Positions 1 to 41,201 of a stretch of 41,201 nt of DNA are shown here, piece by piece (position 1 is the stretch's first letter; each line of letters begins with the position of its first letter). Made by a program: the position numbers and the translations under genes. The notes beneath the pieces are model-generated. The model ran no database searches and was not told the DNA's origin. It was given only the letters and a program-made list of their open reading frames with translations. The stretch is from an uncultured Bacteroidales bacterium. Lineage in GTDB: Bacteria; Bacteroidota; Bacteroidia; Bacteroidales; UBA932. The stretch is taken from NCBI GenBank assembly GCA_944322575.1, contig CALUPK010000019.1, forward strand, positions 1 to 41,201. Direction: 5' to 3'.

Positions 1-764
1 GGAGTGGTGACGATTACAGCTCCGGTCAGGGGGATGTCGTGGACCATCGAGATGTGGATGTCGCCCGTTCCGGGAGGGAGGTCGATGAGCAGGTAGTCCA
101 GTTCGCCCCAGTCCACCTGCATGACTATCTGCTTCATGGCGTTGCTGGCCATGGGTCCGCGCCATATCAGGGCCTGCTCGGGTGCAACCAGGTGGCCTAT
201 GGACAGGAGCTTTATCCCCCATTTCTCGAGAGGTACGATCAGATCCTTTTCCTCGTCCATGTACGGAACCTGTCCCTCGGTTCCGGTCATCTTGGGAATG
301 GAGGGGCCGTAGACGTCCGCATCCACAAGTCCCACCTTGTATCCTTTGAGGGAAAGGGCCACGGCAAGATTGACGGAAACGGTGGACTTGCCCACTCCGC
401 CCTTGCCCGAAGCAATGGCTATGATCTTGCCGATATTCTGCAGCTGGGTGTCGTCCAGGTCGTTGACCGTCTTCTTGGTCGGCTTGCGCTCCCGTACCAG
501 TTCGATGATGGAGATCTTGGCATGGGGAAACTCGGCAGCCATGGCCTCCTCGCACTGCTTCTTGATGGAGGAGAGGAGGGGGTCAGGAGAGGGCACGACC
601 AGTTTGAAACGGACCAGCACGGCCTTCTCTCCGGCCTGGGGGTCCTCAGGTTCGACGGCAGCCCCGTTCCCGTCGAAGAGCTTGATGTCCTCGACGAGAC
701 CCAGAGAGACGATGTCCTTGTCAGCCGCCGGATGAATGATCTTTGAAAGGGTTTCTAAAATCAT
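1..764 (-). CDS. mrp: Mrp/ApbC-type P-loop ATPase (3' end beyond window)
   Basis: Cytosolic Mrp/NBP35-family ATPase, known as a carrier that delivers Fe-S clusters to apoproteins. The visible 254 residues show an N-terminal MIP18/DUF59-like domain (about 1-90) and then the MinD-like ATPase domain. The deviant Walker A motif GKGGVGKST starts near residue 120. It is followed by [13 protein letters not shown] and by DLPPGTGD near the cut edge. The ATG at 762-764 begins the conserved N-terminus (MILETLSKI) and has no better upstream alternative. The gene lies 17 nt downstream of the dipeptidyl-peptidase stop on the same strand, so the two may be cotranscribed. About 100 C-terminal residues lie outside the window. 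The family call is seen directly; the Fe-S role is family knowledge. Confidence 0.95.
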
Positions 765-781
765 TTCCGTGTAAGAGTAAA

Positions 782-2932
782 TTATTCAACGATATCCAGT
801 TCGTCGATCAGATTAGTGGCACCGCCCAGCTTCTCAATGATGAAGAGGACGTAGCGGATATCCACGCTGATGCACCTCTGGAGCTCGGGCTCGAAGATGA
901 TGTCACCGCTCATGGACTCCCAGTTGCCGTCGAAAGCCAGACCGATGAGCTCGCCGCGGCCGTTCATGATAGGAGAGCCGGAGTTACCGCCGGTGATGTC
1001 GAGGTTGCCGATGAAGGCCACGGGCATCTCGCCTTTCTCATTGGCATAGCGGCCGTAATCCTTGGCCTCGTACAGCTCTTTCAGTTTCTCGGGCACTACG
1101 AACTCCCAGTTGTTCGGATCTTCCTTCTCCATCACGCCCTTGAGGGTAGTGTAGTAGTTGTAGAAGACGGCGTCGCGGGGATAGTAGGGCAGCACGGTAC
1201 CGTAAGTCAGACGCATGGTGAAGTTGGCATCGGGATAGATGGCCTCGCCCTCACGCATCTCGAGGGTACCTGCGATATAGTCTTTCTTGCCCTGTGCGAA
1301 CTGCTCGGAGAATGAGCTGTATACCTCAGCATGAGGACGGGAACTCTCAAGATAGGATGTACGGACTGCACATGCAGGGTCATTCAGCAGAGCATCCGCA
1401 TCACCGGCTGCTATAGCCGCATTGACTTTATCGAGGGAAGTGAATACTGACTTGGCGTACAGGTCCTCCACGTATGCATTGATGTCACCGCCGAACCGGC
1501 TGTCGATATCCTTGTAGAATGAAGGCAGCTCGTCTGCAGGGATGCTTTCCTTCAGGAGCTGAATCATGGCTACAGCCACTTTCTTGTCAGTCGGCATGGA
1601 ATAGTCCTCGTAGAAGGACTCCAGACGGCGGCTTACACCTGCAAGCTGCTCCTCTTTCTCAGCAGGATCCTCTGCTGCAAGGGCATCGGTAATCCTCTTG
1701 GCGTTGGCAGCGGCACTCACAAGCTCGATACGGCCCACGCTCTCGTTGATGTAGGTCATCAAGATATAGTCGGCCTTACGTCCCTCGACAGCAGCGTTGA
1801 TGTTCTCGAGAGCCTTGCCGTAGCGGGCGATACGCTCCTCGCCGCCTGCATTGACCCACTCGGTGAATGCCTGCTCCTCAGCGGCGCGGCGCTCCTCAAC
1901 TCCGAGTTTTACGAAGGTCTCGTTCATGCCGATCCACTTCTTCCAGCCGTTGGACGAGCCGGCGTACTTGCTGGCGTACTGGAGCATGATCTTGGGATCA
2001 GCCTCCATGTCGGCCATCAGCACATCCTGACGGAGTGTGCGCACCTTGATGGCGGCCTCGTTCTTCTCGGTGGTCTCACGCAGCTCGGAAGCGGTCATGA
2101 AACGGTTGGTCGAACCGGGATATCCCATGATCATGGCGGGAGAACCCTCCTCGTAACCGGCTATGGATACCTTAAGATACTGTTTCGGGGTATAGGGAAC
2201 GTTGTCCTCGGAGTACTCGGCGGGGTTGTTGTTCTGGTCGGCATACACGCGGAAGATGGAGAAGTCTCCGGTGTGACGGGGCCACATCCAGTTGTCGGTG
2301 TCGGCGCCGAACTTACCGATTGACTGAGGGGGAGCGCCCACAAAACGCACATCCCTGAATACCTTGTAAACTATGAAATAGTAGGTATTTCCTCCATAGA
2401 ACGAGTTGATGCCTCCGACGATAAACTTACCGTCGCAGCCTGCCTTCTTCGCGAGTTTATTCTGCAGTTTGGTCATGGCCTTCTCCTTGTCTTCGGAGGT
2501 CTTGGCCTTGGCCAGGGCCTTGTTGACATCTGCCGTCACGTCGGTGAAGCTCTCGAGGAACCTCACGCTGAGGCCCGGTGCGGGCAGTTCCTCGTCGAGG
2601 CTGAGGGCCCAATAGCCGTCACGGAGGTAGTTATGTTCCACGGAACTGAGGCTCTGAATGGTACCGAAGCCGCAGTGGTGGTTTGTGAAGAGCAGTCCCT
2701 TGTCAGAGACGATCTCTCCGGTGCATCCGCCGCCGAAAACCACGATGGCGTCCTTCAGGGACGAAGTGTTCAGGTTATAGATCTCCTGGGGAGTAATCTC
2801 AAATCCCAACTCCGTCATTTTCCCGCTGTTCATCTTTTCCAGCAGGGGCAGCAGCCACATACCCTCGTCGGCCTTTACGGGAGCCAGGGGCATAAGCAGC
2901 AGCATCAAGCCAAGCAATGTAGATTTTTTCAT
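782..2932 (-). CDS. dpp7: S46 dipeptidyl-peptidase, DPP7-like
   Basis: Periplasmic serine exopeptidase of family S46, which releases N-terminal dipeptides during peptide scavenging in Bacteroidota. The 716 residues match the family length. A signal peptide ends near KADEGMW (about residue 21). The catalytic triad is visible: His in TNHHCG (85/86), Asp223 in the HTGDF context, and Ser651 in GGNSGSP. In Porphyromonas gingivalis enzymes the residue 18 positions after the catalytic Ser separates DPP7 (Gly) from DPP11 (Arg, which selects acidic P1). Here it is Gly669 (FDGNW), which favours a DPP7-type enzyme with hydrophobic P1 preference. That specificity is inferred. A full promoter lies at 2961-2992. 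Mrp follows after 17 nt. Confidence 0.95.
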
Positions 2933-2960
2933 TTTTCTGAAATTTTTTAAATTTGAAACA

Positions 2961-2992
2961 CAAATATAAAAATTATGAGCGGTTTTGGCAAA
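2961..2992 (-). promoter_or_regulatory. Bacteroidota-type promoter of the S46 peptidase gene
   Basis: On the minus strand, TTTG (2989-2992) is followed by 20 nt and then a perfect TAnnTTTG box, TATATTTG (2961-2968). It lies about 30 nt before the peptidase ATG at 2932. The -33 element falls inside the first codons of the divergent glycerate kinase gene. A plus-strand TAAATTTG box at 2948-2955 may serve that kinase, so the two promoters overlap. Confidence 0.65.
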
Positions 2993-4138
2993 ATAGTAAT
3001 AGCAACTGACAAATTCAAGGGCTCAATGACAGCAGTGCAGGCTTCGGAGGCCGTCCGGGACGGTATCACGGAGGGATGCAAGGAGGCAGGAAGGACAATG
3101 CCGCAGATTCTCCTGCGCCCCATGGCGGACGGAGGAGAAGGCAGCATGGGAGTAATGGAGAGAGCCCTGCGGGAGAGCGGCATAGGCTATAGGAAGGAAT
3201 TCATTCCGACGGTCAATCACCTGGGCTCGCAGATCCTCGCTCCGGTGCTGCTGTACAGCGCGGAGGACGGAACCCGCCGCGCATTCGTGGAGATGGCTTC
3301 TGTATGCGGCCTCAACATGATTCCGCGGGAAAAGCGCAACCTGCTGCGCTCCACGACCTATGGCCTCGGCACCGTCCTGCGCGAATGTATCGAGAGCCAC
3401 GGGGTGCGGGAGATACTCCTGGCTATCGGCGGCAGCGGCACCAACGACGGCGGCTTCGGCCTACTCTCCGCCCTCGGCTGGTCCTTCTCCAACTCCAGCC
3501 CCTTCCGCAACCGCGACATACCCTCATTTATCAGCGGCATAGGCTCCGCCTCCGACCGCTCCGTGGCGGACATCTGCCCTCATCTGCGGCAGACCCGAAT
3601 CACGGTGGCTACCGACGTGACCAGCCCACTGCTCGGCCCGGTCGGAGCCACAGCGGTATACGGCCCGCAGAAGGGATGCCGCAAACAGGACATTCCGGTA
3701 TTTGAGAGTGCTCTGGAAAACTGGCAAAGGGTCATCGGAGTTCCTGATTTCCCGGGAGCCGGAGCCGCCGGAGGTACGGGATATGCCCTGCAGGCCGCCC
3801 TGGGAGCCGAACTTACAGCCGGATGGAAGGTATTTGCCTCGATGCTGCACCTGGAAGAGGAGATTGCCTCGGCCGACCTGGTCATAACCGGCGAGGGCCG
3901 CTTCGACAAGTCCTCCCTGACCGGGAAGCTCCCCGCCGGCATCGCCACCCTCTGCCGCCGCTACGGAAAGCCCCTGTGGGTAATCACCGGCACCTGCCGC
4001 GTCCCGGCCTACCAGCTCCCGTTGCTCGGCATCACCCGCGTCATCGAGCTCTCAGCCTCCGCCGCCCCCGGCGAGGACCCCTTCGCAGACGCCCCCGCCA
4101 TCATCCGGCATGCTGTCGCCTCGGCCCTGCAGGACTGA
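2975..4138 (+). CDS. Glycerate kinase (GckA/GarK family)
   Basis: ATP-dependent glycerate kinase of the two-domain Pfam glycerate kinase family, which phosphorylates glycerate to 2- or 3-phosphoglycerate for entry to glycolysis. The 387 residues match the usual 370-390. Family hallmarks are the N-terminal ATDKFKGS segment, RPMADGGEG, the Gly-rich IGGSGTNDGG loop, and VITGEGRFD with SLTGKLPAG near the C-terminus. The ATG at 2975 puts the conserved KIVIATDKFKGS at the usual N-terminal position. It is divergent from the peptidase gene, 42 nt away, and convergent with the esterase gene downstream. It could be called GarK or GlxK; sequence alone does not settle which carbon is phosphorylated. Confidence 0.95.
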   Translation: MSGFGKIVIATDKFKGSMTAVQASEAVRDGITEGCKEAGRTMPQILLRPMADGGEGSMGVMERALRESGIGYRKEFIPTVNHLGSQILAPVLLYSAEDGTRRAFVEMASVCGLNMIPREKRNLLRSTTYGLGTVLRECIESHGVREILLAIGGSGTNDGGFGLLSALGWSFSNSSPFRNRDIPSFISGIGSASDRSVADICPHLRQTRITVATDVTSPLLGPVGATAVYGPQKGCRKQDIPVFESALENWQRVIGVPDFPGAGAAGGTGYALQAALGAELTAGWKVFASMLHLEEEIASADLVITGEGRFDKSSLTGKLPAGIATLCRRYGKPLWVITGTCRVPAYQLPLLGITRVIELSASAAPGEDPFADAPAIIRHAVASALQD

Positions 4139-4153
4139 GGGACAGGAAAGTGA

Positions 4154-5368
4154 CTACCGGAACAGAAGAGGCAGGAACTCCGCGAGGTAGATCCGCCAAT
4201 TGCGCCATATATGCCCCTCGCCATTCTCATAGTAGGTATAGGGCCAGTCATGACTGTCCAGAAATGCGCGGTAGTCCTCATTATACCCGTACAGGAAATC
4301 CTCCTTGCCGATACCTATCCAGTAAAGAGCCGGCTCCCCGGAGAACTGCTCCGCCAGACTGCTCTCGATATCCGAATACGCTCCGGCGGCGGAACTGCCC
4401 TCCGTCCTCTTCTCCCTCGGCATTACAGCCGCTGAAAACAGGCCCACGTAATCGAACTTGTCCGGGTACATCCTCGAGATGTTCATTGCATGGCCGCCGC
4501 CCATCGAAAGACCGGCTATGGCTCTGGAGGCCTTGTCCTTGCGCACACGGTAATGCTGCTCGACATAGTTGAGGATATCGGGGAAGGACTCCTCCATCGT
4601 ACAGGCTGCCTCTCCGGAGCGGTTGAAATCAGGCTGTTCCAGACCGCCCGGTGTCTGACCGGGAGCAGCATCGTTGAATACATGGCCGTTAGGCATTACC
4701 ACTATCATCGGCAAGCAGCGGCCGGCAGCTATGAGATTGTCCAGAATCTCCGCTGCCCTGCCCAGGTCGCTCCAGGCCTCCTCATCCCCGCCCATGCCGT
4801 GCAGCAGATAAAGCACAGGATACCGGCCCTTGCCGCTGTCATAGCCCGCAGGAGTGTAGACCGTCATGCGGCGGACCGTCCCTAAAGCCGGACTTTCATA
4901 CCATACTTTGGAGACAGTGCCGTGCGGAACGTCCTGCACGGAATACAGGTCTCCGGGATTCCCTTCCACGATGAAATAATTTGTCAGAGAGGAGACATCC
5001 CTCTTAATGAAAACATTGGACATATCCAGCACCTTCAGTCCGTCCACTCTGAAAGTATAGCTGTAGAGCTCTGAGCGAAGCGGAGGAGTCGTATGCTCCC
5101 AGACACCGTCCTCGCCCTCACGGAGCTCTGCCCTGTAATTGCCCTGAGAGTCACCGTAAAGTGAATCGGAGAGAAAATCCCCCTCGACCCATACCTCCAC
5201 CGCCTTCGGTGCGAACAGACGGAATGTAACCCTGCCGTCAGGATATACTTCAGGAGAGGTGACTGCCCGTGTAGACCAGATGGCCTGCTGTGCGCCGGCC
5301 GGAAATACCGATAAAAGTACGGCGGTCAGAAAAGCCACCGTACTTCTGTTCCAATTTACAATAAACAT
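4154..5368 (-). CDS. Secreted esterase (PF00756 esterase-D type) with N-terminal Ig-like domain
   Basis: Alpha/beta-hydrolase of the putative-esterase family that includes feruloyl/acetyl-xylan esterases and enterochelin esterases. A signal peptide (FLTAVLLSVFPAGAQQ) is followed by an E-set/CBM48-like beta domain (about 35-130, FRLFAPKAVEVWVEGDF). The hydrolase domain (about 150-404) has the oxyanion segment YLLHGMGGDEEAW, nucleophile Ser in GLSMGGG, and a late His in ENGEGHIW. In polysaccharide-degrading Bacteroidota such proteins usually remove acyl groups from plant glycans. The gene starts 18 nt after the stop of the glycogen-debranching-like gene, so the pair is probably one operon. The substrate cannot be read from sequence. 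Confidence 0.85.
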   Translation of the reverse strand: MFIVNWNRSTVAFLTAVLLSVFPAGAQQAIWSTRAVTSPEVYPDGRVTFRLFAPKAVEVWVEGDFLSDSLYGDSQGNYRAELREGEDGVWEHTTPPLRSELYSYTFRVDGLKVLDMSNVFIKRDVSSLTNYFIVEGNPGDLYSVQDVPHGTVSKVWYESPALGTVRRMTVYTPAGYDSGKGRYPVLYLLHGMGGDEEAWSDLGRAAEILDNLIAAGRCLPMIVVMPNGHVFNDAAPGQTPGGLEQPDFNRSGEAACTMEESFPDILNYVEQHYRVRKDKASRAIAGLSMGGGHAMNISRMYPDKFDYVGLFSAAVMPREKRTEGSSAAGAYSDIESSLAEQFSGEPALYWIGIGKEDFLYGYNEDYRAFLDSHDWPYTYYENGEGHIWRNWRIYLAEFLPLLFR

Positions 5369-5386
5369 AATCCTTACTTTTTATAA

Positions 5387-7717
5387 TTATTCTATACTCT
5401 GATAATCCAGGGGAGGGTCAAAATAGCGGGACAGCGACTTGAGGTTCTCGCGGTAGTTGGGAGCAGCGAAGTCCGTACCTTCGAAGAAGCGGTTCCACTC
5501 CTCGTGGAGAGCGGCAATATGCGGGTCCGCCTCAACCTCCGTCTCGTACAGCACCGTACCGTCGGAAGCGTACAGTCTGGCTGTGAGGGATTCGGGTGAA
5601 CACGACAGGATCAGCAGGCCGCCCTGTGGTATGGTCACTTCGACAGGGGCAAAGACCCCGATGGAGACGCTGAGAGTGACTTCCCGGGAAGCGGTCCACT
5701 CATAGCGGTATTCGGTCCGGCCGCCGGGGCGGGTGGCGTACTTGCAGTCCAGCGCTCCGTCGGCAATGCTGACACGCTGGTCCAGAGAGGTTATCACAGA
5801 AGGAATACGGGGCTGGATATCAATCCGGCCGCTGAGCATATCGGGCCGCACACCGAGAAAATACTGATCCCACACACGGATATGCTCTCCGTTGCTCCAG
5901 GCCTGGAGAAATGTACCCGAACGCCTTACCCAGGTGCTGCCCGGACGGGGCCATGGATCTGCGCATTCGGACAGACTGCCGACCGCACCCTCACAGAGAG
6001 CCTGCCGGTTCATGTTGGAGAAAAGTCTGAACGCAAGGTCCTGCTGACCGTACTCAATCATCCTCTGCATCGCCTGACCGTTGAGCCAGAGCCAGACAGT
6101 GCCGTTGTGATAAGCATCGTCCTTATGGTAGCGGTGCCACATCTCATGCCACGGATGGAACTGTGCGTCGTTCTGGTCGAGACTCGACACGCCCCAGGGA
6201 TAGACCAGGTGCTCCCACATCCGGCGGGTATCCTGCATTCTCAGCAGGGTGTCGGATATCAGCTCGTGGGCGTAGACGGTATTGGGACGCAGCTGCAGGT
6301 CGGGAGTGCCGTCGGAATTGAGATGGTCGTATATGATGCCCGACTCGCGGTCGATGAAATCGTGCTCGAAATTTGCGCGGACCTTTTCGGCCAGAGCCTC
6401 CCACTGCCGGGCCTTGCGCTCCTCGCCCATGTAACGGGCCATGTCAGCCGCACATCTAAGCTGCTGATACCATAGGGCCTGGATATCCACCGCCCTGTCT
6501 CCGCGGGGAGAGCACGGGTATTGGTCCTGACGCTTGGCATCCATCCAGGTATCGGCGTCGGCATGGGTCAGATAGCCGCGGTCGTCGGTGAAAAGCCGTG
6601 CCGAGGCGTCAGTGGCGGTCTTCACGGCGGGGTATATCTGCTTGATGAAGTCCACGTCTCCGGTGTATTTCAGATACTCGTAGGCCTGAATCACAAAGCG
6701 GGGAGTACCGTCGGTGGTGTTGTAAAGAATACCGTCGAGGTTCAGGCGGTTAGGTACGCGGCCGTAAGTCTCCGACTCCGGGTCGGTATCCTGATAGCGG
6801 GCAAATGACAGAAGAATATCCCGGGCGACATCGAACTCTCCGGTACAGAGCACTGCTCCCGGCATCGCAATGAACATGTCCCTGCCCCAGAAATCGGTGA
6901 ACCATGGAAAGCCGGCGTACATGCCCCAGCCGCCGTGCTGACGGGTCACCAGCTCGTCCGCAGTCAGCTCTATCCATGCGACAGCCCTGTCGAGAGAGGG
7001 CAGGTCGGAGCGCATGGCATTGTCATCCAGAAGAGCCTGCATCCGTTGCTGCCGCTGAGCGAGCCACTGCCGCCCTTCGGAGCGGAACTGCGAGGCGAGT
7101 TCCCGGCTTTCCGTCTCATTGCCGTAGGAGATGATGAAGCCGCCTGCATTGCGGGGAGCCTCCACTACCTTGCCGTCAAAACTCAGCTGAGCGTCCGGAT
7201 TCAGGGCGGAGATGCGGACGAAGTCGCCCTGGGCCTCCACGGCCGCGAATATCACGGAGTTGCCGTCCTTGCGGGGGAGGGTGACATTGGTGCCGGTAAG
7301 TTCGATACCGACCTTGCTGCCGGTCACTCCGTCCAGAGCGACGAAGAGCACCTTGCGGCTGTCCACCAGGGCGAATGTCTCCACGGCGCAGTCATGGACC
7401 CTCTCAAGCCGGTCGGGCCACACAGTCACGACCGCATCCTTACGGCTGAGCATCCGCCCGTCCACATACAGCCTGTAATCGGCGAAAATCCTCTTGGCCC
7501 GGATGTTCCACCCGGCGTACCAGTCGCTGAAATCATCAGTTGAAGTCTGGCCGTAGTAGAAGCCGGCCTCCTTGTCGCTGTAGGAGTACTCTCTGGACTG
7601 ACCGGCCGGTACGGTGACTCCAAGGTCATCAATTCCTATGGGTGAAAATGCCGCTGCTCCCGCCGTGGCCGCCGCCATCAGGGCAGCCACCGAAGTAATC
7701 CTGAGTGCTTTCTTCAT
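5387..7717 (-). CDS. Secreted amylo-alpha-1,6-glucosidase-like glycosidase
   Basis: Large (776 aa) secreted glycosidase with a C-terminal glycogen-debranching type (alpha/alpha)6 domain. A signal peptide (MKKALRITSV to about residue 24) precedes a beta-sandwich N-domain (about 30-220) and the toroid domain (about 235-700). The hallmark segment FPWFTDFWGRDMFIAMPG covers residues 270-287, with conserved acids Asp275 and Asp280. Later motifs include VYAHELISDTLL, NGTVWLWLNG and the SGRIDIQPRIP tail typical of bacterial debranching-like proteins. Export suggests that an external alpha-glucan or another oligosaccharide is the substrate, not cytosolic glycogen. A minus-strand TATCTTTG box (7750-7757) lies 33 nt before the ATG. 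The esterase gene follows in the same operon. Confidence 0.85.
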   Translation of the reverse strand: MKKALRITSVAALMAAATAGAAAFSPIGIDDLGVTVPAGQSREYSYSDKEAGFYYGQTSTDDFSDWYAGWNIRAKRIFADYRLYVDGRMLSRKDAVVTVWPDRLERVHDCAVETFALVDSRKVLFVALDGVTGSKVGIELTGTNVTLPRKDGNSVIFAAVEAQGDFVRISALNPDAQLSFDGKVVEAPRNAGGFIISYGNETESRELASQFRSEGRQWLAQRQQRMQALLDDNAMRSDLPSLDRAVAWIELTADELVTRQHGGWGMYAGFPWFTDFWGRDMFIAMPGAVLCTGEFDVARDILLSFARYQDTDPESETYGRVPNRLNLDGILYNTTDGTPRFVIQAYEYLKYTGDVDFIKQIYPAVKTATDASARLFTDDRGYLTHADADTWMDAKRQDQYPCSPRGDRAVDIQALWYQQLRCAADMARYMGEERKARQWEALAEKVRANFEHDFIDRESGIIYDHLNSDGTPDLQLRPNTVYAHELISDTLLRMQDTRRMWEHLVYPWGVSSLDQNDAQFHPWHEMWHRYHKDDAYHNGTVWLWLNGQAMQRMIEYGQQDLAFRLFSNMNRQALCEGAVGSLSECADPWPRPGSTWVRRSGTFLQAWSNGEHIRVWDQYFLGVRPDMLSGRIDIQPRIPSVITSLDQRVSIADGALDCKYATRPGGRTEYRYEWTASREVTLSVSIGVFAPVEVTIPQGGLLILSCSPESLTARLYASDGTVLYETEVEADPHIAALHEEWNRFFEGTDFAAPNYRENLKSLSRYFDPPLDYQSIE

Positions 7718-7749
7718 ATCGCTTAAGTTATCTTAGTGAAAAAATCATT

Positions 7750-7766
7750 CAAAGATACTAAATTTG
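7750..7766. promoter_or_regulatory. Back-to-back -7 boxes of divergent genes
   Basis: A perfect minus-strand TATCTTTG (plus-strand 7750-7757) faces the glycosidase gene. A perfect plus-strand TAAATTTG (7759-7766) lies 8 nt before the HAD phosphatase ATG. The boxes sit side by side, so the two genes may compete for RNA polymerase. No convincing -33 TTTG was found for either. Confidence 0.5.
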
Positions 7767-7773
7767 CAGGGTT

Positions 7774-8472
7774 ATGAGTGAGAAAAAGTTAGTGATATTC
7801 GACCTGGACGGCACCCTGCTCTACACCGTCCCCGACATCGCGGCGGCAACCAACCAGGCCCTTGCAGCCTGCGGCTATCCCGTCCATAGCGAAAAGGAAA
7901 TATCATCATATATCGGAAACGGCATCAACAAGCTGTTCGAGAGAGCATTGCCGGAAGAAGCCCGCAACAAGGAAGAAGTACTGCGCATCAGGAGCCTCTT
8001 CCTGCCCTACTACAATGAGCATTGTGCGGACGCCACCCGCCCCTTCGACGGCATACCGGAGCTCCTCGCCGGAATCTGCCGCCGCGGCATCAAGGTCGCC
8101 GTCGCCTCGAACAAATACCACCCGGCGACCGTCAGGCTCATGCGGCATTTCTTTCCTGAAATACCCTTCTGCGCTGTATTCGGAGAGAGGGAGGGGGTGC
8201 CCCGCAAGCCGGAGCCGGTGATAGTATGGGACATTCTCCGTGAAGCAGGAATACATTGCCCCGCTGCAGACGGTCCAGGACGGAATTTCCCCGACGAACG
8301 CCCGTCCGTCCTGTACATCGGAGACTCCGGCGTGGACATGCAGACCGCCGCCAACGCCGGCCTCGAGGCCGTCGCCGTCACCTGGGGCTGCCGCACCCGG
8401 GAGGAACTCGCCTCCTACTCCCCCGCCCACATCGTAGACAGGCCTTCTCAGATAGCGGATATTCTATTCTGA
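7774..8472 (+). CDS. gph: HAD-family phosphatase, phosphoglycolate phosphatase-like
   Basis: Haloacid-dehalogenase hydrolase of the Gph/PgmB subfamily; 232 residues is the usual size. Motif I, DLDGTLL, holds the nucleophile and acid Asp at about residues 10 and 12. A helical cap follows (about 15-90). Motif II is the Ser in ASNKYH, motif III the Lys in RKPEPV, and motif IV is GDSGVDMQTAANAG. The usual product is glycolate from 2-phosphoglycolate, which forms for example when oxidised DNA ends are repaired; related enzymes accept other small phosphates. The spacer between motif III and motif IV (SVLYIGDSG) is somewhat expanded (CPAADGPGRNFPDERP). The gene converges on the radical SAM gene. Confidence 0.88.
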   Translation: MSEKKLVIFDLDGTLLYTVPDIAAATNQALAACGYPVHSEKEISSYIGNGINKLFERALPEEARNKEEVLRIRSLFLPYYNEHCADATRPFDGIPELLAGICRRGIKVAVASNKYHPATVRLMRHFFPEIPFCAVFGEREGVPRKPEPVIVWDILREAGIHCPAADGPGRNFPDERPSVLYIGDSGVDMQTAANAGLEAVAVTWGCRTREELASYSPAHIVDRPSQIADILF

Positions 8473-8490
8473 TTTACTGAAGCAATTGAT

Positions 8491-9567
8491 TTACCGCAGC
8501 ATCCGGCAAGTACCGGGACGGAGAGAGCCGTCGGACTCGCGCAGATGCATCGAACCTCCGAGACAGTACCGGAAATACTTGCAGTGACCGCATTCATCTC
8601 CGCGCTCCCGCATCCAGCTGCGGTCCCGGAATACCTGATAGCGGTTCTCCCAGACATCGATGAAATCGTCTCCCCGGTAGATATTGCCCTGGGCGTAGTC
8701 GCTGCGGATGCTGGCGCAGGCCGCAATGTCTCCGTTGGCGAGGATGGAAGAGCAGGAAAGACCGGCGTTACAGCTGAAGAAATTGTCCCGGACAAGGCCC
8801 TCGTAGCCTCCTAGGAAATTCTCACAGCCGTAATTGAGCCTTATACGCCCTTCTTTCCTGGTATTCACGATGAATTCCATCAGAGAGTCGAACTGTTCCG
8901 GAGAAAGCTGCATTTCCGGGTCATCGGCAGCCCGGCCTGACGGAAAGACCGTGAATATCCTCCATCGCTTGAGGCCAAGGGATATAAGAAACTCCTTGAA
9001 CTCGGGCAGCGATGCCAGGTTGCGCCGGTTGGCACATGTTACGACATCAAACTTCAAGTCATCTACTTCCGTGAACATACGTACACCTGCTGTCGCTTTC
9101 TTGAAACTGCCCTGGACTCCGCGCATCCAGTCGTGGTCGGCCTCGAATCCGTCCACGCTTATCGTCGCACTGTGGATACCGGCCTTGAGCAGAGAGTCAA
9201 ACCGCCTGCGGTCCAGCAGCATACCGTTTGTGACAATACCCCACGGAAAGCCCATGTCGTAGATGGCCCTGCCGCATGAGGCGAGGTCTGGCCGCATCAG
9301 CGGCTCTCCACCGGTGACAATGATGAAAACCTTATGCGGGTCGTATTTACCGGATATGCGGCGGAGGACTTTGGCGAAGTCCTCGAACGGCATGTCTTTC
9401 ACCGAAGCCGTAGTGTGACAGTCACTGCCGCAGTGACGGCAGCGCAGAGAACAACGCAGGGTACATTCCCAGAACAGATCGCGCAGTTCATGTTTCTCCA
9501 CCAAGTCCTTATGCAGTGGCCGGACCAGCTCCAACGCCAGCTTCTGCCTCAATGACAAAGCCCGCAT
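8491..9567 (-). CDS. Radical SAM/SPASM enzyme of the rSAM/lipoprotein system
   Basis: Radical SAM enzyme, 358 aa. The AdoMet-cluster motif CSLRCRHC occupies residues 39-46 (Cys39, 43, 46). Next come ITGGEPL-type sequence (IVTGGEPLMRPDL) and a C-terminal SPASM-like domain with Cys clusters (NAGLSCSSI, DIAAC, CGHCKYFRYC). It is the last gene of a three-gene operon, 2 nt after the preceding lipoprotein stop. Layout and sequence fit the uncharacterised rSAM/lipoprotein pairing of Bacteroidales (TIGRFAM models TIGR04133 with TIGR04134, recalled, not searched). SPASM enzymes often modify peptides or proteins, so the lipoproteins or their partners are plausible substrates, but this is inference. No usable peptide leader was seen nearby. 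Confidence 0.9.
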   Translation of the reverse strand: MRALSLRQKLALELVRPLHKDLVEKHELRDLFWECTLRCSLRCRHCGSDCHTTASVKDMPFEDFAKVLRRISGKYDPHKVFIIVTGGEPLMRPDLASCGRAIYDMGFPWGIVTNGMLLDRRRFDSLLKAGIHSATISVDGFEADHDWMRGVQGSFKKATAGVRMFTEVDDLKFDVVTCANRRNLASLPEFKEFLISLGLKRWRIFTVFPSGRAADDPEMQLSPEQFDSLMEFIVNTRKEGRIRLNYGCENFLGGYEGLVRDNFFSCNAGLSCSSILANGDIAACASIRSDYAQGNIYRGDDFIDVWENRYQVFRDRSWMRERGDECGHCKYFRYCLGGSMHLRESDGSLRPGTCRMLR

Positions 9568-9569
9568 GA

Positions 9570-10028
9570 CTACTCTCCGTTGTCCGTCTTAGGGTAAAGG
9601 GTGACCTCCACTTCTTCCGGCACGGCATAGTCGCCCTCGTCCCATGAGTCATTCCATTTGCCTTCGCTTACCTGTACGACAGGAACTTGCATATACTTGG
9701 ACTCAAATACTCCTCCGTTATCCTTTCCGTCAATATCATTGAATCCCAATATCGCCTTGTCTCCCACCTTGATAAGGGTCTCCCTGATGTGAAAGACACC
9801 GTCCTTGTCTGTAAGTACCGTATCGCTTAGGAGCGTATAATACTCGTCTTCTTGTCTGTTGTACTCGCACAAGTCCACTTTGATTCCCTGAATAGGATTG
9901 CCGTCCTTGTCCGAGACTCTTCCCTTGACCTCAAAATCGGCATGGGGGGACGCATACAGAGCGCCACAGGATGACAGTACGTTGATACCTAGAATCGAGA
10001 GCAGGGTCTTTTTTAAGAGATTCTTCAT
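9570..10028 (-). CDS. Radical SAM-associated putative lipoprotein (second copy)
   Basis: Small exported lipoprotein, 152 aa. The lipobox LSSC places the lipidated Cys at residue 21. The body starts with a carboxypeptidase-regulatory/CNA-B-like strand pattern (FEVKGRVSDKDGNPIQGIKV, about 32-51). It continues with a conserved DIDG plus Gly-Gly segment (98-107) and ends in SWDEGDYAV (128-136). Each landmark recurs in the neighbouring lipoprotein. The stop lies 2 nt before the radical SAM start, and the ATG is 3 nt after the upstream lipoprotein stop, so the three genes are tightly coupled. The function is unknown; the family has been noted beside this radical SAM type. Confidence 0.85.
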   Translation of the reverse strand: MKNLLKKTLLSILGINVLSSCGALYASPHADFEVKGRVSDKDGNPIQGIKVDLCEYNRQEDEYYTLLSDTVLTDKDGVFHIRETLIKVGDKAILGFNDIDGKDNGGVFESKYMQVPVVQVSEGKWNDSWDEGDYAVPEEVEVTLYPKTDNGE

Positions 10029-10031
10029 GAC

Positions 10032-10490
10032 CTACTGTTTTTCAAGCACAACATTCACGTCCTCTTTCACGGCATAGTCGCCCTCGTCCCAGCCGTCACC
10101 CTCCTCAACCATCTCGGCCTGGACTGTAACGGTCTGCTCCTCAAAGAGACCGCCTCCGGCTTCGCCGTCTATGTCTGTAAACTGAAGATCAAAAGTATTG
10201 TCATCGAACGGGAACGTGCCGTGAATCACATGGAAACGGCCCTCGGTGTCAGTGACGGCAACGGAATCCATATAATTTTCAACGCCCATACTCACCTTGA
10301 TACCTGATACAGGAGTTCCCTCGGCATCCGACACCCGGCCTTTGGCCTCGTATTCCGCATACGGTGTTCCATATTCTTCCGTCCCGCGAAACAAGTCACA
10401 AGATGTCAGCGACTTGAATCCAAGACATATAAGCAGAAACCTGATAAATTTCCCCACAACTGTTACATTTTTAAGAGTTTGCAGACGCAA
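10032..10490 (-). CDS. Radical SAM-associated putative lipoprotein (first copy)
   Basis: Lipoprotein of 152 aa with lipobox LTSC and lipidated Cys31. Residues 39-64 read EYGTPYAEYEAKGRVSDAEG, followed by PVSGIKV, a regulatory-domain-like beta fold. The DIDG segment (107-110) and the GWDEGDYAV end (133-141) match the second copy, so the two are paralogues that have diverged elsewhere. It is the first gene of the operon, with a candidate promoter at 10515-10546. The N-terminus before the hydrophobic stretch is a little long (MRLQTLKNVTVVGKF), but I see no better ATG. Whether it is a substrate of the radical SAM enzyme is not shown by sequence. Confidence 0.85.
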   Translation of the reverse strand: MRLQTLKNVTVVGKFIRFLLICLGFKSLTSCDLFRGTEEYGTPYAEYEAKGRVSDAEGTPVSGIKVSMGVENYMDSVAVTDTEGRFHVIHGTFPFDDNTFDLQFTDIDGEAGGGLFEEQTVTVQAEMVEEGDGWDEGDYAVKEDVNVVLEKQ

Positions 10491-10514
10491 GATAACAATT
10501 AATACCTACCAAAG

Positions 10515-10546
10515 CAAATATTTACCTGGTTTTCAGCTCCGGCAAA
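10515..10546 (-). promoter_or_regulatory. Candidate promoter of the rSAM/lipoprotein operon
   Basis: Minus-strand TTTG (10543-10546), a 20-nt spacer and AATATTTG (10515-10522, one mismatch to TAnnTTTG). It lies 25 nt before the first lipoprotein ATG. Spacing is ideal for the Bacteroidota primary sigma factor. Confidence 0.45.
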
Positions 10547-10586
10547 GTAAAAAGATTTCTTTTGCTATTGGCTTCTTATTAATATT

Positions 10587-11611
10587 TTGGGTGCGACATC
10601 CATAGAAGGAGCACGCATCGAATACAAGAAAGGATGGAATCCGAATACCATCTACCGTTCCATCTGTGCCTTTGCGAATGATTTCGATAACAGCGGAGGC
10701 GGTTATATCATAGTAGGCGTACAGGAACAGAACGGACGCCCTGAAAGACCTGTAAAAGGATTGGATATGAACGAGATAGAACCGATAGAAAGGGATATGA
10801 TCGGATTCAACAACCTAATCCAACCGGCATATCACGTGCAACAGGAAGGTGCCGATGAAATGCCATTTTCGTCGGCACCTTCTGGAAAGGAACACGGAGG
10901 TAAAGCCGTCTGAAGGACCTGCAGACGGGGGTCTACGGCTGCGGGTGCCGGAAGGTGACGATGAAACGCCATTTTCGTCGGCACCTTCTGGAAGGGAACA
11001 CGGAGGTAAAGCCGTCAGAAGGACCTGCAGACGGGGGTCTACGGCCGCGAGTGCCGGAAGGTGAGGATGAAATGCCATTTTCGTCGGCACCTTCTGGAAG
11101 GGAACACGGAGGTAAAGCCGTCTGAAGGACCTGTGGAAGGGGGCACACGGCCGCGAGTGCCGGAAGGTGACGATGAAATGCCATTTTCGTCGGCACCTTC
11201 TGGAAGGGAACACGAAGGTAAAGCCGTCAGAAGGACCTGTGGACGGGGCACACGGCCGCGAGTACCGGAAGGTGCCGATGAAATGCCATTTTCGTCGGCA
11301 CCTTCTGGAAGGGAACACGGAGGTTTTACTGAGGGGAAAGCTAAATCCATCCGGCATTCATCCAAAATGAGCCCCAAAATGAGCCCCAAAAATCAAGTGT
11401 TCTCACCCCAAGGCAGAGCGAGATGTTGAAGTTGATAAGGAGTAATGACAGAATCACGCGGGTACAAATGTCCGAAGAGTTGAAAATATCGGAGGCCACC
11501 ATAAAGAGATAGATAAAGCACTTAAGGGAGCACGGGATTCTGAGTTATGACGGCCCTGCAAAATCAGGCAAGTGGACCATAAACCCTTCTGTAAACATAA
11601 AAGCCAAGTAG
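10587..11611 (+). pseudogene. Disrupted AlbA_2 (Schlafen-like) ATP-binding protein gene
   Basis: Remains of an AlbA_2/Schlafen AlbA-type protein. The 5' part (10587 to about 10843) encodes IEYKKGWNPNTIYRSICAFA, then NSGGGYIIVGVQEQNGRP, typical of the domain's start. It has no ATG: the frame opens after a stop at 10548-10550 and the first usable codon is TTG. From 10844 the frame runs into a tandem hairpin array, and the normal central part is absent. After the array, a KMSPKMSP run resembles the linker these proteins carry. A winged-helix end follows from 11423 in another frame, with an in-frame TAG at 11510-11512 and the final stop at 11609-11611. 5' loss, replaced middle, frameshift and nonsense codon all argue against a working product. 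Confidence 0.75.
10844..11324 (+). repeat. Tandem hairpin array A (106-bp unit, 4 full copies plus part)
   Basis: Units begin at 10844, 10950, 11056, 11162 and 11267, giving periods of 106, 106, 106 and 105 bp; the fifth stops after about 58 bp. Each unit starts with a hairpin. In the first copy, arms GAAGGTGCCGA (10845-10855) and TCGGCACCTTC (10872-10882) are perfect, and G-U pairs can extend the stem inward in RNA. Copies 2-4 carry one or two left-arm changes (GTGACG, GTGAGG), while copies 1 and 5 are perfect. A purine-rich tail of about 65 bp follows. Most unit lengths are not multiples of three, so the array is not a coding repeat, and long ORFs across it are artefacts. Confidence 0.95.
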
Positions 11612-11627
11612 TATGGTCTGGCTCCGG

Positions 11628-12314
11628 TTACTTCTTGCGGGCGGCCAGAGCCAGGAGCACTCCGAGGGCGACCCCGAGCAGGGCGGCGCAGAGGACACGG
11701 CCCGAGGGCGGCAGCAGGAAGGTCACCGTATGGGCGGGGAACCAGAAGAGCGGAATGGTCTTCTTGAAGACAAAGTCCCACTGGGCCTTCCAGTTGACGC
11801 GGCTCATCAGTTCGCCCATCTTCCAGGGCCTTACCAAAGCGAGGGCAGAGCCGTTATAGTCGGCGATATGGATGTCGCATATCTTGTGCAGGGTCATGAA
11901 GACCGGAGCGAAGATGGAGTTCATGGCCACGGAGACGCAGAACGCCACCAATACTTTCTGCCAGCACATAGGTCCCGCCAGATATTCCGTGGCACCGGCC
12001 AGGCCCATGTATTCCAAAAACGCCGGCGTACCTGTCGAGAATATGATCATCGCCATGTTGATGCCCATACCGAGGATGCCCCAGACTATCATTTTGGAGA
12101 CCAGACCGAAACCCTTGTAATAATACCGGCCTGTGGAGATACGCGCCCCCAGCATCTCGCCGGCAGTTGACAGTACCGCGAACTTAATGAAGCTCACTAT
12201 CATTCCGTGAGCGGCATTGAAACTCTTGTACAACCCGTACAGGGTATCCGAAAGCACGAATGGCAGGAACACCGCCGCCACCGCGCATATAAAAATCAGG
12301 TCAGCTTTCTTCAT
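11628..12314 (-). CDS. Mpv17/PMP22-like integral membrane protein
   Basis: Hydrophobic protein of 228 aa if started at the second Met (MKKADLIF, 12314); a start at 12332 would add six residues. About five membrane segments are visible: residues 4-22, 38-55, 75-95, 120-140 and the C-terminus. The C-terminal third, WKAQWDFVFKKTIPLFWF then LLPPSGRVLCAALLGV, resembles the signature region of the Mpv17/PMP22 family, which has bacterial members in Bacteroidota. The biochemical role of that family is unsettled; pores or small-molecule channels have been proposed for eukaryotic members. The gene lies 51 nt after the stop of the membrane/kinase fusion on the same strand. Family assignment is moderate. 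Confidence 0.65.
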   Translation of the reverse strand: MKKADLIFICAVAAVFLPFVLSDTLYGLYKSFNAAHGMIVSFIKFAVLSTAGEMLGARISTGRYYYKGFGLVSKMIVWGILGMGINMAMIIFSTGTPAFLEYMGLAGATEYLAGPMCWQKVLVAFCVSVAMNSIFAPVFMTLHKICDIHIADYNGSALALVRPWKMGELMSRVNWKAQWDFVFKKTIPLFWFPAHTVTFLLPPSGRVLCAALLGVALGVLLALAARKK

Positions 12315-12365
12315 GCCGCGAATATACTGCATGAATCCTGAAAACCGGTAACTTACCGCACTTTT

Positions 12366-13742
12366 TTACAGGGCATGACCGGCCTGACCGAGGTCCTTCG
12401 AGGCCCGCAGGATGATGTCGACTGCCCCTTCGATGCCCACCCGGTCGGTATTGAGCATAAGGTCGTACTCGCCGATGTCGGTCCATTGCCGGCCCGTGTA
12501 GCGGCGGTAGTGGTTGGCACGGCCGCTGTTGACGCGCTCTACCTTCCGTGCGGCCTCCTCAGCCGGAATATTGAACCTTGATGCGACACGGGAAGCGGCC
12601 GAGTCAGGGCCGGAAGTGACGAATACCCTGAGGACATGAGGATTGTCCCGGAGAATCCAGTTGCCGAGACGGCCTACTATAACGCACGGGCCGTGATGGG
12701 CAAGTTCGCGGATGGTACGGCTCTGGCTGACGTAGATAGCATCATCCTTCGAAGGATTCATTGAGACCGGAATACCGCTGTCCTCGAAAATCATCTCCCA
12801 CAGCTTGGCCGTGGAGATATTCTGCTCGTTCTCGGCCACGAACTCCGGCGTGCGTCCTATCTGCGCCGCCGTCCGGTCGATAATCTGGCGGCTGTAGCAG
12901 GGACAGCCCAGACGGCGGGCCACCTCCTCGCCCACCTCATTGCCTCCGCTGCCGTACGTACGTGCAATGGTGACGATGCGGTAATTGCCCCATACACTGC
13001 CTGCTCCGGCTGCCGAGGCCTGATCCGAATCCTGCCCGGCCCGCTCACTCTTAGGGATAAAGATACGGTCCAGCCACCCGATACGGGGCGAGAACACCCG
13101 CACCATGAAACCTACGTAGAACATCGACACCAGCGTGCCGGCTCCTACCATCTTCCAGTCCCAGTGTCCGAAAAATACGAACATGAACACCACGCCGACG
13201 GACACCAAAAAAGTGTCGGTACATATCTTGACCTTCCCGAAATCCTTCTTCAGGAACTTGGCTATCGCCAGCGGGAATCCCTCTCCGGCCAGCATCAGCG
13301 AGTCGCAGCGCACCTCGCAGGCAATACCGAAAGCCAGAATGGCACCGCCTATAAGCAGTTCCACAAATCTCAGCGGATACCCTACGGCGGGATTGATGTC
13401 AAACGGAATCTGCAGGAAACCTGTCATCCACATGGTCACGTCCGTATAGAAGCCGAACAGGAAGGAGACAAGTATCTGAGTCAGCTGCCGTTTCTCGAAA
13501 TCCTTCCGCAGCAGCAGTATCTGGGTCAGGATGAAGAATACGTGCATACATATCGTCAGCTGCCCCATAGTAAGCTTCATCCCGGGAATGAGGGACAGGA
13601 CGTAAGGCGGGGCGGATATAGGTGACGAACCCAAGTTGGCCCTGATGGACAGGGACGTACCGAATGCTATGACAAACAGAATCACCACGAAGGAGGCATA
13701 ACGCCTTATCCACTCCGCCCGGCTTCGTTTTATATTGCTCAT
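12366..13742 (-). CDS. YczE/YitT-like membrane domain fused to cytidylate-kinase-like domain
   Basis: A 458-residue two-part protein. Residues 10-225 hold about six membrane helices with SIRANLGSSPISAPP and GFYTDVTM, like the YczE/DUF6198 family. A polar Ala/Ser-rich linker (about 228-248) leads to a cytidylate-kinase-like domain (PF13189 type). That domain has VTIARTYGSGGNEVG as its phosphate-binding loop, RQIID, the VIVGRLGNWIL segment, and an Arg-rich VNSGRANHYRRYTG lid region. Such fusions exist in gut Bacteroidales, but their substrate is not known to me. They could couple nucleotide phosphorylation to a transported or membrane substrate; this is inference. A TAATTTTG box (plus-strand 13771-13778) precedes the gene, and the Mpv17-like gene follows. 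Confidence 0.85.
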   Translation of the reverse strand: MSNIKRSRAEWIRRYASFVVILFVIAFGTSLSIRANLGSSPISAPPYVLSLIPGMKLTMGQLTICMHVFFILTQILLLRKDFEKRQLTQILVSFLFGFYTDVTMWMTGFLQIPFDINPAVGYPLRFVELLIGGAILAFGIACEVRCDSLMLAGEGFPLAIAKFLKKDFGKVKICTDTFLVSVGVVFMFVFFGHWDWKMVGAGTLVSMFYVGFMVRVFSPRIGWLDRIFIPKSERAGQDSDQASAAGAGSVWGNYRIVTIARTYGSGGNEVGEEVARRLGCPCYSRQIIDRTAAQIGRTPEFVAENEQNISTAKLWEMIFEDSGIPVSMNPSKDDAIYVSQSRTIRELAHHGPCVIVGRLGNWILRDNPHVLRVFVTSGPDSAASRVASRFNIPAEEAARKVERVNSGRANHYRRYTGRQWTDIGEYDLMLNTDRVGIEGAVDIILRASKDLGQAGHAL

Positions 13743-13803
13743 GATGTATGCTATGCGATTAACCCGGATGCAAAATTACAGCATATTCTCCCTTTATGTT
13801 TAG

Positions 13804-13947
13804 AAAATGCAGGCTGTTTTCCAACCACCTGATAAACAAAGCATTACGATCAGCACCGCATTTTTCGCGCCGCCACAAGGAGCCGAGAATTGCACCCTCT
13901 TTTACAACGCACTGAATATCAGGGCAGTGCAAAACAGCTTGCATTTT
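13804..13947. repeat. 144-bp imperfect palindrome between divergent genes
   Basis: Outer arms AAAATGCAGGCTGTTTT (13804-13820) and, on the other strand, AAAATGCAAGCTGTTTT (13931-13947) differ at one base in 17. Matching continues inward with interruptions (CCTGATA, then GCATTTTTCG against GCAATTCTCG) to a centre near 13876. Because of this, both strands give look-alike ORFs beginning MQAV and ending NSLHF, which are not genes. It sits between the promoter boxes of the two flanking genes. It may be a decayed MITE-like element or a giant hairpin. Confidence 0.75.
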
Positions 13948-13968
13948 TCACCGATGTTGCTACTTTTG
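13939..13968 (+). promoter_or_regulatory. Candidate promoter of the GNAT-Ogt fusion gene
   Basis: TTG (13939-13941), a 19-nt spacer and a perfect TACTTTTG box (13961-13968), 22 nt before the ATG at 13990. The -33 element is inside the right arm of the 144-bp palindrome, so the palindrome may supply part of this promoter. Confidence 0.5.
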
Positions 13969-13989
13969 CATACATATTATGGCCGAATT

Positions 13990-15111
13990 ATGACTGACGG
14001 AAACAGAACAATAATAGAAACCTCGAGGCTGCTGCTGCGCGAAATGACAGCGGCGGACCGGCCGGACCTGTGCATGATACTGCAGGACAAGGAGGTAATG
14101 TACGCCTACAACGGTCCGTTCTCCGATGAGGAGGTGAACGGGTGGCTGGAGAGGCAGACGGGACGGTACAGGGAATGGGGCTACGGCCTCTGGGCAGTGG
14201 TGCTGAAGCAGACCGGAGAGATGATAGGCCAGTGCGGAGTGACCCGGCAGCTGTGGAACGGGGAGGAAATGCTGGAGGTCGGCTATCTGTTCCGGCACTC
14301 CCACTGGCATCAGGGCTATGCCACGGAAGCGGCCCGCGCCTGCATGGAATACGCCTTCGACGTCCTCGGGGCCTCCGAGGTCTGCTCCATCATCCGGAAC
14401 AATAACATTCCCTCCCAGCGAGTGGCCCTGCGCAACGGCATGCGGAAAGCCGAAGGAGTGATGGTAAAGCATTACAGAGGTGCGGAAATGCCCCACTGGC
14501 TGTACCTGACGACACGGGAAGAATTCAGCGGCAAAGCCGGCGGCACTGACGGAAGCGAATCCGGAAAGAACCGCAGAATCCTGACGGTACACTATCAGGC
14601 ACCCTGCGGAGAAATGCTCCTCGGCTCGCTCGGAGACAGGCTCTGCCTCTGCGACTGGACGCATGAGCTGCATCCGGGAAGGGTGGCGAACCGGCTCAGG
14701 AGAATACTCAAGGCGGAGTCGGAGGACTGCGGGCAAATAAGCAGCGATACTCCGGGGCAATCCGCATTTCCTGAAATCCTGCTAAGGACCGTCCGGGAAC
14801 TGGACGAATATTTCCGCGGTGAGCGGAAGGAGTTCGACATCCCCCTGCTCCTGGCCGGCAGTGAGTTTCAAAAGCGCGTCTGGCAGCAGCTGCGGCACAT
14901 ACCCTACGGACAGACCGTATCCTACGGAGAGCTGGCCGCAGCCATAGGTGCCCCGAAATCCGTCCGGGCTGTGGCCAATGCCAACGGTGCCAACGCCATT
15001 TCCATCATTCTGCCCTGCCACCGCGTCATCGGAAGCGACGGCAGCCTCACCGGCTACGGCGGAGGAATCGACACCAAACGCTACCTTTTGGAACTGGAAA
15101 AGAAATACTAA
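13990..15111 (+). CDS. Fusion of GNAT acetyltransferase and O6-alkylguanine-DNA alkyltransferase (Ogt)
   Basis: A 373-residue protein of two complete enzymes. Residues 1-180 form a RimJ/RimL-like GNAT N-acetyltransferase: ETSRLLLREMT start, EVGYLF, HWHQGYATEAARA as acetyl-CoA loop, and NIPSQRVALRNGM. After a polar linker (180-196), residues 197-373 form Ogt/MGMT: EFQKRVWQQLRHIPYGQTVS, helix-turn-helix with VRAVANANG, and the alkyl-accepting Cys343 in PCHRVIG. Ogt removes O6-alkyl groups from guanine in a one-time reaction. The start at 13990 is preferred over 13807 because the upstream frame only translates the palindrome. Gene fusion joins protein acetylation to DNA repair in an unclear way. 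The palindrome and promoter lie just upstream. Confidence 0.9.
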   Translation: MTDGNRTIIETSRLLLREMTAADRPDLCMILQDKEVMYAYNGPFSDEEVNGWLERQTGRYREWGYGLWAVVLKQTGEMIGQCGVTRQLWNGEEMLEVGYLFRHSHWHQGYATEAARACMEYAFDVLGASEVCSIIRNNNIPSQRVALRNGMRKAEGVMVKHYRGAEMPHWLYLTTREEFSGKAGGTDGSESGKNRRILTVHYQAPCGEMLLGSLGDRLCLCDWTHELHPGRVANRLRRILKAESEDCGQISSDTPGQSAFPEILLRTVRELDEYFRGERKEFDIPLLLAGSEFQKRVWQQLRHIPYGQTVSYGELAAAIGAPKSVRAVANANGANAISIILPCHRVIGSDGSLTGYGGGIDTKRYLLELEKKY

Positions 15112-15127
15112 ACGAGCTTCTGATAAT

Positions 15128-17164
15128 ATGAAACCGAATCGGATTTTAGCGGCAATCATCGCCCTTTCATGGCTTTCGGCCACCGGAAACTGGGCAGACG
15201 CCCGGCAATACTGGACTCTGGACAGGAACTCCAACAGCATTTCGTGGCAGCCCGAGGCCGCTCAGGAACACTACGACCATATCGAGATGAGCGGCCGGCA
15301 GGTATCGGCCGTACTGCGCTACGGAGTAGACAGCGAAGGCAGATTCGTGCTGAACAAGAGTATGATATGGCCTATGCTGAGGACTGTGCCCAACAACACA
15401 CACGCCAGCCTGATGCGCCGTTTCGACTGGAATCCGCTGGATGCGGTGACAGCGGACGGACGCAGCCTGTCCGAACATGTGGAGAGGCTTACGATTGACG
15501 GTACACTGAAGGTACACAGCAGTATTTCCGTCGGAAGAAACCGCAGTCTTTCACTGGAACGGACTTACTTTCCATCAACGGACATGCCGGCCCTGCTGGA
15601 GCTGTACACATTCAGGAATACCGGGACAGAACCCGTGTACATCGAATGGCCCGCGATACAGGACGAAGTGACCACCGACCCCGCCAGAGGGACAGAAGGC
15701 AGCTACCGCATCTATCTGACCGTATCTGAGGGAGGAGCCGTAACCCTCGCACCGGGAGGCACCTGCTCGTTCGCAGCGTCAGTCTCGGCAGCAGGCCCCG
15801 GGGAGGAAAGCGTCTGCCTGACAGCCGAAGAGACCTTCACAGAGCTGGACAAACGCATGCAGGCCGTCAACGGATGGACCGGCAATCTGGTGCTGGAGAC
15901 TCCCGACTCCGTAATCAACCGGATGTTCGCCTTCTCGAAAATCCGCGCATGCGAGAGCATCTTCGAGACGGAGGGAGGCCCCATGCACGGTCCTGGCGGA
16001 GAATCCTACTACGCCGCCATCTGGGCCAATGACCAGGCCGAATACATCAATCCCTATTTCCCCTTTACCGGCTATGCCTACGGCAATGCCTCCGCCCTCA
16101 ACTCCTTCCGCCATTTCGCCAGGTTCATGAATGATGAATGGAAGCCCATTCCAAGCTCCATTATCGCAGAGGGCAAGGATATCTGGAACGGAGCCGGCGA
16201 CAGGGGGGATGCGGCCATGATAGCCTACGGGGCCGCAAGATATGCCCTGGCAAGAGGGGACATGAACGAGGCAGGGGAGCTGTGGCCCCTGATACAGTGG
16301 ACTTTGGAATACTGCCGCCGCCATCTGAACTCCGAAGGCACCGTAAACTCTGACAGCGATGAGCTGGAAGGACGTTTCCCGGCAGGAGAGGCCAATCTCT
16401 GCACGTCCTCACTATACTACGACGCCCTGATCTCAGCTGCATACCTGGCTGAAGAGCTGGGAGACCGGCAGTCGTCCGGAAAATACCGCAAGCAGGCCGC
16501 CGCCATGAAGAAGGCCATTGAGAATTATTTCGGGGCCACGGTAGAGGGCTACGAGACATACGCCTATTACGAGGGCAATGACATACTCCGCTCGTGGATA
16601 TGCATCCCCCTCACTGTCGGAATCAACACCAGGGCATCCGGCACGATAGACGCCCTCTTCTCACCCCGGTTATGGACGGAAAACGGCCTTCTCACACAGG
16701 CCGGAACCACCACTTTCTGGGACCGTTCCACCCTCTATGCCCTGCGCGGTGCATTTATGGCCGGAGCTACGGAAAAGGCTCTGGACTTCCTGAAACAATA
16801 TTCGGCGACCAGACTGCTGGGAGATCACGTACCCTACGCAGTCGAGGCATGGCCCGAGGGCAACCAGCGGCATCTCTCAGCCGAAAGCGGACTTTACGGA
16901 AGAATCATAACCGAAGGAATATTCGGAATAAGACCTACGGGACTCCGGACATTCGACCTCACCCCGCACCTGCCCCAGGAATGGAATGAAATGGCACTCA
17001 GGCATATCCGAGCATTCGAAGGAGACTTCGACATTGAAGTGACCAGGGCCGGGGCAGAAAGGGAAGGAGACTTCATCCGAATTGTCGTAAAAGACCGGGA
17101 AGGAATCATCCTGGACAGGACTGTCCGGAACGGCTCGACCGTCAGCTGCCGGACCGCACGCTGA
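15128..17164 (+). CDS. Secreted six-hairpin glycosidase-like protein
   Basis: Protein of 678 aa starting at the ATG at 15128; the frame extends upstream only as an overlap of the Ogt gene. A signal peptide (IALSWLSATGNWADA, about 8-27) is followed by a beta-sandwich (about 30-260) and an (alpha/alpha)6 toroid (about 290-610). In the toroid, GPGGESYYAAIWANDQAEYI and NPYFPFTGYAYG form a conserved acid-bearing region, followed by SDELEGRFPAGEANLCTS and FWDRSTLYALRG. A small beta domain ends the protein. Fold type is clear; I cannot assign a GH family or substrate. It begins 16 nt after the Ogt stop. Six-hairpin glycosidases trim alpha-linked sugars and rhamnose- or fucose-type residues, among others. 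Confidence 0.75.
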   Translation: MKPNRILAAIIALSWLSATGNWADARQYWTLDRNSNSISWQPEAAQEHYDHIEMSGRQVSAVLRYGVDSEGRFVLNKSMIWPMLRTVPNNTHASLMRRFDWNPLDAVTADGRSLSEHVERLTIDGTLKVHSSISVGRNRSLSLERTYFPSTDMPALLELYTFRNTGTEPVYIEWPAIQDEVTTDPARGTEGSYRIYLTVSEGGAVTLAPGGTCSFAASVSAAGPGEESVCLTAEETFTELDKRMQAVNGWTGNLVLETPDSVINRMFAFSKIRACESIFETEGGPMHGPGGESYYAAIWANDQAEYINPYFPFTGYAYGNASALNSFRHFARFMNDEWKPIPSSIIAEGKDIWNGAGDRGDAAMIAYGAARYALARGDMNEAGELWPLIQWTLEYCRRHLNSEGTVNSDSDELEGRFPAGEANLCTSSLYYDALISAAYLAEELGDRQSSGKYRKQAAAMKKAIENYFGATVEGYETYAYYEGNDILRSWICIPLTVGINTRASGTIDALFSPRLWTENGLLTQAGTTTFWDRSTLYALRGAFMAGATEKALDFLKQYSATRLLGDHVPYAVEAWPEGNQRHLSAESGLYGRIITEGIFGIRPTGLRTFDLTPHLPQEWNEMALRHIRAFEGDFDIEVTRAGAEREGDFIRIVVKDREGIILDRTVRNGSTVSCRTAR

Positions 17165-17212
17165 GCCCGGCCGGCAAGTAAAACGTAGGGACGTTTATTT
17201 ATTAACAACATT

Positions 17213-18238
17213 ATGGACAACACATCACAGACCATCACGGTGATATGCTTCTCACCGACACATACCTCACGGGCGATAGCCGGGGCAGTGGCCGACGGAA
17301 TGGCCCGTACCCGTTGCGGCGCCGGAGCAACTGCCTCTTGCCCAAGTATTGTCAGGACTCTGGACCTGACCCTCGACAGGTCCGATGAGCCGATAATCCT
17401 GACTTCGGGCGAAACCGTAGTCCTCGGCGCACCGGTCTACGCGGGCAGGGTCGCACCGGAAGCAGTCCGGCGGCTCAAGCGCATCCAGGTAGCCGCAGGG
17501 GCATCCATACCGGCCGTAGTTACGGTGACCTACGGCAACCGGGACTATGAGGACGCGCTGGTCGAGCTCTACGACCTGGCCCTCTCGCTGGGCCTCACCC
17601 CATTCGCCGCCGGAGCCTTCATCGGAGAGCACAGCTACAGCACTCCCGCGATGCCTATTGCCGAAGGACGCCCCGATTCCATGGACCTGGCCGATGCCAG
17701 CATCTTCGGAGGGGAGTGCGCCCGCAAACTGGAAAGCCCGGGAGCATTCGCACCTTTCCACATCAAGGAAAACCGTCCGTACAAAGAACCGTCCCGTCCG
17801 GCGTCCTCCCCTGCAGCCGCACATCCCTCCGGTTCCAGTACGGCTGCCGTCCCTCCAGCACATTCCGCCGTCACTGCAAGTTCTGGCACGCCTGCCATTC
17901 CTCCAGTACATTCCGCCGTCTCAGCAAGTTCTGGCACGCCTACAGTTCCCTCAACACATTCCGCCGCTACTGCAAGTCCAGACAGACCTGCCGTTCCAGC
18001 CGTACCCGTGACCGCCGACGGCTGCCCGCTCTGCGGTGAATGTGCAGCAGTCTGCCCCACCGGAGCCATTGTCCTGGACTCCGGCTCCATGAAAGTGCTG
18101 ACAGACCCCTCCCTCTGCATCCGCTGCTGCGCCTGCGTCAAGGCCTGCCCCGCCGGAATGCGCACCTACAGCACCCCCTTCGCCGCCTTCCTCCACGAGC
18201 ACTGCTCCGCCCGCCGCGAGCCGGAGACATTCCTGTAA
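17213..18238 (+). CDS. Flavodoxin/ferredoxin fusion (EFR1-like) with Pro/Ser-rich linker
   Basis: Cytosolic electron carrier of 341 aa. Residues 1-170 are flavodoxin-like: ICFSPTHTSRAIA phosphate loop, APVYAGRVAPEAV and VTVTYGNRDYEDALVEL. Residues about 272-320 carry two 4Fe-4S motifs, CPLCGECAAVCP and CIRCCACVKACP. Between them lies a low-complexity linker of three 16-residue repeats (HSAVTASSGTP-like). This architecture matches EFR1-type ferrodoxins, which usually lack so long a linker. Likely role is electron supply to a radical or reductive enzyme; the partner is not evident, though a radical SAM gene is encoded about 8 kb away. A weak stem AAACGT/ACGTTT (17181-17196) lies before the gene. 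Confidence 0.88.
   Translation: MDNTSQTITVICFSPTHTSRAIAGAVADGMARTRCGAGATASCPSIVRTLDLTLDRSDEPIILTSGETVVLGAPVYAGRVAPEAVRRLKRIQVAAGASIPAVVTVTYGNRDYEDALVELYDLALSLGLTPFAAGAFIGEHSYSTPAMPIAEGRPDSMDLADASIFGGECARKLESPGAFAPFHIKENRPYKEPSRPASSPAAAHPSGSSTAAVPPAHSAVTASSGTPAIPPVHSAVSASSGTPTVPSTHSAATASPDRPAVPAVPVTADGCPLCGECAAVCPTGAIVLDSGSMKVLTDPSLCIRCCACVKACPAGMRTYSTPFAAFLHEHCSARREPETFL
17861..18004 (+). repeat. 48-bp coding minisatellite, three copies
   Basis: Starts of CATTCCGCC fall at 17861, 17909 and 17957, an exact 48-bp period. Each unit encodes 16 residues rich in Ser, Ala, Thr and Pro in the linker of the flavodoxin/ferredoxin fusion. Copy number could vary without shifting the frame. Confidence 0.9.
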
Positions 18239-18531
18239 GCTCCACTGCCACAGACAAGAAATAGTATTTCTGCGGATAACCAAAGTATACTTGAGAAAGT
18301 CAAGGAAGCCTCCTGATTTCGGGCAAGTGATGGGCAGAACACTGATTTTCAAACAGTTGAAAAACGGAGTGCACCCCGAAGTAAATTCGTTCAATAATGT
18401 ACTCAGCCCGGCCCCTACACAGTGCCTTCTGAGCGTGGCTTGAGGACAGCTGCTTGTCTTTCTGTAGTATGTTCGGTACAGTCAATTACGTACTGCCGCC
18501 GGCAGGCTGAGTCTTCCGAAGATGGAGAAAA
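18239..18531. other. Intergenic region with no supported gene
   Basis: Between the ferredoxin fusion and the CPBP gene stop. Short frames exist on both strands, but none has a recognisable domain or plausible start. The sequence is slightly AT-richer than the flanks and could be decayed DNA. No convincing terminator was seen. Confidence 0.5.
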
Positions 18532-19308
18532 TCAGAACTTCCAAACGGGATAATCGAAGACTTTCCCGCCTTTCTTTCTTCGGACATAGACCGTCAGGCC
18601 AACGGCCAGTGCAATGCTGACAACCCGGACAATATTGGAAATCAAGCCTCCGGCTGCGACTTCCGTGCCTTCCATCGTGAAAACATGCCATGCTCCGTTC
18701 ATCAGCATATGCAGCCCGACAGGAACCCATATGTTGAAATTCCACTCGACGTACATCCAACTGAAGTACAGCGCTCCGATAAAGGTTACACCGAATGCGG
18801 CAAGCGCAGAAAGCACATCGTGCCCCTGATAAAGATGCACAGAGCCGAAATAAAGCGCAGGCAATATGACTGCCCAGAAGAAACCAGTTCTTGCATACCG
18901 GAAAAGCAGACCGAACATAAAAGCCCTGAACACCAACTCTTCCTTAAACCCGGTGAGGATGCACTTATCATAAAGCACCTGGAAAGTCAACTCCGTATTG
19001 AAGTTGCCGAAAAAGGGAAATACAAGATACAATGGCAACGTGCAAATGACAGCTGCTCCAAATCCTTTGAGAATATTTCCGTTCAGCCCGAGAAAAGAAA
19101 ATATCTCCTTCGGCTTCATTACAACTGCCAGCAGAATAAAAGCCACAATAACAAGGAGCAATGCCCTCATCGACTGATTGAGGAAAGAGGCGGCCGGTAA
19201 ACCTGTAATTGCTGTTAACATGCCAATATTTCTCCAGAAGAGAATGATTATCACGCTTACAACAATGGAATACAGTATTCTTGCTGGCTTTGATATAAGT
19301 TGAATCAT
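18532..19308 (-). CDS. CPBP-family intramembrane protease
   Basis: Membrane protein of 258 aa of the CPBP (CAAX protease/bacteriocin-processing, Abi) family. All motif residues are present: Glu123-Glu124 with Phe127-Arg128 (KEELVFR), His158 in YFGSVHL, and His200/Asn204 in GLHMLMN, so it is probably active. About seven to eight membrane helices are visible. The start at 19308 (MIQLISKPAR) is chosen because an open frame continues upstream only through a tandem repeat array and lacks family similarity. Family members process prenylated or bacteriocin peptides, or act as immunity proteins; the target here is unknown. Array B lies 75 nt upstream, which is unusual for a promoter region. Confidence 0.88.
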   Translation of the reverse strand: MIQLISKPARILYSIVVSVIIILFWRNIGMLTAITGLPAASFLNQSMRALLLVIVAFILLAVVMKPKEIFSFLGLNGNILKGFGAAVICTLPLYLVFPFFGNFNTELTFQVLYDKCILTGFKEELVFRAFMFGLLFRYARTGFFWAVILPALYFGSVHLYQGHDVLSALAAFGVTFIGALYFSWMYVEWNFNIWVPVGLHMLMNGAWHVFTMEGTEVAAGGLISNIVRVVSIALAVGLTVYVRRKKGGKVFDYPVWKF

Positions 19309-19382
19309 GATATCGAAACTTTGACCGCAAAGATATATGGTTTTTTGCAGAATGCTACCACTTAGCTGACATCCAAGAGACA

Positions 19383-19690
19383 CGCGGTCAGTACCACTGC
19401 TGCAGCGTCTGTAGCGGCGTTCCAGGTACTGCCCTGTTGCAAAGGTGAACCGTTTTCCCGTATTCCGGTACACCTTTGCAGTGGCGTGCGGACACGACCA
19501 TTGCCACAGCGCCTGTAGCGGCGTTCCCGGTATTTCCCCGCCGCAAAGGTGAACCGTTTTCCGCGTTTTGGGTACACCTTTGCAGGGACGTATGGTCACG
19601 ACCATTGCCACAGCGCCTGTGGCGGCGTTCCAATTACTGCCCTGCCGCAAAGGTGAACCGTTTCCCGCGTTTTGGGTTCACCTTTGCAGG
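19383..19690 (-). repeat. Tandem hairpin array B (104-bp unit, about three copies)
   Basis: The motif CAAAGGTGAACCG starts at 19440, 19544 and 19648, an exact 104-bp period. Each unit has a hairpin. The third copy is perfect, GCAAAGGTGAACC with GGTTCACCTTTGC (19647-19687); the first two have one mismatch. Read on the minus strand, the hairpin precedes a tail beginning GGGAACGCCGCTACAGG, in the same order as array A. The array lies between the CPBP and AlbA_2 genes. ORFs across it are spurious. Confidence 0.93.
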
Positions 19691-19750
19691 CGTATGCGAC
19701 ACTTTGCTGGGACATGAGTTTTACTCAGCCTTTGCCGTGGCCCCTTTGAC

Positions 19751-20635
19751 TCAGTCGTTGGCATAATAGAGAAAGCCGCGGCTGTCGTGACGGATCCCGA
19801 CGAGACCCCAGTGCACGAAGAGCGAGAGCAGGTGAATTACCCGACGGCGGGGAATCGTCACGCGGCGGCATATCTGCGACAGGGTCAGGCCGGAAGAAGA
19901 AACCGGGAGAGCTGCGGAACCGGAAAAGGCGGGACAGAAAGGGCCGGGAGCGGAAACGCCGGAACTGCTACGGGCTGCAGGTAAGCCGGACTGGGCAAAC
20001 TGACGGGAGGTACTGCCTGAAGCGGCTGCGATGACGACGAGCAGCTCCCTTTCCTGTTCCGTGAACGTCATAGAGACCGGGTCTTGCCGCGGCCATGAAT
20101 CCGATACCCTGTGTCCGGAACCGGAACTCTCATATCCGGAGCCAGGGACTCCGTATCCGGGACCCGGCGATATTCTGCCAGCACTGCCGCCACGGCCATT
20201 GTCTGCCTCGCACCTCCACACCCCGATATGCACCGGCGAAGCTAAGATATTCTCGTCGGCGATACGCACGTAGGCCAGTCTGCGCCCGTCCTCCTCCTTC
20301 ACCAGCACCGGCTTGCGGACAGCCGGCCCGACCGAGGCGACCAGCACCGAACGGCCCTCGGGACGGTACACCCGCATGTCCACCTCAACCGCCGGAGTGC
20401 AGTAGACCTGAGCCGCAGCCTCGACCATGTACATCTCCTCCTCGCTGCGCACCCCGGCTATGCGGCCATTGTCCTTGACCCCTATCAGCAGCCGGCCTCC
20501 CTCAGTGTTGGCAAACGCCGACAGCGACCGCGCAATCTTCCGCGAGTCCGATATCTCGAACTTGAAATCCTGCCGGACATGCTCGCCCTCCGAGATAAGG
20601 GCCCGTATGTACGCCGTATCGTCCTGTACTTTCAT
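19751..20635 (-). CDS. AlbA_2 (Schlafen-like) domain protein with low-complexity linkers
   Basis: Protein of 294 aa started at the Met of MKVQDDTAY (20635); an upstream extension would run into the divergent gene and lacks domain support. Residues 1-135 are an AlbA_2-type domain: SEGEHVRQDFKFEI, ARSLSAFANTEGGRLLIGV, YVRIADENI. Two Gly/Ser/Pro-rich stretches follow (about 150-180 and 215-245). A C-terminal helix-turn-helix-like end (LTLSQICRRVTIPRRRVIHL) closes the protein. AlbA_2 proteins bind nucleic acid or ATP and often act as regulators. Only 27 nt separate its start from the AlkD-like gene, so a shared divergent promoter is likely. Array B lies 60 nt beyond the stop. Confidence 0.8.
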   Translation of the reverse strand: MKVQDDTAYIRALISEGEHVRQDFKFEISDSRKIARSLSAFANTEGGRLLIGVKDNGRIAGVRSEEEMYMVEAAAQVYCTPAVEVDMRVYRPEGRSVLVASVGPAVRKPVLVKEEDGRRLAYVRIADENILASPVHIGVWRCEADNGRGGSAGRISPGPGYGVPGSGYESSGSGHRVSDSWPRQDPVSMTFTEQERELLVVIAAASGSTSRQFAQSGLPAARSSSGVSAPGPFCPAFSGSAALPVSSSGLTLSQICRRVTIPRRRVIHLLSLFVHWGLVGIRHDSRGFLYYAND

Positions 20636-20662
20636 GTCCGCAAATTTACTACATTTGCCGGC

Positions 20663-21439
20663 ATGATAGAGAAAATACTTAGACCATACATCCCGGAGAG
20701 GTTCGTCAGCGATGCCCGGTACCGCAGGGGACACATCCGCGTAATCAACCCGCTGCCGGGTACACGGGTGCTCGGGCTGCATATTCCCGATATGAGGAAA
20801 GCCGCCGCGGAGCTGACATCTTCAGCCGACCGTGCGGCGGAACTCATAAGGCAGTTCGAGGCCGCCCCGGAGCGGAGCCTGTACTACGAGGAGTACATGG
20901 TCTGGGGCATGATGCTCAACCGGATGAAGATGCCTTTGGAAGAGCGTCTTGACAGACTGCGGGCATTCGTTCCCCATATCGACAACTGGGCCGTGTGCGA
21001 CCATGTCTGCGCCGGTGCGAAGTGGGCCCGCCCGGGAGACCGCCCGACATGGGCATTCATCCTGGAGCACCTCGCCTCGCACAGGGAGTTCGAGGTGCGT
21101 TACGGCCTGATCCTGTACATGTCCCGCATGATGGAGGAGGGCTCGCTGCCGGAGATATTCCGGCTGATGGAAGGGCTGGACCTGGAGCACATCCATTCGG
21201 ACTACACCCAGGGAAAAGCTGACCGCGACAGCCCCGACCTCTGCCCCGGAACCGCCGCCGGCCGCCCGCCCTACTACGTCCGCATGGCCATGGCCTGGCT
21301 GATGGCCACCGCCCTCGCCAAGTACCCCGATACGGTCCGCACCCTGCTCTCCCGGACCCGCCTGCCCAAAGACGTTCTCCGCCTCTACGTCCGCAAGGCC
21401 AGGGAGTCCTTCCGCACCCGCACCGTTTCCCCATTCTGA
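20663..21439 (+). CDS. DNA alkylation repair protein, AlkD-like
   Basis: HEAT-like all-helical protein of 258 aa resembling AlkD/AlkC-type DNA glycosylases (PF08713), which excise N3- and N7-alkylated bases. Family-type sequence includes YYEEYMVWGMML, the signature VPHIDNWAVCDHVC (about 106-119), WAFILEHLASHREFEVRYGLI and PYYVRMAMAWLMATALAKYP. The ATG at 20663 is the first after the divergent AlbA_2 start. An Ogt fusion, RsmA and this gene lie within 8 kb, but no alkylation operon is evident. Catalysis in AlkD depends on Trp and Asp residues; WAVCD fits one such position, though I have not aligned it. Confidence 0.88.
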   Translation: MIEKILRPYIPERFVSDARYRRGHIRVINPLPGTRVLGLHIPDMRKAAAELTSSADRAAELIRQFEAAPERSLYYEEYMVWGMMLNRMKMPLEERLDRLRAFVPHIDNWAVCDHVCAGAKWARPGDRPTWAFILEHLASHREFEVRYGLILYMSRMMEEGSLPEIFRLMEGLDLEHIHSDYTQGKADRDSPDLCPGTAAGRPPYYVRMAMAWLMATALAKYPDTVRTLLSRTRLPKDVLRLYVRKARESFRTRTVSPF

Positions 21440-21488
21440 CATCCGGCACAAATCTGCGCTTTTATGCGGTAATTCCGCAATTTTTCCC

Positions 21489-21496
21489 TAAGTTTG
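21489..21496 (+). promoter_or_regulatory. -7 box before rsmA
   Basis: A perfect TAAGTTTG lies 8 nt before the rsmA ATG, the usual short-leader distance here. No clear -33 TTTG was found at 19-21 nt upstream. Confidence 0.45.
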
Positions 21497-21504
21497 CAGC
21501 CGAA

Positions 21505-22302
21505 ATGAAAGTACGGGCGAAAAAACGGTTAGGGCAGCATTTTCTCAACGACGAGGGCATCGCGCACAGGATAGTGGAGTCTCTCTTAGAGATGGATCCG
21601 CGCGGGGCGGAATGTTCTGTCTTAGAGGTCGGTCCCGGCATGGGCGTGCTGACCAAATACCTGCTGCAGGAGGACGGTCTGGATTTCAGGGCCGTGGAGA
21701 TAGACGAGGAGTCGGTCGAATACCTCATCCAGAACTATCCTTCCATCCGGCCGCGGCTCTACGAGGAGGACTTCCTGCGGATGGACCTCGGGAAAATATT
21801 CCCCGGCAGGCTCGCGGTCATCGGCAATTTCCCCTACAACATCTCCTCTCAGATATTTTTCAAAATCCTCGACCATAAGGACAATATCCCTTTCGCAGTG
21901 GGAATGATCCAGAAGGAGGTGGCGGACCGTCTCGCCTCCCCTCCGGGCAACAAGGCCTACGGCATCCTCTCGGTGCTGCTGCAGGCCTGGTACGACATCG
22001 AATACCTGTTCAGCGTGGAGCCCGGCTCGTTCACCCCTCCCCCTAAGGTGCGCTCGGCGGTAATCCGGATAAGGCGCAATGACCGGACGTCCCTCGGCTG
22101 CGACGAGAAGCTCTTCAAGGCGGTCGTCAAGACCTGCTTCAACATGAGGCGCAAGACCATCCGCAACTCCATCAAGCCCCTCCTCGGGAGCGGCCTTGCT
22201 CTGACGGACCCCGCCTCTCCGCTGCTGGACATGAGACCGGAACAGCTGTCCGTAGAGGATTTTACCACACTGACAAACATTTTAACCAATACTAACAATT
22301 AA
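21505..22302 (+). CDS. rsmA: 16S rRNA dimethyladenosine transferase RsmA (KsgA)
   Basis: SAM-dependent methyltransferase that dimethylates two adjacent adenosines near the 3' end of 16S rRNA during small-subunit assembly. The 265 residues match the family. KKRLGQHFLND opens the protein. VLEVGPGMGVLTKYLL is the SAM-binding motif (about 38-53). The catalytic motif NFPYNISSQI lies near residues 110-119. The C-terminal helical domain contains FTPPPKVRSAVIRI and FNMRRKTIRNSIK. The GH109 gene begins 11 nt after its stop, so the two may share a transcript although their roles are unrelated. Confidence 0.97.
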   Translation: MKVRAKKRLGQHFLNDEGIAHRIVESLLEMDPRGAECSVLEVGPGMGVLTKYLLQEDGLDFRAVEIDEESVEYLIQNYPSIRPRLYEEDFLRMDLGKIFPGRLAVIGNFPYNISSQIFFKILDHKDNIPFAVGMIQKEVADRLASPPGNKAYGILSVLLQAWYDIEYLFSVEPGSFTPPPKVRSAVIRIRRNDRTSLGCDEKLFKAVVKTCFNMRRKTIRNSIKPLLGSGLALTDPASPLLDMRPEQLSVEDFTTLTNILTNTNN

Positions 22303-22313
22303 TATCTACAGAC

Positions 22314-23735
22314 ATGAGATTCAGATTAGGTTACATTGCACTGGCGCTGACAGCCGCTTTCGCAGCCGCTACATCCTGCGATTCAGTTCAGCATTGCGAC
22401 AGTTCCATTCCCTATGACATTCAGGACGGGAAGATAGTATTCCAGGTGCCCCCCAGGGTTGACGGCCAGAAATCCGTCATCGGACTGACCACCGAGCCCA
22501 TGGAGGTAGTGCGCGTAGGCTTCATAGGCTTAGGCATGAGAGGCCCCGGCGCAGTGGAGCGCTTCACCCACATCGAGGGCACGGAGATCAAGGCCCTCTG
22601 CGACCTGTATCCCGAAAGGGCAGCAGCCGCTCAGAAAATCCTTGAGAAAGCCGGACGTCCCCACGCTGACGAGTACAGCGGAGAGGAAGGCTGGAAGGAG
22701 CTCTGCCAGAGAGACGACATCGACCTCGTCTACATCGTGACCCCCTGGCAGAACCACGTAGAGATGGCAGTCTTCGCCATGGAACAGGGCAAGCATGTGG
22801 CCATCGAGGTACCTGCAGCCACCTCCCTCGCCGAGTGCTGGGCTCTGGTCAACACCGCCGAGCGCACCCAGAGACACTGCATGATGCTCGAGAACTGCGT
22901 CTACGACTTCTTCGAGATGACCGCCCTCAACATGGCCCAGCAGGGTCTCTTCGGTGAGGTCCTCCACGGTGCCGGCGGATACATCCACAACCTCGAGCCC
23001 TACTGGGACGAGTACCAGGGCAACTGGCGCCTCGACTTCAACCAGGACCACCGCGGTGACGTCTACGCCACCCACGGCTTCGGTCCTATCTGCCAGGCCA
23101 TGAACATCCACCGCGGCGACAGGCTCCAGACCCTCGTGGCCTTCGACACCAAGTCCGTCAACGGCCTCAAGCTCGTGCAGGACAAGATGGGCCTCGATGA
23201 GTGTGCCAACGGTGACTACACCATCACCCTCCTCAGCACCGCCAATGGCAAGATGATCGAGATCCACCACAACGTCATGACCCCCCGCCCCTACGACCGC
23301 AAGTACCAGCTGACCGGTACCGAGGGCTTCGCCAACAAGTATCCCGTCGAGGGCTTCGCTTTCGAGCCTGAGAACATCAGCTCGGACGAGGTGCCCGACC
23401 ACGAGGACCTCAGTTCCCACAGTTTCGTACCCGAGGCAGCACGCAAGGCACTCATGGAGAAATACATGCACCCGATTCACAAGGAAGTGGGCGAGATCGC
23501 CAAGAAGGTCGGCGGCCACGGCGGCATGGACTTCGTGATGGACTACCGCCTGGTTTACTGCCTGCTCAACGGCCTGCCCCTCGACATGGACGTCTATGAC
23601 GCAGCCGAGTGGTCCTGCGTCGGCGAGCTCGGAGCAGTCTCCATGTTCCACGGCAACATGCCCGTAGAAGTGCCCGACTTCACCCGCGGCGACTGGGACA
23701 AGACCGACGGCTTCCACTTCGCATACAAGAAATAA
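22314..23735 (+). CDS. GH109-type Gfo/Idh/MocA lipoprotein (alpha-N-acetylgalactosaminidase-like)
   Basis: NAD-dependent Gfo/Idh/MocA-fold protein of 473 aa. A lipoprotein signal has lipobox ATSC (Cys22). The Rossmann start VRVGFIGLGMRGPGAVERF lies at residues 67-85, followed by ALCDLYPERAA, VTPWQNHVEMAV and EVPAATSL. GHGGMDFVMDYRLVYCLLNG and DVYDAAEWSCVGEL are typical of GH109. Such enzymes hydrolyse alpha-N-acetylgalactosamine from host glycans by an NAD-dependent redox mechanism. Lipidation places it in the periplasm or at the outer membrane. A strong terminator follows. A fragment of a related gene survives at 30655-30722. Confidence 0.92.
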   Translation: MRFRLGYIALALTAAFAAATSCDSVQHCDSSIPYDIQDGKIVFQVPPRVDGQKSVIGLTTEPMEVVRVGFIGLGMRGPGAVERFTHIEGTEIKALCDLYPERAAAAQKILEKAGRPHADEYSGEEGWKELCQRDDIDLVYIVTPWQNHVEMAVFAMEQGKHVAIEVPAATSLAECWALVNTAERTQRHCMMLENCVYDFFEMTALNMAQQGLFGEVLHGAGGYIHNLEPYWDEYQGNWRLDFNQDHRGDVYATHGFGPICQAMNIHRGDRLQTLVAFDTKSVNGLKLVQDKMGLDECANGDYTITLLSTANGKMIEIHHNVMTPRPYDRKYQLTGTEGFANKYPVEGFAFEPENISSDEVPDHEDLSSHSFVPEAARKALMEKYMHPIHKEVGEIAKKVGGHGGMDFVMDYRLVYCLLNGLPLDMDVYDAAEWSCVGELGAVSMFHGNMPVEVPDFTRGDWDKTDGFHFAYKK

Positions 23736-23760
23736 CAGGCATCCCGCCTGAACACACGTC

Positions 23761-23794
23761 AAGGCCGGTCCCGCGCTGTCAGGGCCGGCCTTTT
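23761..23794 (+). terminator. Intrinsic terminator after the GH109 gene
   Basis: AAGGCCGG and CCGGCCTT form a perfect 8-bp stem, extended by CCC/GGG inside, and the right arm runs into TTTT. It lies 25 nt past the GH109 stop and 2 nt from the end of the convergent ATPase gene, so it may stop transcription from both sides. Confidence 0.8.
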
Positions 23795-23796
23795 CA

Positions 23797-24972
23797 TCAG
23801 TACAACAGCCCGAACGCCCATAGCGGAACGACATTGGCATAACCGTACTCGATGTCGTCCTTTACTATGAAAGCATTGTCTATCCCGCTGATCTGATGCT
23901 GTTTCTTGTTCCGGCCTCCGACTTCAAAGGTGTATTTGCCTATCTTAAAATCAGCCGACGGAGCAGAGGTTATGTCAAACAGAGGGCGCATCATGGACAG
24001 GAACACCGTCTCCCGGGCATTACCTGTATCCAGAGTATCTCCGGCCAGGGCGTATGCAAGATTTGTGTTGTCAAGATAGACCTTATCCACTTTTCCCAAT
24101 GCGCTTATACCTCCGGTACTGTCCCGCAGTATACTCACCAGCTGCGCTTTCTCGAGGTAAACCAGCAGATCGGACACAAGCTGCCTGTTAAGACCTATGT
24201 TCATCGCTATCTTGCTTATATTCGGCTTGAACGGAGCTGACTGCGATATGATGTACATCAGCTTTTTCAAGGCTCTCGCCGTGGAGACTGACATCCCGGA
24301 AAAATCCCTGATATCATTCTCCAGAACACGGTTGATGACAGACTGAAGACGGAGGGTGTAACCAGTCTGTTGAAAATAGGGATAGTAACCCTCCTTCATA
24401 TATGCATCGAACATAGCCACAGGACGCAGACGGCCGTATGGAAATTCCACTTTATGGCTCAGCACCTGCTCAAGAGTATGTACGGGGATATCAGCATTTC
24501 CGGACAAAGCGAGATACTCTCTGAAGGAAAGTCCGGGCAGCCTGTATTCCAGTTTTCTTCTGCTGAGGTCTCCGCCGCCTTTCTCCAACTCAAGTATAGA
24601 GGAGCCGGAATACACAATCCGCAGTCCCGAATAGGTATCGCATACATTCTTCACCTCAGTCGACCAACCCTTATACTGATGTATCTCATCTATGTACAAT
24701 GCCTTGCCGCCACGGACGTAAAACTCGTGAGCCAGTTCCGTCAGATTATGGCTGCTGAAATAGATATCATCAGCCGACACATACAATGTCGAGCCGATAT
24801 CCTCATGCATTCTGATATGCTGCAGCATAAGCGTAGACTTTCCTACACCACGCGCCCCAAGTATCGCCACTAACTGCGATTCCCAGGCAATGTCGTCATG
24901 CAGATAACGTACAAAACCGGCCGGTGTCTCATTCAGCCTCTGGTGAAATGTTCTTAACAGTGTCTCCATCAA
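23797..24972 (-). CDS. AAA ATPase with DUF4143-type C-terminus, copy 1
   Basis: P-loop ATPase of the AAA_14/DUF4143 group, 391 aa. Walker A is GARGVGKST (about 39-47), Walker B is ALYIDEIHQ, and a sensor-like VYSGSS follows. The middle has helical sequence (FREYLALSG) and a winged-helix-like PFKPNISKIAMNIGLNRQLV. The C-terminal part ends in a nuclease-like sheet (VDKVYLDNTNLAYAL, FKIGKYTFEVGGRNK). Family members are abundant in Bacteroidales; their role is unknown. The start may be Met1 (24972) or Met2 (24969). A TATATTTG box (24983-24990) and repeated TTGCA motifs lie upstream. Base composition is more AT-rich than the GH109 gene beside it. Confidence 0.88.
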   Translation of the reverse strand: MMETLLRTFHQRLNETPAGFVRYLHDDIAWESQLVAILGARGVGKSTLMLQHIRMHEDIGSTLYVSADDIYFSSHNLTELAHEFYVRGGKALYIDEIHQYKGWSTEVKNVCDTYSGLRIVYSGSSILELEKGGGDLSRRKLEYRLPGLSFREYLALSGNADIPVHTLEQVLSHKVEFPYGRLRPVAMFDAYMKEGYYPYFQQTGYTLRLQSVINRVLENDIRDFSGMSVSTARALKKLMYIISQSAPFKPNISKIAMNIGLNRQLVSDLLVYLEKAQLVSILRDSTGGISALGKVDKVYLDNTNLAYALAGDTLDTGNARETVFLSMMRPLFDITSAPSADFKIGKYTFEVGGRNKKQHQISGIDNAFIVKDDIEYGYANVVPLWAFGLLY

Positions 24973-24979
24973 TAATTTT

Positions 24980-25037
24980 TTGCAAATATATCAAATTTGC
25001 AATATCAATCTTGCATTTTTTTGAAAATTTGCAATAT
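24980..25037. repeat. TTGCA repeats upstream of ATPase copy 1
   Basis: TTGCA occurs at 24980, 24997, 25011 and 25029. AAATTTGCAATAT is exactly repeated at 24993-25005 and 25025-25037. A minus-strand TATATTTG box (24983-24990) is embedded. This looks like an iteron-type operator. Confidence 0.65.
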
Positions 25038-25091
25038 TATGATGCCAACAACGCGCGTCCCTGCTGTCGGCAGCATCCGGAACCAGGACAA

Positions 25092-25105
25092 GACACAAAA
25101 GTGTC
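25092..25105. promoter_or_regulatory. Palindrome GACACAAAAGTGTC after the LuxR-type gene
   Basis: Perfect 5-bp arms around AAAA. It lies 24 nt past the LuxR-type gene's stop and 120 nt upstream of ATPase copy 1. It matches the sites at 25982-26070. Confidence 0.6.
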
Positions 25106-25128
25106 GAATTGTGCTTGAGAAAAATGTT

Positions 25129-25905
25129 TTACAGCATCCGGCGGGACTTCGCGCAGGCGATGGCCTCCGAGATATTCGTCACGTCTAATTTCTGGAACAG
25201 GACCTTGCGGTAGCCCTTGACCGTATCCACCGCCTTGCACAGCCGGTCTGCAATCTCACCTATGGTCATCCCTCGGTTCGAATACGAAATGATGGCCTTC
25301 TCCATGTCCGTCAGCACATCCTCCTGACCCTCCTTCCAGCGGCGGCCCTCAAAGCTGTAGTCCCATACCTTGGGGCTGTTCTCGCAGACGATACGGGCCT
25401 GGAGCTCCGAGCCGTCCGAGGCCAGCGACACCGAGCACAGGGCCAGCCACATCTCCCCCTGCGGAGTCAGGCGCATCGGGGACAGCTTGTGGTGTATCAG
25501 GCGGGACTTTCCGCTGACGCTGTCGCGGATATGGAAATTGTACGAGATGCTGTAGGCCGTGCGGTCCGCCACCGGCAGCCGGTTGTAGAATCGGAAGGCC
25601 GCCTCGTTGATCTCCACCAGCACCGCCAGTTCCGACTGCTCGCACACCTCAAAATAGATGTCATACCCCTTAGCTAACACCTCCTCCCGTGTCCGGCCGC
25701 AGAGAAACAGCGGATTGTCCGACACATACAGGAAATTCTTCTTCCAGTAGTCTATCACGTATATCGACTGGTACGTCAGCCGCGACATGCACTCGAGCAT
25801 CTCCACGTACGGCTCCACCCGGGCATACTCGCTGTCGGGCACGGGGCTCACCGCGTTGCTGGAGGTGAAGAAATCGGACTTTCTGACTTCGGCGGTATCT
25901 GACAT
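25129..25905 (-). CDS. LuxR-type transcriptional regulator with PAS-like sensor domain
   Basis: Regulator of 258 aa. Residues 40-175 resemble a PAS-fold sensor (YVSDNPLFLCGRTREEVLAKG, then YSISYNFHIRDS). Residues 195-258 form a LuxR/FixJ-type helix-turn-helix: LTDMEKAIISYSNRGMTIG, IADRLCKAVDTVKGYRKVL, FQKLDVTNISEAIA. The central recognition helix (VDTVKGYRKVLFQKL) is typical. The ligand is unknown. It is divergent from a serine hydrolase gene. Three copies of a (G/A)ACACnnnnGTGTC palindrome lie between the two promoters and a fourth lies behind its stop, which fits autoregulation and control of the neighbour. That link is inferred. Confidence 0.9.
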   Translation of the reverse strand: MSDTAEVRKSDFFTSSNAVSPVPDSEYARVEPYVEMLECMSRLTYQSIYVIDYWKKNFLYVSDNPLFLCGRTREEVLAKGYDIYFEVCEQSELAVLVEINEAAFRFYNRLPVADRTAYSISYNFHIRDSVSGKSRLIHHKLSPMRLTPQGEMWLALCSVSLASDGSELQARIVCENSPKVWDYSFEGRRWKEGQEDVLTDMEKAIISYSNRGMTIGEIADRLCKAVDTVKGYRKVLFQKLDVTNISEAIACAKSRRML

Positions 25906-25934
25906 AAACTACAGACTCAAATGTTGATACATTA

Positions 25935-25964
25935 CAAATATAAGATATCCCCCCCATTAACCAA
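25935..25964 (-). promoter_or_regulatory. Candidate promoter of the LuxR-type gene
   Basis: Minus-strand TTTG (25961-25964), 18 nt, and a perfect TATATTTG (25935-25942), 30 nt before the ATG. The nearest palindrome (25982-25995) lies 18 nt upstream of its -33 element. Confidence 0.5.
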
Positions 25965-25981
25965 ATATTTAAAATAAAAAA

Positions 25982-26070
25982 GACACAAAAGTATTTTTCA
26001 TCAGGCCTTAGTCAATTACACACTAAAGTGTCGAAATCACATACACTCAACACATAAACACTTTTGTGTC
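25982..26070. promoter_or_regulatory. Three related operator-like palindromes between divergent promoters
   Basis: Sites at 25982-25995 (GACAC AAAA GTATT, half conserved), 26019-26032 (CACAC TAAA GTGTC) and 26057-26070 (AACAC TTTT GTGTC). Centres are 37 and 38 bp apart. The third site abuts the -33 element of the serine hydrolase promoter. Position and similarity suggest binding sites for the adjacent LuxR-type regulator. Confidence 0.6.
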
Positions 26071-26101
26071 TTGCCTGCGCCGCCGGCAGTGGCGACCTTT
26101 G
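26071..26101 (+). promoter_or_regulatory. Candidate promoter of the serine hydrolase gene
   Basis: TTG (26071-26073), 20 nt, and GACCTTTG (26094-26101, one mismatch to TAnnTTTG), 19 nt before the ATG at 26121. It is directly next to the third palindrome. Confidence 0.45.
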
Positions 26102-26120
26102 CACCAAAAGAAAAACAGAA

Positions 26121-27389
26121 ATGAGAAAACTCATACAAGCGTTTACTATACTGGCTTGCATAATGTCATTGGATTCATGTATTGTATATAAGGGAATCAA
26201 ATACGGTAATGCGGCAGTCGATGATTACACGGTGTTTGAACAAGATACAGTGTACAGAGGTCCTCGGACTTTCACTTTTCCCGAACTGCCTGAAACGGAA
26301 AGGGTGCTGGACACAATGAAACTGAATTTTTATCTGGCCCGTCTGGATTCCGTATGCAGGATGAGTATCCCGGAATCAATGGAGAGTTGCGGTAAGCCGG
26401 CAGCTGCACTTATCATCAGAAATGATACGATAGTTTTCGAGCACTATTACGGTGGCTGGAACAAGGATAGCCAATCATGTATCTTCTCTGTAACCAAGAC
26501 CATAACATCAATGCTTTGCGGCATTGCGCTCAAAGAAGGATATATCAAGAGTCTGAACGATCCGGTCACTGATTATATACCTGAACTTCAAAAGAAAGAC
26601 CCTTTATTTGATTCGTTAAGGATAGAGCACCTTCTTGATATGACAGCCGGCTTGAAGTTTAAAGAGAACTACAGCTGGAATCCTTTTTCAAAAATGGCAC
26701 ATCTGTATATGGGCAACGATGCGATGAAAGTTGTCAAGAACATGAAGTTCTCCCATAAACCCGGTGAATACTACCATTATGATTCAATGACAGCCCAAAT
26801 TTTGGGAATCATAATAGAAAGGGCTACAGGAATGCCGTATGCACAATATCTTTCCGAAAAGGTATGGCAACCGTTAGGGATGGAGAAAAATGCACTTATC
26901 GGACTGGACAGCAGAAAACATGGGGTGGCAAAAAGCTATGCCGGCCTTACAAGCAATGTGAGGGATTTGGCAAAAATCGGACGTCTGTATCTGAATGCTG
27001 GCAATTGGAACGGAACGCAAATTATTGATTCTGCTTTCACGGCACGTTCATTAAGCACACATGTCAGCGGTGAAAAGCGTAGATATACTTATTCATATTC
27101 CTGGTATTGGGGTATTATCGGAGAGAAGAGCTTCTCAGATACAGATAGTCTTAAGGCTTACTATCAGGACCCGCACAATCTGCCTGAGAATGTAACCTAT
27201 TGTGGCTGGCAACGGCAGGAAGATGACAGGGCGAGAGCTATTCTTCACCAAGGCGGCCATTGGGCTTTCGGGCTATACGGGCAGATTCTATACGTCAATC
27301 CATGTAAAAATATCATAGGTGTTTATCTCGGAGCCGACAGGACGGAGGATTTCCAGAATGTTTTCGAAAAAGCGATGAATGCGCTTTAA
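26121..27389 (+). CDS. Serine hydrolase, class C beta-lactamase/PBP fold lipoprotein
   Basis: Exported lipoprotein of 422 aa with lipobox LDSC (Cys20), started at 26121 because this gives a clean signal peptide. The beta-lactamase-related (PF00144) domain shows SxxK as Ser123-Val-Thr-Lys126. A later YHYDSMTAQILG occupies the Tyr motif region, and HQGGHWAFGLYGQ the third motif. It may be a peptidase, esterase or D-aminoacyl hydrolase; true beta-lactamase activity cannot be inferred. The gene is clearly more AT-rich than the barrel gene behind it, suggesting separate origin. It diverges from the LuxR-type regulator and is followed 30 nt later by a 5'-truncated outer-membrane barrel gene. Confidence 0.88.
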   Translation: MRKLIQAFTILACIMSLDSCIVYKGIKYGNAAVDDYTVFEQDTVYRGPRTFTFPELPETERVLDTMKLNFYLARLDSVCRMSIPESMESCGKPAAALIIRNDTIVFEHYYGGWNKDSQSCIFSVTKTITSMLCGIALKEGYIKSLNDPVTDYIPELQKKDPLFDSLRIEHLLDMTAGLKFKENYSWNPFSKMAHLYMGNDAMKVVKNMKFSHKPGEYYHYDSMTAQILGIIIERATGMPYAQYLSEKVWQPLGMEKNALIGLDSRKHGVAKSYAGLTSNVRDLAKIGRLYLNAGNWNGTQIIDSAFTARSLSTHVSGEKRRYTYSYSWYWGIIGEKSFSDTDSLKAYYQDPHNLPENVTYCGWQRQEDDRARAILHQGGHWAFGLYGQILYVNPCKNIIGVYLGADRTEDFQNVFEKAMNAL

Positions 27390-27418
27390 TAATTTTTTAT
27401 TTCTCCCCTTTATCATTC

Positions 27419-29086
27419 GTGCCATATCACATGACCGGGAACTGCTTGAAAAGATTCTCCGGCTACCTGCAGGCCTCTGCGGGCGCCAACATGTACGGCT
27501 ACGGAGGTGAGTCCGCCCGCAGCATCTTCAGGGCCAGGACCGGTAACCTCAGCATCTACAACACCCTCGCATACGTAAGACAACGCTACTTCAGCGACAA
27601 CGAGAGCGAATACCTCTTCAAGGAAACCGGCTCGGACATCCTCTCCAAAGAGGAGTACCGCAGCTGGGGAGGATACCTCTCCGACAGGCTCAATCTCTCA
27701 TACGAGATAAACCCTAGCCACTTCCTCGGAGTCTCCGGCTACATCCACACCTACCGCAACAGTCCATATACCAACACTTTCTATACCGGCTCCGACAGCA
27801 CCTCACAGCTCTACGCCCCCTCCCGCACCGACAAGTATCAGGGAGTGTTCAACTACACCTGGAACATCAACGACAAGGGCGGCAAGCTGGCCGTCACTGC
27901 CGACTACCTCCGCACCAACAACACCGTGGACCAGTTCCTCACCCCTGAAGGAGGGCCTGAGGAAGACCACGGCCACACCTTCCAGACCACGGACATGGTG
28001 CGCGTGCGCCCTACCCTCAACTATCCCGCAGGCAAGGGCATGATCTCCGCCGGAGCCGACGTCCAGTACGTCTACTTCCGCGACCTCTCCACCACACAGA
28101 TGCAGCCCGTAGGACTGCACACCGTCATGACCGGATGGCAGCCGGCCGTATTCGCCGAGTACTCCGGTTCCGTCAAGAACTTCAGCTACGAGGCCGGACT
28201 CCGGGCCCAGATCAACTGGATGGACGTGACGGCGGAATCCGTGCACAACCGCAACCTGCAGTGGGGCATCCTGCCCATGGCCAGCCTCATGTACCTGATC
28301 AATCCTCAGAAAGGGCATACGATAGCCCTCCAGTACAAACGCACGATGAACGACCTGCCGTACAGCGCCATATCCTCATTCAGGCAGTATTCCTCTCCCC
28401 ACTCCTACGTGGTCGGAAATCCCGAGCTCGTGCCCGAGACACAGGACGAGGTCATGCTCATGGCCGGATTCTTCAACAAACTGACCGTTATGGCCGGATA
28501 CATCCACCTCAGCAACCCCATCATCTACATGACATACGTAGACCCGGAGCAGCCAGACGTCAGCTACAACATGCCGGAGAACGGAAAATACAACTCCCTC
28601 GCAGTATTCGGAGTAGAGGGCAACCTCAAGCCCTTCAAGTGGTGGACCGTCAAGCCCATGGTGAGCCTGCTGCTGCAGTACGCCAAGACCAGCCGGTACA
28701 CGGTCAGCAACCAGGCCATGTGGAAATTCTCCCTCAGCAACAACTTCTCCTTCTCCCCCACCTTCGGAGGCACCCTCAACGCCTACTACGAGCCAGAGAG
28801 CCGCATGCTCGACGCCCTCTGGAAACCAGTAGCCCAGGTCAACGGCTCCCTATACAAGACATTCCTCGACGACCGCCTCGAGCTGCGTCTTGACTTCACC
28901 CTCTGGCGCTACGGACGCAGGACCATCATCGAGACACCCGTCTACATGCAGTCCGTCTGGAACAGGACCAAGGAGACACGCGCCGAGCTCACGCTCACAT
29001 GGAACTTCTCCGGAGGAAAGAAAGTCAACGTACGCCGCAGCGCCGACAGCATTCAGGATTACAAGCAGATTACGGACCAAAGATAA
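27419..29086 (+). pseudogene. 5'-truncated outer-membrane beta-barrel protein (OMP_b-brl_3 type)
   Basis: The 555 codons read as the C-terminal barrel of a TonB-dependent-receptor-like OMP_b-brl_3 protein, with alternating strands such as NLSYEINPSHFLGVSGYIHT, PTLNYPAGKGMISAGADVQY, LRAQINWMDV and a final LTLTWNFSGGKK. Full-length relatives are longer and begin with a signal peptide, a carboxypeptidase-regulatory domain and a plug. None of these is here. The first codon is GTG with no signal peptide, and the frame is open a little upstream into spacer. The 5' third was probably lost when the AT-rich regulator/hydrolase block arrived. The rest of the frame is intact, so the loss may be recent. 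An alternative is a truncated but translated product without an export signal. Confidence 0.75.
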
Positions 29087-29102
29087 CTGCTTGAACTTGC
29101 CC

Positions 29103-29318
29103 ATTGATGGCTCGGACGGGAACGTCCGTGGCAGACATTCAGTTTTTAAGACATCCGAGCGGAATTACTTTTACCCCGTCCGGCCTGGTGTAGGCCATAC
29201 GGCCGCCCGTTAAGATTATCAGCAGATCCGGTTCACGCAGAGGGACTTGTCTTTCCCCTTCATTATGTTGCCGTATAAGACGCTGCAACTCTGTTAAATG
29301 CTGTGCACCTGACTCTAT
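29103..29318. repeat. Direct repeat R1, left copy (216 bp)
   Basis: Matches 35261-35476 with about three differences (for example CTCGGACGG against CTCGAACGG). It holds the 3' end of an FtsX-type permease frame and the last 60 codons of ATPase copy 2. The copies are 6158 bp apart in the same orientation. Confidence 0.95.
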
Positions 29319-30431
29319 ATCCGCACTGCCCAGCTTGCACTCTATTAGCGCATAGCGTCCGTCTGAAAGATGAAGTACGATGTCGGCCTCCAGACCATAC
29401 CGGTCCCTATAATAAGAAATATGCGTATTGAAATCAGGAGTGTAAGCTCTCAGATCACGTATGCACATCTGTTCGAAAATAAATCCGAAAGTCTTAAGCT
29501 GAATCATAAGAGCCTCAGGGGACAACCCCATGGCCGCCACTGCAATTGACGGATCTATGAATCCCCGCTTCACGCCACTGCGTATAGCCGTCTTACTGCG
29601 TATGGCCGGGCTCCATGCGTCTATATTGCTGATGACAAACAGTTTTTTAAGAGCTGCCACGTAATCGTCCATTGTTACCATAGACGCAGTGACCTCACCT
29701 GAAGCTGTAATATCTTCCAGCAGAGAAGTATTCTTGGCGGTAGTAGAAATGTTCCGGGCATAAGCACGCAGAATCATGCGGGCTATTCTCTCATCTCTGG
29801 CAATACCGTCAATGCGTGAAATATCCTCCCGGCACACAGTGTCAATATAGTTTTCCGCAATCATCAACTTTGCCCTGTCACTGGAAAGACTGACAGTGCC
29901 TGGCCATCCTCCACGACACGCTGCAAAAATGATATCCTCAATGCTCATATCTGATTTGATACCGTCTATGTCGGAAGCCGGGTCATCAAATAAACTGCGT
30001 AGGGAGATTTTGCCGTTGGACTCCCTGCTTTCCCACAGGCTCATGGGAAGCATTACCATCCGTGAGATGCGGCTGTTGCCGGAATGAAGTATTTTTGTTC
30101 TGTCTACGGCATTTGATCCGGTGAGAATAAATTGTCCCGGCAAACCGCGTTCGTCTACTATAGTCCTTACGGCATCCCAGATTACAGGTATATCCTGCCA
30201 TTCGTCTATCAGCCTCGGAGTACTGCCCTGAAGCAGAAGAGAAGGCTTTGAAGCGGCAGTCGCCTTATATTCTTCCCTCATATCCGTATCCTGAATCTTG
30301 ATGACACTTTTTGCAATCTGTTGTGAGGTAGTTGTCTTTCCACACCATTTGGGACCTTCTACCAATACTGCTCCAAATGCTTCCAGCCTTTCTTTCAAGA
30401 CATCATCTGCTATCCTGTGTAAGTACCGCAT
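29139..30431 (-). CDS. AAA ATPase with DUF4143-type C-terminus, copy 2
   Basis: P-loop ATPase of 430 aa. Walker A is GPKWCGKTT (about 26-34), Walker B RLIDEWQDI and sensor LTGSN. The C-terminus carries a nuclease-like sheet (GLEADIVLHLSDGRYALIECK, then KLGSADIESG) that resembles PD-(D/E)xK-type cores common in this group. Function is unknown; fewer than 30% of residues look shared with copies 1 and 3 by eye, so they are not recent duplicates. A full promoter lies at 30454-30485 with three 23-bp repeats beyond it. The last 60 codons are duplicated at 35297-35477. It is more AT-rich than core genes nearby. Confidence 0.88.
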   Translation of the reverse strand: MRYLHRIADDVLKERLEAFGAVLVEGPKWCGKTTTSQQIAKSVIKIQDTDMREEYKATAASKPSLLLQGSTPRLIDEWQDIPVIWDAVRTIVDERGLPGQFILTGSNAVDRTKILHSGNSRISRMVMLPMSLWESRESNGKISLRSLFDDPASDIDGIKSDMSIEDIIFAACRGGWPGTVSLSSDRAKLMIAENYIDTVCREDISRIDGIARDERIARMILRAYARNISTTAKNTSLLEDITASGEVTASMVTMDDYVAALKKLFVISNIDAWSPAIRSKTAIRSGVKRGFIDPSIAVAAMGLSPEALMIQLKTFGFIFEQMCIRDLRAYTPDFNTHISYYRDRYGLEADIVLHLSDGRYALIECKLGSADIESGAQHLTELQRLIRQHNEGERQVPLREPDLLIILTGGRMAYTRPDGVKVIPLGCLKN

Positions 30432-30453
30432 AATGTTGACTGTTTATTTGACG

Positions 30454-30485
30454 CAAAGATATTGAAAATATATATTTTACACAAA
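30454..30485 (-). promoter_or_regulatory. Promoter of ATPase copy 2
   Basis: Minus-strand TTTG (30482-30485), exactly 20 nt, and a perfect TATCTTTG (30454-30461), 22 nt before the ATG. It is one of the clearest promoters in the window. Confidence 0.7.
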
Positions 30486-30489
30486 TTCA

Positions 30490-30558
30490 CTTTAAACTTT
30501 TGCGGTGTTTTGCTTTAAGCTTTTGCGGTATTTTACTTTAAACTTTTGCGGTATAATC
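30490..30558. repeat. Three 23-bp repeats upstream of ATPase copy 2
   Basis: Units at 30490-30512, 30513-30535 and 30536-30558 share CTTTAAACTTTTGCGGT with one or two changes. They begin 4 bp beyond the -33 element. The third unit also opens the 127-bp repeat R2, and only one copy is present at the matching place near 36582. Confidence 0.85.
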
Positions 30559-30660
30559 TCACCCATTGATAGCGCGGACAGGGTCGACCGTAGCGGCCTT
30601 CCAGGCGGGGATGAGGCCGGAGAGGATGCCGAGGACGACGGCTATGAGCATGCCGGCAAG
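30534..30660. repeat. Direct repeat R2, left copy (127 bp)
   Basis: Matches 36581-36707 with two differences. The right copy is the genuine 3' end of the FtsX-type permease gene, so this copy is a displaced fragment. The copies are 6047 bp apart in the same orientation. Confidence 0.95.
30561..30660 (-). pseudogene. Fragment of an FtsX/MacB-type permease gene (last 33 codons)
   Basis: The minus strand reads the C-terminal helix and tail of the permease (LAGMLIAVVLGILSGLIPAW, then KAATVDPVRAING and stop), matching the intact gene at 36606. No start or preceding domain is present. It ends at GGCAAG, where a GH109-like fragment begins. Confidence 0.9.
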
Positions 30661-30722
30661 ATGACCGGAATCCACCTCAACGTCATGTCCCCGTCACTAC
30701 GACCGCAAGTACCACCTGCAAC
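30655..30722 (+). pseudogene. Fragment resembling the GH109 gene
   Basis: About 65 bp resemble 23246-23313 inside the GH109 gene: shared GGCAAGATGA, ATCCACC, CAACGTCATG and TACGACCGCAAGTACCA, with scattered differences and a 2-bp deletion. It is too diverged to be a recent copy of that gene, so it probably derives from another GH109 paralogue. Confidence 0.7.
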
Positions 30723-30786
30723 AATAGACAGGACTGTTCCGGAACCATATACAGTTTAGGAACAGTTTTTTTATTAACTTCGCGGT

Positions 30787-32478
30787 ATGACTGTGTTTAG
30801 TTTACACCACATAACTATACTTTTATCAATAGGTTTGCTGATCTCCTCCATGTCATGCTCCGACCGAAGCGGGCAGGTGAGTTCCGCGCTGGCCGCAGCC
30901 GACTCGCTGATGATGACTCAGCCGCAGGCAGCCTTCGACACCCTGAGCGGCATCGACAGCACAGAAGTCAGGAAAATGAGCAGACGGGACAGGGCCTTCT
31001 ACACCCTGCTCAGGACCGAAGCCGAGTACAAATGCTGGCTGCCGGTGGCGGAGGACACGGCCATATCCGAGGCAGTGAGGTACTACCGCCGCCGCGGACC
31101 GGAGGACAGACTGGCGCGGGCGCTGACCATGCAGGGGGCGGTGATCTCCGAGCGGGGAAACGCTAAGGGGGCAATGAAGGCCTATAAAGAGGCTGAGCCG
31201 ATAGTCGAGAACGGAGGAGACCTCGAGCAGCTAGGGCTGATCAATACTAGAATAGGGGAACTGTACAAAGGGAGCTTCATCAATGACTCCGCTGCGATAG
31301 CCAGATACCGGAAAGCCCTGGACTGCTTCGAAAAGGCCGGGCTGCCGGAAAGAATCATGTACACACACTCTTCCATTGCCCGGATGCTCATACTGGACTC
31401 CGCCGATAAGGCCATCTCCCACCTTGAAAAGGCGATGTCAATGGCGGAACAATCCGGGAACAGGTCCTTAACCCTCTCCTGTCTTGAGCTGTACAGCCAC
31501 TTCTATTACTCAAGGCAAGACTACCGGGGGATAATATCCACAACAAGAAGAGTCCTGCCGGCATACATGACAGGAGCACAGAACAGCGCAGAAGAGAGGA
31601 TGTTCAACAACCTGTTCTATAATACTGCATTGGCATACTGCAGAATGAATCTGCCGGATTCGGCAAGAACCTCTGTCGGCAAAATGAGCACGAACTCATC
31701 GATAGACAGCATGATGGTCTATTACGCCTGTGCGGAGATAGCCCGGCAAGAGGAGAGATGGAAGGATGCGGACAGGCTCAGCAACAAATCCAGGGACATC
31801 AACGAAAGAATCGTAGCCGCAGCATACGATGAGAACATCTATTCCCTGGAAAAAGAACTCGACTACCGGAGAATAGCGTCAGAACGGGACAAAGCGGAAG
31901 AGCGTCAGAAAATCTCAATACTCGTTTCTCTGCTCGCAGTATCATTTCTTGGAGCTGCTGTCCTCATTCTCTATTCCCGCAACAAAAAGCTGAAGGCAGA
32001 AGGAGCGCTTCTTCTGGCATCCATCCGCTCATACGAACACGATGCGGCGGCCAAAGCCAGCCTGACTGTAAAAAATGAGCAGACAGAACCGATAATGAGG
32101 GATATGGTCGCCATGATAGGAGAACTCAACGATTCCTATTTCCGCTACGGCAGCACAGGTGCATTTCCCGAGAAAATAAAAGCCGTCATCGAGAAATTCT
32201 TCCCGAAAAAAGACACTCCGGGCAGGATATACGCTATATGCGATAATCTGTATCCCGGAGTCCTTGCAGGCATCAGAAGCACCTATCCGCATCTTACGGA
32301 GAACGACATATTTCTTATAGCGCTCATGGCCTGCGGCCTGCCCACAGGGGCTGTATGTGCGATAAAAAGGGTAAGCGAAAACGCAGTGAACGTGCATAAG
32401 TCGAGGGTCGCCTCGAAGATGAAACTTGACGGACCTCTTTCAGATTTTGTATCCAGAACGTTCGTAAGGCACGATTAA
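30787..32478 (+). CDS. TPR protein with membrane helix and C-terminal helix-turn-helix
   Basis: Protein of 563 aa of a kind common in Bacteroidota. A lipoprotein-like signal ends in SSMSC (Cys24). Tetratricopeptide-like helices (about 30-340) face the periplasm. A coiled segment (SLEKELDYRR, DKAEERQK) precedes one membrane helix (about 378-398). The cytosolic end carries a LuxR-like helix-turn-helix: TENDIFLIALMACGLPTGAV, then RVSENAVNVHKSRVASKM. Such proteins may pass an envelope signal to transcription. The start at 30787 is an ATG 27 nt after a short AT run with TAACTTCG, a weak -7 box. The neighbours downstream are propeller genes. Confidence 0.82.
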   Translation: MTVFSLHHITILLSIGLLISSMSCSDRSGQVSSALAAADSLMMTQPQAAFDTLSGIDSTEVRKMSRRDRAFYTLLRTEAEYKCWLPVAEDTAISEAVRYYRRRGPEDRLARALTMQGAVISERGNAKGAMKAYKEAEPIVENGGDLEQLGLINTRIGELYKGSFINDSAAIARYRKALDCFEKAGLPERIMYTHSSIARMLILDSADKAISHLEKAMSMAEQSGNRSLTLSCLELYSHFYYSRQDYRGIISTTRRVLPAYMTGAQNSAEERMFNNLFYNTALAYCRMNLPDSARTSVGKMSTNSSIDSMMVYYACAEIARQEERWKDADRLSNKSRDINERIVAAAYDENIYSLEKELDYRRIASERDKAEERQKISILVSLLAVSFLGAAVLILYSRNKKLKAEGALLLASIRSYEHDAAAKASLTVKNEQTEPIMRDMVAMIGELNDSYFRYGSTGAFPEKIKAVIEKFFPKKDTPGRIYAICDNLYPGVLAGIRSTYPHLTENDIFLIALMACGLPTGAVCAIKRVSENAVNVHKSRVASKMKLDGPLSDFVSRTFVRHD

Positions 32479-32654
32479 TAACTTATCACCACGCTTGGAA
32501 TAGCCTGAATGCTAAATGCAAATCGCCTGATTCTCAGGACTGTTTGCCTTGATAACGCTTATTTAAATTTATCAACTGACAATCAACATCTTACAATGCA
32601 GTTGATAACATCGGAAAACTTGTCTGAGCCGTTTCTTGTCATTATAATTGTACC

Positions 32655-32794
32655 ATGAAAAAAATTTTATTGATTCGTATCTTATTGACTGCTATGTCAT
32701 CTCACTATCGTTAAGTGATGACGGCAAAAAACTTTATGTTTTCGGCACAGATAAGTACGGCATTGACGTTTTTAATCAATACACAATAATTTAA
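32655..32794 (+). pseudogene. Collapsed paralogue of the downstream propeller gene
   Basis: An ATG at 32655 starts a signal-peptide-like MKKILLIRILLTAM and hits TAA at 32712. In another frame, LSDDGKKLYVFGTDKYG then VFNQYTII and a stop (32792-32794) read like the last blade of a six-bladed propeller protein. Signal peptide and last blade are joined with the roughly 300 residues between missing, which fits an internal deletion. The rest of 32479-32827 holds nothing I recognise. Confidence 0.65.
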
Positions 32795-32827
32795 CTTGAT
32801 TTCGAACTCACGTTAAAAATCAAAAAC

Positions 32828-33883
32828 ATGAAAAAAACTGTTTTTCTTCTGTTGCCTCTAATGCTAATAACTTTTTGCGCGTACAGCCGAGAGTATAATC
32901 CGTTCGGACCCGCTGTGCGTCCTGTGAAACCGGAAAGCGAGCAAGTCCTAAAAGGATGTCCACTGTTCCGGCTGTCCACTGACGAGGCTCCCTTGTCATA
33001 TATTCTTGCCTGCGCCTACGACAGTATTCTGGTCGTGAGTCTTGACAAAAACGAGTTCGTGACGGGAGTATTCGACATCAGCCGTGGAGAATTGGTGGGG
33101 AAATACATACACAAAGGAAGGGGGCCAATGGAACTTTTATCTTTTTCCTCCACATACCAGTGCTGGGATGAAAGGGACTCGTTGTATTTGAACTGTTTCG
33201 ATGTTTCAGGGCAGAACAACTTCGTGTCGTTCAATATTACGGCAGCAGTGAAAGACGGGGAAATCAAGCTGCGCAGGATCGGAGAATTCATACCGGTCAC
33301 ACTGAATGCGCGTAAGGCTGATGACAGCACGAATGTTTATTATCGTCTTACAGACAACACAATGGCTTTGGAAAGATTTACGAAAAACGGTCATCTGCTC
33401 AACTCGTGGAAACTGTTTCCGGATATTCCCATGACTAATTTTTCGATAATGTCTTTCGGACTTGCACTGAGCGATGACGGGACAAAGGCCGCTATCGCAA
33501 TGACGGCCTTTCCGTGCCTCAACATCCTCGACATGGTAACAGGAGAAAGAAAGTCAGTGACTTTTGCCAGAAGAATTGGCTTTGAGCCTGTATATGACAC
33601 CTATCGCTCGTCCTTTACATATCCTGAAATTTCAAGTTGCTGCGGAACATTCACCTCCGGCGACCTCGTGTGCGTGCGGACGGACAATGTCGGGGACAGT
33701 AATGGAGACGCAAAATCCGCCCTGCTGATATTCGACTGGGACGGGAACTTGAAATACAGACTGCTGATATCCGAGGACCTGGCGACTTATGGAACAGTGT
33801 TCGATCCTGTCCACAAAAAGATGTACTGCTGCACAGAGGATGACGACACCCTCTACTGCTACGACTTGTCGGGATACCTTTAA
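32828..33883 (+). CDS. TolB-like six-bladed propeller protein (BF3164-like)
   Basis: Exported protein of 351 aa. A signal peptide (VFLLLPLMLITFCAYS, residues 4-19) has no clear lipobox Cys. The body has repeating propeller strands: ILVVSLDKNEFVTGVFDISR, GKYIHKGRGPMELL, LSDDGTKAAIAM, LLIFDWDGNLKYRLLISEDL and a C-terminal MYCCTEDDDTLYCYDL. The pattern matches the TolB-like propeller/6-bladed 6-bladed family widespread in Bacteroides. Its role is unknown; it may bind a ligand at the cell envelope. It is AT-richer than core genes. A truncated relative lies directly in front, so a tandem pair probably existed. Confidence 0.75.
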   Translation: MKKTVFLLLPLMLITFCAYSREYNPFGPAVRPVKPESEQVLKGCPLFRLSTDEAPLSYILACAYDSILVVSLDKNEFVTGVFDISRGELVGKYIHKGRGPMELLSFSSTYQCWDERDSLYLNCFDVSGQNNFVSFNITAAVKDGEIKLRRIGEFIPVTLNARKADDSTNVYYRLTDNTMALERFTKNGHLLNSWKLFPDIPMTNFSIMSFGLALSDDGTKAAIAMTAFPCLNILDMVTGERKSVTFARRIGFEPVYDTYRSSFTYPEISSCCGTFTSGDLVCVRTDNVGDSNGDAKSALLIFDWDGNLKYRLLISEDLATYGTVFDPVHKKMYCCTEDDDTLYCYDLSGYL

Positions 33884-33976
33884 ACTGACGTAATAGCACA
33901 CAGCCTCCTTATACAACAGAAAGCCTCGTAGCCGAAGCCATACGCAGAATCTCGCCATAGTACCAAGCCTCCCCCG

Positions 33977-35164
33977 TTATTCAAACAATGCACTCAAATC
34001 CCAGGACAGGAACTCCTCAAGCGGCACTCCGCCGGTTCCTACGACGAGCGAATGAACAGGGTGGAAGGCGGCAGCAAACTTCGAGAGGCCGCGGCCGGCA
34101 GTCCGGCTGCCGCTCTTTACCTCTACTGCGACACAACGGCGGCGGCTGTCGATGACAAAGTCGACTTCGTCATCCCGCTCCCGCCAATAATAAACCTTAT
34201 AGTCCTGTTCCTCGGCGGCATTGAGGATATGCGCCCCTACGGCACTCTCTACCCAGCGTCCCCATAGAGCAGGAGACGTGTACACTTTCTCAAAGCTCAT
34301 CCCGGCAAGGGCACTCAGCAGTGCAGTGTTGTAGACCATCAGCTTCGGCACGGAATTGTACTTTCTCGCACTGTCACTGGCGTACTTTTGCAGACCCGCC
34401 AGCATCTGAGCCTCCGAGAGAGTGGTAAGATAACTGGCCAAAGTGGTCACATTGCCGGCATCCTGAAGCTGCCCGAGCAGTTTGGTCAGTGAAATCTCCT
34501 CGCCGGAATAAGTGCATCCAAGTTCGAAAAGCTGCTTCATCAGTTCCGGCTTATAGACAGTCCGGGTCATCAGTACATCCTGTTCTATGGCCGGAGCGAT
34601 GATACTGTCCTTGATATACCGGCGCCAACGGGACTCGTCTCCGATGAACTTGGCCGCTCCAGGATATCCGCCGAAGTAGATATACTGAGACAGATCCAGC
34701 CCGAATGCCCCGTGCATCTCCTTCCAGCTCCAGTGCGGCATCCTGATCAGCTCATAACGTCCGGCTAAGGACTCCGTCAGCCCGTCTTTCAGCAGCAGAC
34801 GGGAAGAGCCGAGAATCACCACCTTCAGATTGACATCATTGAAGGTATCCGCATCCCACTGTTTCTTCACTTCCTCGCTCCAGTTGTCTATCTTATGCAC
34901 CTCGTCTATCACTAACAGATATTCCCTGTGTCCGCCCAGCCGCATCCTGGCCCTCGCCGTATCCCACACCTCTCCTATCCACACGGTATTTTCCTTCGGG
35001 ATACCGTCAGCCGACACCATCATGTTGGGGACTTCGGTCTCCTGGAGCACCTGCTTGACCAGAGTGGATTTACCCACCTGGCGCGGACCCACCATGGCCT
35101 GAAGCTTGTTGCGGTCTTCCGATATGCGGGATGCAAGTTCTTTGAATTGCGGTCTTTTGAACAT
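33977..35164 (-). CDS. AAA ATPase with DUF4143-type C-terminus, copy 3
   Basis: P-loop ATPase of 395 aa from the Met of MFKRPQFKEL (35164); an extension to a TTG at 35188 would overlap the -7 box and is rejected. Walker A is GPRQVGKST (about 25-33), Walker B LLVIDEVHKI and sensor VILGSSR. The middle has YIYFGGYPGAAKF and a winged-helix-like segment (EEISLTKLLGQLQDAGNVTT). The C-terminus WRERDDEVDFVIDSRRRC, VAVEVKSGSR is a nuclease-like core of the DUF4143 kind. It diverges strongly from copies 1 and 2. TATCTTTG (35186-35193) precedes it, followed by three 22-bp repeats. Confidence 0.9.
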   Translation of the reverse strand: MFKRPQFKELASRISEDRNKLQAMVGPRQVGKSTLVKQVLQETEVPNMMVSADGIPKENTVWIGEVWDTARARMRLGGHREYLLVIDEVHKIDNWSEEVKKQWDADTFNDVNLKVVILGSSRLLLKDGLTESLAGRYELIRMPHWSWKEMHGAFGLDLSQYIYFGGYPGAAKFIGDESRWRRYIKDSIIAPAIEQDVLMTRTVYKPELMKQLFELGCTYSGEEISLTKLLGQLQDAGNVTTLASYLTTLSEAQMLAGLQKYASDSARKYNSVPKLMVYNTALLSALAGMSFEKVYTSPALWGRWVESAVGAHILNAAEEQDYKVYYWRERDDEVDFVIDSRRRCVAVEVKSGSRTAGRGLSKFAAAFHPVHSLVVGTGGVPLEEFLSWDLSALFE

Positions 35165-35185
35165 AACTACCTGTGTATTTTGAGA

Positions 35186-35253
35186 CAAAGATATACAAAA
35201 TACTCAAATCTTTATTACAAAATGTTCAAATCTATCCTGCAAAATGTTCAAAT
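35186..35253. promoter_or_regulatory. -7 box and three 22-bp repeats upstream of ATPase copy 3
   Basis: Minus-strand TATCTTTG at 35186-35193. CAAAATACTCAAAT (35196) and CAAAATGTTCAAAT (35218 and 35240) repeat with an exact 22-bp period. The repeats lie where an upstream operator would be expected. Confidence 0.75.
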
Positions 35254-35254
35254 T

Positions 35255-35296
35255 TTACTCATTGATGGCTCGAACGGGAACGTCCGTGGCAGACAT
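35255..35296 (-). pseudogene. Tail of an FtsX-type permease frame (13 codons)
   Basis: Minus-strand codons MSATDVPVRAINE and TAA match the permease C-terminus (ATVDPVRAING). They begin directly after the stop of the ATPase remnant. The same tail follows ATPase copy 2 near 29103-29138. Confidence 0.7.
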
Positions 35297-35476
35297 TCAG
35301 TTTTTAAGACATCCGAGCGGAATTACTTTTACCCCGTCCGGCCTGGTGTAGGCCATACGGCCGCCCGTTAAGATTATCAGCAGATCCGGTTCACGCAGAG
35401 GGACTTGTCTTTCCCCTTCATTATGTTGCCGTATAAGACGCTGCAACTCGGTTAAATGCCGTGCACCTGACTCTAT
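35261..35476. repeat. Direct repeat R1, right copy (216 bp)
   Basis: Partner of 29103-29318. Beyond 35476 the ATPase similarity stops abruptly, which places a recombination or deletion boundary there. Confidence 0.95.
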
Positions 35477-35477
35477 T
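35297..35477 (-). pseudogene. 3' remnant of an AAA/DUF4143 ATPase gene
   Basis: Encodes the last 60 residues of copy 2 (IESGARHLTELQRLIRQ to PLGCLKN) with one residue changed. The whole P-loop region is missing. The open frame continues upstream into unrelated sequence, so no functional product is expected. Confidence 0.9.
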
Positions 35478-35524
35478 TGCATTTTTGCGATTCCCATTCG
35501 GTATTCCTGATTTTCGTTGACTGG

Positions 35525-35740
35525 CAGGTGCCGGGGAAAGCGGCCTTTTGCCACCACCTTCTCGATTTCGTTATAAACCGACCCGCCTCAGAGACCTCTC
35601 TCGCCGGACATGCCTCGATTTCCCCTCCGGAAGGTGCCGGGGAAAGCGGCATATCTCCACCACCTTCTCGATTTCGTTATGAGCGGACCAGCCTCAGTGC
35701 CATCTCCTGCAGGCCTTATCGGGAAAGTCATCACGGTAAG
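35525..35740 (-). repeat. Tandem hairpin array C (106-bp unit, about two copies)
   Basis: GGTGCCGGGGAAAGCGGC starts at 35527 and 35633, a 106-bp period. The second copy has arms GAAGGTG (35630-35636) and CACCTTC (35661-35667), and the first is weaker. On the minus strand, the order hairpin then GGAGGGGAAATCGAGG tail resembles the other arrays. The array fills the gap between the ATPase remnant and the CPBP gene. No gene is visible in it. Confidence 0.85.
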
Positions 35741-35744
35741 CTGC

Positions 35745-36395
35745 TTAAAAGATAATCATTGACGGCATATTGCCGATTATATGTACAACTATGCTGAATA
35801 ACATTCCGTGTTTTATTCTTGCGTATCCATATAATATGGAGCCGGGAATCTTGGCACAAGCATAACAAACAACATACAGCCACTGTGACACATCTAAAGT
35901 CTGATGGCTGTAATTAATTATATGCAACATAGCGAAAAGGATTGCTGTTGAATAGAAGAAATCCTTGAATCGTACTTGCAGAAGCCATTTGCCCCAAATG
36001 AGGTTTATGACAGCTGATGAAATTATTGCAAATACTATCCGGCATAATAGATGTTCCGAATAGAGTCCTCCTGCGAAAATTACCTTAGAAAAGATAAAGG
36101 CTATTACGGCTACCGATATGTAGAGATTAAATCTGCTTCTTTTCAATGGTAATCTGAATCCAAGTTCTTCTATAATTGGGGGTATAATAATCAGAAAACA
36201 TAGAGGCAAAACAGATTTATCAGATGTCATTGCTGGCAAATCAACTCCTGCAATGACAAATACGGATGCAGTCAGAACTTCAAAGAATAGTGGTACTGAC
36301 AGACACAGCAGAACCGACAATAGCATCACCCTTACGCTGAAATCATAAGGACAATTCTCCTGAGGATTCTTGATGTATTGCCACAACTGCTTCAT
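35745..36395 (-). CDS. CPBP-family intramembrane protease, second gene
   Basis: Membrane protein of 216 aa. Motif residues Glu76-Glu77 and Arg81 (EELGFR), His158 (FAMLHII) and His205/Asn209 (VVHIIGN) are all present, so it may be active. Six or seven membrane helices are seen. It shares only motifs with the first CPBP gene. Its low GC content against the flanking permease gene suggests recent arrival. A TACTTTTG box (plus-strand 36418-36425) lies 23 nt before the ATG. Array C begins right after its stop. The spacer 36396-36605 holds no other gene that I can see. Confidence 0.85.
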   Translation of the reverse strand: MKQLWQYIKNPQENCPYDFSVRVMLLSVLLCLSVPLFFEVLTASVFVIAGVDLPAMTSDKSVLPLCFLIIIPPIIEELGFRLPLKRSRFNLYISVAVIAFIFSKVIFAGGLYSEHLLCRIVFAIISSAVINLIWGKWLLQVRFKDFFYSTAILFAMLHIINYSHQTLDVSQWLYVVCYACAKIPGSILYGYARIKHGMLFSIVVHIIGNMPSMIIF

Positions 36396-36580
36396 GAAAT
36401 AATATCTAAAGATTCTACAAAAGTAATAAAACTCTTTCCCCTAAGCACCTCTAATCAATCGTTTGTTGAATTTGCTATTTGTGATTATGACAAGCCTATG
36501 GGGTTGCTATCTCGTTACCCAATTTCAAGCAATCCGACCAATTGATTTATTTTAAGCGAGTTATCTTTTCTTGCAAAAGT

Positions 36581-36707
36581 TACTTTAAACTTTTGCGGTA
36601 TAATCTCACCCATTGATGGCGCGGACAGGATCGACCGTAGCGGCCTTCCAGGCGGGGATGAGGCCGGAGAGGATGCCGAGGACGACGGCTATGAGCATGC
36701 CGGCAAG
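36581..36707. repeat. Direct repeat R2, right copy (127 bp)
   Basis: Native copy, covering the FtsX-type permease 3' end and 25 bp beyond its stop. See the left copy at 30534-30660. Confidence 0.95.
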
Positions 36708-37886
36708 GGCATTGTCGGGGGAGAGGGTGATGGTGAAGTATTCGGAGACGGCATTGACCGGAATGGAAATGAGGAAGACTAAGAGAATGCCCACCAGGCC
36801 GCCGGCTAAGGAGAGGAAGGAGGCCTCCACCATGAACTGGGTCAGGATCACGTAGCGCTTGGCTCCGAGGGCCTTCTGAATGCCGATCTGGCTCATGCGC
36901 TCCTGGACGGAGACGAACATGATGTTGGCGATGCCGAAGCCGCCGATGATCAGGGAGAAGGCTCCGATGATCCAGCCCGCCTTGCTGATGCCGCGGAAGA
37001 CGGAGTCGAGCATGTCGAGCAGGAAGGTCATCTCGTTGATGGCGAAGTCATCCCGCTCCGAGGGGGAGAGGCCGCGGCAGGAACGCAGCAGCAGGCGCAG
37101 CTCGTCTATGAAGGCCTCGCGGGAGACTCCATCCGCCGGAGCCGCCATCATCATCCCCGAGCCCCACGCCGAGGCCAGCACCGTCTTGCCGAACTGCAGC
37201 GGGAGGACCACCGCATCGTCCGTATTGACGATGGAGGCCATGCTCTCACCCTGCTTTTCCAGGACGCCGATGACTATTGCACTGCCGCCCTTGACCTTGA
37301 CCTTCTTACCGATGGGGTAGGAGTCCCCGAAGAGCTCCCGGGCGACATTGTACCCGAGGATAGCCACATTGGACCCTCCGCGGATCTCCATCTGGGAGAA
37401 GTCGCGGCCCTCGGCCAGGGAGTAGCTCATCACATTCTCCAGTCCGTCAGTGGTGATGACCAGGAAGGCGTTGGAATAATTGTTGCGGCGGTAGGAGGCA
37501 TTGCCGTTGCCGAGGATGACGTAGACCACGCTCTCGGCCAGAGTGGCGTTGCGGGCGACATATTCGAAATTCTCCTCAGTGATCTCCGGCCGCTGGAGAT
37601 AGTCCCACCACTGCAGCGGCTCTCCGTCCTCCCCTTCCTCCTGAGTCATGGGGAAACGGTCGATGTAGACGATGTCGCTCCCGAAGGACCGGACACCCTC
37701 CATGATATTGGACTTGAGCGAGTCCACGGCGCAGAACACCGCCACTATCGAAAAGATGCCGACAGTGACTCCGAACAGCGAGAGAAAAGTCCTGAGCTTG
37801 TCAGACTTGATGGAGAAAAAAGCGAAAGAGGCGCTCTCCGCAATCAACCCCACAACTATCCTCAGCTCTTTCACGAATTTTTTCAT
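36606..37886 (-). CDS. ABC transporter permease, MacB/FtsX type
   Basis: Inner-membrane permease of 426 aa. Near the N-terminus LRTFLSLFGVTVGIFSIVAVF forms the first helix (about 30-52). A MacB periplasmic-core domain follows (about 60-275, with YSLAEGRDFSQMEIRGGSNV, AILGYNVARELFGDSYPIGK). The FtsX domain (about 295-426) has three helices and the typical VQERMSQIGIQKALGAKR and PAWKAATVDPVRAING ends. Such permeases work with an ATPase to move peptides, lipoproteins or drugs through the envelope; no ATPase gene is adjacent. The stop of MutS lies 18 nt upstream, suggesting cotranscription. Its 3' end is copied at 30534-30660. Confidence 0.93.
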   Translation of the reverse strand: MKKFVKELRIVVGLIAESASFAFFSIKSDKLRTFLSLFGVTVGIFSIVAVFCAVDSLKSNIMEGVRSFGSDIVYIDRFPMTQEEGEDGEPLQWWDYLQRPEITEENFEYVARNATLAESVVYVILGNGNASYRRNNYSNAFLVITTDGLENVMSYSLAEGRDFSQMEIRGGSNVAILGYNVARELFGDSYPIGKKVKVKGGSAIVIGVLEKQGESMASIVNTDDAVVLPLQFGKTVLASAWGSGMMMAAPADGVSREAFIDELRLLLRSCRGLSPSERDDFAINEMTFLLDMLDSVFRGISKAGWIIGAFSLIIGGFGIANIMFVSVQERMSQIGIQKALGAKRYVILTQFMVEASFLSLAGGLVGILLVFLISIPVNAVSEYFTITLSPDNALAGMLIAVVLGILSGLIPAWKAATVDPVRAING

Positions 37887-37904
37887 AAGACGTCTGAACT
37901 ATAG

Positions 37905-40598
37905 TTATTTGTTTATACCTACCTTGCGCTGGAGCTCCCGCAGCGTGTCGAATGCGTCCATCGGCGTCATCGAGTTGAGGTCCATCGCCTTGAGAGTGTC
38001 CCGGATGCTCACTAAGAGAGGGTCGTCGAGCTGGAAAATGGAAAGCTGCACTTCCTCCTGGGCGGCGCTGCGGTCCCGTTTCTTCTGCCTCAGGGACTGG
38101 ACCCTGCCCTTGATGGACGAGTCCCCGGCCCCGGATGCCCCGGCCTCGAGCTTCTTGAGCACCTTCTCGGCCGAGAGGACCACTTCCGGCGGCACCCCGG
38201 CCAGCCTCGCCACATGGATACCGAAGCTGTGGGCAACCCCGCCTTCGCAAAGTTTCCTCAAAAATAGGATTTTTCCGTCAGATTCCTTCACTGCGATGTG
38301 AAAGTTTTTTACCCTTTTGTAATTTTCCTCCAGCTCGTTCAGCTCGTGGTAGTGCGTCGCGAAGAGGGTCTTGGCCCCGCCGCCCCGCTCGTGGATGTAC
38401 TCTACGATGGCCCAGGCTATGGACATGCCGTCGAATGTGCTGGTGCCGCGGCCGATCTCGTCGAGCAGAATCAGGGAGCGCGGAGTCATGTTGTTGAGGA
38501 TGGCGGCGGTCTCGAGCATCTCGACCATGAAGGTGGACTCGCCACGGGAGATGTTGTCGGAGGCGCCGACACGGGTAAATATCTTGTCGAACAGGCTGAT
38601 GTGTGCGGACTTGGCGGGCACGAACGAGCCTATCTGGGCCATCACCGCTATCAGGGCGGTCTGCCTCAGAAGGGCGGACTTACCGGACATGTTCGGACCG
38701 GTGAGGATGATGATCTGCTGCTGCTCGCTGTCGAGGTACAGGTCGTTGGCCACGTACTCCTCCCCGGCGGGCATCATCCGCTCGATGACCGGGTGGCGGC
38801 CCTGCTCTATCTTCAGGATCTCGCCCTCGTCCACTAACGGGCGGCAGTAGCCGTAGTCGGCGGCAGCCTGGGCAAATGACAGGAGGCAGTCGAGGCGGGC
38901 TATCAGGGCAGCGTCCTTCTGCACGGCGGGGATGGCGGCCTGAATGCGGGTAATCAACTCGTTGAATATGCGGGACTCGATGGCGTATATCTTCTCCTCG
39001 GCCCCGCCTATCTTCTCCTCGTACTCCTTCAGTTCGGGGGTGATGTAGCGCTCGGCCGAGACGAGGGTCTGCTTGCGGATCCACTCGGGGGGCACCTTGT
39101 CCTTGTGGGCGTTACGCACCTCGAGGTAGTAGCCGAAGACGTTGTTGTAGCTGATTCTTAAAGACGTGATGCCGGTGCGCTCTATCTCGCGCTGCTGGAT
39201 GCCGGCGATGATATCCTTGCCGTGGGTCACGATGCCGCGCAGCTCGTCCAGCTCGGCGTCCACACCCTGGGCTATCACCTCGCCCTTGCCAATCTGGGCG
39301 GCCGGGTCCTTGCTCAACGTCCGCGTCAGCTCGGCCTTCAGCTCCGGGCAATCGTCTATCTCCCTGGCCATACGGGCGAGCGGGCCTTTCTTATCGGTCT
39401 TCTCCGTGAGCAATACCTTCAGCGGCAGGAACTGGTCAATGCCCCGCCGCAGCTGCATCACCTCGCGGGGAGAGACGCGGCCAGAAGCGGCGCGGGAGAG
39501 GATGCGCTCGAGGTCGCCCATCGCGGCTATCCTCTGCGAGAGTTCCGAGGACAATTCCCTGTCGTTCAGCAGGGCATCAACGCTGTCCTGCCGTGTGGAT
39601 ATCTCCGCCAAATCCCTCGACGGCATGGTCAGCCACGAGCGAAGCAGGCGGGCGCCCATCGGGGAAGAGGTCTTGTCAATCACGTCCAGAAGGGTCACGC
39701 CCCCCGGAGCGGCCGGCTCCACTAATTCGAGGTTACGGACGGTGAAGCGGTCCAGCCAGACGAAGCCTCCCTCGTCGATGCGGGATATGGTGCTTATCTG
39801 GGCCAATGTCCGGCCCGGTATGTATTCTGTGTCCTCCAGGCGGTTCGACTCTAAGTAGAACAGCAGGGCCCCGGCAGCAGTCACGCCTAATCTCAGGCTC
39901 TCCACCCCGAACCCCTTCAGGGAGTCCGTCTTGAAATGCTTGATCAGCTTGCGGTACCCCGACTCGAAAACGAAGGCCCAGCCCTCCATCGTGGAGATGT
40001 AGATATTCGAGGCCGGGTTGGTGAACCTCTCCTTTACACCCTTCTCGAAACCCTTCTGGACCAGCAGTTCCTTGGGCGCGAAATCGGCTATCAGCAGATC
40101 GAGGTAGTCCAGGTCGCCCTCAGCCACCTTGAACTCTCCGGTGGACACATCCAGGAACGCGATACCGCCCCGGTCCTTCGAGAAACACAGCGCGGCGATA
40201 TAGTTGTTCTCCTTCTGAGTCAGCACCTGGTCGCTGTAGACCACGCCCGGCGTGACAATCTCGGTGACCCCCCTCCTGACCAGCTTCTTGGCCAGCTTCG
40301 GATCCTCCAACTGGTCGCACACAGCCACCTTATAGCCGGCCCTCACCAACTTGGGCATGTAGCTCGGAAGCGAATGGTGCGGAAACCCCGCCAGCTCGAT
40401 ATAGCCCTGGTCCCCGTTCGACTTGCGGGTCTGCACGATGCCCAGCACCTTGCTGGTAGTCACCGCATCCTCCCCGTACGTCTCATAGAAGTCCCCCACC
40501 CGCATCAGCAGCAGGGCCTCCGGACAAGCCGCCTTGAACTTGTAGTACTGCTTTATCAGCGGCGTATCCTCCTTTTCCTTTTTTTCCTTGTTTGCCAT
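37905..40598 (-). CDS. mutS: DNA mismatch repair protein MutS
   Basis: Mismatch sensor of 897 aa, slightly longer than the usual 850-880. The mismatch-reading Phe-X-Glu is in GDFYETY (Phe37). The connector, lever and clamp regions follow. The ATPase has Walker A GPNMSGKSALLRQTALIAV, Walker B LILLDEIGRGTSTFDG and the His of TLFATHYHELNELEE. The C-terminus includes LAGVPPEVVLSAEKVLKKLE. It recognises mispairs and recruits MutL. A TATTTTTG box (40626-40633) lies about 28 nt before the ATG. The permease gene follows after 18 nt. Start at 40598 keeps the Lys-rich KEKKEKEDTPLIKQYYKFKA N-terminus. Confidence 0.98.
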   Translation of the reverse strand: MANKEKKEKEDTPLIKQYYKFKAACPEALLLMRVGDFYETYGEDAVTTSKVLGIVQTRKSNGDQGYIELAGFPHHSLPSYMPKLVRAGYKVAVCDQLEDPKLAKKLVRRGVTEIVTPGVVYSDQVLTQKENNYIAALCFSKDRGGIAFLDVSTGEFKVAEGDLDYLDLLIADFAPKELLVQKGFEKGVKERFTNPASNIYISTMEGWAFVFESGYRKLIKHFKTDSLKGFGVESLRLGVTAAGALLFYLESNRLEDTEYIPGRTLAQISTISRIDEGGFVWLDRFTVRNLELVEPAAPGGVTLLDVIDKTSSPMGARLLRSWLTMPSRDLAEISTRQDSVDALLNDRELSSELSQRIAAMGDLERILSRAASGRVSPREVMQLRRGIDQFLPLKVLLTEKTDKKGPLARMAREIDDCPELKAELTRTLSKDPAAQIGKGEVIAQGVDAELDELRGIVTHGKDIIAGIQQREIERTGITSLRISYNNVFGYYLEVRNAHKDKVPPEWIRKQTLVSAERYITPELKEYEEKIGGAEEKIYAIESRIFNELITRIQAAIPAVQKDAALIARLDCLLSFAQAAADYGYCRPLVDEGEILKIEQGRHPVIERMMPAGEEYVANDLYLDSEQQQIIILTGPNMSGKSALLRQTALIAVMAQIGSFVPAKSAHISLFDKIFTRVGASDNISRGESTFMVEMLETAAILNNMTPRSLILLDEIGRGTSTFDGMSIAWAIVEYIHERGGGAKTLFATHYHELNELEENYKRVKNFHIAVKESDGKILFLRKLCEGGVAHSFGIHVARLAGVPPEVVLSAEKVLKKLEAGASGAGDSSIKGRVQSLRQKKRDRSAAQEEVQLSIFQLDDPLLVSIRDTLKAMDLNSMTPMDAFDTLRELQRKVGINK

Positions 40599-40625
40599 TT
40601 CGAGTCACTTCCGATTTAAGAGAGG

Positions 40626-40633
40626 CAAAAATA
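40626..40633 (-). promoter_or_regulatory. -7 box before mutS
   Basis: Minus-strand TATTTTTG, a perfect TAnnTTTG. A matching -33 TTTG was not found at the usual distance. Confidence 0.45.
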
Positions 40634-40703
40634 CTAAAATCCGCGTAATCGCGATAGATGTTTTACGACAAAGCACATCCGGCCTTTTCATTTTGAAACT
40701 GCA

Positions 40704-41091
40704 CACCTTCGGAAGGTGAGACGAAAACGAGGGAAATCTGCGCACCTTCGGAAGGTGGAAGAAGGTGGAAGGAGGATAAGGTGTATGATGAGAGAGCCTG
40801 TGGCAGGGGCCAAGCGGAATGCGATTCCGCAACGGCACTGAATCGCGGAATTTGCTGCCGTTGTGGAAACGGGACGGAAGGACAAGGCCGTGCAGAAGAC
40901 CTATGGAAAGGGTGCTGCGATGAAAGCCATGCCGCAACGGCACCGAATCGCGGAATTTGCTGCCGTTGTGGAAACGGGACGGAAGGACAAGGCCGTGCAG
41001 AAGACCTATGGAAAGGGTGCTGCGATGAAAGCCATGCCGCAACGGCACCGAATTGCGGGATTTGCTGCCGTTGTGGGAACGGGACGGAAAA
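40704..41091 (+). repeat. Tandem hairpin array D (105-bp unit, about three copies plus degenerate start)
   Basis: GCCGTTGTGG starts at 40857, 40962 and 41067, an exact 105-bp period. Hairpins CCGCAACGGCA with TGCCGTTGTGG (one G-U pair) lie at 40827-40866, 40932-40971 and 41037-41076. The tail (CGGGACGGAAGGACAAGGCC) resembles array A. A degenerate leading part contains two CACCTTCGGAAGGTG palindromes at 40704-40718 and 40743-40757. The array fills the space between mutS and the lipoprotein gene; frames across it are artefacts. Confidence 0.93.
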
Positions 41092-41124
41092 CTTTTATTA
41101 TTTTTACGGATAAAACACAAAAAA

Positions 41125-41201
41125 ATGATGAAAAGACTTCTTTTGCTCGCATCAGCCATTATCGCAGTCATCGGCTGCGGACAGAATCAGGACGGAAAGG
41201 G
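41125..41201 (+). CDS. Start of a lipoprotein gene (cut by window end)
   Basis: ATG at 41125 (or 41128) begins a lipoprotein signal, MKRLLLLASAIIAVIGCG, with lipobox VIGC and lipidated Cys about residue 18 counted from the second Met. Only 25 codons are visible, so the product is unknown. An AT-rich leader of about 30 bp separates it from array D, and no clear TAnnTTTG box was found there. Confidence 0.7.
   Translation, partial: MMKRLLLLASAIIAVIGCGQNQDGK

Follow-up and report, generated by a model that had tools for sequence, protein, structure and literature searches.

The four arrays of tandem hairpin repeats in the window, the whole 41,201-nt stretch of DNA analysed here, very probably belong to a divergent RAYT-type (REP-associated tyrosine transposase) system of the genus Candidatus Coprenecus, in which they form the repeated, non-autonomous component. 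Supporting this reading are the repeat families themselves, their adjacency to transposase genes, the lineage-specific pairing of enzyme and repeat, and the co-occurrence of the two among genomes, together with one pair of filled and empty sites, differences in copy number at shared sites, conserved catalytic residues and a fold like that of RAYT. In the draft genome (2.30 Mb in 85 contigs, 92% complete), which comes from a gut bacterium, the window is contig C19. Protein searches found relatives among Candidatus Coprenecus and Bacteroidales MAGs, and from these matches the window genome probably belongs to Candidatus Coprenecus.

Hairpin arrays in the window and in the genome

The arrays and their parts occupy the following positions in the window:

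10844–11324, + strand: array A, five hairpins with unit starts at ~10845, 10951, 11057, 11163 and 11268; period 106 bp; a relative of type C
19383–19690, − strand: array B, three hairpins at ~19428, 19534 and 19636; period 104 bp
35525–35740, − strand: array C, two hairpins ~106 bp apart; the type of the array behind the C41 transposase
40704–40757, + strand: E-type unit, two copies of CACCTTCGGAAGGTG, at 40704 and 40743; outside the D repeat proper
40825–41089, + strand: array D proper, three hairpins at ~40825, 40930 and 41035; period 105 bp; the type of the hairpin behind the C84 transposase

Tandem Repeats Finder (TRF) reports array A at 10844–11324 (period 106, 4.5 copies, 93% match), array B at 19403–19690 (period 104, 2.8 copies, 86%) and array D at 40827–41089 (period 105, 2.5 copies, 97%). 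Array C is absent from the TRF list for the window, and the unit scan still gives its two hairpins. All four arrays described in the sequence-only reading are therefore present, as are the AAGGTG/CACCTT arms that it noted in A, B, C and the opening of D. The 105-bp repeat that it assigned to array D is real, but the opening at 40704–40757 is a double palindrome of a separate type, E; at other loci, E arrays repeat every 117–118 bp. The tails of A and D do align as it had claimed, but only slightly better than shuffled sequences (score 40.5 against a mean of 24.0, s.d. 5.8, with 1 of 300 shuffles reaching 40.5). Searches of the window gave no Rfam match at the gathering threshold and no tRNA.

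Array A sits within a decayed Schlafen/AlbA_2 gene (window 10587–11565), with the AlbA_2 part before the array (PF04326, E = 2.6e-9) and, after it, a stretch that is winged-helix-like and contains a stop. At the place in G002 (L170) that corresponds to window 18238–19767, the CAAX-protease gene and array B are missing and ~180 bp of other DNA take their place. Other tandem repeats in the window lie at 17840–17997 (48 bp, within a ferredoxin-domain ORF) and 30489–30554 (23 bp).

A profile scan of 39 stretches of the window genome, covering ~269 kb out of 2.30 Mb, found at least 180 hairpin units in at least 52 clusters, a lower bound because further F-type sites lie outside the scanned stretches. 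By type these are 80 D, 43 C, 38 E, 8 A, 8 F and 3 B units, the split of A from C and of E from F being approximate, and in 47 of the 52 clusters more than one hairpin is present. Among same-family neighbours less than 200 bp apart, 75 of 106 pairs are spaced at 104–106 bp and 17 at 116–118 bp; the same scan gave 22 further pairs of different-family neighbours. TRF periods at the relatives' loci are 104, 105, 106, 117 and 118 bp. For 14 of the 52 clusters a contig end is no more than 300 bp away, and arrays that terminate contigs this often have probably broken the draft assemblies. Checks of intergenic position covered the arrays of the window and those loci that were read.

At E ≤ 0.01, the window genome contains 98 matches to a D query (E opening included), 20 to A and 26 to C, counts that include the query itself, hits between related types, and matches on either strand. 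Array B matches nothing in this genome except itself at that threshold. Further loci thus exist for A, C and D, while for B the absence of other copies, which the earlier reading had named as evidence against a dispersed family, holds in this genome. An array in G011 with a stem like that of B by eye had no BLAST match to B at 1e-5 and was rejected as its relative. Array A is 70% identical to a C-type array over ~158 nt, so A and C are related, and the D stem is a type of its own, distinct from A/C. What had been described as one family is therefore several subfamilies (A/C, D, B and E) of dispersed hairpin-plus-tail units that keep a fixed length.

Between families, whole stems are exchanged and pairing is kept. 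Compensatory changes within families, whose absence the earlier reading had counted against it, were sparse: alignments of D and A contain no double-change pairs and those of C and E one pair each (8 cells each), in a test that is weak because the alignments hold both strands of many near-symmetric units (138 distinct rows for 80 D units). Some neighbouring units have mixed strand calls, the hairpins being near-symmetric; TRF gives direct tandem units, and inverted hairpin pairs of the BIME/REPIN kind were not found. Of 337 stem starts, counted on both strands with patterns allowed to overlap, one has 5′ GT[AG]G at the hairpin foot. GGGAA, a motif picked post hoc, is in the hairpin loop of eight of nine representatives.

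Transposases linked to the arrays

A search of the window genome for Y1_Tnp found three genes, and a search with an alignment of relatives gave seven matches, one of which is a partial copy. The C41 gene is followed by a C-type hairpin 12 nt after its stop codon and the C84 gene by a D-type hairpin 7 nt after its stop codon. Behind the stop of the C10 gene are double palindromes of CTCCTTCGGAAGGAG (type F), and the C15 gene has TIR-like flanks in place of a hairpin array. For C2, C40 and a C15 fragment, no hairpin array was present within the 330 nt read, and no cognate RAYT was found for array B. When the seven genes of this genome and 12 from relatives were read by eye, 10 of the 19 had a hairpin within ~120 nt of the stop, two were of the TIR type and seven had neither, one of these seven having an A/C-type hairpin ~270 nt away. 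A second collection of 12 loci, which shares many genes with this set (for example, L101 is G010:C3) so that the counts are not additive, comprises seven with C- or E-type hairpins, one with a lone palindrome and four of the C15 kind. Behind the G000:C15 transposase (L069 3900–5780) is a ~186-bp element bounded by inverted ends of the TTCTCACGTTGC type; its orientation is reversed in L111.

The structural match of the enzyme is the E. coli RAYT 4er8, and its fold is nearer to RAYT than to IS200 transposases. Residues H51, H53, Y108 and N112, corresponding to the HUH motif, catalytic tyrosine and downstream asparagine, are invariant in 15 aligned sequences. The RAYT Trp motif (WQ/WE) is absent from these sequences, all 15 of which carry GxLGEPS- or GxLFES-type sequences. 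Among curated family profiles, NF047646 gives 28–39 bits against a cut-off of 80 bits, and PF01797 (cut-off 23 bits) gives 19.8–21.9 with hmmscan and 22.0–23.9 in the genome search, where two of three genes exceed the cut-off. The enzymes are ~315 aa, with a long C-terminal part that has no Pfam match and that, modelled alone, reaches a pLDDT of 63.6.

Pairing, insertion sites and competing explanations

Repeat type follows the transposase tree. On a tree of 29 proteins, 23 of them labelled in eight repeat-type groups, the labels require seven changes, which is the minimum, and none of 200 shuffles was as low, in a test inflated by near-copies in the tree. Labels were assigned by eye. L105 received its E label from a lone palindrome, and the flanks of L109, L110, L115 and G009_C55, all given the TIR label, had no BLAST match to those of C15. 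The array-linked enzymes form one clade and the TIR types another.

Co-occurrence was examined in 19 genomes of the genus, which are related and so do not represent many independent events. Genomes with an intact C-type RAYT have at least 28 (G000), 26 (G002), 23 (G007) and 37 (G010) C-type matches. G003, in which the C-type RAYT is broken, has nine, and genomes where no C-type RAYT was found have nine, two, one and, in eleven cases, zero; G001 is placed in this last group, its fragment being of the E/F type (100% identical). The D type gives a weaker signal (p = 0.048 for genomes with the RAYT against the others, in draft assemblies): where a D-type RAYT was found there are at least 43, 28, 12 and 22 matches, and where none was found there are still at least 70 (G010), 33 (G003), 32 (G001), 24 (G017) and 15 (G002). 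No D, C, E or F matches are present in G006, G014 and G018, which have no RAYT match at all, or in G005, which has weak RAYT matches only.

One locus, between an MBL-fold-type gene and atpK, is observed both empty and filled. In G013 and G017 the empty site reads GCCGAATAG-CTG-CTGGATAC, and in G010 GCCGAATAG is followed by C-type arrays that begin at the hairpin foot and then by CTGGATAC. In G001, G013 and G017 the locus is also without a transposase, which in G010 lies on the other side of a MATE gene. The segment with the MATE, MBL-type and transposase genes is inverted in the window genome (L065 1–4300), G002 and G007 relative to G010 (L202), consistent with inversion between oppositely placed C arrays. 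Beside the atpK array site (loci L200, L201 and L202), a palindromic stretch of more than 100 bp (ACACAAAGATAACCTCCG...) is present in G010, G013 and G017 and not in G001. Copy number also differs between genomes: at the window D locus, one E unit and three D hairpins stand in both the window and G010, against three E units and two D hairpins in G007, and one to four hairpins follow the C-type RAYT in five genomes.

In the explanation that we propose, each transposase lineage has its own hairpin type, right behind the stop codon and scattered genome-wide. The HUH-Y enzyme would recognise this hairpin in single-stranded DNA, such as the lagging-strand template, cut at the hairpin foot and transfer the hairpin-plus-tail DNA to new, mostly intergenic places, and arrays would gain or lose whole units through slippage, unequal recombination or renewed insertion. 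Hairpin binding, cutting, the single-strand route, mobility, current activity and the mode of tandem growth are inferred, as would be any host benefit. Several observations speak against this reading: array B is without a RAYT, D repeats abound in genomes where no D-type RAYT was found, F sites are frequent in G010 despite its E-type allele, the GT[AG]G head and the Trp motif are absent, and seven of the 19 genes read have neither hairpin nor TIR nearby. The shared amplifying mechanism that the sequence-only reading had raised gains support, the likely amplifiers being cognate RAYT-type transposases on other contigs. The repeats are likely a semi-selfish population maintained by the transposases, with array length drifting in whole units.

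The arrays could instead be plain minisatellites, shaped by slippage and recombination beside transposase genes that are incidental. Direct tandem order and whole-unit differences in copy number fit slippage, but slippage would neither disperse units to dozens of places nor set a lineage-specific hairpin behind each transposase, and it leaves the agreement of repeat type with the transposase tree unexplained; we consider this explanation improbable. We judge it very unlikely that the units are selected host elements, such as structured RNAs, terminators or protein-binding DNA, with a 105-bp spacing (about ten helical turns) under selection. The narrow within-type spacing across different sequences, and the existence of other types at 116–118 and 127–128 bp, in steps of about one helical turn, would suit such a role, but Rfam gave no matches at the gathering threshold, presence and copy number vary among close relatives at the same site, and three periods are too few for a test of helical phasing. 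A third alternative is a MITE that depends on some unrelated DD(E/D) transposase, the route put forward for BrickBuilt-like elements. Such a MITE would also be small, repeated, intergenic and non-coding with tandem repeats inside, but is extremely unlikely here, where no terminal inverted repeat pair was noticed bounding the C, D and E arrays, the linked genes encode HUH-Y enzymes, and the TIR-like flanks of the C15 transposase belong to a different element.

Relation to known systems and a probable exchange of the C-terminal half

The preferred reading, a RAYT-type enzyme with its repeated partner, has its nearest counterpart in REP sequences and RAYT/TnpAREP (REPtrons) of E. coli and Pseudomonas, which share the HUH-Y enzyme with structural match 4er8, a hairpin specific to the lineage next to each gene, numerous intergenic copies and several pairs per genome. 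The presence of several lineage-specific REP types per genome with their RAYTs is described as established (PMC2817692, PMC6006769), and co-evolution of enzyme and REP has been argued from biochemistry (PMC8266576). In contrast to REP/RAYT, the arrays here are without the GT[AG]G head and the enzymes without the Trp motif; the enzymes are ~315 aa with a long C-terminal part, and the hairpins stand in direct tandem with a ~105-bp period. Because these canonical features fail, we class the system as working like REP/RAYT and not as canonical REP, so that the match to a known REP or MITE family that would have told against the earlier reading is half present, in mode of operation and without the defining REP head. 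Ordered tandem REP/REPIN arrays that include flanking DNA, some beside RAYT genes, are described in P. fluorescens SBW25, where doublets predominate and tandem arrays are the less common form (PMC3116915), whereas here 47 of 52 clusters have at least two hairpins in register.

TnpAREP groups 2.4 and 2.6 are reported from Bacteroidetes (PMC6006769). By the descriptions in that source, group 2.6 resembles the present system in having atypical flanking structures without GT[AG]G and differs in its median length of 179 aa and its WQ motif, and group 2.1 shares the long C-terminal domains but is reported without REPs. The C15-type enzymes, with TIR-like flanks and the ~186-bp element, resemble TIRYT/TIRtrons as described in PMC3733652, but the array-linked enzymes are a separate clade. 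BrickBuilt of Porphyromonas gingivalis likewise consists of intergenic tandem repeats in a Bacteroidales genome, but has a 23-bp unit, a leader and tail and inverted-repeat MITE ends, and its abstract mentions no linked RAYT (PMC4596501); a BrickBuilt-like MITE was rejected on unit size (104–118 bp against 23 bp) and on the linked enzyme. Subscription papers aside, we found no description in the literature of RAYT-linked tandem arrays in Bacteroidales. What is new is that these Bacteroidales enzymes have no Trp motif and their repeats no GT[AG]G, that direct tandem order predominates, and that a cassette of C-terminal part and repeats was apparently exchanged. RAYT-like repeat systems thereby extend to enzymes and repeats that searches using the Trp motif and GT[AG]G would miss. 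The origin of new repeat recognition in RAYTs and the reason for the formation of tandem REP arrays, questions left open in the literature cited, can be approached through natural experiments in this genus: several transposase–repeat pairs per genome, lower repeat numbers where the transposase is broken or missing, sites with and without an insertion, and two alleles of one locus that agree in the HUH half and differ in C-terminal part and repeat.

These alleles occur at the C10 locus. Between the window genome and G010 (L108), the C10 transposase gene is 89–94% identical over its first three 100-nt intervals, the next six fall to 39–65% and the arrays to 34–53%, and the downstream gene returns to 83–100% except for one interval at 59%. 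At the protein level, C10 shares 94–97% of residues 1–98 and 41–42% of residues 131–312 with all four alleles compared. Downstream similarity is found with L108 and not with L105 or L106, where the neighbouring DNA differs. Behind the gene, the window genome has CTCCTT.AAGGAG repeats and G010 has CACCTT.AAGGTG repeats, an exchange of a stem base pair. The simplest reading of these alignments is that a cassette of the C-terminal part and its repeats was replaced at this locus. We suggest, tentatively and with more doubt than confidence, that the C-terminal part may be an exchangeable hairpin-recognition module. Recombination at a fixed locus would have swapped it together with the adjoining repeats and left the HUH half and the flanking genes in place, so that a different repeat family would be spread; unit length may correspond to whole helical turns. 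The prediction that F repeats occur only with an F-type allele failed, G010 having 37 exact F sites and an E-type allele, which weakens the idea of hairpin specificity. G017, the genome richest in F repeats (50), holds a transposase fragment whose C-terminal part is 81% identical to the F-type allele and 46% to the E-type, a resemblance that would count in favour of the pairing of F repeat and F allele.
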